From contig CAMDMZ010000012.1 in assembly GCA_945902805.1 (NCBI GenBank), forward strand, positions 1 through 64,000: DNA of 64,000 nt, written 5' to 3'. A program made the translations under genes and the position numbers. This document shows positions 1-64,000 of the stretch, piece by piece; within the stretch, counting starts at the first letter, position 1; each line of letters begins with the position of its first letter. The notes beneath the pieces are model-generated. The model worked only from the letters and a program-made list of their open reading frames with translations, did not search any database and was not told the DNA's origin. The stretch is from Propionivibrio dicarboxylicus. Its GTDB lineage: Bacteria; Pseudomonadota; Gammaproteobacteria; Burkholderiales; Rhodocyclaceae.

Positions 1-120
1 AATTTTGGTCAGTTGCTTGAGTAGACCGTTCTCACCGATCAGGTCTTCCGGCTTGCGGTAATCCGCCAGCAAACCCGCTACCCACTCCTTGCTTACTTCT
101 CTTTTTGCTACGGTCATCAT
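1..120 (-). CDS. IS256-family transposase, N-terminal part only
   Basis: The first 40 codons are visible and read leftwards off the window edge. They contain KPEDLIGENGLLKQLTK, the highly conserved N-terminal signature of IS256/mutator transposases (about 400 residues when complete, DDE catalytic core further in and not visible). Two in-frame ATG codons (120 and 117) follow a GGAG ribosome-binding site. The product would catalyse transposition of the element whose end lies at about 183. Whether the full gene is intact cannot be judged here. Confidence 0.75.
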   Translation of the reverse strand, partial: MMTVAKREVSKEWVAGLLADYRKPEDLIGENGLLKQLTKI

Positions 121-183
121 CGCTCCTTCAAATTCGGCAGTTTCCTGCCTGAGAACCGTTTACACAAAAAGTCTTACACGCTC
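1..183 (-). mobile_element. Left-truncated IS256-family insertion sequence (one end)
   Basis: The start of a mutator/IS256-type transposase runs leftwards out of the window. About 30 bases upstream of its start lies a terminal-repeat-like stretch (about 151-183) with GTTTACAC and CTTACACGCTC, as expected for an IS256-family end. The element ends close to 183, where a truncated plus-strand reading frame begins. The other end and any target duplication are outside the window. Confidence 0.6.
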
Positions 184-396
184 ACTATTGATCAGAAATT
201 GGCTGAGGAGATGGAGGCGATTGATGGTGCCGCAGCAATCAACAATCCCAATATCAAAATCGCTGTCGTTGCCGTAATGCCAGAAATCATTGCTGTTGCG
301 GAGACCTACGCTAAGTCGACTCTGCACCCATACATCACTCGTATCTTCTCTACGCGAGAAGAAGCACGAAGGTGGATTGCGGCAGCTGGTCGATAG
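184..396 (+). pseudogene. C-terminal fragment of a gene cut by the IS element (possibly STAS/SpoIIAA-like)
   Basis: An open frame of about 70 codons begins directly at the inferred IS boundary and ends at a stop at 394-396. It has no convincing start codon or ribosome-binding site. It reads KIAVVAVMPEIIAVAETYAK and later RIFSTREEARRWIAAAG. The last part resembles the C-terminus of SpoIIAA-like/STAS-type small proteins (hydrophobic strand, then TxEEARxW). The simplest reading is a gene whose 5' part was removed or separated by the insertion. The family assignment is tentative. Confidence 0.4.
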
Positions 397-645
397 TTTG
401 TCGTTTGAAACGACAAAAGTAGTGACGCTGCGCTATAGCAGTTCGTAAGATCAGCGTAGATGAAATCGACGCATGTTAGTGTGGTGTAGAACTCAATATC
501 GAGCAAGTGTTGCGCAGTTAGCTAAGCACTCAAGTCATTGTAAATAAACAAATAATCCGCTATTCGTGCTTGCACACTTTGCTGCACACTATTGGCAATG
601 CTGCGTAACATATTGATTAGAAAGCACTGTTATTAGTCGTATCTT
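397..645. other. AT-rich stretch without a recognisable gene
   Basis: No frame here has both a plausible start and resemblance to a known family. Base composition is clearly lower in GC than the rest of the window. Phrases such as TGCTTGCACACT and TGCTGCACACTA around 567-590 resemble the TGCTTACACACT repeats beyond the tRNA fragment and may be integrase arm-type sites. Confidence 0.3.
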
Positions 646-690
646 CTCATAATCCTTTGGTCCAGAGTTCAAGTCTCTGCGGGCCCACCA
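646..690 (+). other. 3' part of a tRNA-Met(CAT): attachment-site remnant of an integrated island
   Basis: The sequence carries an anticodon loop CTCATAA, a variable region, a TTCAAGT T-loop closed by CAGAG/CTCTG, and an acceptor end GGGCCCACCA with encoded CCA. The bases before it do not form the 5' half: there is no matching anticodon stem, D-arm or acceptor strand. It is therefore a tRNA 3' fragment, the usual att duplication left by an integrase that targets a tRNA 3' end. The island would lie to the left, with an intact tRNA-Met at its far end outside the window. The lower GC of 1-690 agrees. Confidence 0.6.
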
Positions 691-709
691 ACAAAAGCAG
701 TAAATTCAA

Positions 710-739
710 GGGGTTAGGCGAAAGTCTAACTCCTTTTTT
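710..739 (+). terminator. Rho-independent terminator downstream of the tRNA fragment
   Basis: GGGGTTAG (710-717) pairs with CTAACTCC (726-733) around an 8-base loop and is followed by six T's. The position, 20 bases beyond the tRNA CCA, fits the original terminator of the tRNA-Met transcription unit, now on the chromosomal side of the att site. Confidence 0.7.
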
Positions 740-750
740 CTTTCCAAAAG

Positions 751-801
751 TGCTTACACACTGCTTACACACTTTTGCGGTTGTCAGTCTGCTTACACAC
801 T
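751..801 (+). repeat. Three direct copies of TGCTTACACACT
   Basis: The 12-mer occurs at 751-762, 762-773 (sharing one base) and 790-801. It lies next to the tRNA-derived attachment site, where recombination-protein arm sites could sit. The sequence also resembles the CTTACAC core of the IS end near 173-180, so an origin from terminal-repeat sequence is an alternative. The function is unknown. Confidence 0.5.
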
Positions 802-887
802 GAGACGATTTGCCCAGATCGCGTCATATTCCAGCAACAGTCTCTCGCCATACTGCCTCCACAAGCAATAACAATGGAGACAACACA

Positions 888-950
888 ATGGAATGCGAAG
901 ACTTTTTAGAGCAGCAAGACGATGATTTGGACTACGACGACGATATTTGA
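888..950 (+). CDS. Possible 20-residue acidic peptide
   Basis: An ATG at 888 follows AATGGAGACAACACA (GGAG about 9 bases upstream) and opens a 20-codon frame rich in Asp and Glu (MECEDFLEQQDDDLDYDDDI), ending at TGA 948-950. A strong hairpin with a T-tract follows at 1069-1095 on the same strand. A short transcript is therefore conceivable. There is no homology to support it, and a frame this short arises easily by chance. Confidence 0.25.
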   Translation: MECEDFLEQQDDDLDYDDDI

Positions 951-1046
951 GGGGCTACAACACATTCAGTAACACTAAATGGGTCGTTGATACGGGCTGG
1001 CAACATCTACACGCTAGCATTGCTGGTGTTGAGTTATCCCCCTTTC

Positions 1047-1757
1047 TCAACAGAAATATTCCCCCTTTGCCCCCACTTGATGGGGGCGTTTTTTTGCCTC
1101 AACACTGATTGGGGCACTCAACTCGACCAAGCCACGTGGGGTCTTGATGTAAGCCAGCCATTCTGCGGCTTCACCAGCTTGTATCCGCTGGATATCAATC
1201 GCGGCGCTCAGGTCCAGTGTTGCCAGTGCTGTGTGAAGTTCTGCCGCGCGTGTGGTGTAGGCTTCGAGCTTCATCAGGCGGCAGCCGCTATCGGGCAAGG
1301 TTTGTGCGGGATGACGGGGTACATCCCACTGAATCAGGCTCGGCAGCAGGCCATCGCCGGCCAGATGACCGTCGCGCGGCACGGTGATGCGCCAGCGGTA
1401 GTCGCCGCGTACCATGGAGAGGATTTCGTCGGCAGCAAAGCCAGCGTGCGAGGAGTCGACGTCAATATCATTGCTGCGCGCCACCCAGTGAATCAGTTGC
1501 GGGCTTTCAGCCAGTCGCGCCTGCATCGTCGGCACGTCCAGACCAAACCAACGCGGACGCGAAGGCGTGGGTGCCCCAGGATCAATGGCAATGACCTCCA
1601 GATACAGCATTTCACCAAGCCGTAGCAGACGATTGTGCGTGCCCATTGCGGCGTGCTTGCCGCCCGGCGCCAATGGCACTCCCAGCCGCTCTTCAAGCCA
1701 GCGTGTGCCGCTGTCGAGTTCGGCGGCGGCAACAATCAGATGATCGAGTTCAAGCAA
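1047..1757 (-). CDS. VOC-superfamily glyoxalase-like domain protein
   Basis: This 236-residue protein matches the glyoxalase_3/VOC family. It begins [20 protein letters not shown], the standard first beta-strand with a metal-site His near residue 7, followed by [20 protein letters not shown], and has YLEVIAIDP in the second module. VOC proteins are cytoplasmic metal-dependent lyases, isomerases or dioxygenases; the substrate here is unknown. The start codon overlaps the 3' end of the upstream chemoreceptor gene by 8 bases, suggesting co-transcription. The last 20 or so codons (lysine-rich, ending GEYFC) go beyond the conserved domain and coincide with an opposing terminator hairpin, so the natural C-terminus is slightly uncertain. 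Confidence 0.8.
1069..1095 (+). terminator. Plus-strand terminator hairpin inside the 3' end of the VOC gene
   Basis: GCCCCCA (1069-1075) and TGGGGGC (1081-1087) form a perfect 7-bp GC-rich stem with a 5-base loop, followed by G and seven T's. It would stop transcription arriving from the left. On the opposite strand it falls within the last codons of the VOC gene. Confidence 0.65.
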
Positions 1758-3390
1758 TGCGGAAACGATCCACCAGACCGCGCAGTTGTTCCGCCGTGGT
1801 GGTCAGAGTCTGTGCTGACTCTTCAAGGTGGCGGATGTTGTTTACGCTTTCGGCCGCGATACTGGCAATTTGCGCCACAGTGGCTTGGCTTTCTTGGCTG
1901 GCGGCCGACTGTTCGCGACTCGCGCCGAGGATGGCTCCGGCCTCCTGCGCCACGCCACCGGCGGCCTCGAGAATCTGCTCGAATTTCGCCAGTGCCTCGG
2001 TATTCTGTGCGGCACCGGTATCGACGGCCTGCTTCACGGCATCCATGGCGGACACAGTCTCGCGGGTCCGGTTGGCGACACCATCGATGATCTTCTGGAT
2101 GTCGGCTGTTGACGAGCTGGTGCGCTCGGCCAGTTTGCGCACTTCGTCAGCGACGACAGCAAAACCACGACCTTGTTCGCCTGCGCGGGCGGCCTCGATG
2201 GCGGCGTTGAGCGCCAACAGGTTGGTCTGCTCGGCGATTTCGCTGATGACCTGCGTCACCGAGACAATACGGTTGATGGCGTCCGAAAGTTCGCCGATGC
2301 TACGGCTCGACGAGTCGACAGAAACCACGATGTGCTGCGAGGCTTGGGCACCATTGCGCATGCTGGCGTGGCCGCTCCGGGCGATCTCGCGGGCGTGATC
2401 CGCCGCCGTGCCGACTCGCTCCACAGCTCCGGATACCGCGTCGATTGATTGCGCCATGCGTTGCATGCTGGCGTTAGTCGATGCGGCCATCGACGACTGC
2501 TGGTCGGCCTGGCCAAGAATCTGATGCGCTGCGGCATACAGACCCTGCGACAAACCTGAGGCCTTGTCTGCCGTGCTCTTGACGTTGCCGATCAGGTTCT
2601 GCAACTGGCTCACCATATCGCCGAATGCCGTTTGCAAGCGGCCGATCTCGTCGTCACCATGGGCGTCGATGCGCACCGTCAGATCACCGCCGGCAATGCG
2701 TCGAGAAGCATCCACTGTGTCGGCCAGCGGGCGGGTAATGCCACGCACGATCAGGACGGCGATCAAGCTACCGAGGATGACTGCTGCGGCACACAGGCCC
2801 AGCATCAGTGTTTTGGCAAACTGCCCAGCGCGCGTGGCGGTGGCGGCCGATTCCTGCGCATGTTTTTCCATGTCGGTTAGCATGGACTCGATCTCGCCGC
2901 GCAATTCAACCTGGGCAACGCGGATATTGTCGCGCACCACGGCGCCAGCCTCGACGTTTTGTTCGGCCAGGGCAAATTCGACTAATTCGGTGCTCGCGTT
3001 TTGCACCTGCGAATCCAGCGCTTCGGTCTTGGCGATACGCTGTTCCATGCTGCCATCCTTGTGCGCTGCGAGATGGTTGCGCAAATCGGCAACCGCCGCT
3101 TGGTAGCGCTTACGCGCCTCGCGCGCTAGAGCCAGTTCCTTTTTCTTTTGCGAGAAGTCGATCTGCAACACGACATCGCGCAAGGCGATACCCTGCATCG
3201 CCACAGCTTCGCGCATGGCGTTGGTCAGGCGAATGCGGATGATGTCATCGCCGACAACGCCTTCGAGGTCTTGCTGCATCGCCGCCATGCGGAAATAGCC
3301 GATTCCTGTCAGCACCACCGCCAGCAGGATGAGCAAACCGAAGCCGGCGCCGAGACGGGCGCCGACGCTGGAGAAGAAGGATTTCATCAT
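1750..3390 (-). CDS. Methyl-accepting chemotaxis protein
   Basis: This 546-residue transmembrane chemoreceptor has a first membrane helix at about 12-32 and a periplasmic helical-bundle ligand domain to about 190. The second membrane helix is at about 194-215 and the HAMP domain runs to about 268. The long cytoplasmic coiled coil carries the conserved hairpin tip [20 protein letters not shown] at about 384-403, followed by [20 protein letters not shown]. It would bind a ligand in the periplasm and control CheA through CheW. No C-terminal CheR-tethering pentapeptide is present (the protein ends VDRFRIA). It lies downstream of a gene for a secreted cache-domain protein and overlaps the VOC gene. 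Confidence 0.93.
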
Positions 3391-3460
3391 GAAACTCCAA
3401 GCGGGACGTCGACAGGCGTCCTTGAAACAATGCGACAGATAGCAACCGTCAGGACGCTGC

Positions 3461-4009
3461 CTATTTCGCCGTAAAGTTGCTTTGCAGCAAGCCTATCGCC
3501 TTGCCGCCATCCATGACCGGAACGGCGAACAGCACGCCTTTGACCTGGGTGCTGGCATCGGGTTTGACTGCGCTGTCGGACCATGCCTTGCCTTCCATCA
3601 CCGGCTTGAAGAAGGGACGCGAGGCGATATTCCAGAGCAGCGGTTTGCCACCGGAACCTGTCGCCACCAGATTGCCCTTTTCATCGCGCAGATAGAGTTT
3701 GTTCAGTTCGGCATGCTTTCCCGAAAATGCCGCCAGCGCCTTGCTTGTCGCACTGCCATTGATTCCTGCCACCTGGGCATCATTCTCGGCGACCTCATCC
3801 CACTTGCCATTACTCATTCCGGCGATGATGCCGCCCTTGGCATTGGATTCCTTGACGGCAGCAATCACCGCCGGATTTTTTCCGAGATCGGCCAGAGTGA
3901 CCTTGGCCGCATCGACCTTGGCCTGCAGATCGGCAGGCACCTGAGCATGGGCTACTGAGGCGGCTAGAAGTCCGGCAGACAGGACGATGGTAGAAAAAGA
4001 AAGCTTCAT
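3461..4009 (-). CDS. Secreted single-cache-domain sensory protein
   Basis: This 182-residue protein starts at an ATG with GGAG six bases upstream; a longer frame reaching 4084 lacks such a site. Residues 1-22 form a Sec signal peptide ([22 protein letters not shown]). The rest resembles a periplasmic single-cache (sCache/PDC-like) fold with [20 protein letters not shown] and [12 protein letters not shown], ending in a strand IGLLQSNF. There is no membrane anchor or output domain, so it may be a soluble ligand-binding partner. The neighbouring chemoreceptor, 70 bases downstream, is the obvious candidate partner, though this is inference. Confidence 0.7.
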
Positions 4010-4102
4010 GGTTTTCTCCGCGTTGACTTTGTTGATGATGAGATTATCAAGCACCAATATAAGCCTGCGATCCGGGCCTGTCACGCGTGAAATTGATATC
4101 GC

Positions 4103-6817
4103 TCAAGAATTGCGGTAGCGCTCGATCCAGGCCGAAAAGTCGGTGCGCGGCATCGGTTTGGCAAAGTGGTAGCCTTGCAAAATATCGGCGCCCAACTCAC
4201 GCAAGATCGCAGCCGTCGCCTCGTCCTCGACACCTTCGGCCACGGTCTTGAGCTTTAGCGCCATGGCCAGCTGGATAATCGCCTGCACCATCGAGCGCCC
4301 TGCCGGCTCGTGGATGCGACGGACGAAGGAAATGTCGATCTTTAGTTCGTCGGCAGGCAACTCGTGCAATTGGGAAAGTGACGAGTACCCGGTGCCGAAG
4401 TCATCCACCGCAATGCGGAAACCGGCCTGGTCCAGCGCCGCCAGTTGCTCGGCGGTATTGGCCGCGTCGAGAACGGCGACACTCTCGGTGATCTCCAACA
4501 CCACATCTTCCGGCGCCAGGCCGCGCATGGATAACTGGCCGAGCAATTGTTCGGCCAGATAGGGTGCGAACAACTGGCGCTTGGAGACATTCACCGCGAC
4601 CGTGAGTTTGCGCCCTTCCTCCTTCCAGGCCTGTGCTGCATCGAGCGCCTGGAGCCAGATCTGACGGCCCAGATCGCGAATCAGACCGAGGCTCTCGGCC
4701 ATCGGGATAAAGGTGGCGGGGCTGACCCAGCCGTGCTCGGAATCGTTCCAGCGTGCCAGCACTTCAACGCCGACGCATTCGCCGTTGCGGGCGTCGATCA
4801 GGGGCTGGAACCAGGCCTGGATGCGCTCGTTGGCGACGGCCTCGGCCAGTTTGTTTTGCAGATACAGCTCGGAACGTCCACTGCCCTTGGCCGCGATCTC
4901 ACCGAACAGGCAAGCCTGGTTGCGGCCCTGGGCCTTGGCGTAGAACAGCGCGCGGTCGGCCTGCGAGAGCAGGGTTTCGACTTCCTGTGCATCTTCCGGA
5001 AAGATGGTTACGCCGATGCTGAAGGTGAGCACGAAATCGACGTCGTCAAGCTGTATCGGCTTCTTGAACGACTCCATGATCTTCTGCAACACCTCACGCA
5101 CATCGTTGGCCGAACTCAGTTCGGGCAGCAACAACACGAACTCGTCGCCGCCCCAGCGCGAGAGCGTGTCGCCTTCGCGCATCAGTTTGCGTACCTGCTG
5201 CGAAAACGCGAGCAGCAGTCGGTCGCCGGCTTTGTGGCCGAGGTTGTCGTTGACGTTTTTGAAGTGATCGAGATCAATGAAACAGACCGCTACCTTGCGT
5301 TCGCTACGGCGCGCCATGCGCAGCGAGACCTTGATCCGGTCTTCGAGCAACACTCGGTTGGGCAGGTCGGTCAGGGCATCGTGCAAGGCCATGTGCGAGA
5401 TCTGCTTTTCGTGCAGGTAAGTTTGTGTGATGTCGCGCAGCACGCCACGTGATCCCACCACGACGTCGTTCTCGTCAATGCGGACCACGAAACGACACTC
5501 CACCCATTGCTCTTGCCCGCTCACCTCGCTGCGCAAACGCAGCCGCGCTTGTCCCTGTTCCTTTTCGCGCCGGGTGAAGGCGATGCACATCTGCTGCAAG
5601 ACGTCGACATCATCGGCATGCACATAGTCTGCCAAGGCTTTGCCGACGGCCTCTTCGCGGCGCCGGGTGAGGCGTTGCCAGCCGGGGCTGGCAAGACGAA
5701 TCTGGCCATCGCAATCCAGTTCGAGCACCGCTTCGTCGAGTAGCGCCAGTGTGTCGAGATAGGCGCGTTGTTCGCGGTCACGGGCGTCGACCGACTGCAT
5801 CAGGTCGAGCAAGGCATCGCCGACTTCGTGAATCTCGTCTTTGCGGCTGTGTGCCGGTTCCATGGCCTGCTCGGCGTCTACCGTGGTGCCGTTATCACGA
5901 TAATGGTGCAGGGCGGTCGTCACCGACTCGATGCGCAGCACGGTCTTGCGCAACCAGCCGCCAAGCCCGAGCAGCACCAGCACCACTGCCAGGACGATGG
6001 CACCGATGGGTCGCAGCAGAAACTCGGGCAATGGGAAGCTATCGCGAAACTCGCGCTGGATGATCAGCAAGGGTGCGCGTTCGGGGTCTTGACCGGCTGC
6101 GCCGGGCCAGCGCATCTCGGTCTGGATCAGCGGTGGCTGCTTGTCCTTGAGCAAACCCGCGACACCGGCAACCGCTGTCGCCCCCGGGTGGCTGGCCGCC
6201 ACGGGGCTACCGCCAGCGTGCAGGACGAGGCGGACCTCCGGTACGGTCATTGTGCGCAGGCTGGCGTTATCCAGTCGCCGCAGCAGGAGCAATTGCCCGT
6301 TACCACCCGCTCCCAGCCAGATTGGCGTTGCCAGTATGCGATAGAGCTCGTGTGATCCAGCGTCGACGTACCAGCCCGTCTTGGCCAGCGTGGCGGCGCC
6401 ATTCAATTCGTTGGCGACCGGGCCGTAGCGGAAGATGACCTCGCCATTGGCACTCAAGATCAGCAGATCCGAAAAATGCGTGTATTCGCCCTGGGCGGTC
6501 AGGAAGCTGGTCAGGCGTGCCCAGCGATCGGCACTACCGTCCTCCAGCAGGCGCAAAAATTCAATGCGGCCACGGGTCTGTTCAGCCTGAATCGCCCAGC
6601 TGCCATCAATTTGCGGTAGCTCTGACGTGTAATGCTCAAGGATACTGGCTTGCTTCTGCTCCACCTCGCGGGCTTGCCGCGAGTAATAGCTATTCAGCCC
6701 GACCAGCAAAATGCCAACCGCCAACAGCAGCGTGACGACGGCCAGGCGACGGGCGGCCTGCCGGCGCAGGGCATCGTGCGCAATCGGCTTGGTCCTCTCG
6801 GCCTCGGTCATCGCCAT
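4103..6817 (-). CDS. Membrane PAS-GGDEF-EAL cyclic-di-GMP enzyme
   Basis: This protein has 904 residues. The start is taken at the ATG overlapping the stop of the solute-binding gene (ATGA), giving MAMTEAERT. Membrane helices at about 25-42 and 268-289 enclose a periplasmic sensor domain. Then come a PAS domain (about 355-470), a GGDEF domain with intact GGDEF at about 556-560 (FIDLDHFKNVND metal/substrate motif upstream), and an EAL domain. The EAL domain has EVLARW in place of EALLRW, with NVSKRQL, ITES, DDFGTGYSS, KIDISFV and AEGVED conserved. Both synthase and phosphodiesterase activities look possible. Coupling to the upstream binding protein suggests ligand-controlled c-di-GMP turnover. 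Confidence 0.93.
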   Translation of the reverse strand: MAMTEAERTKPIAHDALRRQAARRLAVVTLLLAVGILLVGLNSYYSRQAREVEQKQASILEHYTSELPQIDGSWAIQAEQTRGRIEFLRLLEDGSADRWARLTSFLTAQGEYTHFSDLLILSANGEVIFRYGPVANELNGAATLAKTGWYVDAGSHELYRILATPIWLGAGGNGQLLLLRRLDNASLRTMTVPEVRLVLHAGGSPVAASHPGATAVAGVAGLLKDKQPPLIQTEMRWPGAAGQDPERAPLLIIQREFRDSFPLPEFLLRPIGAIVLAVVLVLLGLGGWLRKTVLRIESVTTALHHYRDNGTTVDAEQAMEPAHSRKDEIHEVGDALLDLMQSVDARDREQRAYLDTLALLDEAVLELDCDGQIRLASPGWQRLTRRREEAVGKALADYVHADDVDVLQQMCIAFTRREKEQGQARLRLRSEVSGQEQWVECRFVVRIDENDVVVGSRGVLRDITQTYLHEKQISHMALHDALTDLPNRVLLEDRIKVSLRMARRSERKVAVCFIDLDHFKNVNDNLGHKAGDRLLLAFSQQVRKLMREGDTLSRWGGDEFVLLLPELSSANDVREVLQKIMESFKKPIQLDDVDFVLTFSIGVTIFPEDAQEVETLLSQADRALFYAKAQGRNQACLFGEIAAKGSGRSELYLQNKLAEAVANERIQAWFQPLIDARNGECVGVEVLARWNDSEHGWVSPATFIPMAESLGLIRDLGRQIWLQALDAAQAWKEEGRKLTVAVNVSKRQLFAPYLAEQLLGQLSMRGLAPEDVVLEITESVAVLDAANTAEQLAALDQAGFRIAVDDFGTGYSSLSQLHELPADELKIDISFVRRIHEPAGRSMVQAIIQLAMALKLKTVAEGVEDEATAAILRELGADILQGYHFAKPMPRTDFSAWIERYRNS

Positions 6818-7839
6818 CAGGTCGCCGGCCCGACCCAGCGTGGATCGATCAAACGCTCGACCTCTCCCCCGCCTTCGATGTTGCCCAGCGCCTGCAGCAA
6901 GCTGGTCGTGGCGGCAATGGTCGCTGCCGGGAAGCGCCCGTCGCGGCTGAAAATGGCCGGGTAACGGAGCAGGATGGTGAGCAGTTCCTTGCGTTCGGTC
7001 GCATCGTCGAGTGGCAACTTGCTGACGATGTCCTGTGGCTTGGTGCTGGCCATCCATTGCAGCGAGCGCTGTACCATCTGCACCAGCAAACGGGCCTGTT
7101 CGTCGGGACCGGGCGTCTCGGTTGGGGTCGAGATGACGGCGCGCAAATGCGCGCCGCCAATCAGGCTCTTCGACTGTGCCATGTCATTGGCGTTGTAGAG
7201 AAAGCGCGCCAGACCGGCAGTGACCGCACGTGTTGCGAACGGCTCTTCGCACAACACGGCATCGACTGACTTCGAGGACAGCGCACTACGCACGCTTTCC
7301 CAGTTCTGCGCCGTTTGCACCCAGCGTACATCGCTTGCGGCCACGCCATGGTCGGCCAACACCTGCTCGCCGACCATTTGGAGGTAGGTCTTGCTGTTCA
7401 CACTGCCGCTCGAAGCGCCGATGCTGCGTGACTTCAGATCGGCCACCCGCTTGATTTTGCCGGCCAGGTCGGCGCGTACCAGCAAGGCCAGTGCGGCCGC
7501 ACCACCGGCAATCGAGGCGATCGCCACGGCAGATTTGCCCTTCTTGCGCATGCCCGGCAGGATGGCAAAGCCGTGGCCGGCGAAGTGCGCGTTACCTGCC
7601 ACCATATCTTCGAAGGCCAGCACCCCGCTGGTGAAATAGCGCAGCTTGAGCGTGGCACCGAGATCGCGATCGATCCCGAGCGGGGTGATCAGTTCGATCG
7701 GCAGAAAAGGCAGCGAGCGTGGCCCCGGGATATTGAGGCGCACCAGTACGGGCTGGCCGCCCTCGGCGCGGCCAGTGGACGGCAGCGCGGCGGCGGCCAA
7801 CAGGCGCGCCAGCCAGCGTAGATGCGTTCGTCGATCCAT
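6817..7839 (-). CDS. ABC-type solute-binding protein (NMT1/THI5/SsuA-like)
   Basis: This 340-residue exported protein has N-terminal arginines and a hydrophobic stretch (LLAAAALPSTGRAE) forming a signal peptide. The body has the NMT1/THI5-SsuA binding-protein layout: early strand VLVRLNIPG, VAGNAHFAGHG, SVNSKTYLQMVGEQVL and VDAVLCEEPFA. Such proteins deliver sulfonates, nitrate, taurine or thiamine precursors to ABC importers, but no permease or ATPase gene is nearby. Instead its stop codon overlaps the start of a membrane GGDEF/EAL gene. It is therefore more likely a periplasmic ligand sensor for that enzyme than a transport component. The ligand is unknown. Confidence 0.8.
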   Translation of the reverse strand: MDRRTHLRWLARLLAAAALPSTGRAEGGQPVLVRLNIPGPRSLPFLPIELITPLGIDRDLGATLKLRYFTSGVLAFEDMVAGNAHFAGHGFAILPGMRKKGKSAVAIASIAGGAAALALLVRADLAGKIKRVADLKSRSIGASSGSVNSKTYLQMVGEQVLADHGVAASDVRWVQTAQNWESVRSALSSKSVDAVLCEEPFATRAVTAGLARFLYNANDMAQSKSLIGGAHLRAVISTPTETPGPDEQARLLVQMVQRSLQWMASTKPQDIVSKLPLDDATERKELLTILLRYPAIFSRDGRFPAATIAATTSLLQALGNIEGGGEVERLIDPRWVGPAT

Positions 7840-7946
7840 GGGTTCTCCTCCAGGTCGGGCGTGAAGCTTTTGTTCTTTGGTCCGGTAGCAACATGCCGGC
7901 CGGGTTGTATTGCGACCACTGTAGCGGATTTATGGTTCGTATGCAC

Positions 7947-7971
7947 GCCGTCTCGCCAGCACCGACTTTTT
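7947..7971 (-). repeat. Dispersed 25-bp repeat, copy 1 (intergenic)
   Basis: On the minus strand this reads A5 + GTCGGTGCTGGCGAGACGGC, one base from the consensus. It starts 31 bases beyond the stop codon of the aminopropyltransferase gene, in the 162-base gap before the solute-binding gene. Confidence 0.85.
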
Positions 7972-8001
7972 GAGGATGGCGCCTTCATCGGTGCGGGTGG
8001 C

Positions 8002-9504
8002 TTACTGCGTTTGGATACGACCCCATTCGCGCTCGAATACGCGCACTAGATTTTGGCTGTCGAGACGGTTGGGCTCGGCTTCGACGCGAGCCATGTCCGG
8101 CGGGAACTGGAACAGCGAGGGCAGTGTTTCGCCGTTGAGGAAGCGCGTGGGGACGGCAATGGTGGCGGGCGCCTCATAGGCGGTGCGTCCGGCGAGAATG
8201 TAGCCCCATTCGCCAAAGCTTGGTACCAGTGCGTGATAAGGTGCCGTTTGCCAACCTGCGGCCTCCAGCGTGGTGACGATGGTCCAGAACGATTGCCGGG
8301 CGTAAAGCGGGGACGTGGCCTGCACGACAAGGCGCCCGTCGGCATTCAGGTGCCGCAGCAGCAGACGGTAGAAGGCGGTCGAGTAGAGTTTGCCAAGGCT
8401 GAAATTGGATGGATCGGGAAAGTCCGAAATGATGAAATCGAAGCTATCGGTGTTTTGCTCCAGCCATTGCAAGGCGTCGGCATTGACGACCTTGACCTTC
8501 GAATTCGTCAGTGCATCGCCGTTGATCTGACGCAGCAGCGGAGACTGCGAAAACAGCTCGGTCATGCGCGCATCCAGATCCACCAGGGTCACGGCGTCGA
8601 TCTGCGGATATTTCAGAATCTCTCGCACCGCCATGCCGTCACCGCCGCCCAGCACGAGCACGCGGCGGGCGTGCGGCAGCGTTGCCAGTCCGGGATGCAC
8701 CAGCGCTTCGTGGTAGCGGTATTCGTCGCGTGAGCTGAGCTGCAGATTGTGGTTGAGATACAGGCGCAACTCGTCACGCCAGCGGGTGACGACGATGCGC
8801 TGATACGGGCTGGATTCGGCATGGACGATGTTTTCGGCATAGAGGTTGGCTTCGGCCATATCGACGAAACGACCGGCGCCGATGAAGCCGGCAATCAGGA
8901 GTGCAGCGACTACGGCGCACTGCGCGCGCAGCGCTGTCGCCGGGCCAATCTGGGCGCGGAACAGCCATAAAGCCCAGATCGCCACCAGGACATTGAGAAA
9001 GCCAAACAGCAACGCCGAACGCACTAACCCGAGGTGTGGCGCCAAGACTAACGGGAACAGCAGCGACACCGCCAGCGCGCCGAGATAATCGACCGACAGC
9101 ACTTGCGATACCAGATCCTTGAACGCCACATCGCGTTTGAGAATGCGCATGATGAGCGGAATTTCCAGCCCGACCAGGATGCCGATCAGCAACACCAACC
9201 CGTAGAGTGCCAGACGGAACGGGCCTTCGTGCAAGGTAAATAGCAGGAACAACAGACCGGCCGACATGCCGCCAATGAAGCCGACCATCATTTCGATCTG
9301 GATGAACCGTACGAGCAACTGGCCGCCAACATGCTTCGATAGCCACGAGCCGATGCCCATGGCGAACAGATAGACACCGATCACGGTGGAAAACTGCGTC
9401 ACCGAATCGCCCAACAAATAGCTGGCGAGGGCGCCGGCGATCAGCTCATAGGCCAGCCCGCAGGAAGCGACGATGAAGACCGAGAACAGCAGCGGTCGTT
9501 GCAT
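8002..9504 (-). CDS. Membrane-anchored spermidine-synthase-like aminopropyltransferase
   Basis: This protein has 500 residues. The N-terminal ~210 residues form about seven membrane helices (LLFSVFIVASCGLAYELIAG onward). The C-terminal half is a Rossmann-fold polyamine synthase-like domain with VLVLGGGDGMAVREIL (decarboxy-SAM loop), VTLVDLDARM, VNADALQWL and FDFIISDFPDPSN (catalytic-Asp region). Fused forms like this are widespread, and their product is often uncertain. It is the last gene of a tight run with DUF4178, SPFH and DUF350 genes. That association recurs in bacterial genomes (compare the E. coli yjfIJKLM-type group) and points to a membrane-associated role rather than bulk spermidine synthesis. 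Confidence 0.85.
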   Translation of the reverse strand: MQRPLLFSVFIVASCGLAYELIAGALASYLLGDSVTQFSTVIGVYLFAMGIGSWLSKHVGGQLLVRFIQIEMMVGFIGGMSAGLLFLLFTLHEGPFRLALYGLVLLIGILVGLEIPLIMRILKRDVAFKDLVSQVLSVDYLGALAVSLLFPLVLAPHLGLVRSALLFGFLNVLVAIWALWLFRAQIGPATALRAQCAVVAALLIAGFIGAGRFVDMAEANLYAENIVHAESSPYQRIVVTRWRDELRLYLNHNLQLSSRDEYRYHEALVHPGLATLPHARRVLVLGGGDGMAVREILKYPQIDAVTLVDLDARMTELFSQSPLLRQINGDALTNSKVKVVNADALQWLEQNTDSFDFIISDFPDPSNFSLGKLYSTAFYRLLLRHLNADGRLVVQATSPLYARQSFWTIVTTLEAAGWQTAPYHALVPSFGEWGYILAGRTAYEAPATIAVPTRFLNGETLPSLFQFPPDMARVEAEPNRLDSQNLVRVFEREWGRIQTQ

Positions 9505-9506
9505 TG

Positions 9507-9650
9507 CTATTTATGGAAAGCTCGCGCAGCGCTCAGATTGCGTACCGCTTCTGGTTTGGCATCGTCGGAAAACAGGCTCCAGCCCTGGTACTGGGCATAG
9601 TTGAAGAGTCCCATGGCAGCGACGGCAAGGATCAGGTAGGCGCGTGACAT
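9507..9650 (-). CDS. 47-residue single-span membrane peptide
   Basis: This small frame starts at an ATG that shares one base with the DUF4178 stop (TAATG), and its stop lies two bases before the aminopropyltransferase start. The coupling on both sides makes it a real operon gene despite its size. It begins MSRAYLILAVAAMGLFNYAQ, one short membrane helix, followed by a polar tail YQGWSLFSDDAKPEAVRNLS. No family is recognised. A small subunit or regulator of the membrane complex encoded by its neighbours is a reasonable guess only. Confidence 0.7.
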   Translation of the reverse strand: MSRAYLILAVAAMGLFNYAQYQGWSLFSDDAKPEAVRNLSAARAFHK

Positions 9651-11584
9651 TAGTCGTCGTCTCCTGAGCTGTCGTCCACGCTGGGGATCAATCCGTTCTG
9701 GTCGTAGTCGGCGTTGGCCCAGCGCGCCGTTTCAAAAGCGGCGATGCGATAGCGGGTGATCAGCGGGAAGACCAGCAGGAAGACCAGCAAGAAGAAGAAG
9801 TTGCTCCACGGCGTCGGGTTGCGCACCACGCGCACGGTATCCGCCACCGCCGCACGGTTTTCGTCCGACATTTCCGGGTCGATCACGAGGTAGTAATCGC
9901 CAGCGGGCACGTCGCGGAACACCAGTTCGCGCGACTTATCGCCCTCGCTCCAGCTTTCACCGCCATCGACGCCATGCCAGTAGGAAAGCTCGGTGCTCGT
10001 GGTCCAGGCGCGACCCGTGGCCTGATCCACCAACGCAATATTGAGGCCAACCCAGTTGTTGCTGAGATCAGTGTCGTGGCGCAGGGCTAGACTGCGCGTC
10101 GACTGGTCAAGGTGGAAGCTGGGCGTGGTGATGGCTTCCTCCTTGTCCTGCGAATACACCACTTTCTGCTCCACCAGCGTGCGCCCGCCAACGATCACCC
10201 AGAGCAATTGCAAGACGATGGCGAGTAAGGCGAATTGCCAGAAGCGGCGGAACATCGGGGCATGACTCTGGCGCCGCGGATTGGGTTGGTTGGCGCCAAT
10301 GCCACGTGGTTCCGGTAGTGCGGCCGGCAACGTGAAGGCGGCTGCGAGCTCTTCGCGGGTCAGATATTCGCCTAATGACCAGGTGGTCTCATTGTTGCCA
10401 CTTTCGCGCGAGAGCATGCGCGGTGGTCCGACGAAGTCGACCGTGTCCCAGGTTTCGCCGAGCTTCACTTTCCAGTTGAATTCGCCAAGCACAAACGTGG
10501 TTTTCGCCTCGCCGCTGGAAAACCGGACAAACGTGTCGCCGTCATGCCGTACCGAGGGCATGCCATTGCTGTAACTGGGCGGTTTGCTCAGCGGCGTCAC
10601 CCAGTTCCAGTGGCGTTCGGCTTCGACCAGCCAGCGGAAGCCGGCCGTAGGGTGATGCAGAAGGTATTCCTGCCACGGGTAATCGACGCCTTCTGCCGTG
10701 ATCACGCGCTGCTGGAAGCCGATCACCGTCCATTCCTGATTTCCGAAGCGGGCAACACTGCCAATGGGAATCAGCGGCAGGACGCGCTCGCTTTCCTGCA
10801 CGCGCTTGAGCACCTTCAGACTATCGTTGTTCGCGTCAAGCAGACTCAGACAGGACGGGCAAGCGACGCGCTGGATGCTCTGGTCGTGCAGTGTGATCGC
10901 GCTGCCGCATTGCGGGCAGGCGAGCGCCTTGACCGGCCCGGCGGAACGAGTGGGCGTACCTTGGCGCAGATTGGTGAGATTGAGTTCGGCGAAATTCACC
11001 GATTCGCCGATGAACAGCAGCGGTGTTGTTTCCGAATAGTCGATGGAGGCAAAACCGCCGCTGTCGTCGGTGGTGCGTAGATCGATCAATTCGGCCGGAT
11101 AGCCGGCGCCAAAGGCGAAAGGCAGCTCGCCTTCACCGGCAATGCAGAGCGCTTCTTCACGGTTGGTGACGACCCAGTCGCGGCTGGCGAGTTGGATGGA
11201 CTGGTCGAGTGGCAGCTCCGCATACGGCGGAATGGTGGTCGCCGGGGGCGTCAGGAAAGTTAGTACGTACTCACCATTGGCGTCCGAAAGCCAGGCACCA
11301 CGCTGGTCATCGAACAGGATGTGCCATTCGTTCCATAGCCCCGCCTCGTACTTGAGCTGGATGCGGCCGATGAGGGCGAAATGCACGCCCTTGTAACGCC
11401 CTTCGCTGCCCAGTTGCAGCGGCGAGGCATCGACCAGCAAGTCGGCCATGCGGCCGAGGTTCTCCAGATCGGCGCCGTGCCGCACCAGCGTGCTGCGGCA
11501 GAAGCCACACACGGCATGGAACGAGGCGGTCGATTTGAAGTCGACCGGCGCGCCGCAGGAAGGACAGGCAGCCGAGAACGGCAT
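9650..11584 (-). CDS. DUF4178 protein with two zinc ribbons and C-terminal membrane helices
   Basis: This 644-residue protein has two zinc-ribbon-like CxxC pairs near the N-terminus (CPSCGAPVDF...CGFC) and another set near residue 225 (CPQCGSAITL...CPSC). These alternate with two beta-rich DUF4178 domains, recognisable by W/Y-rich strands such as EWTVIGFQQR and DYPWQEYLLHH. The C-terminal part holds two membrane helices (FALLAIVLQLLWVIVGG and FFFLLVFLLVFPLIT) around an extracytoplasmic beta domain, and an acidic tail. DUF4178 proteins are of unknown biochemical function but co-occur with SPFH, DUF350 and aminopropyltransferase genes, as here (gaps of 9 bases or less). Confidence 0.85.
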   Translation of the reverse strand: MPFSAACPSCGAPVDFKSTASFHAVCGFCRSTLVRHGADLENLGRMADLLVDASPLQLGSEGRYKGVHFALIGRIQLKYEAGLWNEWHILFDDQRGAWLSDANGEYVLTFLTPPATTIPPYAELPLDQSIQLASRDWVVTNREEALCIAGEGELPFAFGAGYPAELIDLRTTDDSGGFASIDYSETTPLLFIGESVNFAELNLTNLRQGTPTRSAGPVKALACPQCGSAITLHDQSIQRVACPSCLSLLDANNDSLKVLKRVQESERVLPLIPIGSVARFGNQEWTVIGFQQRVITAEGVDYPWQEYLLHHPTAGFRWLVEAERHWNWVTPLSKPPSYSNGMPSVRHDGDTFVRFSSGEAKTTFVLGEFNWKVKLGETWDTVDFVGPPRMLSRESGNNETTWSLGEYLTREELAAAFTLPAALPEPRGIGANQPNPRRQSHAPMFRRFWQFALLAIVLQLLWVIVGGRTLVEQKVVYSQDKEEAITTPSFHLDQSTRSLALRHDTDLSNNWVGLNIALVDQATGRAWTTSTELSYWHGVDGGESWSEGDKSRELVFRDVPAGDYYLVIDPEMSDENRAAVADTVRVVRNPTPWSNFFFLLVFLLVFPLITRYRIAAFETARWANADYDQNGLIPSVDDSSGDDD

Positions 11585-11593
11585 GATGGAGTG

Positions 11594-12655
11594 TTAGGCC
11601 AGTTTGCTCAGCAGCTCGGCTTTCTTGGCGTCGAATTCGGCCTGCGACAGGATGCCCTTGCCGACCAGTCCGTGCAGTTTTTCCAGCGTGGCGACAATGT
11701 CGTCGGCCGATACGGCGGCGGCCGGAGCCTGTACAGAAAAAGTCGGTGCCGGCGGGACGGCGGCAGGCGCGGCAACGGGTGTGGCGGCGGGATTCAACGC
11801 CCCCGCCATGGCGCCGGCGATCTGTTGTCCCATGCCAAAGCCGACGCCAACCCCGGCGCCGAGCCCGGCCAGGCCGCCCTCGTTCTGCGCCGCCAGCGGG
11901 ATCGCTTCGGCGGTCTGGAACTGCGTGTAGGCTTGCATGCCGCCCATCATGTTCACGCCGATGCGCTTGTCTAGCATGGCTTGCAGCTCTTCGGGCAGCG
12001 AGATGTTCTGCACGTTGAAGCTGTCGAGGGCGAGGCCGTAACCGGCAAACAGGGGCTCGACCTTGGTCCGTAGCGCGGCGCCGAATTCAACCTGGTTCGC
12101 AGCCATGTCGATGAAAGGCGTGCCGGATTCGCCGAAGATGTCGGCAATGTGACCGACGATGGTGTTGCGCAACTGGCCTTCCAGGTCTTCGCTGGAGTAG
12201 CGTTCAAGCGTGCCCGAAATCGCCATATGGAACAGCCGCGGATCGGTGATGTGATAGGCGTAGATGCCAAAGGCGCGCAAACGCACCATGCCGAAATCCT
12301 TGTCGCGGATGGTGATCGGATTCGGCGTGCCCCACTTGCGATCGAGCTTCTGGCGCGTGCTGAAGAAATACACATCGCTCTTGAACGGAGATTCGAACAG
12401 CTTGTCCCAGTTTTGCAGGTAGGTCAGCACCGGCATCGTCTGCGTGGTCAGCTTGTACATGCCGGGGCCGAAGACATCAGCCACCTTGCCCTCGTTCACG
12501 AATACCGCCATCTGCGATTCACGCACGGTGAGACTGGCACCATACTGGATCTCGAACTCGGCCATGGGGAAACGCCAGGCCATGGTTTGATCGTCATCCT
12601 CGGTCCATTGGATGATGTCGATGAACTGCTTCTTGATGAAATCCATGAGCGCCAT
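11594..12655 (-). CDS. SPFH/band-7 'virion core'-type protein with SHOCT tail
   Basis: This 353-residue protein starts at MALMDFIKKQFIDIIQW; a longer upstream frame would run through the neighbouring gene. Residues up to about 250 form an SPFH-like domain of the YdjI/virion-core class (SQMAVFVNEGKVADVFGPGM, LRAFGIYAYHITDP). A glycine/alanine-rich segment follows, then a C-terminal SHOCT motif (VATLEKLHGLVGKGILSQAE). SPFH proteins assemble membrane-associated oligomers. The proline-rich linker before SHOCT is a translated copy of the dispersed 25-bp repeat (AVPPAPTF). It is encoded between DUF350 and DUF4178 genes with gaps of 9-11 bases. Confidence 0.88.
   Translation of the reverse strand: MALMDFIKKQFIDIIQWTEDDDQTMAWRFPMAEFEIQYGASLTVRESQMAVFVNEGKVADVFGPGMYKLTTQTMPVLTYLQNWDKLFESPFKSDVYFFSTRQKLDRKWGTPNPITIRDKDFGMVRLRAFGIYAYHITDPRLFHMAISGTLERYSSEDLEGQLRNTIVGHIADIFGESGTPFIDMAANQVEFGAALRTKVEPLFAGYGLALDSFNVQNISLPEELQAMLDKRIGVNMMGGMQAYTQFQTAEAIPLAAQNEGGLAGLGAGVGVGFGMGQQIAGAMAGALNPAATPVAAPAAVPPAPTFSVQAPAAAVSADDIVATLEKLHGLVGKGILSQAEFDAKKAELLSKLA
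11737..11761 (+). repeat. Dispersed 25-bp repeat, copy 2 (inside SPFH gene)
   Basis: A5 + GTCGGTGCCGGCGGGACGGC, one base from consensus. Translated on the gene's strand as A-V-P-P-A-P-T-F in the linker between the SPFH domain and the SHOCT tail. Confidence 0.85.
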
Positions 12656-12666
12656 GAGAGGTCTCC

Positions 12667-13071
12667 TTAATAAGTCATGCAGGCGGCGTTGATCACGCCG
12701 ACGGTGAGCGAAAGTGCCGCGAGGAAGGTGGCCGGCGCGACACGTCCGGCGGGAATGTCGTCGGTCAGGTGTGGCAAGGCGAAGCGGGCAATGTAGTACG
12801 CGGCGAGTTGGACCACGCCGGCAACGACGCCCCACGCCGCCAGGTCAAGCAAGGTGTCGCTATGGGCAATAACATTGGCGATCGGCAGGGCAAAGCCGAG
12901 CAGCGTGCCAGAAAGCGAAATTGCCGCCGCCGTATTGCCGCTGCGAATCAGGGTGATTTCCTGGTACGGCGTAATGTTGATGTAGATCAGCAGGAAGAAG
13001 CCCAGCAGCGCGACGGAAATGCCGAAGTAGGCGAGAAAATTGGGCAGCATGGCAAAGAAGTGGGCAGGCAT
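12667..13071 (-). CDS. DUF350 family integral membrane protein
   Basis: This 134-residue protein has four predicted membrane helices (about 8-30, 48-68, 74-98, 110-132) and the DUF350 layout. That includes a TPYxE segment after helix 1 (ITPYQEITLIRSGN) and ISLSGTLLGFALP. The family (E. coli YjfL-like) has no proven activity. It lies in the operon between coaX and the SPFH gene, separated by 9 and 11 bases. A membrane partner of the SPFH and DUF4178 proteins is the likely role. Confidence 0.88.
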   Translation of the reverse strand: MPAHFFAMLPNFLAYFGISVALLGFFLLIYINITPYQEITLIRSGNTAAAISLSGTLLGFALPIANVIAHSDTLLDLAAWGVVAGVVQLAAYYIARFALPHLTDDIPAGRVAPATFLAALSLTVGVINAACMTY

Positions 13072-13080
13072 GGGGTCTCC

Positions 13081-13809
13081 TCAGTGATGCGGTACGCCGG
13101 GTGCACAATGTAAGGCATATTGCGCCAGGCCGTCGAGTACCAGATTCTCCACCGAACGACAGGGGAATGGAATATGTGGCGCCAGTTCAGCGGCAGCGCC
13201 ACCGGAAAGCAGCACCGTGGCATCGGGATCGAGCGCGACGCGCATGCGCTCGATGGCGCCCAGGGTGGCGTGCAGACTGCCGCTGACAATGGCGTCGTCG
13301 GTGTTGTCCGGGATTTCACGGTAGTGACCTTGAGCGACGGGCAAGTTGGCGGTGTCGCGGGCGAGCGCGGCGCGCATCAGGCGCAAGCCGGGCAGGATCA
13401 GGCCGCCACGAAAATGGCCGCTGGCATCGAGAGCATCGATGGTCGTTGCAGTACCGGCCATCGCGACGACGACGTGGCCAGCGTGCTGCCCACGAGCACC
13501 GATCAGCGCCGCCCAGCGGTCGGCCCCGAGTTGTGTCGGGCGCGCATATCCGTTGCTGACACCGCACATGGCGGCACTGCTGGTCAGCCAGTGCAGCGGA
13601 GCGCCAAGTTCGTTGGCAAGCGCTTCGATGGACCGCCTTATCGTGTCGCCGGCCACATTGCAGGCCACCATTTGCGTCGGTCGGAGCGACAAGCGTGTCG
13701 CGATGCCGGCCAGCGCAGCGTAATCGAGTGCCTCCTGGTGCAACCAACCGGCGCCATCATGCAGACCCCACTTGAGCCGCGTGTTGCCGGCGTCGAGACA
13801 GAGAATCAT
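13081..13809 (-). CDS. coaX: Type III pantothenate kinase
   Basis: This 242-residue cytoplasmic enzyme phosphorylates pantothenate, the first step of coenzyme A synthesis. It shows the ASKHA-fold phosphate-1 motif (CLDAGNTRLKWG, residues 4-15), the pantothenate-binding GADRWAALIGARG and the later GTATTIDAL motif typical of CoaX. Its ATG overlaps the birA stop (ATGA), the common betaproteobacterial birA-coaX arrangement. The length is normal for the family. The essential metabolic pair heads the operon that continues into DUF350, SPFH and DUF4178 genes, which may only share the promoter. Confidence 0.95.
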   Translation of the reverse strand: MILCLDAGNTRLKWGLHDGAGWLHQEALDYAALAGIATRLSLRPTQMVACNVAGDTIRRSIEALANELGAPLHWLTSSAAMCGVSNGYARPTQLGADRWAALIGARGQHAGHVVVAMAGTATTIDALDASGHFRGGLILPGLRLMRAALARDTANLPVAQGHYREIPDNTDDAIVSGSLHATLGAIERMRVALDPDATVLLSGGAAAELAPHIPFPCRSVENLVLDGLAQYALHCAPGVPHH

Positions 13810-14639
13810 GTCGCGCTCCGGAGAGACACTTCGCCGGACAATACGCGTTCAATGCGTCCGTCAAATTCGAACAGCAAAGCGCCATCGACATCGACACCGC
13901 GACAGATGCCGTCACACGCCGGTGCGAAGTCAGAAAGCAGGCGTATCGGGTGATTCTGGAAGGCGTGGTACGTCAGCCATTCGGCGCGCAGACCGGCAAA
14001 CCCGGATGTGGCGAACTGCCCAAGGGTGTGCAACAGTTCGTGTAAGAGCGCGGCCAACAGCAGATCCGATTCTGTGGCGACGGGCAACGCGGCAGCCGTG
14101 GCGCGAATCTCGTCGGGCAGGTCAGGCGGCAAGCGCCGGTTGATGCCGATGCCGATCACCGCCGCATGTGGCGCGCCGGGCAAGAGCTCAATCAAAATTC
14201 CGCCGAGCTTGCGGCCGTCGATCAGGATGTCGTTCGGCCATTTGAGCTGCACAGGAGGTCTAAGCGTGGTCTCAAGCGCCGTCTCGCCAGTCCCGAAAAG
14301 GGGATTTCCTTCGGTCACGCCGACTTTTTCAATGGCGCGGGCGACCGCCAGCCCGACCGCCAGTGACAAGCCGGCGGGTGAGGTTCGCGGCGCAAAACGC
14401 CAGAACAACGAAAACGTCAGCGAATCGCCCGGTGCCGAAATCCACACGCGTCCACGCCGACCGCGTCCCGATGTCTGGGCTTGCGCGATGAGGACCGATC
14501 CGGACGGAGCGCCACGCTCGGCGCGCGACTGGAGCAGCGTATTGGTCGAATCGCATTCCGCAACGACATCGATGTCGAAGCGACGCGCCTCGTTGCCGAG
14601 CTGGGTAGCAATCGTAGCAATATCAAAACTGGCGGGCAT
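13806..14639 (-). CDS. birA: Biotin--[acetyl-CoA-carboxylase] ligase with an unusual insertion
   Basis: This 277-residue single-domain biotin protein ligase lacks the N-terminal DNA-binding domain. Biotin/ATP-binding motifs are clear: CDSTN, GRGRRGRVW and KWPNDILIDGRKLGGILIE. It activates biotin to biotinyl-AMP and transfers it to the carboxylase carrier protein. Between helix VARAIEKVG and strand VQLKWPNDI, where homologues have only a few residues, this protein carries an extra segment of about 25 residues (VTEGNPLFGTGETALETT). That segment is encoded by an extended form of the dispersed repeat. The insertion keeps the frame, so the protein is probably still made; its effect on activity is unknown. 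Confidence 0.92.
   Translation of the reverse strand: MPASFDIATIATQLGNEARRFDIDVVAECDSTNTLLQSRAERGAPSGSVLIAQAQTSGRGRRGRVWISAPGDSLTFSLFWRFAPRTSPAGLSLAVGLAVARAIEKVGVTEGNPLFGTGETALETTLRPPVQLKWPNDILIDGRKLGGILIELLPGAPHAAVIGIGINRRLPPDLPDEIRATAAALPVATESDLLLAALLHELLHTLGQFATSGFAGLRAEWLTYHAFQNHPIRLLSDFAPACDGICRGVDVDGALLFEFDGRIERVLSGEVSLRSAT
14278..14329 (-). repeat. Split (long) form of the dispersed repeat inside birA
   Basis: On the minus strand A5-GTCGG lies at one end and CTGGCGAGACGGC at the other, matching the two halves of the 25-bp unit but separated by extra sequence (52 bp in total). The insert contains a potential stem CCGAA/TTCGG extended by GG/CC with a two-base bulge. This is the only long copy in the window. 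Confidence 0.6.
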
Positions 14640-14688
14640 GAAACTGGCGGATATACTGAAGGTCCGATTATGCTAACGCGAGTGGGCC

Positions 14689-15492
14689 ATGTTCGCCGGA
14701 TTTGCTGATCTCATTGTGTACCTCGTCGAGCCCTCCGCCATGCAGGCGAAGATCGTTACCGCCCTGCTCGGCAAACTCGATGTGCGTAATGTGCAGCGCT
14801 TCGAAACTGCCGGCGCCATGTTTGACCAGCTCAAGGAATCCCTGCCCTCGCTGGTCATCAGCGCGCTCTACCTGCCTGACATGCAGGGTACAGATCTGGT
14901 GCAGCGCCTGCGTGCAGATGCCGCCACCGAACATACGCCCTTCATTTTGATCTCCAGCGAAACGCGGCCGCAGGTGCTTGATCCGGTGCGTCAATCCGGC
15001 GTTTGCGGCATTTTGCCGAAGCCGTTTAGCGAAGCCCAATTGCGCACGGCCTTGCGCGCCACGCTCGATTACCTCGACAGCGATGCCAATCTGGATGTGG
15101 ATCCGGTAGAACTCGACGCCATCAAGGTGCTGGTGGTGGACGACAGCCCGAGCGCGCGAAAATTCATCCGCCGCGTGCTGGAAAATCTCGGCGTGCGTCA
15201 CTTTCTCGAAGCCGAGAATGGCCGCCAGGCCATTGAGGTACTAGCCGAGGCAATGGTAGATTTGGTTGTCACCGACTACAACATGCCGGAAATGGACGGC
15301 AAAGGCTTGGTCGATCACATTCGTCAAAAGAGCTGGCAAAACTCCGTGCCCATCTTGATGGTGACCAGCGAAAGCGACGAAGGTCGATTGGCGGCGGTCG
15401 AAGAAGCGGGCGTCTCGGGGATTTGCGACAAGCCTTTCGAGCCGGCGACGGTCAAGGCGCTGCTGAACAACATTCTGCGGGCAGCAAATTGA
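14689..15492 (+). CDS. Tandem receiver-domain (REC-REC) response regulator
   Basis: This 267-residue protein is made of two CheY-like domains and no output domain. The first (about 8-122) has lost key residues: VEPS replaces the acidic DD pocket, and the phosphorylatable Asp position reads Ala (SALYLPDMQG). The second (about 143-265) is intact, with VVDDSPSARK, VVTDYNMPEMDG (phospho-Asp) and the conserved Lys in CDKPFEP. A likely role is as a phosphorylated adaptor acting by protein interaction, possibly on chemotaxis or the kinases nearby. It is transcribed divergently from birA with about 50 bases between. Confidence 0.88.
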   Translation: MFAGFADLIVYLVEPSAMQAKIVTALLGKLDVRNVQRFETAGAMFDQLKESLPSLVISALYLPDMQGTDLVQRLRADAATEHTPFILISSETRPQVLDPVRQSGVCGILPKPFSEAQLRTALRATLDYLDSDANLDVDPVELDAIKVLVVDDSPSARKFIRRVLENLGVRHFLEAENGRQAIEVLAEAMVDLVVTDYNMPEMDGKGLVDHIRQKSWQNSVPILMVTSESDEGRLAAVEEAGVSGICDKPFEPATVKALLNNILRAAN

Positions 15493-15614
15493 TGCGGGAT
15501 CGGCGGGTTTAGACGCCGCCGACTACTCCCACTGCCGGCCGCCGCGCATACTGCGCCATCCAGCGCCATCCAGGGCGTTTTCGCGTTGCGTTATCTACTC
15601 CCCCAGGAATCATC

Positions 15615-15818
15615 ATGACGATTTGCCCGATTGCCATTGTTGCCGGTTGCGCCAAATGCCCGGCTTTCAAGATCTGTCCGCTTAAGGGCGTGCTCGGCGA
15701 CAAGCCGCCGGTCGCTGACATCAAACTGGAAGCAAAGACCAAGACCAAGACCAAGACCAAGGCCAAGGCCAATGCGCCGGCAAAACCCAAACGCAAGGTG
15801 GCCAAGAAGCAAGGCTAA
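15615..15818 (+). CDS. Small cysteine-containing protein with Lys-rich repeat tail
   Basis: This 67-residue frame starts at an ATG preceded by AGGA. The N-terminal part has four cysteines (CPIAIVAGCAKCPAFKICP) in a spacing that could bind metal or a cluster. The C-terminal half is lysine/alanine-rich (KTKTKTKTKAKAN...) and encoded by a run of AAGACC/AAGGCC hexamers. The tail would be very basic and could bind nucleic acid or acidic proteins. No function is known to me. The start and Cys-rich half look like a conserved small protein rather than a chance frame. Confidence 0.6.
   Translation: MTICPIAIVAGCAKCPAFKICPLKGVLGDKPPVADIKLEAKTKTKTKTKAKANAPAKPKRKVAKKQG
15735..15770 (+). repeat. Six tandem hexamers (AAGACC x4, AAGGCC x2)
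   Basis: The perfect and near-perfect 6-bp units encode the KT/KA dipeptide run of the small lysine-rich protein. Slippage would change the tail length by two residues without shifting the frame. Confidence 0.85.
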
Positions 15819-15869
15819 GGCAACGCAACGGCCCATCCGGGCCGGATAGTTCGCCGTCGCGGATCGATA

Positions 15870-16029
15870 TCAGAAATCGATGCCTAGGCGCACGTAGTAA
15901 TACGCGCCGTTGTACCCGAACGGTGCGTATTGGGAATATTGCACCACCTTGCCTGATCCCATCAGACTGTCGTCAGACTGGCCCCATTCCCGGTAGAAGG
16001 TTCCGTCGAAGGCGGCACGCGATTGATTC
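15870..16029 (-). pseudogene. C-terminal remnant of an outer-membrane beta-barrel protein
   Basis: The minus strand between the kinase stop and about 15870 reads RAAFDGTFYREWGQSD, GSGKVVQYSQYAPFGYNGAY and YYVRLGIDF followed by a stop. Alternating aromatic and hydrophobic residues and a C-terminal Phe are the hallmarks of the last strands of an outer-membrane barrel. No start, signal peptide or upstream strands exist, because the hybrid kinase gene abuts it. It appears to be a remnant left when neighbouring DNA was replaced. The family cannot be named from 50 residues. Confidence 0.55.
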
Positions 16030-18177
16030 CTACCGCTCCCCAGCGGCCGTTTCCAGCCACTTCAACAAGGTCTCGTAGAGCCGATCCGGATCGATCGGTT
16101 TGGCGATATGGTCGTTCATGCCGGCGGCGAGGCAGACCTGGCGATCTTCGTCGAAGGCGTTGGCTGTCATCGCCAGAATGGGTGTGGCCGTGTTCAGGGA
16201 ATCGCTGCGGATCGCGCGCGTGGCCTCGATGCCATTCATGACCGGCATCTGCATGTCCATCAGGATCAACGCGTAGGAATTGCGGCGGGCCAAGTCCAGC
16301 GCTAGCTGGCCGTCCTCGGCGATATCGACGGCAAGCTCGGCATACTCCAGCAACCCGCGTGATATCTCCAGGGAGACCGGTTCGTCCTCCGCCAACAGAA
16401 CGCGCACGCCGGAATAGGCATTGCGTAGCCGCATGCCGGCATCGGTTGCCGAAAAAGTCGGTGCTGGCGGGACGGCGACTGCAGCTTGCTTTCTTAGCGG
16501 GACGACAAACCAGAAGGTGCTGCCTGCTCCCGGCATGCTTTCCAGGCCAATCGCGCCACCCATCAGTTCCACCAGACGCTTGCTGATCGCCAGCCCCAGC
16601 CCGGTGCCACCGTATTTTCGGGTCATGCTGTTGTCGGCCTGTTCGAATGACTGGAACAGGCGCGTCTGGGCTTCCATGTCGATGCCAATGCCGGTATCGC
16701 ACACCTCGAAACGCACATGGATTGCCTCGGCGTTTTCCTCAGCGGAACGAACGCGGACGACAATTTCGCCGCGCTCGGTGAATTTGATGGCGTTGCCGAC
16801 AAGGTTGAGGAGGATTTGGCCGAGACGTAAGGAATCGCCCAGGAGCGGGCGCTTGGCGAGATCAGCAGGGATGTCGGCGACCAACCGCAGCCCCTTCTCG
16901 GAGTACTTGTAGCCGAGCGCGCCAGACAGGTTGGTGAAAGTGTCGGCAAGTTGCAAGGGAGTGTCTTCAAGAACCATGCGCTCGGCTTCGATCTTGGACA
17001 GGTCGAGGATGTCGTTGAGGACGGCGAGGAGTTTGTCGGCAGAAACCTTCGCCTTGCCGAGCTGATCAAGCCCCGTGGCGTCATGCATGCGCCGTTTTGC
17101 GAGATCGATCATGCCCATCACGCCGTTCATCGGTGTGCGCAACTCGTGGCTCATGTTGGCGAGGAAGGTGCTCTTGGCGCGGTTGGCCGCTTCGGCAGCT
17201 TCTTTCGCCAAGACCAGTTCCTGGGTGCGTGTCTTCACCAGTTCTTCGAGATGGTCGCGATGCTGGTCAAGTTCGGCTTCCGTGCGCTTGCGGTCGGCAA
17301 TATTGGAGAAGACACCCACATAGTAAGCAACTCTGGCGGCATCATCGGCGACGACGCTGATGCTGATCCACTGCGGATACTCCTCGCCAGTCGCGCGGCG
17401 GTTCCAGAGTTCACCTGACCAATGGCCGTTGGCGGTAATCGCTTGCCACATCTCCTGATAGAACCGCGTGGAGTGTCTGCCCGATTGCAGAATTCGGGGA
17501 TTTTTGCCCAGCACGTGCGCCCGGCGGTAGCCGGTAATAGTTTCAAAGGCTTCATTGACAAAGCATATCTCGCCGGTGGGCCGGGTAATCACCACGCCCT
17601 CCAGGGTGCTCTCTATCGCTGCGCTCTTGATACGCAGTTCCTCGGTCAGTAACTGCAGCGAGGTGATATCGCTGATGGCAGCCAGCCAGCGACCGGCGAT
17701 TGCGTCTGAATCGGCCAGTCGTTGTAACTTGACCAGAACATGCAGGATTTGCGGAGCCGCGCCATGATCGCGCAAGCGTAGGCGACCTTCGACCGCCGAT
17801 GCGCGGTTGATCAGCATGTCTTGCAGGATGGGAACGTCTTCTACCAGCACGTTGCGACCCAAGGGATAGCCAAGCAGTTCGCCACGCTCCCGATTCAGCA
17901 AATGACACATGGTCAGGTTGCACTCGATGATGATGCCGCGCTCATCGAGAGTGCAAAAGCTGACTGGGGAAAAGTTGTACAGATGGGAAAACCGGTCGCG
18001 CGAGGCAGAAAGCCCTTCTTGGGTATTGCGCAACTCTTCGTTTTGCATCTCCAGCTCGACCTGATGAACGCGCAGGTCGTGGAGCAGGCGGGCGACATTT
18101 TCGCTTCCTCCCGCAAGGCCTTCTTCGTTAACCAATTCGGTGATCCGTTGCTCAGCCATCTGCCTGAGCTTATCCAT
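16030..18177 (-). CDS. PAS-PAS hybrid sensor histidine kinase with receiver domain
   Basis: This 715-residue soluble hybrid kinase is started at [13 protein letters not shown], by analogy with the paralogue upstream. Its order is an N-terminal helical region ([19 protein letters not shown]), PAS (about 70-185), PAS (about 200-315) and a HisKA phospho-His in [15 protein letters not shown]. Then come HATPase motifs ([32 protein letters not shown]), a linker AVPPAPTF made from the dispersed repeat, and a receiver with [11 protein letters not shown]. There is no membrane segment, so a cytoplasmic cue is expected. The gene overlaps the end of the GGDEF/EAL paralogue by 8 bases and is likely co-transcribed with it. 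Confidence 0.92.
16452..16476 (+). repeat. Dispersed 25-bp repeat, copy 3 (hybrid kinase linker)
   Basis: Perfect consensus copy. It encodes A-V-P-P-A-P-T-F on the gene strand between the ATPase and receiver domains. Confidence 0.9.
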
Positions 18178-20404
18178 TGCTTGCACCAGTGCTCGTGCCT
18201 TCCGCTGGCAATTCACGCATCAACCGGGTTACCTCAACAGCGGACACCGGCCGGGATAACAGATAGCCCTGGCCGGCATGGCAGCCTTCCTGGCGCAGGA
18301 ATTCGAGCTGTTCGTCCGCCTCGATGCCCTCGGCGACGATCTCGATATTCATGGCGCGCGCCATGGCGATGATGGCGCGAACAATCGCCACGTCATCGCT
18401 TTGCCCCGGGGTATCGGCGACAAAACTGCGGTCGATTTTCAAGATGTCGATCGGCAAGCGGCGCAGGTGGCTAAGCGACGAAAAGCCGGTGCCAAAGTCG
18501 TCGATGTAAATGGCGACACCCATTTCCCGCAGGGCTTCGAGCGTGCGCACGCTGTAAAGAAAGTTGGGCATGGCTGCGCTCTCGGTGATTTCAACGCCGA
18601 GGTGGTGGGGCGACATGCCGGTCTCGTCGAGAATCTCGCGCATCCGCTCGACCAGATTGCTTTGCAAAAACTGGTGCGGCGACAGATTGATCGAGATGCG
18701 CCCGACATCCAGCCCGTCGCGCTGCCAGGCGAGAAACTGCTTGCAGGCCCGGCGCAGCACCCAGTAGCCAATGTCGACGATGAGACCGGTTTCTTCGGCA
18801 ATCGGGATGAAATCGGCGGGCGGGATGAAACCTCGTTCCGGGTGATGCCAGCGCAACAGCGCTTCGACCCCGCTCCAGCGGCCATCGGTCAGATTTTTCT
18901 GCAACTGGTAGTGCAGATCGAGACTGTTCAAGCGCACGGCATGGCGCAAGTCATTTTCGAGGTCGAGGTGCGCCGTCTGCTTTTCGTCGGCGGCGCCGGT
19001 GTAGCGATAGTAAGTATTGCGCCCCTGCGCCTTGGCCTGGTACATGGCGATGTCGGCGTGGCGGATGATGTCTTCGGCTTCCGCTCCGTCCGCCGGGAAA
19101 TGGCTGATGCCAATGCTGGCGCTGATGTGGTACTGGCGGCCCTCAAGATCGAAGGGATCGGCCATGGCACCGAGCAACTTGTTGGCGATAAGTAGCGAAT
19201 CCTTGTCGCCAGTAATATTCGACAGCAGGATCATGAATTCGTCGCCGCCCATGCGGGCGACGGTATCGACTTCGCGCAGATTGGCGGCAATGCGTCGGCT
19301 GACCTCGATCAGTAACAAATCACCGGTGCTGTGGCCCAGTGTGTCGTTGATGTTCTTAAAACGGTCGAGGTCGATAAACAACAGGGCAAGCTTGCGGTGG
19401 TTGCGGCGGGCATCGGCAATCGCCTGCCCTAGTCGATCCATGAACAGATGGCGGTTGGGCAGGTCGGTCACGCCATCGTAGTAGGCGAGCTTGTGCAGCC
19501 GCTGCCGCATGTTTTCTTCGGTCGTGATGTCGGAGAAAACGCCCACGTAGTAGGCCGGCTTCTTGCTGGCGTCGAAAACCGTGCTGATGCTCATCCACTC
19601 GGGATAGATTTCGCCGTTGGCGCGACGGTTCCAGATTTCGCCGCGCCAGTGGCCGTTATGGGTAATGGCCTGCCACATATCCTGATAGAAACTGGAGGTG
19701 TGTTTCCCCGAATGCAGAATATTGGGGTTCTTGCCCACCACCTTCTGCAGGCTGTAGCCCGTGGTCTTTTCAAAGGCCGCGTTGACGAAACAGATCGTGC
19801 CATCGACCCGCGTAATCAGCACGCCCTCCAGTGTGTTTTCAATGGCGGCGCTTTTGATTCGCAGTTCTTCTGTCAGCTGATGCAAGGAGGTAATGTCGCT
19901 GATGGCGGCGCGCCAGTGACCCGTGTCTTCGATCGGTTTTTCCACGCGTTGCAGCTTGAGCAGGACATGGAGAATCGGTGCGCCCTCGTGATGGCTGCGC
20001 AAGCGCAGGGTGTTCTCGACGGCAGGATCGCGTTGGCTGAACATGTCCTGCAATATCGGCAGGTCTTCCGCCGGCAGATTGCGACCCAGCGGGTAGCCGA
20101 TCAGTTCGCTGCGTTCGCGGTTGAGCAATCGGCACAGGGTAAGGTTGCACTCAATGACGATGCCGCGCTGGTCCAGCGTGCAATAGCTGACTGGAGAGAA
20201 ATTGTAGAGATGCGAGAAACGATCACGCGAGGCCGACAAAACGGCCTGCGTGTTGCGCAACTCGTCGTTTTGCATCTCCAGTTCAATTTGGTGGACGCGC
20301 AGGTCGTGCAGCAAATACGAAACATCTCTGGTGTCGGTTTCGCTGCGACTCCTGTCCAAGGCTTGTCTGAGTCGCTGCTCGGCCAGTTTTCTTAAGGTGT
20401 CCAT
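18170..20404 (-). CDS. PAS-PAS-GGDEF-EAL cyclic-di-GMP enzyme
   Basis: This soluble protein has 744 residues. The first ~320 residues are closely similar to the N-terminus of the downstream hybrid kinase (shared phrases [17 protein letters not shown] and [11 protein letters not shown]), carrying two PAS domains. Then follow GGDEF ([25 protein letters not shown] intact) and EAL ([54 protein letters not shown]), all catalytic motifs conserved. It can plausibly both make and degrade c-di-GMP under PAS control. It is sandwiched between the CheB-CheR fusion (15 bases upstream) and the hybrid kinase. Confidence 0.94.
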
Positions 20405-20418
20405 GTGGTTTGTTTAGC

Positions 20419-23400
20419 TCAGGATGCTGCCGGGGCTTTCATGCCACAGGCGACTTCGCGACATGCTGGAGGCGTCTCGACTTCGCCGACGGTAATGATG
20501 CCAATGGGCAGTCCCTCTTCGTCGAACACGGGGGTGTTGTTCCAGAACACGTTGATCAGCTGGCCACTCTTGCAAAGAATGGGGTTGCTGTAATGGCGTG
20601 CCAGTTCGGCATTGCCATTGGCAAAGGTTTTGAGTACGTCCCGCACACCCTCGCGCGCGTGTTCCGGGATGCACAGCTCGACAAAACTTTTTCCCATCAG
20701 ATCATCTGTACGCCAGCAACTCAGCTCGTTCATGTAAGGGTTGACGTAAAGCACACGTCCTTCGGAGTCGAGGTGCAGGGCAATCAGGTGCAAATTGTCG
20801 AGCGTGGCGCGGAACAGGCGTTCGGTCCGGGCCCGTGCGCGTTCGGTTTCCCGCTTTGACGTAATGTCCTTGACGATGCCTACCATCCGTACCGGCTTGC
20901 CGTGGGTGTCGGCATACACGGCGCCGTGTTCTTCCATCCAGCGAATTTCGCCGTTATCGGGGCGGATGATGCGGTGCTGCACCTGATAGGGGCGGCTTGG
21001 ATCGGCCAGACTGGCATCGACCTCCACCTTGACCTTGGGCCGGTCTTCCGCAGGGATGGTGCGCAGGAAAGCCTCATACGTGCGATCAAATCGGCCGGGC
21101 GCAAAGCCAAACAGTTTTTCAATATTCTCTGACCAGGTCACGACGCCGGTTTCAATATCCCAGTCCCAGTCGCCGAGGTTGGCGGCGGCCTGGGCGATGC
21201 GACTGCGCTCTTTGCTCAGCTCCAGTTGCTTCTGAATATCTTTGGTGGACTCGATATCGATAAAGGTGAGCAACACGCCCGAGTAGAGATTGGGGCTGAT
21301 GCGGTAGGGGTAGATTCGCATCAAGTAGCTGCGGCCGGCCTTGTCTTTGACTTCCTGCTCCAGACTTTCGTGCCTGTCGTTGGCCTGACGGGCCAACGTA
21401 TCGAGGTTGACGTCCACCAGGTCATGCACCAGATGGTCGAAGGGACGGCCGACGTCTTGCTCGATGACGCGAATGAAGCGGGTGACTTCAGGCGTGAAGC
21501 GGCGAATTTCCAGGTTGCGATCCAGAAAGAGCGTCGCGATGTGGGTGTTCAGCAGCAAGTTGTCGAGGTCGTTGTTGGCCTCGGTCAGCTCGACGATTTT
21601 GCCTTGCAATTCGGCATTGACCGTGTAGAGTTCTTCGTTGACCGATTGCAGTTCTTCGTTGGTACTTTGCAGCTCTTCGTTGCTGGCCAGCAGCTCTTCG
21701 TTGGTGGCCTGCAGTTCCTCGTTGGAAGTTTCGAGCTCTTCTACCGTGGCTTGCAAGTTCTCGCGGGTGTATTGGAGTTCCTGTTCCAGATCGCTGATGC
21801 GCTGTTCGGCATCGAGGCCGACGTCATAGGTCATGGCGTCCGGCGAACGGTTTTCGCTAACAACGTGCGGCTCGGTGATGAATACGGCCAGCAGCGGCGC
21901 CTGGCCCTTACGCGTGGGTAGCAGCTGAATGCGCATATTCACCAAGCGCTGGGGCTGACCTTCATCGCGCAGGTGAATGTTGTTGTAATTGACCTCCTTG
22001 CCGTCATTCAGCACTTTTTGCACGCCGGTAGCCAAGGGAATGGCCATGTCGCGATGGGCCAGTTTGCTGGCATCGCTCAGCATCTTGCCGGCCGGAAAGC
22101 GCAGGTAGTCGTTGGCGTTGCCGACGACGTGCAGGAGCTCCATGTTCTCGTTCAAGACCATGGTGAAGGGCAGGTAATCGCCGCTGATGCCTTGCAACAG
22201 GCGTTCGCCAATGCGCTCCTCTTCCACCGCGCTATAGACATGCCCGCGCAGATTGGTTTCCAGTCGCGGATGATTGTGGCGCGTGGCGCTGGTGCTGAAA
22301 TTGACGGTTGCCGGCGACAGCATGTCACGCCGCTTGCGTCCCCGCGACTGATAAATCCGCCATTTGTTGTGCAGCGACTCAAAATATTCCGCCATGTCGC
22401 CGGTGGTTTCACTGGAGCCAAGGAACAGCAGGCCGCCGGGGTTGAGCGAAAAGTTGAAAAGCTCCAGTACGCGCTGCTGCAATACCGTTTGCAGGTAGAT
22501 CAGGAGATTCCGGCAGCTGACCATTTCCAGGTTGGTGAAGGGCGGATCCTTGACCAGATTGTGTTGGGCAAAGACCACCATCTCGCGGATGTGCCGGGCG
22601 ATCTGGAAACCGTCGTTGCGCCGATAAAAATACTTGGCCAGCAGCTCCGGTGGCACATCGGCGGAAATACTTTCGGGGTAGATGCCGGCACCGGCAAAGG
22701 CGATCGATTCTTTGTCGATGTCGGTGGCGAAAATCTTGATCTCGACGAGTTTGCCAATATTGGCCATGACTTCATGGCAGAGAATGGCCACTGAATAAGC
22801 TTCCTCGCCGGTGGAGCAGGCGGCGATCCAGATGCGGATCGGCTGATCGCCTTTTTCGCGCATTAGTTGAGGTAGCCAGGTTTCGCGCAACTCTTTGAAT
22901 GCTTGCGGGTCGCGGAAAAAGTTCGTGACGCCGATCAGCAAATCGCGCTGGAGGCAATCGATTTCCTTCGGAAAGCCCTCCATGTACCGCACATAGTCGG
23001 GAATCGAAATGATCTGGTTGACCGTCATGCGCCGCTCGATGCGGCGCACCACGGTGCTGGGCTTGTAGTAGGTGAAGTCGATGGTGGTTTTTTCGCGCAT
23101 CAGCGAAAAAATGCGGTTCATCCCGCCTTCGTCGGTGAGCAGGCTGCTGCTTTCCTGCTTACTGGCGTACGGGTGCTTGATGAAGCGCAGCAGTTCTTCC
23201 GGCATTTCGTCCGGTGGCAGGATGTAGTCAGACAAGCCGGTGGCAATGGCCGAGCGCGGCATGCCATCAAACGCCGCCGATTCGGTGTTTTGCACCATCA
23301 CCATGCCGACTTTTTCCTTGATTGCCCGCACCCCCCGGGTGCCGTCTGATCCCGTGCCGGAGAGGATGATGGCAACGGCCTTTTCACCCTGATCCTCGGC

Positions 23401-23763
23401 TAGCGAGGTCAAAAAGATGTCGATGGGCAGATTGATGCCGCCCTGGCGCTTTTGCTCGTTGAGCAGCAATTTGCCGTGAAAGATGCGCAGATCGTGGTTG
23501 GGCGGAATCAGATATACATTATTGGCCAACACCAGCATGCCTTCTTCTGCGCGCTGCGCCGTCATCGCCGTGCGCTTGGAGAGCAACTCGGTCATCAGGC
23601 TCTTGTGGTCCGGTGACAAATGCTGAACGACGATAAAAGCGCAGCCACTGGCCGGGTCCATGTTGTTGAAAAACGCGTCGATCGCCTCCAGCCCGCCGGC
23701 GGATGCACCGATGCCGACATAGTGGGTTGGCGCTAGCGAGGGTTTGTCTGCCGTGGTGCTCAT
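20419..23763 (-). CDS. CheB-CheR-PAS fusion chemotaxis/sensory protein
   Basis: This 1114-residue protein begins with a CheB methylesterase domain lacking a receiver ([11 protein letters not shown] with the nucleophilic Ser near 22, His in QHLSPDH, Asp in GTGSDGTRG). A CheR methyltransferase domain follows (about 215-480; [27 protein letters not shown]). A long heptad region rich in ELxxTNEEL repeats (about 660-740) comes next, then PAS domains including [15 protein letters not shown] and PAC-like segments. There is no kinase core. Such fusions are thought to act as sensory hubs, possibly using methyl chemistry. It is followed within 15 bases by the PAS-GGDEF-EAL gene, suggesting shared signalling. 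Confidence 0.92.
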
Positions 23764-23890
23764 GGGTGTCCCGTTTCGGAAGTTGCTTGTTCGAAAAATT
23801 CTAATTCAGGCATGATGGCTTGTAACGGGTAGTTATAGCTAGGCTTTATAAGTAGATATACTCATAAACTACAGAATCCTGGGCCTTATC

Positions 23891-24565
23891 TTGAAAAGTC
23901 ATCCGAATGCGTTCCCTCTGGGCACAGGTGTTGGCCTCCATCTGCAGCAGGTCTACATCGTTAACCACGATACGGTGGCCAATTCGATCCCACGGCGGAT
24001 GTTGGCCGAGGTGCAAATACAAACCCGCGAGTTCCTGGCACCCAGCGAACTTTTGCAGGCTTTACCCCTGCCTTCGCCGGCCTGTGTCCTGATCGACTTC
24101 ATCCAACCGGAAATGACGGGGCTGCAACTCATGCAGACGTTGCGGCGTGCCGATGTTTTTCAACCTTGCGTGTTTACGTCGACCCGCGTCGATCCGGATT
24201 TGATTGCTTCCGCCATGAATCGCGGCGCGTTTGGCTTTGTAAAAAAGCCCTATCACCAGATGGATTTTCTGGAGGTGGTTCAGAACGCCTTGCGGCGCGA
24301 TTTCTCGGTTCATAAGCTGATCGAAGTCGCGTTGGCCTACCGCACCCGCCGCGATACCCTGAGCAGTCGCGAACGTCAAATCCTGGATTTACTGGAGCAG
24401 GGTCATCCCGCCAGTAAAGTGGGCGCCCATCTGCGCATCAGTCCGCGCACGGTTGAAAACCATCGTGCGCAAATCCTGCAGAAGCTCAATCTTGCCAACA
24501 CCACGCAATTGATTCGCCAGGTCGCGGTACTCGACACGCTACGCGCCAGCGGAACTCTGGATTGA
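23891..24565 (+). CDS. FixJ/NarL-type response regulator with LuxR DNA-binding domain
   Basis: This protein has about 224 residues. The receiver domain begins at VYIVNHDTVA (one acidic-pocket residue replaced by Asn-His), with the phospho-Asp in VLIDFIQPEMTG and Lys in VKKPYHQ. The C-terminal LuxR helix-turn-helix is clear (LSSRERQILDLLEQGHPASK, SPRTVENHRAQILQKL). It resembles FixJ-like regulators. The start is uncertain: a TTG at 23891 opens the frame, and the domain proper begins about 20 codons later. It is divergent from the CheB-CheR fusion gene with a 127-base AT-rich gap and may regulate it or be controlled by the neighbouring kinases. Confidence 0.85.
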   Translation: MKSHPNAFPLGTGVGLHLQQVYIVNHDTVANSIPRRMLAEVQIQTREFLAPSELLQALPLPSPACVLIDFIQPEMTGLQLMQTLRRADVFQPCVFTSTRVDPDLIASAMNRGAFGFVKKPYHQMDFLEVVQNALRRDFSVHKLIEVALAYRTRRDTLSSRERQILDLLEQGHPASKVGAHLRISPRTVENHRAQILQKLNLANTTQLIRQVAVLDTLRASGTLD

Positions 24566-24597
24566 AAACCTGCGGGTTGAATGCCGGAACGCGGGTT

Positions 24598-27084
24598 CTA
24601 CTTTCTGGCAGCGGCCAGCTCCAGCCACTTCAACAAGGTCTCATAGAGCCGATCCGGATCGACGGGTTTGGCGATATGGTCGTTCATGCCGGCGGCGAGG
24701 CAGACCTGGCGATCTTCGTCGAAGGCGTTGGCCGTCATCGCCAGGACTGGCGTGATCGTGTTCATGGAATCGCTGCGGATCGCGCGGGTGGCCTCGATGC
24801 CATTCATGACCGGCATTTGCATGTCCATCAGGATCAACGCGTAGGAATTGCGGCGGGCCAACTCCAGCGCCTGCTGGCCGTCCTCGGCGACATCGACGGC
24901 TAGCTCGGCATACTCCAGTAACCCGCGTGATATCTCCTGGGAGACCGGTTCGTCCTCCGCCAGCAAGATGCGCGTGCCGGAATAGGCATTGCGCAGCCGC
25001 ATGCCGGCATCGGTTGCCGAAAAAGTCGGTGCTGGCGGGACGGCGCCGGTCGCGTTTCGGGACAGGCGAACGGTGAACCAGAAGGTGCTGCCTTTTCCCG
25101 GAATGCTCTCCAGGCCGATCTCGCCACCCATTAACTGCACCAGCCGCTTGCAGATGACCAAACCCAGGCCCGAGCCGCCGTACTTTCGGGTCATGCTGTT
25201 GTCGGCCTGCTCGAAGGCGGAGAACAATCGCGCCTGCGCCGCCGGATCGATGCCTATGCCGGTGTCGATGATCTCGAAGCGCACCCGGACTGATTCGGGC
25301 GTCTCGGCCTCTGGCCGAATACGCAAGCTGACTCGCCCCTGCTCGGTAAACTTGATGGCGTTGCCTGTCAGATTGAGCAGGATCTGGCCGAGCCGCAGCG
25401 GGTCACCCCGCAGCGGTTGTCGGGCCAGTGTGTCGGGCAGATCGGTTTCCAGCGCCAGGCCTTTTTCGGCCGCTTTGTGGCCGATCAGGCCGCGCAGGTT
25501 GTCCAGCACGCTGCTCAGTTGCAATGGCACGTCTTCGAGCACCATGCGCTCGGCCTCGATCTTGGATATGTCGAGAATGTCGTTGAGCAGATCGAGCAGG
25601 CGGTCGGCCGCCCCCTTGGCCTTGCCGAGTTGCTCGATTCCTTTCGGGTCGGCCATGCGCCGCCGGGCGAGCTCAAGCATGCCCATGATGCCGTTCATCG
25701 GCGTACGCAGTTCGTGACTCATGTTGGCGAGGAAGGTGCTCTTGGCGCGAGACGCAGCTTCGGCGGCGTCCTTGGCCAGGGCAAGCTCTCTGGTGCGTGT
25801 TGTGACCAGTTCCTCGAGATGGTTGCGATGTGTCCTGAGTTCGGCTTCGGATTCCTTGCGGGCAGTGATGTCGTGACTAATGCCGAGGATGCCGATCAAA
25901 CGGCCCGTGGCATCGCGCATCGGCGTTTTGGTAGTTTCCAGAAGTTCGCGATGGCCATCGCTGGCGAAGCTCACCCATTCCTCATTGGTGGTGGATGCCG
26001 AGGCTTCCATCGCGCGCTTGTCATTGGTGCGGAAAAAGTCAGCCAGTTCCTTGTCCACGAAATCGTAGTCGGTCTTGCCGACGATGCTTTTTTCGCTGGC
26101 CCCGAAGAAGGCTTCGAAGCGCGGGTTACAAGAGAGATACACGCCGTCCAGATCCTTAAGCCAGACGAGGTCAGGCAGCGTCCGGATCAGGGTGTCGAGG
26201 CGCACCCGTTCGTTGTCGAGTTGTTCAGTCCTGATACGGACGGCGCGGCGTAGGATGTGGATTGCGACCGCCCCGCCGGTGCCCAGTACCAAGAGCAACA
26301 ATGATCCTATGGCGAGGAAGCGTCCCCATGGGGCCAGGTCGAGGGGCGTGCCAAACCATTTCTTGCGTAGCTGTTCGATGTCCGCAGCGGGAATGGCGTC
26401 AAATCCCTGCTGGATTTCTGCCAGCAAGGCCTGATTCTCCCGCTTGACCGCGCGGTGAAACTCGCCGGTATACAGCGTGAACGCTTGGTGGAAGGCCTTG
26501 TCCGCCTCTTTCTTGTAGAGCAGATAGTTGGCTGGCGGGTCGTCCAGACAGAAGATTCTGGTCTCGCCGGCAATGGCTGCATCGATGACCAGAGCGTAGC
26601 TGGGGTAGGTTTGAATGTTGACGACGCCTGCCAGTCGCAACTTATCGACGCAGGCATCCCCTTCCTTGGCGCCCACCACGAAACCGCGCAGGGATTCGGG
26701 GCGCGTGATGCCGCCAATTCCACGCTCGGCATAGACCGAGACGGACAATTTGACATAGGGCGGTGAAAATTCGAGAAGCTTTTCCCGTTCCGGGGTGCGG
26801 AAAATAGTGTCGATGACGTCCGCCTCCCCAGAGTGGAGGCGTTTCTGCGCCAAGGCCCAATCGGTGGCCATGAGGCGGACGGTCGTGCCGGTCTGCTTTT
26901 CCCACAGCTGCCACAGATCGGGCAGATAGCCCTCGATTTCGCCACGTTCATTGCGAAAGATGTAAGGCGGGTAGTTGTCGTCAACCGCAACAGCGAGTGT
27001 TTTCGAGAATGACGGCGCGGACGCCACAGCCAGAACGCAGAGGGCGATCAGCCAGGTGAGTCTGCGGGCAAGGGCGGAAAGCAT
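24598..27084 (-). CDS. BvgS-like hybrid histidine kinase with periplasmic solute-binding domain
   Basis: This protein has about 828 residues; the start ATG overlaps the upstream stop (ATGA). A signal/anchor at 10-28 is followed by a periplasmic SBP_bac_3 Venus-flytrap domain (about 30-245; [20 protein letters not shown]). A membrane helix (about 258-280) and PAS (about 300-415) follow. The HisKA domain has the phospho-His in [15 protein letters not shown], and the ATPase has [13 protein letters not shown] and [14 protein letters not shown] repeat-derived linker AVPPAPTF precedes a receiver with [11 protein letters not shown]. No Hpt domain follows, so phosphotransfer must continue elsewhere. 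Its C-terminal half is nearly identical in layout to the kinase at 16030, indicating duplication. Confidence 0.92.
25020..25044 (+). repeat. Dispersed 25-bp repeat, copy 4 (BvgS-like kinase linker)
   Basis: Perfect consensus copy. It sits in the same inter-domain linker as copy 3, flanked on one side by closely similar sequence, so it may have been inherited through kinase duplication. Confidence 0.9.
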
Positions 27085-27533
27085 CACGCTGCCGACGCGG
27101 CCAACTCGCGATCCAGTTGTCGCGCAAAGGCGTGCTGGTCGCTGGCGCTGAACGCGGCGGGGCCGCCGGTTTCAACCCCTGACGAGCGCAAGGTATCCAT
27201 GAAATTGCGCAAGGTCAGCGCGGCGGCAATGCTGCCCACGTCGTAGCGTTCACCACGTGGGCTGAGCACCCGGCCACCCTTGGCGATCACATCGGCAGCC
27301 AGCGGAATGTCGGCGGTAATGACCAGGTCGCCGGCACTGAGGCGTCGCACGATTTCGTTGTCAGCGACATCGAAGCCCTTCGGTACTTGCATGGAGCGAA
27401 TGTGCGGCGAGCGCGGAACAGTGAGCATCTGGTTGGCGACCAAGGTCACGGTGATGCCGGTGCGCGTTGCCGCCCGAAACAGGATTTCCTTGATCGGCTT
27501 GGGGCAGGCATCGGCATCGACCCAGATCTGCAT
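27084..27533 (-). CDS. YaiI/YqxD family (DUF188) protein
   Basis: This 149-residue protein starts at [20 protein letters not shown], the invariant family N-terminus; a longer frame upstream overlaps the HNH gene and is not used. Other family marks are [22 protein letters not shown] and the C-terminal RNFMDTLR region. The fold is related to PIN-type nucleases (conserved acidic residues near 6, 8 and in [11 protein letters not shown]), but the biochemical role is not established. It sits six bases beyond the HNH nuclease gene and overlaps the kinase start, so it is in the same transcript. Confidence 0.9.
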
Positions 27534-27538
27534 GGTCG

Positions 27539-27913
27539 TTAGTCCGGCTTTCTGATCAGCCCGGCCAACGCCGCGAACGGATTGTGTGTCGCCGGGGCCA
27601 GAGTATTGGCCGGGCCGCCCAGCTTGGCCGCCGCTTCGGTCTGGCGCTGATGCTCGTTGTCGTGGCAATACACGCAAAGTAGCTCCCAGTTGCTGCCATT
27701 ACTGGGGTTGTTGTGGTGATTGTGGTCGCGGTGATGCACGGTCAGCTCGCGCAGATTGGCGCGAGTGAATTCGCGCGTGCAGCGGCCGCAGACCCACGGG
27801 TAGATCTTCAGCGCCTGTTCGCGATAACCCTGTTCGCGTTCGTCGGCCGAGCGGCGGGCATCGGCGACGAGGCGATCCAACTTTGCTGCATCAGGGGTCT
27901 TGTGTGAGGGCAT
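27539..27913 (-). CDS. yajD: YajD-like HNH nuclease
   Basis: This 124-residue protein has a zinc-binding HNH domain: CGRCTREF supplies the first Cys pair, then the HNH core [20 protein letters not shown] with the catalytic His, and [10 protein letters not shown] supplies the second Cys pair. It resembles E. coli YajD along its length and lacks the restriction or homing domains seen in selfish HNH enzymes. It is probably a housekeeping DNA nuclease of unknown target. Its first 23 bases overlap the end of the GIY-YIG gene in another frame, so the two are translationally linked. Confidence 0.85.
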
Positions 27914-28154
27914 GAATCTTCCTTTCCTTGGGCAACCGCTTGAGCGCCATTTCGGCCTTCAATGCGTCCGAGCGCGACCCGACGGCGCGCGACGCCACCA
28001 CGCGCAGCGGTTTGTGAGAACGGGTATAGCGCGCCCCTTTGCCGGCGGCGTGTTCGGCAAAGCGACGTTCGACATCGGTGGCGATACCGGCGTAGAGCGA
28101 GCCGTCAGCACATTCGACCAGATACAGATGCCAGATCGGATGCGGTGTCGGCAT
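27891..28154 (-). CDS. GIY-YIG nuclease superfamily protein (UPF0213/YhbQ-like)
   Basis: This 87-residue single-domain protein starts at MPTPHPIWHLYLVECADGSL. It has the GIY-YIG motif variant (LYLVEC...LYAGIATD), catalytic Arg in DVERRFAEH, and GKGARYTRSHKPLRVV typical of the YhbQ branch. These small proteins have structure-dependent DNA nuclease potential; their biological role is poorly defined. The 3' end overlaps yajD by 23 bases. Finding two small nuclease genes overlapping and followed by a DUF188 gene hints at a common nucleic-acid function. Confidence 0.88.
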   Translation of the reverse strand: MPTPHPIWHLYLVECADGSLYAGIATDVERRFAEHAAGKGARYTRSHKPLRVVASRAVGSRSDALKAEMALKRLPKERKIHALTQDP

Positions 28155-28162
28155 GGTCGCGT

Positions 28163-28630
28163 CTAGCGCCCACCCCAGGGCATCACCGGCACCGTCGAGA
28201 TGCTGTTGGCCGGCGCGCCATCGATCAATTTGCGACTGATGGCCAAATAGACCAGCGTGCGATTGGCCTCGTCCCACATCCGCACGACGCGGGTTTCCTT
28301 GAACAAAATCGAGGTGTCTTCAGAGAATACTTCTTCATCCCTGGGCAACCTTGCCGGCAGAGTGATCGGCCCAGTTTGCCGGCAAGCCAGCGAAAACTGC
28401 GACGGATCCTGCGCCAGGCCAAACGAGCCAGCCACGCCGCCGGTGCGGGCCTGGCTGACATGGCAGGTCACGCCTGCGACTTGCGGATCATGGAAGGCCT
28501 CGACACACACCTTGTGGTTGGCGCCGATCAACTTCCAGGATGTGGTCACGCAGCCGATGGTTTCGGCGTGGGCGGGAAGGGTTGACGCAAGGACAAACAG
28601 GAAAACCAGGAGTTGGAGTGATTTTTTCAT
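28163..28630 (-). CDS. creA: CreA family exported protein
   Basis: This 155-residue protein has a clean signal peptide (residues 1-22, ending LPAHA-ET) and the CreA family body: IGCVTTSWKLIGANHKVCVE, VAGVTCHVSQARTGG, FSLACRQTGPI, KETRVVRMWDEANRTLVYLA. Four cysteines suggest disulfides in the periplasm. The function of CreA is unknown despite the gene's name. The start ATG overlaps the end of the decayed nucleotidyltransferase gene. Confidence 0.9.
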   Translation of the reverse strand: MKKSLQLLVFLFVLASTLPAHAETIGCVTTSWKLIGANHKVCVEAFHDPQVAGVTCHVSQARTGGVAGSFGLAQDPSQFSLACRQTGPITLPARLPRDEEVFSEDTSILFKETRVVRMWDEANRTLVYLAISRKLIDGAPANSISTVPVMPWGGR

Positions 28631-28748
28631 TTATCAGGCAATTGTTCCAGATCATCGAGGTCGCCGGTTTGCTTCTGCCGACCACAAGGTAATCAACCTT
28701 GTGCGCGTTCAATAATTCGATAAACTCTTTGAAGTCCCTGGATAGCAT
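28627..28748 (-). pseudogene. Nucleotidyltransferase toxin gene with internal deletion
   Basis: The frame begins MLSRDFKEFIELLNAHKVDY-LVVG, the N-terminus of a MNT/AbiEii-like nucleotidyltransferase, in which a GGYA...DLDIW active-site stretch should follow. After LVVG the sequence jumps, out of frame, to GDLDDLEQLPDK-stop, which matches the C-terminal end typical of the same family. Roughly 120 internal codons, including the catalytic motif, are therefore missing. The gene cannot encode an active enzyme. Confidence 0.7.
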
Positions 28749-28881
28749 CGGGATGAGATTCCAACCAGGCCTGTCGCAAGAGCTCTACTGCATCAAGGCG
28801 TTCTGATATGGGACGCGACAACCAATACTCGGTGTCACGTAGCTTTGCGTGCAATGAATGACGAAAAATGACTTTTTGCAT
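28693..28881 (-). CDS. Small protein paired with the decayed nucleotidyltransferase (probable antitoxin-like partner)
   Basis: This 62-residue protein starts at MQKVIFRHSLHAKLRDTEYW; a longer start at 28905 adds eight residues without better support. It contains YWLSRPISERLDAVELLRQA and ends GLQRVYRIIERAQG, a pattern I associate with small genes placed directly upstream of nucleotidyltransferase genes. It overlaps the remnant start by about 56 bases. With the partner destroyed it is probably an orphan. The function as an antitoxin is inferred from the arrangement only. Confidence 0.6.
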   Translation of the reverse strand: MQKVIFRHSLHAKLRDTEYWLSRPISERLDAVELLRQAWLESHPDAIQGLQRVYRIIERAQG

Positions 28882-28913
28882 GCCTTGATTATAGGATGCG
28901 ATCAATTACGATC

Positions 28914-28938
28914 GCCGTCCTACCAGCACCGACTTTTT
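28914..28938 (-). repeat. Dispersed 25-bp repeat, copy 5 (at the ntrC stop codon)
   Basis: On the minus strand A5 + GTCGGTGCTGGTAGGACGGC (two differences). The A-run overlaps the ntrC TAA stop, so the unit begins exactly where the gene ends. Confidence 0.8.
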
Positions 28939-30355
28939 AGTGTTCGACCGCCACTTTGTCGTCGTCGAGTCCCAGTTCCTGGATCTTGCGCGTGATCGTG
29001 TTGCGACCGATGCCGAGCAGTTGTGCGGCTTCGATGCGGCGACCGCCGGTGGCTGCAAGAGCGCGCAGGATCAGGGTTGATTCGAAGGCGTGGGTGAGTT
29101 GCTCGAATACCGAGCCGGGGTGGGTCGCGATCAGCTGATCGGTTTCGCTGGCCAGTGCGCCCAGCCAATCCGGCGGTACGTCGCTACGCGCGGCGGCGGT
29201 TCCCTCGCGCAACTCCGAGGGCAGATCGGCAACATCCACGCTTTGTCCGGGCGCCATGACGGTGAGCCAGTGACACAGGTTTTCGAGTTGGCGCACGTTG
29301 CCGGGGAATTCCAGATTCTGCATGAAGCGTAGCGCGTTGTCAGTCAGGCGCTTGGCTTCGCCACCGATTTCGAGGGCACTCTTGGCCAGAAAGTGACGCG
29401 CCAGCAAGGGAATGTCGTCGCGGCGTTCGCGCAACGGGGGCAGGCGCAGACGGATAACATTGAGGCGATGGAACAGGTCTTCGCGGAACAAGCCTTCCTT
29501 GACCCGGGTTTCGAGGTCTTGGTGCGTGGCGGCGATCACTCGGACATTGGCCTTGACCGGTTGCTGGCCACCGACACGATAGAAATGTCCGTCGGAGAGC
29601 ACGCGCAGAAGACGCGTTTGCAGTTCGGCCGGCATGTCGCCGATTTCATCGAGGAACAGGGTGCCGTTCTCGGCTTGCTCGAAGCGGCCACGGCGTTGCG
29701 CGGCAGCGCCGGTAAACGAGCCCTTTTCATGGCCGAAGAGCTCCGATTCGAGCAGGTCGCGCGGAATCGCCGCCGTATTGATGGCGATAAAGGGCATGTC
29801 CTTGCGCGGGCTGTGGCGGTGCAGCGCATGGGCCACGAGTTCCTTGCCGGTGCCGGATTCGCCGTTGATCAGGACTGTGGCATGCGAGGTTGACAGCCGA
29901 CCAATGGCCCGAAAAACTTCCTGCATGGCCACGCCTTGGCCGAGGATTTCCGGAACTGCACCGATTTCTTCGGATGCACCAGTTTGGTGCTTCGACTGGA
30001 TGATGGCGCGCTGAACCAGTTCGACCGCCTGATCGACGTCGAACGGCTTGGGCAGATATTCGAACGCGCCGCCCTGGAATGCCGAGACCGCAGAATCGAG
30101 GTCCGAATAGGCGGTCATGATGATCACCGGCAGATCCGGGAAGCGCTGTTTGACCTCGCGCAGCAGATCAAGGCCGCTGCTGCCCGGCATGCGGATGTCC
30201 GACACTAAGGTGCACGGGGGTTCGCCCTTGTTGAGGGCCGCCAGCGCGGCATCGGCCGAGTCAAAGCTGCGGCAGGCGATGCTTTCCCGGCCGAGGGCCT
30301 TTTCCAGCACCCAACGGATGCTGCTGTCGTCATCGATGATCCAGACCGGGTTCAT
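28937..30355 (-). CDS. ntrC: Nitrogen regulation response regulator NtrC (sigma-54 activator)
   Basis: This 472-residue protein has a receiver domain (about 4-120; phospho-Asp near 53 in LVSDIRMPGSSG). A sigma-54-interacting AAA+ domain follows (GESGTGKE Walker A, GSFTGA loop that contacts sigma-54, LFLDEIGDMP Walker B, RVIAATHQDLE). The C-terminal Fis-type helix-turn-helix is ILRALAATGGRRIEAAQLLG...NTITRKIQELG. When phosphorylated by NtrB under nitrogen limitation it activates glnA and other genes. Its start overlaps the ntrB stop (ATGA). A predicted NtrC site lies upstream of glnA in this same cluster. Confidence 0.97.
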   Translation of the reverse strand: MNPVWIIDDDSSIRWVLEKALGRESIACRSFDSADAALAALNKGEPPCTLVSDIRMPGSSGLDLLREVKQRFPDLPVIIMTAYSDLDSAVSAFQGGAFEYLPKPFDVDQAVELVQRAIIQSKHQTGASEEIGAVPEILGQGVAMQEVFRAIGRLSTSHATVLINGESGTGKELVAHALHRHSPRKDMPFIAINTAAIPRDLLESELFGHEKGSFTGAAAQRRGRFEQAENGTLFLDEIGDMPAELQTRLLRVLSDGHFYRVGGQQPVKANVRVIAATHQDLETRVKEGLFREDLFHRLNVIRLRLPPLRERRDDIPLLARHFLAKSALEIGGEAKRLTDNALRFMQNLEFPGNVRQLENLCHWLTVMAPGQSVDVADLPSELREGTAAARSDVPPDWLGALASETDQLIATHPGSVFEQLTHAFESTLILRALAATGGRRIEAAQLLGIGRNTITRKIQELGLDDDKVAVEH

Positions 30356-31449
30356 TGGCTATCCTTCTTGTTGGCGTTCAATGGCAGGATCAGGATGAAG
30401 CAGGTTTGTCCGGGGCGCGAGCGTACCTCGATGGTGCCGCCATGCTGCTGGACAAAACTCTGCGCCAGGGTCAATCCCAAGCCGCTGCCGGTTTCACGTC
30501 CCGAGACCAGCGGATAGAAGATCCTGTCGCGGATATCTTCCGGGATGCCGGGGCCGTTGTCGATTACTTGCAATTCGAGTGCCAGGCGGTAATGTTTCTT
30601 TGCCAGCGTTACCTGGCGCGCGGCGCGGGTGCGAAAAGTGATCTCGCCATGCCCCTTCATTGCCTGCGCCGCATTGCGCGCGATATTGAGAATCGCCTGA
30701 ATCAGTTGCTCGCGATCGCCGGTCATGTCGGGCAGCGAGGTGTCGTAATCACGCCGCACACGCACACCGGTAAACTCGGCATGGATCAAGCGGCGCACCC
30801 GTTCGAGGATCTCATGAATGCTGACCTGCGCCGGCTGCATCGTGCGATGCGAGGAAAGCAGGCGTTGCATCAGGTTTTGCAGGCGGTCGGCTTCCTTGAT
30901 GATGACCTGCGTGTATTCGCGCAGGTGTGGCGACAGCAGTTCGCGTTCCAGCAATTGCGCCGAGCCACGAATGCCGCCGAGCGGATTCTTGATCTCATGA
31001 GCCAGATTGCGTACTAGTTCGCGGCTGACCTGCTGCTGCTGGGCGAGTTGTTCTTCGCGCGCGGCTTTCAATTGCTGATCGATCGGGCGGAACTCAAGTA
31101 GCAGTCGCGCCCCACCCGATTCGATTGGGGTCACGGTGCAATCGACATGCAGCGGTTCGGCATCGGGCTTGGCGACGTTGAGATTGTGGCCGGTATAGCT
31201 CCAGTTGTTCTTCAGCGCGTTATCCAGCGCGGGCGTCAACTCGGGTGGTTCGCCCACCAGGCGACTGAGTGGCTGGCCCTTCAACTGACGCAGGCTGATC
31301 GCAAACAGATTCTCGGCTGCCGGGTTAGCGTGACGAATCGCGAGTCGGTCATCAAGCATGACCACGGCGGACGAAAGCAGATCGAGTCCGCCAAATAGGG
31401 TGGGTGAAGAGATGTCGGGGGGGCTCATGGGGCTCATGAGGTTTTGCAA
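30352..31449 (-). CDS. ntrB: Nitrogen regulation sensor kinase NtrB
   Basis: This 365-residue cytoplasmic histidine kinase has an N-terminal PAS domain (LSSAVVMLDDRLAIRHANPA). The H-box is LVRNLAHEIKNPLGGIRGSA, the NtrB-specific form. ATPase motifs are LNIARNAAQAM, DNGPGIPEDI and GSGLGLTLAQSFV. With PII protein it controls NtrC phosphorylation according to the glutamine/2-oxoglutarate state. Several ATG codons occur near the start (MQNLMSPMSPP), so the first few residues are uncertain. It is directly followed by ntrC with a 4-base overlap. Confidence 0.96.
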   Translation of the reverse strand: MQNLMSPMSPPDISSPTLFGGLDLLSSAVVMLDDRLAIRHANPAAENLFAISLRQLKGQPLSRLVGEPPELTPALDNALKNNWSYTGHNLNVAKPDAEPLHVDCTVTPIESGGARLLLEFRPIDQQLKAAREEQLAQQQQVSRELVRNLAHEIKNPLGGIRGSAQLLERELLSPHLREYTQVIIKEADRLQNLMQRLLSSHRTMQPAQVSIHEILERVRRLIHAEFTGVRVRRDYDTSLPDMTGDREQLIQAILNIARNAAQAMKGHGEITFRTRAARQVTLAKKHYRLALELQVIDNGPGIPEDIRDRIFYPLVSGRETGSGLGLTLAQSFVQQHGGTIEVRSRPGQTCFILILPLNANKKDSQ

Positions 31450-31480
31450 CGCAAGAACCGCACCATCGCTGCGCGCGGAA

Positions 31481-31951
31481 TCAACGCAGCTTTGCCAGTT
31501 CCTTATTCAAGGCTTCGACATTGCGCTCATGCAAGGTCACGGCATCACGTGCCGCTTGTGGTGGCTTCGTTCCGGCGCTAGTTAGCGCTTGCTTGGCTTT
31601 TTCCAACGAAGCTTGTTCGGTGGCTAGTTCGCGCTCCAGAATGGCGCGGCGATCGGTATCGCGCGATTTCTGTTCAGTGCTGGAGACGCGCGGGAAATCG
31701 CTCGGGGTCGGCGTCGCCGAGGCTTTTGCTGGGCGGTTGCCGGCGGTATCGGCATTCCCTTTGGGGGCTGGCGGCACCTGCACGGAAATGATGATGCAGT
31801 TCTTTTTCTCGGTTTTCTGGTTGGTGTAGAGCACTACGCCAGACTCGTCGGTGCACTTATAGAGCGTGCTGGCGGATGCGCACAATGGTAGCCCCGTTGC
31901 GAGCAGAGCGAGGAAAAGTAGGGAAGGTAGGGCAGACAGGCGTTGGTTCAT
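31481..31951 (-). CDS. DUF4124 periplasmic protein
   Basis: This 156-residue protein has a signal peptide (about 1-28, cleavage after CASA-ST), then a short DUF4124 domain (LYKCTDESGVVLYTNQKTEK) common in betaproteobacterial exported proteins. A low-complexity region follows, then a C-terminal coiled coil (RDTDRRAILERELATEQASL...). The function of the family is not known. Genes of this type often lie between glnA and ntrB in this group. Here it is separated from glnA by a strong terminator and from ntrB by about 30 bases. Confidence 0.85.
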   Translation of the reverse strand: MNQRLSALPSLLFLALLATGLPLCASASTLYKCTDESGVVLYTNQKTEKKNCIIISVQVPPAPKGNADTAGNRPAKASATPTPSDFPRVSSTEQKSRDTDRRAILERELATEQASLEKAKQALTSAGTKPPQAARDAVTLHERNVEALNKELAKLR

Positions 31952-31974
31952 GAGGACGAGTGTAGCGCAGGAAC

Positions 31975-31999
31975 AAAAAAAGGACGGGCAAGCCCGTCC
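31975..31999 (-). terminator. Rho-independent terminator of glnA
   Basis: On the minus strand GGACGGGC-TT-GCCCGTCC forms a perfect 8-bp stem with a very short loop, followed by seven T's. It begins about 20 bases after the glnA stop and separates glnA from the DUF4124/ntrBC genes. Confidence 0.85.
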
Positions 32000-32020
32000 T
32001 TTCCTGCACAGCTGAGTTGC

Positions 32021-33430
32021 TTAGATCGAGTAGTACATATCGAATTCGATCGGATGGGTGGTCATGCGGAAACGCTGGACTTCTTCCATCTTGAGGTCGA
32101 TATAGGCATCGATCATTTCTTTGCTGAAGACACCGCCACGGGTCAGGAACTCGTGATCGTTCTTCAAGTATTCGAGCGACTGTTCCAGCGACGAGCAAAC
32201 GGTGGGGATCTTTGCATCCTCTTCCGGCGGCAGATCGTACAGGTTCTTGTCAGCAGGATCGCCAGGGTGCATCTTGTTCTGCACGCCATCGAGACCGGCC
32301 ATCATCAGCGCGGCGAAGCACAGGTAGGGGTTGGCACCCGGATCCGGGAAGCGGGTTTCGATACGGCGGGCCTTGTCAGACTGCACGTAAGGAATACGGA
32401 TCGAGGCGGAACGGTTGCGGGCCGAGTAGGCCAGCTTGACCGGAGCTTCGTAGCCGGGAACCAGACGCTTGTAGGAGTTGGTCAGCGGGTTGGTGATGGC
32501 GTTCAGCGCGCGGGCGTGCTTGATGATGCCGCCGATGTAGTACAGGGCGAAATCGGACATGCCGGCGTAGCCGTTGCCAGCGAACAGGTTCTTGCCGTCT
32601 TTCCAGATCGACTGGTGCACGTGCATGCCGGAACCGTTGTCGCCAACGATGGGCTTGGGCATGAAGGTCGCGGTCTTGCCGTAGCTGTGGGCGACGTTAT
32701 GTACGATGTACTTCAGCACCTGGGTCTGGTCAGCGCGGCGCACCAGGGTGTTGAACACGGTGCCGATTTCGTTCTGGCCGGCGGTGGCAACTTCGTGGTG
32801 ATGCACTTCGACGGGTACGCCGCAGGCTTCCAGGGCGATACACATCTGGGCGCGGATATCGTTGAACGAATCAACCGGGGGGACCGGGAAATAACCGCCC
32901 TTGACGCCGGGACGGTGGCCGGTGTTGCCGCCTTCGAACTTCTCGGACGACGACCAGGCGGCCTCTTCCGAGTTGATCTTGACGTGGGCGCCGGACATAT
33001 CAATGCCCCACTCAACGCTGTCAAAAATGAAGAACTCGGGTTCCGGGCCAAAGTAGGCGGTGTCGCCGATGCCGGAGGACTTGAGATAAGCCTCGGCGCG
33101 CTTGGCGATCGAACGCGGGCAGCGGTCGTAACCCTTGCCATCGGACGGCTCGACCACGTCGCAGGTCAGGACCAGGGTGGTTTCGTCGAAGAAGGGGTCG
33201 ATGTAGGCGGAGCCGGCATCCGGCATCAGCAACATGTCGGAAGCTTGAATGCCTTTCCAACCGGCAATCGAGGAACCGTCGAAGGCGTGACCGTCTTCGA
33301 ATTTTTCCATGCCAAACGCAGAGATTGGCACGCCGACGTGCTGCTCTTTGCCACGGGTATCGGTGAAGCGGAAGTCGACGAATTTGACTTCCTTGTCCTC
33401 GACCATTTTCAGAACTTCTTGGGGTGTCAT
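32021..33430 (-). CDS. glnA: Glutamine synthetase, type I
   Basis: This 469-residue enzyme makes glutamine from glutamate, ammonia and ATP as a dodecamer. Family marks are [46 protein letters not shown], the metal-binding [34 protein letters not shown] and [11 protein letters not shown] Tyr in [10 protein letters not shown] near residue 396 is the expected adenylylation site. An AGGAG site precedes the ATG. The upstream region carries a sigma-54 promoter and an NtrC palindrome, and the ntrBC genes lie downstream. Confidence 0.98.
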
Positions 33431-33497
33431 AAGCGTGCTCTCCTAAAAGTGGAAACTGATGTGCGATGTTCGTCTGAAATCTGACCGGAAGCAAAAA

Positions 33498-33512
33498 GCA
33501 GTTTGCGTGCCA
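33498..33512 (-). promoter_or_regulatory. Predicted sigma-54 promoter of glnA
   Basis: The minus strand reads TGGCACGCAAACTGC, with GG and GC dinucleotides 10 bases apart as required at -24/-12 (consensus TGGCAC-N5-TTGC; one mismatch). It lies about 70 bases before the glnA start codon. Confidence 0.65.
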
Positions 33513-33575
33513 TTGGCGTTTCGGAAGAAAAGTATTCTGCCACAAGAGCTTGAGTGCCGGTATGGCGGCAGCGGC

Positions 33576-33590
33576 GCACCAAGTCGGTGC
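33576..33590. promoter_or_regulatory. NtrC binding site upstream of glnA
   Basis: GCACC-AAGTC-GGTGC is a perfect inverted repeat matching the NtrC consensus GCACC-N5-GGTGC. It lies about 65-90 bases upstream of the predicted -24/-12 promoter, an enhancer-like position. Its AAGTCGGTGC part resembles the dispersed repeat by coincidence. Confidence 0.7.
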
Positions 33591-33609
33591 TGAGTGAATC
33601 TTTCATGCC

Positions 33610-34821
33610 CTATTCTGGTGCAATTCGCCTGTTCAGGCTAATTGAAGAGAACCAGGGGTCGTTCACCAGGTGCATTTCCAGATGGGCCTGCATCTTGGCT
33701 AGCCGTTGCAGATCGGCGGCGAGTTCCTGAGGCAGGAAAATCTCGGCTTCGACACGATTGCCCAAGTAGTGAAAGATGACCCTCAGTCCATCGGGCAAGG
33801 TCTCGCCGAGCAGACTGTCGAGATGGCGCAGCAATTCTTCGCGGCCAGGAATCTTGATGGCACCGGCCGGGGGCAGCAGATCGTCTTCGGCATCGATATG
33901 CACCAGCACGTCGAGCACTTCTTCATGCTTGGCCAGCACCCGCGCCCGCGATTGCTCGGCGATGCGATGTCCTTCCGAGACACTGATGCGCGGATTGACC
34001 TGCACGTGGGCATCGACCAGAACCTGATGTGCCATGCGGCGGGTGCGCAGATCGTGCAGATCGACCACACCCGGCGTGCCTTCGATGGTGGCGCGGATGG
34101 CGGCGACTTCTTCGGGCGATAGGCCGGCATCCATGAGTTCCTGCATGGCGTCCCAGGCGAAGCGCAAGCCGGTACGCACAATCATGGCCCCGACTAGAAT
34201 GGCGGCGACCGCGTCGGCAAAAGAAAAACCCAGAAGCGCGCCGCCGATACCAATCGCCACGACCAGAGACGACAGCGCATCGGCTCGGGCATGCCAGGCG
34301 TTGGCCACCAACATTGGCGAACGCAGACGCTCGGCGATCCCCAGCATGTAGCGAAACAAACCTTCCTTGGCAACCAGGGTGAATAGCGCCGCCCATATGG
34401 CGACGACGCCGACTGGCGGCAGCGTGCCAATATCGGACAGGCGTTCCGCAGCGGTAATCAGGATGCCGGTGCCGGTGCCGGCCAACAGAATGCCCAGCAC
34501 CAGTGAGGCGGCGGTCTCGTAGCGACCATGACCGTAGGGGTGGTCGGCATCGGCCGCTTCGGCGCCTTTGCGGTTGGCGTAAAGGACGAAGGCATCGGCG
34601 ACGATGTCGGACAAGGTGTGCATTGCGTCGGCGATCAGGGCCTGGGAATGGGCGATCCAGCCGATGGCGATCTGCATTGCGGTCAGCACCAGATTGACGA
34701 CAACGCTGATCCACGTGATGCGACGCCCCTCGACGTGCCGATCCAGCGCCGCATGGTGGTGGGTGTGGCTATGTTCGTGGGCAGAGGCCAACGGCTTGGC
34801 GTGGTGGGTTTCGTTGCTCAT
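33610..34821 (-). CDS. Cation diffusion facilitator family transporter
   Basis: This 403-residue inner-membrane metal/proton antiporter has six predicted helices in the first ~220 residues. Metal-site residues are in helix 2 (ALIADAMHTLSDIVAD) and the characteristic DHPYGHGRYETAAS, with a further site in ANAWHARADALSS. The cytoplasmic C-terminal domain (VVDLHDLRTRRMAHQVLVDA, HVQVNPRISVSEGHRIAEQ) matches the ZT dimer domain and carries an extra ~90-residue extension. A His-rich N-terminus (HAKPLASAHEHSHTHHHAA) may bind metal. The likely substrate is zinc, iron, cobalt or manganese; the sequence does not decide. Confidence 0.9.
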   Translation of the reverse strand: MSNETHHAKPLASAHEHSHTHHHAALDRHVEGRRITWISVVVNLVLTAMQIAIGWIAHSQALIADAMHTLSDIVADAFVLYANRKGAEAADADHPYGHGRYETAASLVLGILLAGTGTGILITAAERLSDIGTLPPVGVVAIWAALFTLVAKEGLFRYMLGIAERLRSPMLVANAWHARADALSSLVVAIGIGGALLGFSFADAVAAILVGAMIVRTGLRFAWDAMQELMDAGLSPEEVAAIRATIEGTPGVVDLHDLRTRRMAHQVLVDAHVQVNPRISVSEGHRIAEQSRARVLAKHEEVLDVLVHIDAEDDLLPPAGAIKIPGREELLRHLDSLLGETLPDGLRVIFHYLGNRVEAEIFLPQELAADLQRLAKMQAHLEMHLVNDPWFSSISLNRRIAPE

Positions 34822-34899
34822 GGGCTGGCGATATACTGAACTGCATTGATTTTAGCCCGTGGTCGCCATGTCGACCGCACTTGTTACGTCAGGTCCCTC

Positions 34900-35997
34900 A
34901 TGCAAACCGCCACCATTTCATTCGATCGCTTCAACTCCCTCGCCGACAATGACGCCGGTGACCGCATCCGCGCCGCCAAAGCCGCACTCGGCAAGGATGT
35001 GGTCATGCTCTGCCACCACTACCAGCGCGCCGACGTCTATGCCCACGCCGACATCACCGGCGATTCACTGAAGCTCTCGCGTTTGGCCTCGCAAGCGGAA
35101 GCGAAGCACATCGTCTTTTGCGGCGTGCATTTCATGGCCGAGGTGGCTGACATTCTTTCTCGCCCCGAGCAGATTTCGATTCTGCCCGATCTGGCGGCCG
35201 GTTGTTCGATGGCCGACATGGCCAGTTTGGCCAAGGTTGAACGTGCCTGGCGTGAATTGAAGGCGGTGCTCAATCCCGACGAGAAGATCACGCCCGTCAC
35301 CTACATCAACTCCGCTGCCGACCTCAAGGCCTTCTGTGGAGAGCATGGTGGCATTGTTTGCACCTCGTCCAATGCGCCGAAGATTCTTGAATGGTCGTTT
35401 GCGCAGCGGGAGAAAGTGCTGTTCTTCCCCGACCAGCATCTGGGCCGCTGGAGCGGCTACAAGATGGGCATACCGCTTGATCAGATGGTGATCTGGAATC
35501 CGGATCTCGAACAGGGCGGGCTGACCCGCGAGCAGATCGAGAAGGCGAAGATCATCCTCTGGCACGGCTACTGTTCCGTGCACCAGATGTTCCAGCCACG
35601 CGATATTGCCAAGTTTCGTGCGCAATATCCCGAAGGCAAGGTCATTTCGCATCCGGAATGCAGCTTCGAGATTTGCAAAGAGTCCGACTACATCGGCAGC
35701 ACCGAAACCATCCTCAAAGTGGTCAAGGAAGCCCCGGCGAACACGCGCTGGCTGGTCGGTACCGAGCTCAACCTGGTCGAGCGTCTGGCGCACGAAGTCA
35801 AGCACGAAGGCAAGATCGTGCAGTTTATGGCCAGCACCATTTGCATGTGTTCAACCATGCAGCGTATCGATCCGCAACACCTGGCCTGGACGCTGGAAAA
35901 TCTGGTTCAAGGCAAGGTGGTGAATCAGATTACGGTGCCCGAGCATGAGGCCAAGCTGGCGAAGATTTCTTTGGAGCGAATGTTGGCGGCATCGTAA
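34900..35997 (+). CDS. nadA: Quinolinate synthase
   Basis: This 365-residue [4Fe-4S] enzyme condenses iminoaspartate with dihydroxyacetone phosphate to quinolinate for NAD synthesis. The start at ATG 34900 gives MQTATISFDRF; a longer upstream frame is not needed. Family motifs are CHHYQRADVY, GDSLKLSRLA, FCGVHFMAE, AGCSMADMA, YINSAADLKAFC, CTSSNAPKI, FFPDQHLG and the C-terminal cluster Cys region MASTICMCSTMQRID. A copy of the dispersed repeat begins just after its stop. No nadB or nadC is adjacent. Confidence 0.97.
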   Translation: MQTATISFDRFNSLADNDAGDRIRAAKAALGKDVVMLCHHYQRADVYAHADITGDSLKLSRLASQAEAKHIVFCGVHFMAEVADILSRPEQISILPDLAAGCSMADMASLAKVERAWRELKAVLNPDEKITPVTYINSAADLKAFCGEHGGIVCTSSNAPKILEWSFAQREKVLFFPDQHLGRWSGYKMGIPLDQMVIWNPDLEQGGLTREQIEKAKIILWHGYCSVHQMFQPRDIAKFRAQYPEGKVISHPECSFEICKESDYIGSTETILKVVKEAPANTRWLVGTELNLVERLAHEVKHEGKIVQFMASTICMCSTMQRIDPQHLAWTLENLVQGKVVNQITVPEHEAKLAKISLERMLAAS

Positions 35998-36020
35998 TAA
36001 GTCGGTGCTGGCGGGACGGC
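35996..36020 (+). repeat. Dispersed 25-bp repeat, copy 6 (just after nadA)
   Basis: The 20-base core GTCGGTGCTGGCGGGACGGC is perfect (36001-36020); the A-run is AATAA and includes part of the nadA stop codon. It precedes the GspE-like start by about 30 bases. Confidence 0.85.
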
Positions 36021-36051
36021 GGTTGCAGACGAAACAGAAAGCGAGGGCGCG

Positions 36052-38400
36052 GTGATCAAGTATTCCGAACTGGAAAAACGTTTCCCCAAACTGCTCAAAG
36101 ATCTCGAGCCCTACGATCATTTTCCGATCGACACGTCGACGAAGTACGTACGTATCCTCGATGAGATCGAAAGAACGTGGTCGACGCCCGACTGTTCTGA
36201 GCATCTGCGAAATCTGATTTTTTCGGATCGAACGAGCCGCCAGGGTTTTCCTCGTGCGGTACTGCACGAGATCCTGTTTCTGCGCGAGCTTGACCAGTTC
36301 ATCTACGGCGCCGAGCAGGCCAAAAAGGCAGCGGCCATCCTGGCCTTCCCCAATGAAGCGATCAAGCCCACGCCGCCGGCGGGTTTCCGGCTCGCCCAAA
36401 CGAAATCGGAGGCGATAGGCGCTGACCCATTACCAACGGCCAGCGAAGCCAGCAGCGATGCCGACGCCAAGATACCGTGGCCGATTGCCAGTAGCGCCGA
36501 AGAACTCCTGAAACGGATACAGGGCAAGGCCAAGCTTGACAGCGCCGCCGCGACCCAAAGGCGCCGACTGGGCGAAATCCTGCTGCAGTTCTCGGTCATC
36601 ACAGAGGACGACCTGAAGTACGCCTTGACCCTGCAGGGCGAAAGTAGCCCTCGCGCAATGCTCGGCAAGGTGCTCAGCAATGCCAAGTTGGCGACTGTCG
36701 CCAACGTCATCAAGGCACTCTGTCTGCAGCAACATATTCTTCTGACCGACCCTGCCGCCATTATCTCTTCGCCGGAATTACTCAAGTTGATTCCGCTCCA
36801 CGAGGCAACCGAAAAGTGTGTCGCACCGCTACTGATGTTCGACCGCACGATTTACCTTGCCGTACCCAATCCGTTCATCTTTCAATGGACTGATTACTTC
36901 AAGTTCCTCACCGGCAAGCGCATCCAGCTGGTTCAGGCGGATCGGGAACGAATTCTGCGTTCAATCGAATCGATGTCGCAGTCGGAGGAGGAGTTGCCCA
37001 AGAACCGTCACCTCATTTTGAGCAAGGACGCAGACGAAGACGGGGAAGAGAGCAAGGATGAGAGTTCCGCCGACACTGAACCAGCGGACGATGATGACGG
37101 CGGCGAAGGCTTCTATTCCAGTCTTGAACTTCCCGATGAAGCAGTGGATCAAAGCGACTCGTCAGTGATTGGCCTCGTCAATCGTATCCTCAACGATGCG
37201 GCGCGCCTCGGTGCTTCCGATGTCCACATCGAGATCTTTCCGCGCGCCAAGAATGGCCAGGTTCGCCTTCGTCGTGACGGCATCATGGAACCGTATTCGG
37301 AGATCCCCGGCGGCTACTACCCGGCGATCGTTTCGCGCATCAAGATCATGGCGGGGATCGATATATCGGAACGACGTCGTCCCCAGGACGGCCGTATTAG
37401 CTTTGCCACCAGCAATCGCAAACGTCTCGAACTGCGCGTCGCCACCCTGCCGACGGTGGCCGGGGTTGAAGCGGTGGTGATACGCCTGCTGTCACAGGCG
37501 GGCCCCTTGCCGCTGGGCGAAATTGGACTTGCCAGTGATCTCCTGCTCGAATTCAAGAGTCATCTATCGAATCCCCACGGTCTGGTACTGGTCTGCGGCC
37601 CGACCGGCAGTGGCAAAACGACCACACTCCACTCGGCACTTAAATTTCTCAATACCCCGCATCGCAAGATATGGACCGCCGAAGATCCGGTCGAAATCAC
37701 TCAGCGCAACATCAATCAGGTGCAGATCAACCACAAGATCGGGCTGGGCTTCGCTCAGGTTCTGCGCTCGTTCCTGCGCGCCGATCCCGATGTGATCATG
37801 ATCGGCGAAATGCGCGATACCGAAACCGCTCAAATCGCAGTCGAATCAGCCATGACCGGTCATCTCGTCCTGTCGACCCTGCACACCAATTCGGCCGCCG
37901 AAACGGTCGCGCGGGTGCTCGACATGGGCATCGATCAGTTCAATTTTTCCGATGCTCTGCTGTCCGTTCTGGCCCAGCGTCTGGTACGGCGGGTTTGCAA
38001 GGACTGTTGCGAAATGCTTGAGCCGACCGGAGAGGAACTGAATGCCTTGGCCGAGGAATTCTACTTTTCCGGCTTGCACAAGAAACCGACGGCAGCACAA
38101 CGTGATCAGGTGATCGGCCGCTGGCGCGAGAAGTTCGCCGCCGCTGGCAAGCTGCAATTAGCCCGACCGCATGGCTGCGAAAAGTGCATGGGTACTGGCT
38201 ACCATGGCCGGGTTGGGGTGCACGAGTTGCTCGGCGCCAATGATCCGGAAATGCGTCAGTTGGTTCGCTCCCGCGCCTCTGCTGAGACCTTGCAGGCGAA
38301 GGCCCTCGCACGCGGCATGAGGACTCTCAAACAGGATGGGATCGACAAAATTCTCCAGGGTTTGACGACACTCCAGGAAGTTCGGGCGGTTTGCGTTTAG
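36052..38400 (+). CDS. GspE/PilB-type secretion or pilus ATPase (orphan)
   Basis: This 782-residue protein starts at GTG 36052. The first ~120 residues and an acidic spacer (about 320-355) are not typical. An MshEN/T2SSE_N-like domain lies at about 175-310 (RRRLGEILLQFSVITEDDLK). The ATPase core has Walker A GPTGSGKTTT, the Asp box IWTAEDPVE, Walker B DPDVIMIGEMRD and the His box TGHLVLSTLHTN. The tetracysteine-type zinc motif is reduced to CKDCC and CEKCMGTGYHGR. It would power type II secretion or type IV pilus assembly, but no other gsp/pil genes are near. The long N-terminus may be regulatory. Confidence 0.9.
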   Translation: MIKYSELEKRFPKLLKDLEPYDHFPIDTSTKYVRILDEIERTWSTPDCSEHLRNLIFSDRTSRQGFPRAVLHEILFLRELDQFIYGAEQAKKAAAILAFPNEAIKPTPPAGFRLAQTKSEAIGADPLPTASEASSDADAKIPWPIASSAEELLKRIQGKAKLDSAAATQRRRLGEILLQFSVITEDDLKYALTLQGESSPRAMLGKVLSNAKLATVANVIKALCLQQHILLTDPAAIISSPELLKLIPLHEATEKCVAPLLMFDRTIYLAVPNPFIFQWTDYFKFLTGKRIQLVQADRERILRSIESMSQSEEELPKNRHLILSKDADEDGEESKDESSADTEPADDDDGGEGFYSSLELPDEAVDQSDSSVIGLVNRILNDAARLGASDVHIEIFPRAKNGQVRLRRDGIMEPYSEIPGGYYPAIVSRIKIMAGIDISERRRPQDGRISFATSNRKRLELRVATLPTVAGVEAVVIRLLSQAGPLPLGEIGLASDLLLEFKSHLSNPHGLVLVCGPTGSGKTTTLHSALKFLNTPHRKIWTAEDPVEITQRNINQVQINHKIGLGFAQVLRSFLRADPDVIMIGEMRDTETAQIAVESAMTGHLVLSTLHTNSAAETVARVLDMGIDQFNFSDALLSVLAQRLVRRVCKDCCEMLEPTGEELNALAEEFYFSGLHKKPTAAQRDQVIGRWREKFAAAGKLQLARPHGCEKCMGTGYHGRVGVHELLGANDPEMRQLVRSRASAETLQAKALARGMRTLKQDGIDKILQGLTTLQEVRAVCV

Positions 38401-38437
38401 TTCGGTAGGGCAGGCCGCCGCCAACGGGGCGTCGTTA

Positions 38438-38458
38438 AGTGATTGCATTGCAATCACT
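38438..38458. promoter_or_regulatory. Perfect 21-bp palindrome upstream of the antitoxin gene: likely operator
   Basis: Ten-base arms AGTGATTGCA are inverted around a central T, about 45 bases before the antitoxin ATG. FitAB/VapBC complexes typically repress their own promoter by binding such inverted repeats through the ribbon-helix-helix antitoxin. Confidence 0.65.
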
Positions 38459-38502
38459 CCTTGGGTATGCTGCTATCAATGATTCCAATTTATGGAGTGG
38501 CT

Positions 38503-38712
38503 ATGGCGACTAATCTTGTGGTTCGAAATGTGGATGAGGGCATTGCCTTGGCACTGAAGCAACTGGCAGCGACTCATGGTAGAAGCGCGGAAGCAGAGCA
38601 TCGTGAGATATTAAAAACCGTTTTGCAGCGCCCGAAGCGTCGGTCTGTTGCCGAAGTTCTCTCGAGCATGCCCAATGTTGGTGAAGACGCCGACTTCAAT
38701 TGCCGTAGCTGA
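38503..38712 (+). CDS. FitA/VapB-like ribbon-helix-helix antitoxin
   Basis: This 69-residue protein starts at ATG 38503 with GGAG upstream. The N-terminal ribbon-helix-helix (MATNLVVRNVDEGIALALKQ, then HGRSAEAEHREIL) matches FitA-type antitoxins; the C-terminal tail would wrap around the PIN toxin. It is followed within about 10 bases by the toxin gene. The pair probably autoregulates through the palindrome at 38438-38458. Confidence 0.85.
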   Translation: MATNLVVRNVDEGIALALKQLAATHGRSAEAEHREILKTVLQRPKRRSVAEVLSSMPNVGEDADFNCRS

Positions 38713-38723
38713 TCGGAGTGGAC

Positions 38724-39134
38724 ATGTACCTGGTGGACACCAATGTCATCAGCGAGGCCCGAAAAGGGGTGAAGGCAAACTCCGGTGTTCAACAGTTTTT
38801 TCGGACGAGCGAAGCGGAAGATCTCTATCTGTCAGTGCAAACCATCGGAGAAATTCGACGAGGACTGGAGAATATTCGCCGTCGCGGCGATCTTCCTCAG
38901 GCAAGGAAGCTTGAAAAATGGCTCGATCTGATCCTGACTGACTATGGCGATCGGATATTGGACTTTGATGAAGAATGTGCTCAGGTGTGGGGGTGGTTGA
39001 TGTCACCACACCATGAACATCCAATCGACAAACAGATTGCAGCGATTGCACTGATTCATGACTTGACGGTGGTAACCCGCAACATTGACGATTTTCGTAG
39101 CACGGGTACGAGAATCAGCAACCCCTTCGTCTGA
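38724..39134 (+). CDS. FitB/VapC-like PIN-domain toxin RNase
   Basis: This 136-residue PIN nuclease starts at ATG 38724 (a GTG two codons earlier is possible). Acidic active-site residues are visible in YLVDTNVISEARKG, in SVQTIGEIRRGLENI and in PIDKQIAAIALIHDLTVVTR-NIDDF. VapC/FitB toxins cleave RNA, often tRNA, when the labile antitoxin is lost. The length and all motifs are intact, so the module looks functional. Confidence 0.88.
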   Translation: MYLVDTNVISEARKGVKANSGVQQFFRTSEAEDLYLSVQTIGEIRRGLENIRRRGDLPQARKLEKWLDLILTDYGDRILDFDEECAQVWGWLMSPHHEHPIDKQIAAIALIHDLTVVTRNIDDFRSTGTRISNPFV

Positions 39135-39164
39135 CCGCTAAATTCTTGCTGCCTGTTGCCGACC

Positions 39165-39635
39165 TTACTTCGGCGCCATCGTCTCCGGCATGCGCACGGC
39201 GATGACTTGCCCTTTGGCGCAGAGCTTGCCGTTGGCTGACAGCGTGATATCGACCACGACTTTCTTTTCCTTCACTTCCACGGCGACACCGCGCAGTTCC
39301 AGTTCGACGCCCTGCGGTGTCGGCGCGACGTAGTCGACCTTAAGCGAGCCAGTGACGAAGCGCAAGCTGGGCAAGCTGCCCATCTCACGCCCCGCCGCAC
39401 GGTAGGCGGCGGCGGACGCAGTGCCGGTGCCGTGACAATCGATCAGCGAGGCGATCAGCCCGCCATAGACAAAGCCCGGAATCGCCATGTGATAGGGCTT
39501 GGGTGTGTAGCGGGCGACACTTTCATCGCCATCCCAGTAGCTTTTTAACTGATGCCCATCGGGGTTGTTCTTGCCGCAGCCGTAGCAATGGCTAAGTTCG
39601 TCGGGGTAATAATCCTGGAACGCCTTGTTGCTCAT
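39165..39635 (-). CDS. PaaI-like hotdog-fold thioesterase family protein
   Basis: This 156-residue protein starts at MSNKAFQDYYPDELSHCYGC; a much longer frame upstream overlaps the opposite-strand exonuclease gene and is rejected. The hotdog fold shows PGFVYGGLIASLIDCHGTGT (helix with the catalytic region) and strands LKVDYVAPTPQGVELELRG and KKVVVDITLSANGKLCAKG. Such proteins hydrolyse acyl-CoA or aryl-CoA thioesters in the cytoplasm; the substrate is unknown. CYGCGKNN near the N-terminus is common in this subgroup. It is divergent from ybhP-like 39696, about 60 bases away. Confidence 0.85.
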   Translation of the reverse strand: MSNKAFQDYYPDELSHCYGCGKNNPDGHQLKSYWDGDESVARYTPKPYHMAIPGFVYGGLIASLIDCHGTGTASAAAYRAAGREMGSLPSLRFVTGSLKVDYVAPTPQGVELELRGVAVEVKEKKVVVDITLSANGKLCAKGQVIAVRMPETMAPK

Positions 39636-39695
39636 GGAAGCCTCCTGTGTTTTGCTGCATGATACGCGTTGCCTCAGCGCCGTTTTCCTCACACC

Positions 39696-40442
39696 ATGCT
39701 CTCGATCGCTACCTGGAATATCCACAAAGGCTTCTCGCCATCCAATCGCCGGATGGTGGTGCATGAGCTGCGTGAACGGCTGCGCGAGCTGGATGCCGAT
39801 ATCGTTTTTCTGCAGGAAGTCCAGGGTGCCCATTTGCAACACGCCGCCCGCCACGCCGATTGGCCGGCGCAGCCACAGCACGAGTTTCTCGCCGCCGAGG
39901 TCTGGCAAAACCATGCTTACGGCCGCAACATGGTGTACGACCATGGGCATCATGGCAACGCCATCCTGTCGCGCTTTCCGATCCTGAATCAGCACAATCA
40001 GGATGTCACGCATTTCCGCTTCGAGAAGCGCGGCCTGTTGCATTGCGCGCTCGATGTTGACGGATTGAGCCAGCCACTACATTGTGTCAGCGTCCATCTG
40101 TCGCTATTTGCGCGCTCGCGTCGGCGTCAGCTTGATGCGCTAGCCGCGCGCATCGAAGAGATGGTGCCGCCGGATGCGCCGCTCTTGATTGCCGGGGATT
40201 TCAATGACTGGCGCAATCAGGCGCATGACCTGCTGGCACGTCGGCTTAATATGACCGAGGTATTTTCCGCTGCTGGACTGCGCCCAAGCCGCAGTTTTCC
40301 CGCCGCGCTGCCGCTCTTGCGCCTCGATCGCATCTATGCGCGCGGATTTGTGGTCCATGACGCCAGCCTGCATTCCGGCGCGGCATGGGCGTCGTTGTCC
40401 GACCACGCCGTACTTTCCGCCGAGTTGATCGCCGTACCGTGA
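39696..40442 (+). CDS. Endonuclease/exonuclease/phosphatase family protein (YbhP-like)
   Basis: This 248-residue protein starts at MLSIATWNIHKGFSPSNRRM. EEP-fold catalytic motifs are present: TWNIH, VFLQEVQG (metal-binding Glu), HLSLFARSRRRQ, LIAGDFNDW, RLDRIYARG and a C-terminal SDHAVLSAEL (catalytic His). The partner gene immediately downstream encodes a cardiolipin synthase, the same ybhP-clsB pairing as in E. coli, which suggests a role in phospholipid metabolism rather than DNA cleavage. Its stop TGA overlaps the clsB GTG start. Confidence 0.88.
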   Translation: MLSIATWNIHKGFSPSNRRMVVHELRERLRELDADIVFLQEVQGAHLQHAARHADWPAQPQHEFLAAEVWQNHAYGRNMVYDHGHHGNAILSRFPILNQHNQDVTHFRFEKRGLLHCALDVDGLSQPLHCVSVHLSLFARSRRRQLDALAARIEEMVPPDAPLLIAGDFNDWRNQAHDLLARRLNMTEVFSAAGLRPSRSFPAALPLLRLDRIYARGFVVHDASLHSGAAWASLSDHAVLSAELIAVP

Positions 40443-40455
40443 GCACCGACTTTTT
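40431..40455 (-). repeat. Degenerate copy of the dispersed repeat spanning the ybhP-clsB junction
   Basis: The plus strand reads GCCGTACCGTGAGCACCGAC followed by five T's, 22 of 25 matching. It contains both the stop of the first gene and the GTG start of the second. Confidence 0.6.
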
Positions 40456-41635
40456 GCCTGGCAACCAGTTGACGTTGCTCGAATCCGGCGCCGAGTATTT
40501 CCCGGCGCTATTGGCCGAGATCGATTCCGCGCAGCAGGAGATTCATCTTGAAACCTATATTTTCGAGGACGACCTGACCGGACAAGTGGTGGCGGCCGCC
40601 CTGGCAAATGCCTCGCGGCGCGGCGTGGCGGTGCGACTGCTGGTGGATGGTTTCGGTGCCCGTGGTTTTGAAGTCGGCCTCGGTGCAGACCTCGTCGCTG
40701 CCGGCGTCGAGTTGTTGGTTTATCGGCCGGAAATGGGGCGCGTGATGCTGCGTCGCCATCGCTTGCGACGGCTGCACCGCAAGCTGTCGGTGTTCGATGG
40801 CCGCGTCGCCTTTGTCGGCGGCATCAATGTCATCGACGACATGAATACCCCGCATCAGGTACCGCCGCGCTTCGACTACGCGGTGCGCATCGAAGGCCCG
40901 CTGGTGCGACGCGTCCATTACGCCTTGCGCCATCTTTGGCGTCTGGTGCGCTGGAGTGTGCTCGGACGACGTCCGCCACCGCCGGTGCCGCTGCATTTGC
41001 CCAACCTCAAATCCGGTGAGGTAATGGCGGGCTTCCTGATTCGTGACAACCTGCGTCACCGGCATGACATCGAGTTGGCCTATCTGGCCGCGATCGATGC
41101 GGCACAGCACGAGGTGTTGATCGCCAACGCCTACTTTTTGCCCGGATTTCGGTTTCGTAGCACCTTGATCCGCGCGGCGAAGCGTGGCGTTCGGGTGACC
41201 CTGCTGTTGCAGGGGCGAATCGAATACGTGCTGTTGCACTACGCCAGTTTTTCGCTTTACGGACTGCTGCTAGCTGCTGGCGTGCATATCGTCGAGTATC
41301 GGATCAGTTTTCTGCATGCCAAGGTGGCGGTGATCGATGGCGAATGGGCGACTGTGGGCTCATCGAACATTGATCCGTTCAGCTTGTTGCTGGCGCGCGA
41401 AGCGAATATTGTCGTGCGCGACCGGGGCTTTGCCACGGAATTGCAGGCCAGTCTACAACAGGCGATGACACAGGGCGGCGAAGAAATCGATGCGGCAGAG
41501 CTGGCGCGGCGCCCGTGGTACGCGCGGGTGGTCAGCCGGATCGCCTATGCGGCGGTGCGTTTCCTGATGGGCATGACGGGCTATTTGCGGCGTGAGTTTC
41601 GCGGCGAATCTCCAAGCCACAAGCGCCGAAGGTAG
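40439..41635 (+). CDS. clsB: Cardiolipin synthase B-type phospholipase D family enzyme
   Basis: This 398-residue enzyme is started at GTG 40439, which overlaps the upstream stop (GTGA) and gives a first residue run STDFLPGNQLTLLESG like ClsB. An in-frame ATG at 40385 lies inside the previous gene. Two HKD phospholipase D motifs are present: HRKLSVFDGRVAFVGGINV and HAKVAVIDGEWATVGSSN. It makes cardiolipin at the membrane from phosphatidylglycerol, possibly with phosphatidylethanolamine. Its N-terminal codons are written in a degenerate copy of the dispersed repeat. Confidence 0.92.
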   Translation: MSTDFLPGNQLTLLESGAEYFPALLAEIDSAQQEIHLETYIFEDDLTGQVVAAALANASRRGVAVRLLVDGFGARGFEVGLGADLVAAGVELLVYRPEMGRVMLRRHRLRRLHRKLSVFDGRVAFVGGINVIDDMNTPHQVPPRFDYAVRIEGPLVRRVHYALRHLWRLVRWSVLGRRPPPPVPLHLPNLKSGEVMAGFLIRDNLRHRHDIELAYLAAIDAAQHEVLIANAYFLPGFRFRSTLIRAAKRGVRVTLLLQGRIEYVLLHYASFSLYGLLLAAGVHIVEYRISFLHAKVAVIDGEWATVGSSNIDPFSLLLAREANIVVRDRGFATELQASLQQAMTQGGEEIDAAELARRPWYARVVSRIAYAAVRFLMGMTGYLRREFRGESPSHKRRR

Positions 41636-41729
41636 GCGTCGCAGATAAGCCCCCGGTTGCGGATTTACCGACGCTTTTCTTCGTTGCTTGACGCACTGTG
41701 AGACTGCCCGGCAGATTAGATTGCCACCC

Positions 41730-42284
41730 ATGACCTGTCGTCGATATTCCGTCTCGATTCTGCTCGCCAGCTCGCTGATCGCGCTGTCCGGGTGCGGGGT
41801 GCTTTCGTCGTGGACGCAGTCGACGCCAGCGCCAATTAGCGGCAGCAAAAAAGTCGGTGCTGGCAGGACGGCAGCAGCCTTCGGCTCGGCGGCTACTGCG
41901 GCGGACGGCAAGGCGCATGACGTGGTGCTGTTCGCGCTGGGCCTGATCGAAACCGGTTATCGATTTGGTGGCAAGAACCCGGAGGCCGGCCTGGATTGCA
42001 GCGGCATGGTGAACTACGTTTTCGACAAAGCCGCCGACCGCCGGCTGGGGGGCTCGGCCGCCGATCTGGCGCGGCAGGGCAAGCCGGTGTCGGTAGAACA
42101 GTTACGGCCCGGTGACCTGGTGTTTTTCAACACCAACAAGCGCTCGTATTCCCATGTTGGGATCTACATCGGCGATGCGCGCTTCATTCACGCCCCGAAC
42201 AGTCGTGGCAAGGTGCGTGCGGAGAGTCTGGCGAACGGTTGGTTTGCCGCGCACTTCGAAGAGGCGCGCACTTACTTTGACTAG
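41730..42284 (+). CDS. NlpC/P60 family lipoprotein endopeptidase
   Basis: This 184-residue lipoprotein starts at MTCRRYSVSILLASSLIAL with lipobox LSGC. After a linker the NlpC/P60 domain has catalytic Cys in LDCSGMVNYVF, His in SHVGIYIGD and a third residue in FIHAPNSRGKV. Such enzymes cut peptidoglycan cross-links at the inner face of the outer membrane. The linker between lipid anchor and enzyme includes a translated copy of the dispersed repeat (KKVGAGRTAA). The mature protein is complete. Confidence 0.9.
   Translation: MTCRRYSVSILLASSLIALSGCGVLSSWTQSTPAPISGSKKVGAGRTAAAFGSAATAADGKAHDVVLFALGLIETGYRFGGKNPEAGLDCSGMVNYVFDKAADRRLGGSAADLARQGKPVSVEQLRPGDLVFFNTNKRSYSHVGIYIGDARFIHAPNSRGKVRAESLANGWFAAHFEEARTYFD
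41849..41873 (+). repeat. Dispersed 25-bp repeat, copy 8 (lipoprotein linker)
   Basis: A5 + GTCGGTGCTGGCAGGACGGC, one base from consensus. It is read as K-V-G-A-G-R-T-A between the lipobox segment and the NlpC domain. Confidence 0.85.
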
Positions 42285-42303
42285 GCGCGCTGAGCGCGAC
42301 CGA

Positions 42304-42714
42304 TCAGCGGAGCTGTTCGGCGGCCAGGTCCTGGGTCGTGATCGAATCGCGAATCAGGTCGGTAGCGGAGATGATGCCGATGAGTTTGCCGTTATCGAGC
42401 ACCGGCATATGCCGGAAGTGCTTCGCGGTCATGATGGTCATGCACTCTTCAAGTCGCTGCTCTGGGGTGGCATGAATGACGTCTTTGGTCATCAGATCGC
42501 TGACCGAGGCGTTGGTGGTACGGCCGTAGATAATCATTTTGCGAGCGTAGTCACGCTCCGAAAAAATCCCCACCAGGGTGTCGCCTTCCATGACCAGCAA
42601 GGCGCCTACATTCTTGTCGGACATCTTCGATAGTGCAGCCATTACGGGCTCGGTGGGCGACACCGAGATGACGTCATGTCCCTTTTCATCCAAAAGTTGC
42701 GCTACAGTCTTCAT
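42304..42714 (-). CDS. Tandem CBS-domain protein
   Basis: This 136-residue protein consists of two CBS motifs (a Bateman module): VISVSPTEPVMAALSKM...GALLVMEGDTLVGIFSERDY and VIHATPEQRLEECMTIM...HMPVLDNGKLIGIISATDLI. There is no attached enzyme or membrane domain. Such stand-alone modules bind adenine nucleotides and regulate a partner. The target is not evident. It is convergent with the NlpC gene and divergent from the ProQ-like gene. Confidence 0.92.
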   Translation of the reverse strand: MKTVAQLLDEKGHDVISVSPTEPVMAALSKMSDKNVGALLVMEGDTLVGIFSERDYARKMIIYGRTTNASVSDLMTKDVIHATPEQRLEECMTIMTAKHFRHMPVLDNGKLIGIISATDLIRDSITTQDLAAEQLR

Positions 42715-42784
42715 GGGTTAAGCTCCCTGTTCAGTGTGCGGCTATTCTGAGCGCGCACCAAAATTTTGTAATTGAAAGCTTAAA

Positions 42785-42840
42785 TGGGTCAATAGGCCAA
42801 GGGTTCAAGGGGTCAAGGTGTCGATGGTTCAATACGCCAA
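42785..42840 (+). repeat. Two imperfect 16-bp direct repeats, 40-base period
   Basis: TGGGTCAATAGGCCAA (42785-42800) and TGGTTCAATACGCCAA (42825-42840) differ at two positions, with GGTTCAA/GGGTCAA phrases between. They lie in the gap between the CBS gene and the proQ-like gene. The role is unknown. Confidence 0.5.
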
Positions 42841-42898
42841 CCCCCTGGGCTCAGGTGGTCACGTCTCATCACTCACAATTCTGTCGCATAATTCGACC

Positions 42899-43378
42899 AT
42901 GTCAGATATCGAACCGAACAACACCCTCCCAGCTTCGCCGGAAGCACTTGCGGCGAGCGAATCGGCCAAGCCCGGCCCGACGGGTGACGTGCTCAAACTT
43001 CTTGGCCAGCGCTTTGCCGTTTTTCGTGAAGCCAGGCCCCTGGCGATCGGCATTCACAAGGGCTTGATGAAGCTTATGCCCGAGCTTGACGCCGGCAAGG
43101 TACGCGTCGCCATGCGGCGGCATACCGGCTCGACGCGTTACCTGAAAGCGGTGGCGACGGGCGACGACCGCTATGGACTGGAAGGTCAAGTGGACGGCAA
43201 GATAACGGCCGAGCAAAAACAGCAAGCGGCCGACGCATTGCGCGAGCGCTTCAAGAAGGGTGCCGACCGTCGCCGTGAAGAGATCAAGGCCAAGCAGGAA
43301 GAGGAACGCGCCGCCGCGCTCGAAAAAGAGCGCCAGGAAAAGCTGCAGCAGTTGGCGCAGAAGTTCGCTAGGCATTAG
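42899..43378 (+). CDS. ProQ/FinO-domain RNA-binding protein
   Basis: This 159-residue protein starts at MSDIEPNNTLPASPEALAAS. The ProQ/FinO domain covers about 35-120 (FAVFREARPLAIGIHKGLMK, VRVAMRRHTGSTRYLKAVAT), and the basic/acidic helical tail (DRRREEIKAKQEEERAAALE) is a likely coiled coil. It is an RNA chaperone that binds structured RNAs and 3' ends, by analogy with ProQ. The longer upstream start is not supported. It is followed after about 105 bases by nhaA. Confidence 0.88.
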   Translation: MSDIEPNNTLPASPEALAASESAKPGPTGDVLKLLGQRFAVFREARPLAIGIHKGLMKLMPELDAGKVRVAMRRHTGSTRYLKAVATGDDRYGLEGQVDGKITAEQKQQAADALRERFKKGADRRREEIKAKQEEERAAALEKERQEKLQQLAQKFARH

Positions 43379-43483
43379 TCGGTCACGGACGCCACCAAAG
43401 GTCCGGGCTGTGCTGATCGCCATATTCGGCGAGGTAGCCGGAACGATAGGCAAAGTATTGGGCTAAGCGGTTAATCGGCGACC

Positions 43484-44617
43484 ATGCTCTCGCGGACCTT
43501 CTCTGAATTCTTCGAATCCGAAAAAGCCAGCGCCATCGTCTTGATGGCCTGCACGCTTGCGTGTCTCGTCATTGCGAATTCAATCTTCGGCCCCGCCTAC
43601 CAACAACTTTGGCAATTCAAGCTGGGCGGGCTCAGCATCGAGCATTGGGTGAATGATGGCTTGATGGCGGTGTTCTTCCTGCTGATTGGCCTCGAGCTGG
43701 AACGTGAGCTGTATGTCGGCGAACTCTCCAGTCTGAAGAACGCGCTGCTACCGATCTTTGCGGCTATCGGCGGCATTGCCGTGCCAGCAGGGATTCACTA
43801 CGCCCTGAATGGCGGTACGCCGACGCAGGCTGGCGCCGGCATTCCCATGGCGACGGACATTGCCTTTGCGTTGGGCGCATTGTCCTTGCTCGGCAAGCGA
43901 GTTCCGGTGTCGTTGAAGATCTTCCTCACCGCACTCGCCGTGATGGATGACCTGGGTGCCATCATCGTCATCGCGGTGTTCTATGCCACGCAGTTCTCGC
44001 TCGCCTATCTGATGGGCGCGCTGGGGGTCTGGCTATTGCTCGTCGCGGCCAATCGCTTCCGGGTGATGGCGTTGACACCGTATCTTGTCGGCGGCGCGCT
44101 CATGTGGTTTCTGATGCTGAAATCCGGCGTACATGCCACGATAGCGGGCGTGTTGCTGGCATTCGCAATCCCTTTCAACGGCCGTACGGATGATGAGAAA
44201 TCGCCCTCGCACCGACTGGAACACTGGTTGCATAAGCCCGTGGCCTTCCTCGTCCTGCCGCTGTTTGCCCTGGCTAATACCGGGGTCGTGTTCGAGCCGC
44301 AATGGCAACAGCATCTTGCCGGGACAAATAGCATCGGCATCATCGCCGGCCTGGTCCTGGGCAAGCCGCTCGGGATTTTCTTGTTGAGCTGGTTGGCGGT
44401 CGCGATTGGCGTGTGTCAGCTTCCGGCCGGGATAAGTTGGCGGCATGTCCTCGGTGTGGGCATGCTCGGTGGTATCGGTTTCACCATGTCGATCTTCATC
44501 ACCAATCTGGCCTTTGTCGGACAGGCGGAGATCATCAATGCGTCCAAAATGGCGATTCTGATGGCATCAGTGACGGCCGGTGTTTTCGGGATCGCGTGGC
44601 TACGGGTGGTGCGTTAG
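43484..44617 (+). CDS. nhaA: Na+/H+ antiporter NhaA
   Basis: This 377-residue membrane protein has about twelve helices. Hallmarks are VNDGLMAVFFLLIGLELERE, the substrate-binding VMDDLGAI (two adjacent Asp) and IPMATDIAFALGALSLLGKR, plus the unwound-helix regions in the C-terminal half (GKPLGIFLLSWLAV, GIGFTMSIFITNLAF). It exchanges internal sodium for protons, supporting pH and salt homeostasis. Length and motifs are normal. Confidence 0.96.
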   Translation: MLSRTFSEFFESEKASAIVLMACTLACLVIANSIFGPAYQQLWQFKLGGLSIEHWVNDGLMAVFFLLIGLELERELYVGELSSLKNALLPIFAAIGGIAVPAGIHYALNGGTPTQAGAGIPMATDIAFALGALSLLGKRVPVSLKIFLTALAVMDDLGAIIVIAVFYATQFSLAYLMGALGVWLLLVAANRFRVMALTPYLVGGALMWFLMLKSGVHATIAGVLLAFAIPFNGRTDDEKSPSHRLEHWLHKPVAFLVLPLFALANTGVVFEPQWQQHLAGTNSIGIIAGLVLGKPLGIFLLSWLAVAIGVCQLPAGISWRHVLGVGMLGGIGFTMSIFITNLAFVGQAEIINASKMAILMASVTAGVFGIAWLRVVR

Positions 44618-44649
44618 CCTCGGGTGACTCCGCAGCGGGATCAGGTCAG

Positions 44650-45273
44650 CTAATCCCGCAATAGCAACTTTGCAAGCTGGCGGGCAATTTGCCGGGGCGA
44701 GCGCCCGCCGTCGTGCCGATACCACTGGGTTGTCCAGTTCATCGCACCCATCAGGAAAAGGCGGGTTAACGCGCTGTCGTCGGTAAGTGCGCCGTCCGTT
44801 TTCAGTTCTTTCAGCACGGCCTGCCAAAGTCCTTCATAGGCGTCCTTGAGGCGGATCACTTCGTCCTGTGCCTCGGCGTCCAGATGGCGGCTTTCGTGCA
44901 GTAGCGTGGCAGCGATGTCGCGGCCTTCGTCGCCGAGCAGGACATTAAGATGTGCCGTCAGCATGGCTTCAAAACGCGCCCGTGGCGCCTTGTTGCTGGC
45001 AGCCGGCTTCGCCACAGCGGCATGGATGGTGGCGATGCCGTCAAGGGCTACCGTACGCAGGATATCCTGCTTGGATTTGAAGTGATAAAACGGCGAGCCG
45101 GAGCGCATGTTGACGGCATCGGCGATGTCGCGGATGGTGGTTGCCGAGTAGCCCTTTTCGCGGAACAGGCGACCGGCTGCACGCACGAGCTCGCTACGGC
45201 GATTGGTCTCTTCGCCTTGAAAAGTCGGTTCTGGTGATACGGAGACAGGTGCCTTCTTGACGACGCGCGCCAT
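44650..45273 (-). CDS. TetR-family repressor, probably of fatty-acid degradation
   Basis: This 207-residue regulator has an N-terminal helix-turn-helix (AAGRLFREKGYSATTIRDIADA) and an all-helical ligand domain. An unusual ~20-residue N-terminal arm (VSVSPEPTFQGEE) is encoded by a degenerate copy of the dispersed repeat. Its ATG overlaps the stop of the AidB-like dehydrogenase gene by one base. The shared operon and the palindrome between the two divergent dehydrogenase genes suggest that it senses acyl-CoA and represses both. Confidence 0.85.
   Translation of the reverse strand: MARVVKKAPVSVSPEPTFQGEETNRRSELVRAAGRLFREKGYSATTIRDIADAVNMRSGSPFYHFKSKQDILRTVALDGIATIHAAVAKPAASNKAPRARFEAMLTAHLNVLLGDEGRDIAATLLHESRHLDAEAQDEVIRLKDAYEGLWQAVLKELKTDGALTDDSALTRLFLMGAMNWTTQWYRHDGGRSPRQIARQLAKLLLRD
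45219..45243 (+). repeat. Degenerate copy of the dispersed repeat in the TetR gene
   Basis: The plus strand reads GAAAAGTCGGTTCTGGTGATACGGA, 19 of 25 matching consensus. It is translated on the gene's strand as S-V-S-P-E-P-T-F in the N-terminal arm. Confidence 0.45.
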
Positions 45274-46940
45274 CAGCTTTGCTCCGGTAGCGAGCGCTGC
45301 AGAATCGTGGCGAAGTCCGTGGCCACATTCAGCGTACCGAAGGCGGCGCCCCAGTGGCCGGGCACCAGACGTGAGGCGCAGAATGCCTGCGCGACCGGCT
45401 CCGGCGCGTGTTGCAAGAGCAGCGCGGCTTGCACTGCCAGCGCGATGCCTTGCGTCAGGGTGCGCGCATCGGCTTCGGTGGGGGTGCGCAAGGCATTCTT
45501 GAGTCGTTCAACGTAAGCATCAAAGGCCGTATTGCATCCGAGGGCCGGCGCGATTTCGGCGATCAAAGCGTCGCCACAGCGCGGATGTTTCGCCAGGGCG
45601 CGCAACACATCCAGCCCCATGACGTTGCCGGAACCTTCCCAGATCGAGTTCAATGGCATCTGGCGGTAGATGCGTGCCATCGGGCCGTCTTCGACATAAC
45701 CGTTGCCGCCCCAGACTTCCATCGCCTCGCCGCCAAGGATAGTGCCGCGCTTGCAGATCCAATACTTCGCCGCCGGAGTGAGGATGCGGGCGAGCAGGCT
45801 CTGCTCTTCGTTGTCTTGTTGGTCGAACGCGCGCGCCAGACGCAGTGCCAGCGCCGTAGCCGCCTCGGATTCGAGCGCCAGATCGGCAAGGACATTCCGC
45901 ATTAGCGGCTGGTCGATCAGGCGCTTGCCGAATGCGCTGCGGTGGCGAGCATGATGGATCGCTTGCGTCACCGCAGCACGCATTAGTCCGGCAGTGCCGA
46001 GCGCACAATCCAGGCGCGTGTAGGTGCCCATTTCGAGTATGGTCGGCACGCCACGGCCCTCGGCACCGACGCGCCAGGCGCGCGCGCCCCAGAATTCGAC
46101 CTCCGATCCCGCGTTGGAGCGATCACCCATCTTGTCTTTAAGGCGCTGGATACGGATCTCGTTCAACTGGCCTTCGGGCGTGAAGCGCGGCAGGAAAAAG
46201 CAAGTCAGGCCGCCGGGCGCCTGCGCCAGAATCAGGAAGGCGTCGCACATCGGCGCCGAAAAGAACCACTTGTGGCCCGTAATGCGGTACTCGTCGCCCC
46301 ATTCCGATGCGCCGACCAGTTCCGCTCGCGTCGTGTTGGCGCGTACATCCGATCCGCCCTGCTTCTCGGTCATGCCCATGCCCATGGTCACGCCGCGCTT
46401 TTGCAGGCCGGGGATGAAGCGTGCGTCGTAGTCGGGGGCCAGTACCTTCTCCACCCAGGCGGCGAGGGCCGGCTCGCGGCGCAGTGCCGGCACCACCGCG
46501 TAGGTCATGGTGGTCGGGCAGAGCGTGCCGTCTTCAATCTCGGCGACCATCATGTAGAAGGCGGCGCGGGCGACGTGGACGCCGGCTTGCGAATCGGCCC
46601 ATGGTCCACCGGAGGCGCCATGGCGCTTCAGGTAAGCCATCAGTTCGTGATAGGCCGGGTGAAACTCGACTTCGTCGCGGCGGTTGCCGATGGCGTCGAA
46701 GAGTTTCAAGGTCGGCAGATACCTGTTTGCCGCGGCGCCCAGCGCCATCATTTCGGCACTGCCCAATTCGCCACCGCGGGCCAGCAACCCATCTGCGGCC
46801 CAGGCCGCGCCTTCGCGCGTCACGGCTTCCTGCAACGGCAGATTGCCAGCATAGAGGTTGACGTTTTCCAGGGGTGGCGCCTGGTTGACGACTTCATGGG
46901 TGGCGGACAGAAGCGGGTGCTGGGTTGTCATGGGTGACAT
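45273..46940 (-). CDS. AidB-like acyl-CoA dehydrogenase
   Basis: This 555-residue flavoprotein of the AidB/isovaleryl-CoA dehydrogenase branch is longer than ordinary acyl-CoA dehydrogenases. Motifs are GMGMTEKQGGSDVRANTT (FAD/substrate loop), HKWFFSAPMCDAFL, EMGTYTRLDCALG, RSAFGKRLIDQPLMRNVLAD, and WGGNGYVEDGPMARIYRQMP with the region for the catalytic base, ending NSIWEGSGNVMGLDVLRAL. It probably oxidises an acyl-CoA, or acts like AidB in alkylation protection. It is the first gene of an operon with the TetR gene and divergent from acd. Confidence 0.9.
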   Translation of the reverse strand: MSPMTTQHPLLSATHEVVNQAPPLENVNLYAGNLPLQEAVTREGAAWAADGLLARGGELGSAEMMALGAAANRYLPTLKLFDAIGNRRDEVEFHPAYHELMAYLKRHGASGGPWADSQAGVHVARAAFYMMVAEIEDGTLCPTTMTYAVVPALRREPALAAWVEKVLAPDYDARFIPGLQKRGVTMGMGMTEKQGGSDVRANTTRAELVGASEWGDEYRITGHKWFFSAPMCDAFLILAQAPGGLTCFFLPRFTPEGQLNEIRIQRLKDKMGDRSNAGSEVEFWGARAWRVGAEGRGVPTILEMGTYTRLDCALGTAGLMRAAVTQAIHHARHRSAFGKRLIDQPLMRNVLADLALESEAATALALRLARAFDQQDNEEQSLLARILTPAAKYWICKRGTILGGEAMEVWGGNGYVEDGPMARIYRQMPLNSIWEGSGNVMGLDVLRALAKHPRCGDALIAEIAPALGCNTAFDAYVERLKNALRTPTEADARTLTQGIALAVQAALLLQHAPEPVAQAFCASRLVPGHWGAAFGTLNVATDFATILQRSLPEQS

Positions 46941-46989
46941 GCTCCGGGAGTAAGCGCCGTGTATTCTTGTTTAGAGTTCGTCGCCTAGT

Positions 46990-47007
46990 CAAGCAAGCAC
47001 TTGCTTG
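46990..47007. promoter_or_regulatory. 18-bp palindrome between divergent acyl-CoA dehydrogenase genes: likely TetR operator
   Basis: CAAGCAAG and CTTGCTTG are perfect inverted arms separated by CA. The site lies centrally in the 161-base gap between the AidB-like gene (minus) and the acyl-CoA dehydrogenase gene (plus), and the linked TetR protein is the obvious ligand. Confidence 0.7.
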
Positions 47008-47101
47008 GTAAGATCAAAAACACGTTTGCGCTTTACTCCGCAATTACGCCGCAGTTCTGCGCCGTTTCTTTCTCCGATCGTCCTGCCATCGAGGTGCCAT
47101 C

Positions 47102-48247
47102 ATGTCCCTTTCCGTCCCCCGTACGCTGTTTTCCGAAGATCACGAAGCTTTCCGCGATACCGTCCGTCGCTTCATGGAGCAAGAGGTGGTACCGCATCAC
47201 GACCGCTGGGAAGAGCAGCATTTTGTCGACCGCGAAGCCTGGCTCAAGGCCGGCGAAAACGGTTTCTTGTGTGCCTCGATGCCCGAGGAGTACGGCGGCG
47301 TCGGCGTTGATCGCTTGTTCTCGATGATCGTCATGGAAGAGTGCGCCCGCGTCAATGCCACCGGCCTGGGCTGGGGGCTGCACTCAGAAATCGTCGCGCC
47401 CTACATCCTGCATTACGGCAGTGATTTTCTGAAACAGAAATACTTGCCCAAGATGGCTACCGGCGAGATGATCGGCTCGATTGCCATGACCGAGCCGGCC
47501 GCTGGTTCCGACCTGCAGGGCATCCGCACCACGGCCGTCAAGGATGGTGACGACTACATCCTGAATGGTTCCAAGATCTTCATCACCAATGGCTATATGT
47601 GTGATCTCGCGGTCGTGGTCGCCAAGACCGCGCCTGAGAAGGGGGCAAAGGGAACCAGCCTGTTTGTCGTCGATACCTCGATGCCGGGCTTTACCAAGGG
47701 CAAGCCGCTGAAGAAGGCCGGCATGAAGGCGCAGGACACCTGCGAACTGTATTTCGACAACGTGCGCGTGCCCGCCGCCAACCTGCTCGGCCAGGAAAAC
47801 AACGGCTTCATCTACCTGATGCAGGAACTGCCATGGGAGCGCATGCAGATCGCCGTGATCAGCGTGTCCTCGGCCGAAGCGGCGATTGAATGGACCGTGC
47901 AATACACACAGGAACGCAAAGCCTTCGGTCAGGAGATCGGGAAGTTTCAGAACACCCGCTTCAAGCTCGCCGAGATGAAGACCGAAGTGCAGATCGCGCG
48001 TGTTTTCGTCGATCGTTGCATGGAACTGCTGCTGGAAGAAAAGCTCGACCCGGCGACCGCCTCGATGGCCAAGTACTGGTGCTCGGATCTGCAGTTCAAG
48101 GTGATGGACGAGTGCGTCCAGCTCTTCGGCGGTTACGGCTACATGTGGGAATACCCGATTACCCGTGCCTGGGCCGATGCCCGCGTGCAGCGTATCTACG
48201 GCGGCACCAACGAGATCATGAAAGAACTGATCTCGCGGAGCCTGTAA
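47102..48247 (+). CDS. Acyl-CoA dehydrogenase
   Basis: This 381-residue FAD enzyme catalyses the first step of fatty-acid beta-oxidation. It shows SIAMTEPAAGSDLQGIRTTA, GSKIFITNGYMCDLAVVVAK, RKAFGQEIGKFQNTRFKLAE, QLFGGYGYMWEYPITRAWAD and the C-terminal RIYGGTNEIMKELISR. It probably uses medium or long chains, since the neighbours are fadA and fadB. It is the first gene of the plus-strand beta-oxidation operon behind the palindrome at 46990; the thiolase start follows five bases after its stop. Confidence 0.95.
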   Translation: MSLSVPRTLFSEDHEAFRDTVRRFMEQEVVPHHDRWEEQHFVDREAWLKAGENGFLCASMPEEYGGVGVDRLFSMIVMEECARVNATGLGWGLHSEIVAPYILHYGSDFLKQKYLPKMATGEMIGSIAMTEPAAGSDLQGIRTTAVKDGDDYILNGSKIFITNGYMCDLAVVVAKTAPEKGAKGTSLFVVDTSMPGFTKGKPLKKAGMKAQDTCELYFDNVRVPAANLLGQENNGFIYLMQELPWERMQIAVISVSSAEAAIEWTVQYTQERKAFGQEIGKFQNTRFKLAEMKTEVQIARVFVDRCMELLLEEKLDPATASMAKYWCSDLQFKVMDECVQLFGGYGYMWEYPITRAWADARVQRIYGGTNEIMKELISRSL

Positions 48248-48252
48248 GACTC

Positions 48253-49461
48253 ATGGCCGATGCCTACATCTTCGACGCCGTGCGTACGCCGCGCGGCAAG
48301 GGCCGCAAGGACGGTGCGCTGCATTCGGTGACACCCATCGAACTGGCCGCCACTGCATTGCGCGCACTGCGTGACCGCAATCAACTGGATACTGCGTTTG
48401 TGGATGATGTCGTGCTCGGTTGCGTCGAGCCGGTCGCTGAGCAGGGCGCCTGCATCGCGCGTGTTGCAGCGCTGTATGCCGACTACGCCATCAGCGCGCC
48501 CGGCGTGACGGTCAGCCGTTTTTGCGCTTCGGGCCTGGAAGCCTGCAACCAGGCAGCGGCGCAGGTGATGTCCGGCCAGGCAGATCTGGTGGTCGGCGGC
48601 GGCGTGGAATCGATGTCGCGTGTGCCGATGTTCTCCTCGGGCGGTGCCTGGCCGACCGATCCGCAAGTCGCCGCCAAAACCTACTTCACACCACAGGGCA
48701 TCTCGGCCGACCTGATCGCCACCAAGTGGGGCATGTCGCGCACGGACGTCGACGCTTATGCCGTCGAATCGCAACGCCGCGCCAAGGCGGCCTGGGATGA
48801 CAAACGCTTCGCCAGATCCATCGTCCCGGTGTGGGACATCAATGGCCAGATCATCCTCGATCGCGACGAATACATGCGGCCTGAAACCACCCTCGACACG
48901 CTGGCAACGCTCAAGCCGGCATTCCAGGAACAAGGCGAAAAGTACGGCTTCGATTCGGTCATCCTGCAACGTTATCCGGAAGTCGAGCGCATCAATCATG
49001 TACATCACGCAGGCAACAGCTCCGGGATCGTCGATGGTGCTGCCGCCGTGCTGTTCGGCACGAAGGAGATGGGCGAGCGCCTCGGCCTCAAGCCCCGTGC
49101 GCGCATCCGCAGCTTTGCCTCGGTGGGTTCGGAGCCCGCCATCATGCTGACCGGCCCCAGCTATGCGGCCGAAAAAGCACTCAAGCGCGCAGGCATGAAT
49201 GTGAGCGATATCGATCTCTTCGAGCTCAACGAAGCCTTCGCCGCCGTGGTAATGCGCTTCATGCAGGTGCTGGATGTCAGCCACGACAAGATGAACGTGA
49301 ATGGCGGCGCCATCGCCATGGGTCATCCGCTCGGCGCCACCGGTGCCATGATCCTCGGCACCGTGCTCGACGAACTCGAGCGCCGGGATTTATCCACCGG
49401 ACTTGTGACACTCTGCGTTGGCGCCGGCATGGGCACCGCCACTGTCATCGAAAGGATTTGA
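48253..49461 (+). CDS. fadA: Acetyl-CoA acyltransferase (3-ketoacyl-CoA thiolase)
   Basis: This 402-residue thiolase starts at [20 protein letters not shown]. The nucleophilic Cys is in [20 protein letters not shown], with [22 protein letters not shown] (His/Asn region replaced by Asn-Glu-Ala-Phe), the catalytic His in [17 protein letters not shown] and the C-terminal Cys in [16 protein letters not shown]. It cleaves 3-ketoacyl-CoA with CoA to acetyl-CoA. It is separated from fadB by a single base, so coupled translation is likely. Confidence 0.95.
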
Positions 49462-49462
49462 G

Positions 49463-51607
49463 ATGCTGAGCTATTCCGTCGATGGCAATGGCATTGCCAC
49501 ACTTGAATTCGACTATCCGGGCAAGTCACAGAACATCCTCAATGCCGCCTCAATGATAGCCATCGGCGAGGCGGTAAAGAAAGCGCTGGCCGATCCGTCG
49601 GTCAAAGGCATCCTGCTCGCTTCGGCCAAGAAAGACTTTGTCGCCGGAGGCGACCTGGCCGAGATGCTTGCCAATCCAGATGCCGCGAATGTCGCTGCCG
49701 GTATCACCGAGTGGCATAAGGTGGCTCGCGCGATGGAGACCGGTGGCAAGCCGGTGGCTGCCGCGCTGAATGGCTCGGCACTGGGCGGCGGGCTGGAGCT
49801 CGCCCTGTTCTGCCACTACCGCGTCGCGGCCGACAACCCCAAGGCGCGTTTTGGTTTTCCCGAAGTGACGTTGGGTCTGTTGCCCGGCGCTGGCGGTACC
49901 CAGCGCACACCGCGCCTGATCGGCATCCAGCCCTCGGTGCCGTTACTGCTCGAAGGCAAGCGGCTCAAAGCGGCGGACGCGCACAAGGCCGGGTTGATCC
50001 ATGCCATCGTGGCGGCCGGTACTGAGCGCGATGCCGCTCGCCATTGGCTGCTCGGCGAAGGACAGACTAACGCCCAACAGCCGTGGGATCGAAAGGGATT
50101 TAAGATTCCTGGCGGTGGCGTGATGACGCCCGCCGGCATGCAGTTCTTTACCGGCGCCAACGCCATGCTGCGTGAAAAGACCTACGGCAACTACCCGGCG
50201 CCGAAGCACATCCTTTCCTGCCTGTTCGAAGGGCTACAGGTCGACATCGACACCGGGCTCAAGATCGAGACGCGCTACTTCGCCAGCCTGGTTGCCAGCG
50301 CGGAAGCCAAGAACATGATCCGCAGCCTGTTCTTCGGCATGCAGGATGCCAACAAACTGGCCTCGCGTCCTGCAGATGTTCCGGTGCAGAAGTACTCCCG
50401 GATCGGCATGCTCGGTGCCGGCATGATGGGCGCCGGGATTGCAATGAGCACCTCCGTCGCCGGAATCGACGTCGTGCTGCTCGATACGACGCAGGAAGCG
50501 GCCGACAAGGGCAAGGCCTACGCCGTGAAGCAGTGGAACAAACAGGTCGAGCGCGGGCGCATGTCGGCCGACCAAGCTGCCGCCTTGGCCGCACGCATTC
50601 ACCCGACCGCAGATTACGCCGACCTGAACGGTTGCGAACTGGTGGTCGAAGCCGTGTTCGAAAAGCGCGAAATCAAGGCCGACGTGACGCAGAAGGCCGA
50701 AGCGATGATCGCCAACGATGCCATTTTCGCTTCCAACACCTCGACCCTACCGATTACCGGCCTCGCTGAAGCTTCGGTCCGCCCTGCCAACTTCATCGGC
50801 CTGCATTTCTTCTCGCCGGCGGAGAAGATGCCGTTGGTCGAAATCATTGTCGGCCAGCAAACCTCGGACGCCACGCTGGCGCGCGCCATGGACTTCGTCA
50901 AGGCCATCGGCAAGACCCCCATCGTGGTCAGCGATGCGCGTGGCTTCTACACCAGCCGCGTGTTCGGCACCTATGTCTCGGAAGGCATGGCCTTGCTCGA
51001 AGAAGGCTATCCGCCGGCGCTGATCGACAAGGCCGGACTCATCGCCGGCATGCCGGTCGGGCCGCTGGCGCTGGCCGATGAAGTCTCGATCGAACTGGTA
51101 CACAAGATCGCCCAGCAGACCCGTGCGGATCAAGGCAGCGCTTATGCCGAACGCGCCGCCGATCGGGTTGCCGCCAAGATGGTCGCCGATCTCGGACGCC
51201 TGGGCCGAAAGTCCGGCGCCGGCTTCTACGATTACCCGGCCGATGGTCCCAAACGCCTGTGGCCAGGGCTCACCGATCACTTCCCGCAAAAAGTCGGTGC
51301 TGGCGAGACGGCGGACGAAACCGTGCAGGAGCTCATCGAGCGACTGATTCTCGTCCAGTCGGCCGAAACCGTGCACTGCCTCGAGGAGGGCGTACTGCGC
51401 GCGCCAATCGACGCCGATGTAGGCGCCATTCTTGGTTGGGGTTACCCGGCGTTTCGTGGCGGACCGATCGGCTGGCTGCATACCTTGGGTCCGAAAGAGG
51501 CGGTCGCGAAGCTGGAACACCTGGCCGCGTTGCATGGCGCACGTTTCGCGCCGCCGGACATGCTTAAACATATGGCAACGAGCGGTGAGCGCTTTTATCC
51601 GCGGTGA
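49463..51607 (+). CDS. fadB: Enoyl-CoA hydratase / 3-hydroxyacyl-CoA dehydrogenase fusion
   Basis: This 714-residue bifunctional beta-oxidation enzyme starts at MLSYSVDGNGIATLEFDYPG. The N-terminal crotonase domain (to about 200) has GGDLAEML, GSALGGGLELALFCHYRVAA and FPEVTLGLLPGAGGTQR. The dehydrogenase half has the NAD loop IGMLGAGMMGAGIA, NTSTLPITGLAE, FIGLHFFSPAEKMPLVEII and a C-terminal domain ending WGYPAFRGGPIGWLHTLG. Near residue 609 a variable segment contains QKVGAGETADET, a translated copy of the dispersed repeat. Together with fadA it forms the complex that completes the oxidation cycle. Confidence 0.95.
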   Translation: MLSYSVDGNGIATLEFDYPGKSQNILNAASMIAIGEAVKKALADPSVKGILLASAKKDFVAGGDLAEMLANPDAANVAAGITEWHKVARAMETGGKPVAAALNGSALGGGLELALFCHYRVAADNPKARFGFPEVTLGLLPGAGGTQRTPRLIGIQPSVPLLLEGKRLKAADAHKAGLIHAIVAAGTERDAARHWLLGEGQTNAQQPWDRKGFKIPGGGVMTPAGMQFFTGANAMLREKTYGNYPAPKHILSCLFEGLQVDIDTGLKIETRYFASLVASAEAKNMIRSLFFGMQDANKLASRPADVPVQKYSRIGMLGAGMMGAGIAMSTSVAGIDVVLLDTTQEAADKGKAYAVKQWNKQVERGRMSADQAAALAARIHPTADYADLNGCELVVEAVFEKREIKADVTQKAEAMIANDAIFASNTSTLPITGLAEASVRPANFIGLHFFSPAEKMPLVEIIVGQQTSDATLARAMDFVKAIGKTPIVVSDARGFYTSRVFGTYVSEGMALLEEGYPPALIDKAGLIAGMPVGPLALADEVSIELVHKIAQQTRADQGSAYAERAADRVAAKMVADLGRLGRKSGAGFYDYPADGPKRLWPGLTDHFPQKVGAGETADETVQELIERLILVQSAETVHCLEEGVLRAPIDADVGAILGWGYPAFRGGPIGWLHTLGPKEAVAKLEHLAALHGARFAPPDMLKHMATSGERFYPR
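51288..51312 (+). repeat. Dispersed 25-bp repeat, copy 10 (in fadB)
   Basis: A5 + GTCGGTGCTGGCGAGACGGC, one base from consensus, translated as K-V-G-A-G-E-T-A in a variable loop of the C-terminal dehydrogenase region. Confidence 0.85.
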
Positions 51608-51627
51608 CGCCGTAGAAAACCGTTTCA

Positions 51628-51652
51628 AAAAAGTCGGCGATTGGCTCGACGG
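51628..51652 (+). repeat. Degenerate copy of the dispersed repeat downstream of fadB
   Basis: Five A's then GTCGGCGATTGGCTCGACGG. The first half and the end match; the middle diverges. It starts about 20 bases beyond the fadB stop, in the same relative place as other intergenic copies. Confidence 0.35.
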
Positions 51653-51673
51653 TTTCCGACAGCCAGGAGTCGC

Positions 51674-54600
51674 TCAGCGTGCCGGCTTCGCCAGCCACTT
51701 CAACAATGTGTCGTAAAGCCTGTCTGGATCGACCGGCTTGCTGATGTGGTCATCCATGCCGGCATCCAGGCAGACCTGACGATCCTCATCAAAGGCATTC
51801 GCCGTCATGGCCAGAATGGGGGTCCGGGCGTAACCGGGCAGCGCGCGGATTATCCGTGTTGCCTCGACCCCATTCATCTGCGGCATCTGCATATCCATCA
51901 GGATCAGGTCATAGTGGCTGCGCTGCGCCATGGCGACCGCGACCCCGCCGTCCTCAGCCAGTTCCACGGTCAGACCGACATCTTCCAGCAGGCCGCGCGA
52001 AACCTCCTGGTTGACGGGTTCGTCTTCCGCCAGCAGGACGCGCGCCCCGGCATGACGGGTCTGGAGTTGCGCTTCTGCCGACTCCTTGGCAAAAGTCGGT
52101 GCTGGCGGGACGGCGTCCGTCGTCTTGCCCAGTCGCACGGTAAGCCAGAAGCGACTTCCCTGCCCCGGCGTGCTGGCGACGCCGACATCTCCCCCCATCA
52201 GTTCAGCCAGACGTCGGCTGATCACCAAGCCCAGGCCGGTACCGCCGTATTTTCGGGTCATTGAACCATCGGCCTGCTCGAACGCGGTAAACAGGCGTTG
52301 CTGATCTTCCGGGCTGATGCCGATGCCGGTATCCAGCACCTCACAACGCAGCAACACATCGGCGGGAGTTTCTTCGAGCTTCACGATACGCACGGTGATG
52401 GAGCCTTGGGCGGTGAACTTGACGGCGTTGCCGGTCAGATTGAGCAGAATCTGACCCAGGCGTAGCGGGTCGCCCATGAACGTTTGCCGGGCGATGGTCG
52501 ATGGGAGATCAACCAGCAGGGTCAGCCCTTTTTCCGCAGCCCTCTGCCCGACCATGCTCATCAGGTTCTCCAGCACCAGACTGAACTTGAAGCTGACCCG
52601 CCCCAACGTGAGGCGTTCGGCCTCGATCTTGGAGATGTCCAGGATGTCATTGATGACGGAAAGCAGATGATGGGAGGCGTTGTCGATCTTGGTCAACTTA
52701 TCCACCAGTTGTGGTTCGGTCGCCCGGCGCAGCGCCAGGCTGGTCATTCCCATGATGGCGTTCATGGGGGTGCGCAGTTCGTGACTCATGTTGGCCAGAA
52801 ACTGGCTCTTGGCGCGATTGGCGGCTTCAGCAGCGTCCTTGGCGATGGAGAGTTCCGTCGTCCGTGTTTCGACCAGTTCTACAAGATGGTGACGGTGTTG
52901 TTCGAGTTCCGCCTCGGCCTTCTTGCGCTCGGTAATGTCCTGCAGCAGCCCCGTGATGCGGACAACCCGCCCGCTGGCATCACGCTCCGGAAAGGCATTG
53001 ACATAGCAGGTACGTTGCTCCCCGTCGGGGAGTTCCGCTATCAGTTCAAGCTGATAGGGCGTGCCATCACCCACTGCCTTGCTGACCGCATCAAACAGCA
53101 TTTGCGTGGATGCCGGCGTGTACAACTCGGCCTGTCCCTCCAGATTCGGGACACCCAGAGCCGGATCGCGGGCAAGAATCCGGAACATTTCAGGCGACCA
53201 CGTCACACGATCGGTATCGACCTCCCACTCGAAGCTGGCCATGTGTGCCAAGCTTTCCGTACGTTCCATCATGGTCTTGTGGTGTTGCAGGGCTTCTTCG
53301 GCTTGCTTGCGCTTGGTGACATCATGGACGATGGAAAAAAGCAGCGACTTTCCGCCTGTTTCGACTGGCGTCGAATAGACCTCGACGTCGCGGATCTCGC
53401 CGGAAGCAAGGCGGTGCTGGAAGTTGAAATAGTTGCGCTCTTCGTGTAACGCTCTTTGCCGCTCCAAAGCAACGTTTTCGGGGGGCAGGGTATTGATGTC
53501 GCTGATGCGCATGCCGACCAAGGGTTGTTGCACATAGCCGTAATAGGTAACGGCGGCCTGATTGGCGGCAACGATCTCGCCACTGGCCGGATCGATGAGC
53601 AACATCACCGACTTGTTCTTTTCGAAGAAGTGACGGAACCGGGCTTCGCTTTCCTGTAATTGGCCAACGGTCGTGGCAAGCCGTGCGGCGCTACGCGACT
53701 GCATCATGAGGGTGAAGGCCAGCAGCAGGCTGACGCACAAGCCTGCTGCCAGGACCAGCTGCGAATTCGAAGTGCTCTGCGCCCCATTGAGGGTGGGTAG
53801 CGCAGATGCTGTCAGGAACCACGGTTGTCCGGCAATCTCCAATTTTCGACTGGCGCGGAATGGATTTGTCTGGTCGCTACCAACCGCCTCGTTCGAAAAC
53901 AGCAATGACGCTGGTTCGGCAAGTTCGCCATCGTAGACCGAGAAGGCAATCCGACCGACAAGGCTCGGCAGGTCGCGTTCGATCAGGGAGGACATCATGT
54001 CTTTCATCCGCAGTGGCGAATACGCCCAGCCAACGAGATCGTCCCGACGATGACTTTCACGGGTTGACGCCTGACCACCCATCGAATCACCACGGTAGAT
54101 TGGCTGATACAGCAGGACGCCGGGCTGGACATCCTGGTCGGTTTCCTGAACCAGGGTCACCCTGCCAGACAGGGCGACCGCGCCGCTCATCCAGGCTCGT
54201 TCCATCGCACGCTGCCGCACGGCTTCCGAGTACATGTCGTAGCCGAATGCCCGCTGGTTTCTCCAGTCGAAAGGTTCGAGATAGATGATGGAGGAGTAGT
54301 GCTGGCGCTCACCCGGAGGACGCACGACATAGTCCGGGAACCCTTCGGTGCGAATCGAGAGGAGGTGGTAGCCAAGTGCCTCGGGCGGGATCAGCTTTGA
54401 AAAGCCTACGCCCTGTATACCGGGGTAACGCTCATCCAGTTTCAGTGAGGCGACGAAGACTTTGAATTCGGCACGCGATACCTCCCTGCCGGTCTGGCGA
54501 TTGGCGGAAAACAGGCCGACCGCCCCGCGCAAAACCTGAGCGTTTGCCTTCATTCGCTGCCGGATGCTGTCTGCCGTTTGATCGAGCAGGAGTTCGAATT

Positions 54601-54754
54601 CGATTCGGGCGCTGTCCTCTTCCTGATGACGCACGACCTGCCACACCATGATGGTGAGCAAGATGCCGCCAAGCAACACCGCAGCGGGGCCAAGATAGCC
54701 CCTCATCCACGATATGCGTCTGGAACTCAAGCTATTCTCTGTAGCCAAGGCCAT
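51674..54754 (-). CDS. CHASE-domain hybrid histidine kinase
   Basis: This protein has about 1026 residues when started at [19 protein letters not shown], which is preceded by a G-rich Shine-Dalgarno-like sequence. It has a membrane helix (about 20-42), a periplasmic CHASE domain (about 70-260; [40 protein letters not shown]) and a second helix (about 330-350). Two PAS domains and HisKA ([20 protein letters not shown]) follow. The ATPase has [19 protein letters not shown] and [14 protein letters not shown] repeat-derived linker AVPPAPTF precedes a receiver ([11 protein letters not shown]). The ligand is unknown; CHASE domains bind small molecules. It is a third member of the kinase set with the same linker. 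Confidence 0.92.
52090..52114 (+). repeat. Dispersed 25-bp repeat, copy 12 (CHASE kinase linker)
   Basis: CAAAA + GTCGGTGCTGGCGGGACGGC (first base differs). It encodes A-V-P-P-A-P-T-F between ATPase and receiver; flanking residues differ from the other two kinases. Confidence 0.88.
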
Positions 54755-54970
54755 TCGAGCCCCCCAATTCACAGCCACTTCAGCTGCCCCCTTCAAGAGA
54801 AAGCATACTCTTTCCGCCTGGAGTTAGTATGTCTTTCGTAGTATTTCCACGAACGCTGGGAGCGTCGTTGTTATGTTCCTGAACGCCGGCAATCAGGGAC
54901 ATTCCGGCTGTTCTGAAGGGCAGTCGTGGCTGGCTACGAATGACCGGAGTTGGCCGCTTGAAGCCATCCA

Positions 54971-54995
54971 CAAAAGTCGGTGCTGGCGGGACGGC
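54971..54995 (+). repeat. Dispersed 25-bp repeat, copy 13 (intergenic)
   Basis: CAAAA + GTCGGTGCTGGCGGGACGGC, followed by GGTTGC as in copy 6. It ends 29 bases from the lysE-family stop codon in the 270-base gap before the kinase gene; no gene was seen in that gap. Confidence 0.88.
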
Positions 54996-55024
54996 GGTTG
55001 CCGAGGAATTGCTAGGCGATTCGA

Positions 55025-55642
55025 TCACAGCAGAGCTTGGCGCCCACCGAGCACAACCAGGAAGAGGCCGCAAACCTGCTCGATCGTTTTCTTGCTGCGT
55101 CGATACAACTCGGCCATCCGCTCCGCCGACAGGGCCAGTGCCACGCAGCCATACCAAAGGATGGCGATGACGCCGACCGTTGCTATCAGCGCCAAAAGCG
55201 TCGCCGACGAAGCATTTGCCGGAACGGCGCCCGAGAACACCGAGGCATAGAACGCCATGGATTTTGGATTTGCCAGATTGGTAACGATCCCGTCGCGCAG
55301 GGCAGAGTGCAAGGTGTTTCCTGACGTGGCGATGTCTCGCGGCCGCAGGGGTTGGGCGGACCGCCGCAGCAATTGAAGGCCAAACCACATCAGATACGCG
55401 GCGCCGAGAAGCTTTATCGACCAGCCCAACCACGGTAGAGTCGCCATGAGCATACTCAATCCAAACAGGGCCAGGGTCGCCCAGAGCGTATTGACCATCG
55501 CTATGCCGAACACCATGGCAAGGGCTTCGGCGCGTGAGGACGAAATCGCGCGATGGCTCACCGCCACGAAATTCGGGCCGGGACTCATGACGCCCGCCAG
55601 GCAAACGGCTGCGGCAGAAAAAACGGCGGTGGTATCCAGCAT
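55025..55642 (-). CDS. LysE/RhtB family amino-acid exporter
   Basis: This 205-residue membrane protein has about six helices. The family signature is near the N-terminus (AAVCLAGVMSPGPNFVAVSH), with later GFGIAM-like VFGIAMVNTLWATLALFG, WFGLQLLRR and GIVTNLANPKSMAFYASVF. It would export an amino acid or homoserine lactone-like compound; the substrate cannot be read from sequence. It is a single gene, with the phosphofructokinase gene upstream on the same strand about 50 bases away. Confidence 0.9.
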   Translation of the reverse strand: MLDTTAVFSAAAVCLAGVMSPGPNFVAVSHRAISSSRAEALAMVFGIAMVNTLWATLALFGLSMLMATLPWLGWSIKLLGAAYLMWFGLQLLRRSAQPLRPRDIATSGNTLHSALRDGIVTNLANPKSMAFYASVFSGAVPANASSATLLALIATVGVIAILWYGCVALALSAERMAELYRRSKKTIEQVCGLFLVVLGGRQALL

Positions 55643-55695
55643 GAAAACCTCTAATTCAACACAGATGAGTCCGGCAGCGACCGATCAACTCCCGC

Positions 55696-56814
55696 TCAGT
55701 CGCCGAAATTGGTACCGACCCGGCGTGCGCTGCCGATCCAGGAATGGTTGTGCGGCACGGTTTTGACCTTGCCCGCAACATCTTCGATTTTGACTGGAGT
55801 GGTGCCGCCGCCCTTGGTGGCTACCATCACGCCATACGTGCCTTTTGCAATCAAATCGGCGCACGCGGTACCCAGGCGTGTGGCTAACAGGCGATCACCA
55901 GCGGACGGGGCGCCGCCGCGCTGCACATGGCCGAGAATCGTGACCCGGGCTTCAAGTCCGGTCAGGACTTCCAGGCGCTTGGCGAGCCGGAGCGTACGGT
56001 CGGCGTAGAGCAGTTCGGCCGCCTCATCGTCTGTCTTGGGTTTGTCCTGGCCTCTATTAGCGGATTTTTTGCCATTGGCCTTGGCGGCGGCAATCGTGGC
56101 CAAATCCTGCTTCGACATGGCTCCCTCAGCCATGGCGACAATCGAAAACGGGCTGCCGCCGCGTGCCCGTGCCCGAATCGCATCGGCGACGCTTTCGACG
56201 TCGTAGGGAATTTCAGGAATCAAGACGACGTCTGCGCCCCCGGCGATACCGGCACCGAGCGTCAGCCAGCCGGCGCTGTGGCCCATGATTTCGACGACGA
56301 TGATCCGGTGATGGCTGTGCGCCGTGCTGTGCAGGCGATCGATGGCTTCGGTAGCAATGCCCAGCGCGGTATCGAAGCCAAAGGTGCTGTCGGTCCCGGC
56401 AACATCGTTATCGATGGTCTTTGGCAGGGTGATGACATTGAGCCCCATTTGCTTGAGGCGCAGGGCGTTTTTCAAGGTGCCGCCGCCGCCGAGGCAGACC
56501 AGGCAGTCGAGATGATTGGCATGGTAATTGTCGGCGATGGCATCGAGCATATTCAGCATCTTGCCGCCGACCGGCATCTTGTGCGGCTTGTCGCGGCTGG
56601 TGCCCAGAATCGTGCCGCCGATCGTGAGAATGCCGGAGAGATTGCTCCGATCGAGCGGCATGGTGCGGTTTTCCATCAGGCCACGAAATCCGTCGCGGAA
56701 GCCGACAATGTTCATGTCGTAATAGCCAAGTACCGCCTTGCCGACACCCCGGATAGCTGCGTTGAGGCCGGGGCTGTCGCCCCCCGCCGTAAGAATGCCG
56801 ACGGACTTATTCAT
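55696..56814 (-). CDS. 6-phosphofructokinase (group III, probably ATP-dependent)
   Basis: This 372-residue enzyme has the phosphofructokinase fold: [34 protein letters not shown] and the catalytic [20 protein letters not shown]. The diagnostic residues are Gly at the ATP/PPi-selecting position (GGGGT, where PPi enzymes have Asp) and Lys in PKTIDND. This combination is associated with group III ATP-dependent enzymes. An insert rich in Lys, Asn and Gly ([15 protein letters not shown]) interrupts the C-terminal half. Activity with PPi cannot be excluded without assay. Confidence 0.88.
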
Positions 56815-56896
56815 GCTGGCTGCTCCTCAGTAAATGAACTGCCAGCCTACCATTGCTGGTTGTTGAACACCAACCGATCGGCACATTGTTGCTGGC

Positions 56897-58300
56897 TCAG
56901 GGTTCAACGACCGGCAGCGTGAGGATCGCGCGTAAGCCGCCCAAGGGCGAGTCGGCAAGCTCCAGTTGTCCGCCGTACAAGTGCGCCAGGTCGTCGACAA
57001 TCGATAGTCCAAGACCGCTCCCGGCAACCTGCTCGTCGGCGCGAACGCCACGCCCAATCACGGTTTCACGCTGTACGACAGAAAGCCCGGAACCATCGTC
57101 GTCTATCGTGATCGTCAGCAGAGATCCGTGGCTGTGCGCATGCAGTTCGACCCGGCTGCCGGCCCACTTGCAGGCGTTGTCGATCAGGTTGCCAAGCATC
57201 TCTTGCAGATCCTGAGTCTCGCCGCGAAAGCTCAAGCTCTCGGAGAATGGCTCGATTGCCAGGGCAATATTTCGTTCGGCATGAATGTGGCGCATCGCTC
57301 GCGCCAAGCCATCAATCACCGGCTGCAGCACTGTTCTCGCTCCGGGGGTACGGCTGGTCGCGGCCGCTCTGGCGCGGGCGAGATGGTAGTCAACTTGCCG
57401 GCGTGCGATGCCCACCTGATCGCCCACGAGGCGGGCCAGTTCCGCAGAGCCTTCACCCTGGCTGGCGGCGGCGTTGGCGAGCACGCTCAACGGGGTTTTG
57501 AGTGCATGGGCCAGATTGCCGGCATGCGTGCGGGCACGGGCAACGACGTCGGCGTTTTGCGCCAATACGGTGTTGAATTCCTCGATCAACGGCATGATTT
57601 CAGCGGGGAAAGTGCCTTCCAGCTGTTGCGTTTCGCCCTCACGCACCTTGCCCAGCGCAATACGCACGCGGCGTAGTGGCGCCAGTCCGATCCAGACCTG
57701 TACCAGCGCAGCAAGGATCAATCCGGTGGCGAGCACGCCGAGCGCTAGCCACAGGGTGCCGCTAAAGCGCGCAATCGGCTCGGACATGAAACGCTCATCG
57801 GCCGCCGCGATCAGGCGGAATGTGTGCTCCTTGCCATCGGCCGCATCATCGATGCCCACACTGCGCTCGACCATGCCGAGCATGCGGCCCTCCGGTCCGG
57901 CAACCCGGTGCTGATGAACTTCGCCATCAGCGGGTGTGTCGGACGGCACCGCCAGCACATGATCCCAGAGCGAACGCGAGCGTAGTTGGCCAACGGCTGA
58001 TGCACTGTCTGCGCTAGCGTCGATCAAATCGATCTGCCAGTAATAGCCGGAGTAGGGGCGACTCAAGCGCGGGTCGCTCAGTGCCAGGGCGAGTTGTGGG
58101 CGGCCCTGCGCATCCAGTGTCAATTGGGCCGTGAGTCGGTCGAGATGAGTTGTCAGCTCGGCGTGAAACTGGCTCGCCACATGTTGGTGAAACAGATTGC
58201 TCAAGCCCCAACCGGCGACCAGAATTGACGCCGCAATCCAGAATAGAGTGCCGGCCAGCAGACGGATGCGCAGCGAGCCACGCAGCATTGCCATCTTCAT
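56897..58300 (-). CDS. Membrane sensor histidine kinase (PhoQ/QseC-like)
   Basis: This 467-residue kinase has membrane helices at about 12-35 and 184-207 enclosing a periplasmic sensor of ~150 residues. HAMP is followed by a H-box GNLAHALKTPLSVLANAAAS of the PhoQ type. ATPase motifs are NLIDNACKWAG, DDDGSGL and GSGLGLSIVDDLAHLYGG. Its start overlaps the response regulator stop (ATGA). It lies in an operon with an OmpR-type regulator and PepSY protein, divergent from cytochrome and ferric-reductase-like genes, so a redox, iron or divalent-cation cue is plausible. Confidence 0.92.
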   Translation of the reverse strand: MKMAMLRGSLRIRLLAGTLFWIAASILVAGWGLSNLFHQHVASQFHAELTTHLDRLTAQLTLDAQGRPQLALALSDPRLSRPYSGYYWQIDLIDASADSASAVGQLRSRSLWDHVLAVPSDTPADGEVHQHRVAGPEGRMLGMVERSVGIDDAADGKEHTFRLIAAADERFMSEPIARFSGTLWLALGVLATGLILAALVQVWIGLAPLRRVRIALGKVREGETQQLEGTFPAEIMPLIEEFNTVLAQNADVVARARTHAGNLAHALKTPLSVLANAAASQGEGSAELARLVGDQVGIARRQVDYHLARARAAATSRTPGARTVLQPVIDGLARAMRHIHAERNIALAIEPFSESLSFRGETQDLQEMLGNLIDNACKWAGSRVELHAHSHGSLLTITIDDDGSGLSVVQRETVIGRGVRADEQVAGSGLGLSIVDDLAHLYGGQLELADSPLGGLRAILTLPVVEP

Positions 58301-58959
58301 TTGGGCGAACTGAGGCGATATCCGAGGCCGCGCACGGTGTCGATCAATCCCGCTGGCAATTTCTTGCGCAAGCGGGCGATGAAGACCTCGACCGTATTCG
58401 AGTCGCGGTCAAAATCCTGCGCGTAAATATGCTCGACCAGAGCGCTACGCGACACCACCTCGTCACGATGGTGCATCAGGTAGGCAAGCACGCGGTACTC
58501 GTGGCTGGTCAGCGTCAGGACTTGCCCGGCTACCGTGGCGCGGCTGTTGCGCGTGTCCAGCGTCAGCAGGCCGCAAACCAGTTCGGCGCTGGCATGACCG
58601 CCGGCGCGACGAATCAGTGCCCGCAGTCGGGCCAGCAGCTCTTCCATGTGGAAAGGCTTGGTCAGGTAGTCGTCGGCGCCAGCGTCGATGCCGGCCACTT
58701 TTTCATGCCAGCCATCGCGGGCGGTGAGGATCAACACCGGCATGCGGCGATCGGTCGCACGCCATTTGCGCAGCACTGTGATGCCATCCATCTGCGGAAG
58801 ACCCAGATCGAGAATCACCGCGTCGTAGGGTTCGGTGTCGCCCATGAAGTGGCCATCGAGACCATTGCTTGCGACGTCCACCGCGTAGTCGGCGGCGGTG
58901 ATGGCTGCAGCCAGTTGCGCGCTCAAGGTCGGTTCATCTTCGACAATCAGGATGCGCAT
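58297..58959 (-). CDS. OmpR/PhoP-family response regulator
   Basis: This 220-residue protein has a receiver domain (RILIVEDEPTLSAQL, phospho-Asp in AVILDLGLPQMDG, Lys in YLTKPFHMEELLARL). The winged-helix DNA-binding domain is LTLTSHEYRVLAYLMHHRDE, with SNTVEVFIARLRKKL and IDTVRGLGYRL. It is partner of the kinase downstream (4-base overlap). Its ATG overlaps the PepSY stop by one base. It probably regulates its own operon and the divergent haem genes. Confidence 0.95.
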   Translation of the reverse strand: MRILIVEDEPTLSAQLAAAITAADYAVDVASNGLDGHFMGDTEPYDAVILDLGLPQMDGITVLRKWRATDRRMPVLILTARDGWHEKVAGIDAGADDYLTKPFHMEELLARLRALIRRAGGHASAELVCGLLTLDTRNSRATVAGQVLTLTSHEYRVLAYLMHHRDEVVSRSALVEHIYAQDFDRDSNTVEVFIARLRKKLPAGLIDTVRGLGYRLSSPK

Positions 58960-59324
58960 CAGTGGGTGTCTCCCGCGCGAGGTTTCCGAGTGAGTAGGCG
59001 GCCATCCTTGGCGTCAACCTTGAGTTTGATCAGGTTACCGCCGGCCCGCAGAACTTTGACCTCGTAGATCCAGCGTTCGTGACCATGTCCATGTCCGCGT
59101 TCGAGTTCGACGTCGATTACCTGCCCAGGGTATTCGCGCTCAACCCGTTCGAGGATGGTACGCAGCGGCAACACTTCACCCGCTTCCAGCGCCTGGCGCG
59201 CCCGGTCGTGATCGTCGTCGGCGCGGCTGCTGCCAGGGCCGAAAATGGCGTTGACAGCCAGCAGGGCGAGCAGCCATGCGCGCCAGGAGTGTGGCCAGCG
59301 GTGATTTGTGCGTCGATAGTGCAT
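58959..59324 (-). CDS. PepSY-domain periplasmic protein
   Basis: This 121-residue protein has a signal peptide (after Arg/His-rich start, LLALLAVNAIFGPGSSRA-DDD). The PepSY domain follows (ALEAGEVLPLRTILERVERE, VIDVELERGHGHGHERWIYE, KVDAKDGRLLTRKP). A short His-Gly run (HGHGHE) could bind metal. PepSY proteins often accompany iron-uptake and reductase systems and may modulate the sensor kinase encoded in the same operon. Confidence 0.88.
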   Translation of the reverse strand: MHYRRTNHRWPHSWRAWLLALLAVNAIFGPGSSRADDDHDRARQALEAGEVLPLRTILERVEREYPGQVIDVELERGHGHGHERWIYEVKVLRAGGNLIKLKVDAKDGRLLTRKPRAGDTH

Positions 59325-59465
59325 AGCAAAAGTCCCGATTTTTCGCTGCAGTCGGCCACTTTATAGGCGGGCCAAGCTGAACGCAGGATGAACGACCGGT
59401 TCAGGTTTCATTCAGCCAGGCCCGCTCATAGTACGCCTCACATTGAACCCACCGAGGAGCACAGC

Positions 59466-59888
59466 ATGCGTCAAAAACTCACCCTTACTTTGCTTGCCGC
59501 CGGGCTGGCTTTGGCCATGTCGGGAGCAAGTAGCGCCGGTCCGCGCGAGGATCAATTGGCCACCTATGCCAGTGCCGCCAAGTCGGCCAATCCGACCTTC
59601 ACCCGTTTTGCGGTCGAACGTGGCAAGACGCTGCACACGCAAGCTTTCGCCAGCGGAAAAGCGGATACCCCGGCCTGTACCACGTGCCATGGCAAAGAAC
59701 CACGTGCGGCGGGACGTACTCCGGCCGGCAAGGCCATCGAGCCCATGGCGCTCTCGGCGTCGCCCAATCGCTACACCGATCCGGCGAAAGTGGAAAAGTG
59801 GTTCAAGCGCAATTGCAACGAAGTCCTTGGCCGCGACTGCAGTGCGCAGGAAAAGGGCGACTGGCTGAGCTTCATGCTCACTCAGTAA
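59466..59888 (+). CDS. SHP/DUF1924-type monohaem cytochrome c
   Basis: This 140-residue exported cytochrome has signal peptide MRQKLTLTLLAAGLALAMSG-ASSA. A single haem-binding motif CTTCHG and the DUF1924 pattern (ATYASAAKSANPTFTRFAVERG, ALSASPNRYTDPAKVEKWFK, CNEVLGRDCSAQEKGDW) match sphaeroides haem protein (SHP) relatives. SHP binds oxygen and other small ligands at a high-spin haem. It is co-directional with a diheme cytochrome and a membrane reductase gene, the known SHP-DHC-cytochrome b arrangement. Confidence 0.9.
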   Translation: MRQKLTLTLLAAGLALAMSGASSAGPREDQLATYASAAKSANPTFTRFAVERGKTLHTQAFASGKADTPACTTCHGKEPRAAGRTPAGKAIEPMALSASPNRYTDPAKVEKWFKRNCNEVLGRDCSAQEKGDWLSFMLTQ

Positions 59889-59914
59889 GGCAGCGATACA
59901 AAAAGGAATTCACC

Positions 59915-60418
59915 ATGAAAATCACAACAAAAATCCCCACGCGTCCGTTGGTCCTTGGCCTGCTGGTACTCGGTTTTTCGGCGATCGTTCTCGGACGTGC
60001 CCAAGCTGGCGGTGGCCACTTTTACTCACCAGTGGCCGATCCGGTCGTCAAGGAGGAGTGCGGTAGTTGCCATCTGGCGTTTGCCCCGTCCATGCTGCCG
60101 GCCAGTTCATGGAAACGCATGATGGGCGAATTGAAAAACCACTTCGGCGACGACGCCAGCGTTGACGCGGCGACGGCCAAACAGATCACCGACTATCTTG
60201 TCGCCAATGCGGCCGATACCGGTGGCCGTCGCTTCAGCGAAAAACTGCTGCGTGGTGTCTCGGTCGCGAGTGCGCCGCAACGCATCACCGAATTACCCAA
60301 ATGGGTCAGCGAGCATCGCAAAGTCCCCGATTGGGAATGGCGGCACAAGGATGTTCGGACCAAAGCCAACTGCGTTGCCTGCCACGCCGACGCCGCACGT
60401 GGTTACTACGACGAATGA
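59915..60418 (+). CDS. Diheme cytochrome c (DHC)
   Basis: This 167-residue protein starts at MKITTKIPTRPLVLGLLVLG with a signal peptide (to about 32, GRAQA-GG). Two haem c motifs are present: CGSCHLAFAP (about residue 50) and CVACHADAARG near the C-terminus, with SSWKRMMGELKNHFGDDASV between. DHC is an electron donor to SHP. It follows SHP with a 26-base gap and precedes the PepSY gene. Confidence 0.9.
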   Translation: MKITTKIPTRPLVLGLLVLGFSAIVLGRAQAGGGHFYSPVADPVVKEECGSCHLAFAPSMLPASSWKRMMGELKNHFGDDASVDAATAKQITDYLVANAADTGGRRFSEKLLRGVSVASAPQRITELPKWVSEHRKVPDWEWRHKDVRTKANCVACHADAARGYYDE

Positions 60419-60447
60419 CATTTCCTGAATAAATCGAGGCCTACATC

Positions 60448-60858
60448 ATGAAACCAACAACGATCATTTCTTCTCTCGCCGTGATCGGCACGCTCGCCGC
60501 CGCCGGCATTTTCTTCACGCCTTCGCTGGCTGCAGACAGCAGCACGGCACCGCTCGCCGAGCGTCAGTGGCTCTCCATTCCGCAGGTACATGAGAAGCTG
60601 GAAGCCGCCGGTTACCGCCATATTGAGAAGATCGAGCGCGAACACGGTGGTTACGAGGCACGGGCGACCGATAGCCATGGCGATCGGATCAAGCTCTACG
60701 TCAATCCACAAACCGGTGCGGTGATGGATCAACGCGGTCATGGCCCCCGTGTCCGCGATGGCGGTGATGGCAGCCGTCGCAGTTCCGGCGACTGCACCAA
60801 GCGTCGCTGCCGCGACGATCTGCCACCGCCCGCCACGTCTACGCCCACGACGAGGTAA
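60448..60858 (+). CDS. PepSY-domain exported protein
   Basis: This 136-residue protein has a signal peptide (about 1-28, FFTPSLA-ADSS). The PepSY domain (about 40-95) contains WLSIPQVHEKLEAAGYRHIE, YEARATDSHGDRIKLYVNPQ and TGAVMDQRG. The C-terminal tail is basic with two Cys (SSGDCTKRRCRDDLPPP). A second PepSY protein lies across the promoter region in the regulator operon. It may bind metal or influence the ferric-reductase-like protein encoded next. Confidence 0.85.
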   Translation: MKPTTIISSLAVIGTLAAAGIFFTPSLAADSSTAPLAERQWLSIPQVHEKLEAAGYRHIEKIEREHGGYEARATDSHGDRIKLYVNPQTGAVMDQRGHGPRVRDGGDGSRRSSGDCTKRRCRDDLPPPATSTPTTR

Positions 60859-60864
60859 GCCACC

Positions 60865-62172
60865 ATGAAAACGCTGCTGGGTAGCCTGTTGGCCTTGGTC
60901 GCTCTGGTCTGGGGCTGGGATGTGTTCAATGCCGTGATTCCCGCGGGTGTTCATCCGTGGTGGTTTGCGCGTCAGGAAGGGCTTTACCTGAGCGGGCTGT
61001 TGTCTATTTCCCTGATGTCGCTGGCCATGTTTTTGGCGACGCGCCCGGTATGGCTGGAGGCACCGCTGGGCGGCATGGATCGCATCTATCGTACCCACAA
61101 GTGGGCCGGCATTCTGGCTACTGCATTTGCGGCACTGCACTGGCTGATCGAGATGTCCGGTGACGTTCTTAAATCCATGATCGGCCGTGAAGGTCGCGTA
61201 CCGAAAGAAAAATTCATCGGCATGGTAGAAACCCTCCGTCATCTGGGCAAAGACATGGGCGAATGGGCGATCTATCTCGTGTTGGCGATGCTGGTGATTA
61301 CGCTATGGAAGAAGTTTCCGTACCGGACCTGGCGCCTCCTGCACCGCGTCATGCCCGTCCTGTATTTGATGCTGGCGTTTCATGCCGCCATGCTGGCACC
61401 GCTGGATTACTGGCGGCAGCCCGCCGGCACGCTGTTAGCGGTGTTGCTCGCCGTCGGCGTCTACGGCGCTATCCGTTCGTTGCTGGGCGGTATCGGTCGC
61501 TCCCGCATCGCAACCGGCAATATTCTTGCCGTCGAGCATCCGGCCGCTGACATCACGACCGTGCGTTGTCATTTGGCACGGGGTTGGCACGGGCATCGCG
61601 CCGGCCAGTTTGCCTTCGTCAGTTTCGATGACAAGGAGGGCGCGCATCCCTTCACCATTGCCAGTGCCGATCGTGGCGACCAGACGATCACTTTTCAGAT
61701 CAAGGCGCTGGGCGATTACACCAACGTCCTCGCCACGCGCCTGCAACCTGGCCAGGCGGTGACAGTGGAAGGACCTTACGGCCGTTTCGATATCGCCCGC
61801 TGTAATCCGCGTGCTCGCCAAATCTGGATCGCCGGTGGTATTGGCGTCACGCCCTTTCTGGCGTGGCTGGAATCGCTCCGGCTGAGTCCCGAAATCGAAC
61901 CTGTCGCCGAACTGCATTACTGCACTCGTGATCAAGCCGTTGATGGCTTCGTGCCGCGCCTTGAAGCCCTGTGCTCGACACTGCCCAGGATACGACTACA
62001 TATCCACGATGCCGGCAAGGGTGACTTACTCAAAGCGGAATCACTGGCGGTCGCCAAAAATACTGAAATCTGGTTCTGCGGCCCCAGCGGCCTGGCAGAT
62101 GCGCTACGCAATGGAATTCACGCCATGGGCTGGCAGCCGCGCTTTCACCAGGAAGCCTTCGAGATGCGCTAG
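60865..62172 (+). CDS. Ferric-reductase-like transmembrane oxidoreductase with FAD/NAD(P)H domain
   Basis: This 435-residue protein has about six membrane helices in the first 210 residues. Haem-ligand His candidates are in RTHKWAGILATAFAALHWL and LLHRVMPVLYLMLAFHAAML. A FAD-binding domain (FAFVSFDDKEGAHPFTIASA) and NAD-binding domain (IWIAGGIGVTPFLAWLESL, EIWFCGPSGLADAL) follow. It can pass electrons from cytosolic NAD(P)H across the membrane through two b haems, likely to DHC and SHP in the periplasm. It corresponds to the cytochrome-b partner of SHP clusters. Confidence 0.92.
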   Translation: MKTLLGSLLALVALVWGWDVFNAVIPAGVHPWWFARQEGLYLSGLLSISLMSLAMFLATRPVWLEAPLGGMDRIYRTHKWAGILATAFAALHWLIEMSGDVLKSMIGREGRVPKEKFIGMVETLRHLGKDMGEWAIYLVLAMLVITLWKKFPYRTWRLLHRVMPVLYLMLAFHAAMLAPLDYWRQPAGTLLAVLLAVGVYGAIRSLLGGIGRSRIATGNILAVEHPAADITTVRCHLARGWHGHRAGQFAFVSFDDKEGAHPFTIASADRGDQTITFQIKALGDYTNVLATRLQPGQAVTVEGPYGRFDIARCNPRARQIWIAGGIGVTPFLAWLESLRLSPEIEPVAELHYCTRDQAVDGFVPRLEALCSTLPRIRLHIHDAGKGDLLKAESLAVAKNTEIWFCGPSGLADALRNGIHAMGWQPRFHQEAFEMR

Positions 62173-62185
62173 GGTGCCCGCCTGC

Positions 62186-62210
62186 GCCGTCTCGCCAGCA
62201 CCGACTTTTT
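62186..62210 (-). repeat. Dispersed 25-bp repeat, copy 14 (between convergent genes)
   Basis: On the minus strand A5 + GTCGGTGCTGGCGAGACGGC. It lies 13 bases beyond the reductase stop and 11 beyond the stop of the convergent lipoprotein gene. Confidence 0.88.
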
Positions 62211-62221
62211 GGGCAGCCAGA

Positions 62222-62455
62222 TCAGGGCTTTTTCGATTCCTGCAGCGCGTCCTGCTGACGCTTGTAGTCCTCGTAGGAGGTGTTGGTCCCGGCCAGGCAG
62301 CGGCTGCGTTCCTGCGGGTCATTGATCTTGTTGCACTCATTGCGTTGCCATGCCTGGCCGGTGCCGTAGGCCTGCTGGGATGAGCACGCCGATAGCCCGG
62401 CAAGGGACAAAAGAATGGCGACGCTGACGAGTAATCGGCGAACCGTGTTGGGCAT
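62222..62455 (-). CDS. Small lipoprotein of unknown function
   Basis: This 77-residue protein starts at MPNTVRRLLVSVAILLSLAG; a longer start at 62509 would spoil the signal peptide. The lipobox LSAC-S places the mature protein on a membrane. The mature part is short and polar (NECNKINDPQERSRCLAGTN, YEDYKRQQDALQESK) with two further Cys in a CNKIND...RC pattern that resembles small DUF-type envelope proteins. It is convergent with the reductase gene. Confidence 0.75.
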   Translation of the reverse strand: MPNTVRRLLVSVAILLSLAGLSACSSQQAYGTGQAWQRNECNKINDPQERSRCLAGTNTSYEDYKRQQDALQESKKP

Positions 62456-62601
62456 GATGGCGGCTTTCTTCGTGTAGGGAATTGAACGCTGAGCGGCGAA
62501 TTTTGCCACTGCCGGGAATGGACTGCCGAATACAGACTCGGCAGGGGTTTGTGTTAGGCTTCAAGAAAAACGTATTTGCAGAAATTACCGAGGAGACGGC
62601 G

Positions 62602-63825
62602 ATGGGCTACGAGAACGCGGATGAACATGCTTACTTGAAGCGAATCCTGGAGAACGCGCCGGATGGCGTGTTCACTATTGATACTGAAATGAACATCCGC
62701 TACGTCAATCCGGCCTTTTGCCGCATGCTCGACTTTTCCCGCGAACACCTGATCGGCTCGTCGATCACGCATTATTTGGGCGACCTGAACATCCTCGGTA
62801 TCTGCATGACCGAGGTTCAGCGTAATGGCCACTGCAATGATCAGGAGACCATCTTCAAGCGTGCCGATGGCTCCATGGTGCACATCTCCAAGAACGTGCA
62901 GGCGATTTACGACGACAGCCACACTATCCGCGAGATCCTCGTCACCATCCGCGATCTCACCGAGATACACGGTCTCAACCGGCGTCTTGAGCAGACCTTG
63001 GCCGAGCGCCAAAAGAGCAACCAGACGCTACAGCAGACCCTCGACCAGCTACGCGATGCACAGAAACAACTGGTGCAATCCGAAAAAATGGCGGCGCTGG
63101 GCAGCCTAGTGGCGGGCATGGCGCACGAGATCAACACTCCCGTCGGCATCGGCGTAACGTCCGCCTCGAGCATTCGCGAAGAGACCCAGAAGATCGCTCA
63201 ACGTTTTTCCGCAGGCACCATGAAACGCTCGGAACTGGATCAGTTCCTGCGCCATACCGAACAGGCCTGTGAAATTTTGCACAGCAATTTGCGTCGCGCG
63301 GCGGACCTCGTTGGCAGCTTCAAACAAGTGGCGGCGGATCAGACCAGCGACGATTGCCGCACGATCGACCTACACGATTATCTGGATGAAGTCCTGCTCA
63401 GCTTGCGGCCCGGTTTGAAGCAGACCCGCCTCACCGTTACCAATTCCTGTCCATCGGGCCTGTCGATGTTCATCAACCCTGGCGCGATTTACCAGGTGGT
63501 CAGCAATCTCGTCATGAACTCGATCGTGCATGGCTTTCCAACCGGTAGCGAAGGCAACATCACCTTGTCGGCGCAGACGCAGGGCGATCGTGTGATCATC
63601 GAGTATCGTGATGACGGCGCCGGTATCCCGGCAGAACACCTCGGCCGGATATTTGATCCGTTCTTCACCACGCGGCGTGGTCAAGGCGGTACCGGGCTGG
63701 GGCTCAATATTGTGTACAACTTGATTACAGCAACACTGAACGGCAAGATCACGGTCGACAGTACGCCCGGTCGGGGTACCTGTTTCGTGATCGAGGTTCC
63801 GGCACAACAAAAGGAAGCGGCATGA
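62602..63825 (+). CDS. PAS-domain sensor histidine kinase
   Basis: This 407-residue cytoplasmic kinase starts at MGYENADEHAYLKRILENAP with GGAG upstream. The PAS domain (about 10-125; GVFTIDTEMNIRYVNPAFCR) is followed by a coiled coil and a HWE/HisKA-like H-box (SLVAGMAHEINTPVGIGVTS). The C-terminal ATPase has NLVMNSIVHGFP, DDGAGIP and GGTGLGLNIVYNLI. It overlaps the downstream regulator start (ATGA), so the two are a cognate pair. Confidence 0.92.
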   Translation: MGYENADEHAYLKRILENAPDGVFTIDTEMNIRYVNPAFCRMLDFSREHLIGSSITHYLGDLNILGICMTEVQRNGHCNDQETIFKRADGSMVHISKNVQAIYDDSHTIREILVTIRDLTEIHGLNRRLEQTLAERQKSNQTLQQTLDQLRDAQKQLVQSEKMAALGSLVAGMAHEINTPVGIGVTSASSIREETQKIAQRFSAGTMKRSELDQFLRHTEQACEILHSNLRRAADLVGSFKQVAADQTSDDCRTIDLHDYLDEVLLSLRPGLKQTRLTVTNSCPSGLSMFINPGAIYQVVSNLVMNSIVHGFPTGSEGNITLSAQTQGDRVIIEYRDDGAGIPAEHLGRIFDPFFTTRRGQGGTGLGLNIVYNLITATLNGKITVDSTPGRGTCFVIEVPAQQKEAA

Positions 63826-64000
63826 CGTTGGATGACGAGATGGAGCAGGAAATGTTCTTTGCTCCCGAGGAAGAAACCGATGTCGCTAACGCTGCTGCAT
63901 CGGTCTGGAAAGTCCTGATCATCGATGATGACATCAGCGTGCATGATGTCACCAAGCTGGCATTGAAGAACGTCGAGTTCGACGGACGCCCCTTGCAGTT
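63822..64000 (+). CDS. Response regulator, N-terminal part (DUF3369-type)
   Basis: About 60 codons are visible and continue beyond the window. A short acidic leader (MTLDDEMEQEMFFAPEEE) precedes the receiver start VLIIDDDISVHDVTKLALKN-VEFDGRPL. The FxGRxL phrase right after the first helix is typical of regulators that carry a DUF3369 domain and often an HD-GYP output. The ATG overlaps the stop of the kinase gene. The output domain is not visible. Confidence 0.75.
   Translation, partial: MTLDDEMEQEMFFAPEEETDVANAAASVWKVLIIDDDISVHDVTKLALKNVEFDGRPLQ

Follow-up and report, generated by a model that had tools for sequence, protein, structure and literature searches.

The repeated word in the window

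Why does one non-palindromic 25-bp sequence recur within and between genes along a 64-kb stretch of DNA (the window, meaning the whole stretch analysed here)? A preliminary description had counted about 15 copies and proposed three roles: a mobile mini-element, a DNA-uptake or recombination recognition word, or a 3'-end RNA signal. In this genome, the word is spelled (A)AAAAGTCGG[T/C]GCTGGCG[G/A]GACGGCG. The window search yielded 12 copies of the 25-mer at ≤3 mismatches, compared with none in 100 dinucleotide shuffles, confirming that the density is above chance. All 11 copies described earlier as strong were recovered within 5 bases of their given coordinates (Table 1). Among those described as degenerate or split, the copies at 40431 and 45219 were recovered, while 51628 and 14278 are uncertain; after 45219, with its 6 mismatches, the next-best matches in the window have 8. 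Read through its letters, the word is free of stop codons in all six frames, as had been stated.

Table 1. Copies of the word in the 64-kb window and their gene context
Feature	Position	Strand	Context
Word, 1 mismatch	7947..7971	-	Intergenic; 30 nt from stop of gene with spermine/spermidine synthase domain, 8002-9504 (-)
Word, 1 mismatch	11737..11761	+	Within Band-7 protein gene (-); linker between Band_7_1 (28-233) and SHOCT (324-350)
Possible split word, halves ~28 nt apart (uncertain)	14278..14330	-	In biotin/lipoate-ligase-family gene
Word, exact	16452..16476	+	Within hybrid histidine kinase gene (-); HATPase_c-receiver linker
Word, exact	25020..25044	+	Within second hybrid kinase gene (-); kinase-receiver linker, as at 16452
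Word, 2 mismatches	28914..28938	-	Overlaps stop codon of sigma-54 response regulator gene 28937-30355 (-)
Word, 1 mismatch	35996..36020	+	Overlaps stop codon of nadA-like gene 34846-35997 (+); upstream of T2SSE/MshEN ATPase gene
Word, 3 mismatches	40431..40455	-	Near 5' end of PLD-like protein ORF 40385-41635 (+)
Word, 1 mismatch	41848..41872	+	Within NlpC/P60 ORF 41688-42284 (+), before NlpC domain (89-193); ORF missed by the crude gene caller used here
Degenerate word, 6 mismatches	45219..45243	+	Near 5' end of TetR-type gene 44650-45273 (-)
Word, 1 mismatch	51288..51312	+	Within 3-hydroxyacyl-CoA dehydrogenase-type gene 49418-51607 (+), past 3HCDH domain
Possible word with one inserted base (uncertain)	51628..51652	+	
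Word, 1 mismatch	52090..52114	+	Within third hybrid kinase gene (-); kinase-receiver linker, as at 16452
Word, 1 mismatch	54971..54995	+	Intergenic; 29 nt from stop of LysE-type gene 55025-55642 (-)
Word, 1 mismatch	62186..62210	-	13 nt past stop of ferric-reductase-like gene 60865-62172 (+)

Number, strand and spacing in the genome

Genome-wide, 649 copies were found at ≤2 mismatches, 332 forward and 317 reverse, while a reversed control gave 0, showing that the count outside the window is also far above chance. A 12-mer from the word occurred 36 times in 400 kb, where 0.15 occurrences were expected. No leading/lagging bias was found in sampled G103 (31 versus 33) or, judged by local GC skew, in contigs of G000 (44 versus 34). 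Strong over-representation of one non-palindromic word, and balanced orientation without replication-strand bias, are both features of DNA uptake sequences.

Spacing was compared with random placement by simulation in G000. The copies were more evenly spaced than random in four G000 blocks (CV 0.65, 0.49, 0.55 and 0.36; P = 0.001, 0.0005, 0.034 and 0.018, respectively). In sampled G103, 3 of 57 word intervals were shorter than 500 nt, with about 5 expected. Two of the 20 sampled G103 stretches (L238 and L228) were word-free at ≤2 mismatches, which is not significant given a chance of about 0.02 of one stretch being empty. L238, 20 kb long, looks foreign or mobile and carries methylases and a helicase; L228 contains two very long ORFs, taken for rpoB and rpoC by size only. 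Seven words lie in a 13-kb integrase-borne island of G103/G182, a richness that counts against a simple expectation that the word is absent from mobile DNA. Among viral contigs, 54 stretches had an exact match, 34 of them with a single word at ≤2 mismatches; these stretches may be host flanks.

Distribution among relatives and dialects

The named ComEC relatives were Rhodocyclales and allied betaproteobacteria, by which the host is judged Rhodocyclaceae-like and a planctomycete origin was dropped. High word counts were confined to part of the Rhodocyclaceae. Genomes of genera g1, g2, g19, g62, g70 and g88 carried 99-729 copies each, except G265 and G270, and the g69 dialect genome G068 carried 92. 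The density was 196-264 words per Mb in 9 of the 11 sampled sets; the others were pooled g19 (433 per Mb) and the 25-kb G140 (79 per Mb). Spellings were coherent within a genome and shifted coherently between lineages, forming lineage-specific dialects. Five spellings were clear, those of g1, g2, g19, G283 (AAACTCGGCGCTGGCG[G/A]GGCGGCG) and G068 (AAAAGTCGACGCTGG), and a sixth is probable in G009; the spellings of g62, g70 and g88 were close to that of g2.

In a single-gene ComEC tree, built with g10 and G283 left out, word-bearing genera were interleaved with word-poor ones and did not form one exclusive group, which would call for repeated gains or losses. G265 is a word-poor genome nested among word-bearing ones. 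No comparable unrelated word was found in 100 kb each of the word-poor G014, G022 and G090 (best z 6.0 to 6.6). By our own reading, G005 has a repeat resembling REP elements, and the repeated array of G017 is CRISPR-like.

Conservation of word sites

We followed in-place evolution at one locus for 20 genomes and in one window gene. The results showed that sites evolved largely in place by substitution, and that several species kept either the word or a graded variant of it there; for the window copy at 51288, orthologues from genera g2 and g62 had the word or a variant of it at the matching codons. The earlier suggestion of recent spread is unsupported, since many sites are common to several species and this window site is common to different genera. 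Across six g2 genomes, core identity was 0.944 versus 0.773 for the flanks, and the word was kept in 54 of 59 comparisons. In G265, core identity was 0.772 versus 0.752, and the word was kept in 0 of 13 comparisons, being absent at the sites tested; the tests for G265 and G270 covered, within a single locus, 3 and 5 distinct sites, respectively. In g19, orthologous sites turned over, and the word was kept in 129 of 185 comparisons.

The density in most sampled sets, the even spacing in G000 and the conservation above flanks would also suit a binding site, needed about every 5 kb, for a protein that organises the chromosome or repairs DNA (a nucleoid, recombination or segregation word). We consider this unlikely. 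The word shows no strand bias by GC skew, unlike Chi or KOPS, and is not palindromic, unlike the palindromic sites of SlmA, MatP and parS. Furthermore, one g19 genome has no copies and one g2 genome has 21, an unexpected pattern if the word served an essential function of the chromosome, and the turnover of sites in g19 also argues against it.

Another explanation, which we regard as improbable, is a self-mark of a defence system, with DNA that lacks the word or carries the wrong dialect being destroyed after entry. Dialects and lineage restriction are consistent with such a mark, as is the word-free, mobile-looking L238 with its methylases and helicase, which is not significant alone. However, known self-marks are short and methylated, and the word occurs even within a defence island; we know of no defence gene linked to the word.

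Position relative to genes and RNA signals

Intergenic positions in 464 kb were assigned with a crude gene caller, by which 33 of 42 intergenic copies lay nearest a stop codon and 9 nearest a start codon. The claim that intergenic copies lie close to stops agreed with these data (median 28 nt versus 80 nt at random), but the addition that they are never in a promoter was too strong. Forty-eight of 90 copies were called genic, on either strand, and genic copies favoured frames giving small or flexible residues (20/26 and 17/22).

The nearness of intergenic copies to stops would fit an RNA 3'-end or terminator signal, for which a fixed transcript orientation and a stable stem are expected. This role is very improbable: orientation to the nearest stop was the same in 24 cases and opposite in 15 (p = 0.20), about half of the copies were genic, and none of the six copies folded formed a stable RNA structure (z-scores -1.43 to +0.85).

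We also made 584 orthologue comparisons, of which 389 were ungapped, 192 had small gaps and 3, at two sites, were insertion-like, with a gap of at least 18 nt in the relative; one of these 3 involved the single word that G000 has in the ComEC set. Although high copy number, near identity and the 3 insertion-like comparisons speak for it, a mobile mini-element of about 25 bp, inserted by a transposase or left as the scar of a larger element, is largely contradicted and hardly tenable, because hardly any comparison showed clean presence or absence of a unit at orthologous sites, and the word or its graded variants recur at shared sites across species and, for one window copy, across genera.

Competence genes and receptor candidates

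ComEC was found in 38 of 38 genomes, PilQ in 31 of 31 (30 above the cut-off) and DprA in 30 of 31, the genome without a DprA match being G001, itself word-rich. All three were present equally in the word-poor G265 and the word-free G270, so their loss was rejected as the cause of word loss there. The transformation machinery is thus present but non-discriminating: these genes are near-universal, word-poor genomes included, and do not explain the word losses, and no searched competence gene tracks the word.

Members of the ComP_DUS family (PF16732) turned up in 39 of 41 genomes, some of them from genera that lack the word; the remaining two, G161 and G068, both carry the word. ComP_DUS was therefore set aside as the discriminating receptor. 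ComP_DUS-type proteins from 30 loci look like mixed pilins.

Comparison with known systems

Like the present word, REP/BIME and MITE repeats are short, dispersed and located near gene ends. Their units are palindromes or insertions, whereas the word is non-palindromic and shows little sign of insertion. Chi and KOPS are likewise short genome-wide words, but they are strand-biased with replication, and the present word is balanced in G103 and G000.

DNA uptake sequences are the best precedent; according to a statement of 2025, they are known from two families only. The DUS of Neisseriaceae measures 10-12 nt, requires a CTG core and is present in between 943 and 5918 copies in the genomes listed (PMC3630211, PMC5031613). 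It resembles the present word in being non-palindromic, in running to hundreds or thousands of copies, in having dialects by lineage and in its betaproteobacterial hosts. In comparison, the present word is 24-26 nt long and has a density of about 200 per Mb in the DNA sampled, making it about twice as long and several-fold rarer. The reverse complement of G/A-type copies has GCCGTCT in common with DUS, followed by CGCC and not GAA, and the word sequence does not contain the neisserial DUS proper (a GCCGTCTGAA-type 10-mer with CTG core). The extended USS of Pasteurellaceae is 17 nt long with two dialects, and the Haemophilus type begins with AAAGT (PMC12616744); the present word is similar in its extended form, AAAGT and dialects. 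It differs after AAAGT and lacks the AT-rich tail, its profile does not match the pasteurellacean USS proper (AAGTGCGGT or ACAAGCGGT core plus AT-rich extension), and USS hosts are gammaproteobacteria.

In an open-access literature search, the letters of the word were unmatched. The search gave no match for DNA uptake sequences in Rhodocyclaceae/Rhodocyclales or planctomycetes, nor for natural transformation in Sulfuritalea, and no title pointing to the word among the matches listed for DUS dialects and Pirellula repeats.

A proposed recognition word for DNA uptake

Among the three roles first proposed, the mini-element and the 3'-end RNA signal were not upheld, while the uptake or recombination recognition word fits best, in view of the count, the balanced strands, the dialects, the even spacing in G000 and the conservation that is lost in a word-poor relative. 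The repeat is probably a genome-wide recognition word whose copies are all equivalent to one trans-acting factor, with the DNA-binding step of natural transformation as the likeliest reader. We infer that the reader is a protein, that its role lies in DNA uptake and that it belongs to the pilins; the function as an uptake tag is suggested by likeness to the self-recognition tags of a few other bacteria.

In the proposed mechanism, a surface receptor, probably of the type IV pilus, would bind word-carrying DNA, so that DNA of the same lineage would be taken up preferentially. Uptake and recombination would be more frequent for alleles that have a good word than for those that have none. Words would arise by point mutation wherever the sequence is tolerant, as at gene 3' ends and inter-domain linkers, and would be retained by biased exchange. 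A change in reader specificity would let the genome drift to a new dialect, and loss of the reader would let the words erode.

On balance, we lean towards a third origin of sequence-specific uptake, within some of the Rhodocyclaceae, Sulfuritalea- and Rugosibacter-like bacteria among them. Its word, about twice the length of DUS and with at least five clear dialects, would have decayed in the nested G265 and be absent in the basal G270. If this is true, a third unrelated uptake word would mean that the trait evolves repeatedly, environmental bacteria included. The dialect shifts (G283, G068 and probably G009), together with the word-poor relatives G265 and G270, would then provide a comparative system for tracing the receptor through co-variation and for measuring the force that maintains the words.

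Abundance and consensus of the word

We searched the window for the 25-mer and found 12 copies at ≤3 mismatches, compared with 0 in 100 shuffles. The copy coordinates in the preliminary description were correct to within 5 bases, and the degenerate copy that it listed at 45219 stood apart from other sites (6 mismatches; the next best in the window had 8); those at 14278 and 51628, listed as degenerate or split, are both uncertain. At 14278–14330, halves of the word lie about 28 nt apart, possibly an interrupted copy. The window's own genome, G000 (4.86 Mb, 129 contigs), contained 649 copies of the 22-mer at ≤2 mismatches (332 forward, 317 reverse) against 0 matches for its reversed control. 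In 464 kb of G000, mismatch counts to the 20-nt core were bimodal, with 90 sites at 0–3 mismatches, 8 at 4, 21 at 5 and 116 at 6; the reversed control gave 1, 2, 11 and 147, respectively. The profile from 90 G000 copies was (A)AAAAGTCGG[T/C]GCTGGCG[G/A]GACGGCG, in which AAGTCGG, TGG and ACGGC were near-invariant, with more variation between these blocks.

Position, orientation and spacing

The 90 copies in G000 blocks were called genic in 48 cases and intergenic in 42. The called coding share of these blocks was 85–94% and the intergenic excess of copies had p ~1e-20, but 42/90 should be read as an upper bound on the intergenic share, since our crude gene caller overlooked some genes, such as the NlpC/P60 ORF that contains the copy at 41848. 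Two frames held most genic copies (same-strand 20/26, opposite-strand 17/22), and six genic copies of the window lay between or beside domains of their host proteins. The kinase-receiver copies occupy the same linker of three hybrid histidine kinases, through shared ancestry or exchange.

Word copies within genes of the window and the word-rich island
Feature	Location	Associated gene
Word copy, Band_7-SHOCT linker	window	
Word copies (three), kinase-receiver linkers	window 16452, 25020, 52090	
Word copy, after 3HCDH domain	window 51288	
Word copy, before NlpC domain	window 41848	
13-kb island	G103 L146:17116-20000 + L362:1-10330; G182 L153/L363	tRNA-Asn gene

Intergenic copies had been placed within about 35 bases of a stop codon and never in a promoter. 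The results showed a median distance to the stop of 28 nt, compared with 80 nt for random intergenic positions, and the nearest gene end was a stop for 33 of the 42 and a start for 9, which makes "never in a promoter" too strong. Relative to the stop, 24 intergenic copies had the same orientation and 15 the opposite. The z-scores of six RNA folds at copies ranged from -1.43 to 0.85. Spacing was more even than random in four G000 blocks (P = 0.001, 0.0005, 0.034 and 0.018). Plotted against replication strand, 31 copies were leading-like and 33 lagging-like in sampled DNA of the genome G103, and 44 and 34, respectively, in two G000 contigs.

Orthologous sites

BLAST was used to align the regions around ComEC from 20 genomes. 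For 61 of 77 words (≤3 mismatches), at least one relative gave a gap-free alignment of the orthologous site. The 584 word-spanning comparisons comprised 389 ungapped, 192 with small gaps and 3 with a gap of ≥18 nt; these three insertion-like comparisons represent two sites, one being the sole G000 word of the set, compared with G061. In the ungapped comparisons, mismatches to the relative's dialect numbered 0–3 in 289, 4–6 in 43 and ≥7 in 57. There was little sign of insertion at orthologous word sites, and the scarcity of empty sites argues against the mobile mini-element proposed in the preliminary description. At the 51288 copy, the word or a variant occupied the same codons, V-[G/D]-A-x-x-T-A, in six g2 genomes and in genus g62. 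The word was degraded in G140 and in a partial g88 match, and was absent from a more distant relative (49% identity) in G265, a word-poor g2 genome.

Distribution and dialects

Among 297 genomes of the family, 99–729 copies per genome occurred in the genera g1, g2, g19, g62, g70 and g88, the exceptions being G265 (21 copies) and G270 of g19 (0 copies); a looser pattern added G068 of g69 (92 copies). In a survey of 399 genomes of the order, each of 386 genomes outside the family held at most 6 copies. In G377, from another family, the degenerate pattern was matched exactly five times across four contigs, by transfer or contamination. ComEC relatives in public genomes included Sulfuritalea, Rugosibacter, Sterolibacterium and Rhodocyclales. 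A density above 2 words per 10 kb (≤3 mismatches) was reached in 6/68 of these ComEC loci: those of Sulfuritalea and Rugosibacter, two from groundwater Rhodocyclales, and two from other MAGs assigned to betaproteobacteria or Burkholderiaceae. Another 12 had one or two matches, in a survey where single matches of the control also occur, and the remainder had none.

In unsupervised k-mer counts of sampled DNA, the word ranked first among repeats in G103, G068, G000, G171, G061 and G124, and second, with changed spelling, in G283; in G009 it was recovered as AAAAGTCAGT. We then trained one profile per genome set.

Dialect spellings of the word
Set	Profile
G000	AAAAGTCGGtGCTGGCGggACGGCG
g2	variable base and C/T ahead of ACGGcG
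G103	contains ACGGCAc
G283	AAAcTCGGCGCtGGCG[GA]GGCGGCG
G068	AAaAGTCGACGCTGG.G..ACGGt
g62, g70, g88	near g2

Word density was 196–264 per Mb in 9/11 sets; the other two were pooled g19 (433 per Mb) and the 25-kb G140 set (79 per Mb, searched with the standard spelling). The whole G140 genome yielded 259 copies by a strict pattern and 506 by a looser one, as if it contained a mixture. In the ComEC tree, G265 fell inside g2 and G270 beside the remaining g19, word-poor rows parted g19 from the other word-bearing genera, and g70 grouped weakly with the word-poor G022. The word may never have been present in G270.

Other repeats were also observed: a second over-represented word, ATGTCTGGCATG, in G283 (L244–L248; 10 in 100 kb versus 0.01 expected), a GTGGGAGCGGCG repeat resembling REP elements in G005 (L342–L346), and an array of 21–22 copies that looks like CRISPR in G017 (L347–L351).

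Maintenance of the word

At orthologous sites of six g2 genomes, the word core was 94.4% identical and the flanks 77.3%, and the word was kept in 54/59 comparisons. The corresponding values were 96.3%, 83.2% and 12/12 against g1, g62 and g70, and 86.9%, 74.4% and 9/14 against G140. Against word-poor G265, they were 77.2%, 75.2% and 0/13, from three distinct sites. The eight g19 genomes compared mutually gave 86.2%, 73.6% and 129/185, and g19 against G270 gave 65.8%, 70.9% and 0/13, from five distinct sites. The Fisher value of 1e-10 overstates independence, because these comparisons cover one locus, and few sites for G265 and G270, with related query genomes counted separately.

The word in mobile DNA

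When 20 stretches of G103, each 20 kb long, were sampled, two were word-free at ≤2 mismatches, not significantly above chance (~0.02 per stretch). The gene content of one of them, L238, is that expected of foreign DNA: AAA proteins, a ResIII helicase and two DNA methylases. Against this reading stands a word-rich, integrase-borne 13-kb island shared by two species, G103 and G182, whose copies had 7 differences while flanking 250-base windows were 65–94% identical. The island is bounded by a 48-nt repeat matching a tRNA-Asn gene and carries AbiD-like, restriction-modification, MqsA-like antitoxin, phage integrase and DUF3987 genes, together with 7 words that share a single orientation. Of the seven differences between the two copies of the island, two lie within words (L146:17407 and 18498 versus L153), which account for ~1.3% of its length (p ~0.003). 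A viral-collection contig (L042:884-2238) bears five words, four of them spaced 316 bp, as if in a tandem array.

Candidate reader and machinery

We searched the genomes for transformation machinery. ComEC was found in 38/38 genomes, DprA in 30/31 (the sole genome without a match being word-rich G001) and PilQ in 31/31, 30 of them above the cut-off; all three were also present in word-poor genomes. A pilin of ComP_DUS, the family of the neisserial DUS receptor, was detected in 39/41 genomes irrespective of the word, so its presence did not separate word-bearing genomes from the others; proteins retrieved from 30 loci resembled mixed pilins. Neisserial dialects are described in PMC3630211. PMC12616744 gives discrimination of DNA at binding as known only for Neisseriaceae and Pasteurellaceae, the two families also named in 2016 in PMC5031613. 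Among the matches listed from the open-access literature, no report of this word was found.

A trans-acting reader is the best explanation for the word, which is largely position-insensitive, strand-neutral and evenly spread in the genome tested; its spelling is coherent yet differs between lineages, and the word is unprotected in a word-poor relative. Uptake words of natural transformation are the known class sharing these properties, and we infer the uptake step for this candidate uptake word.
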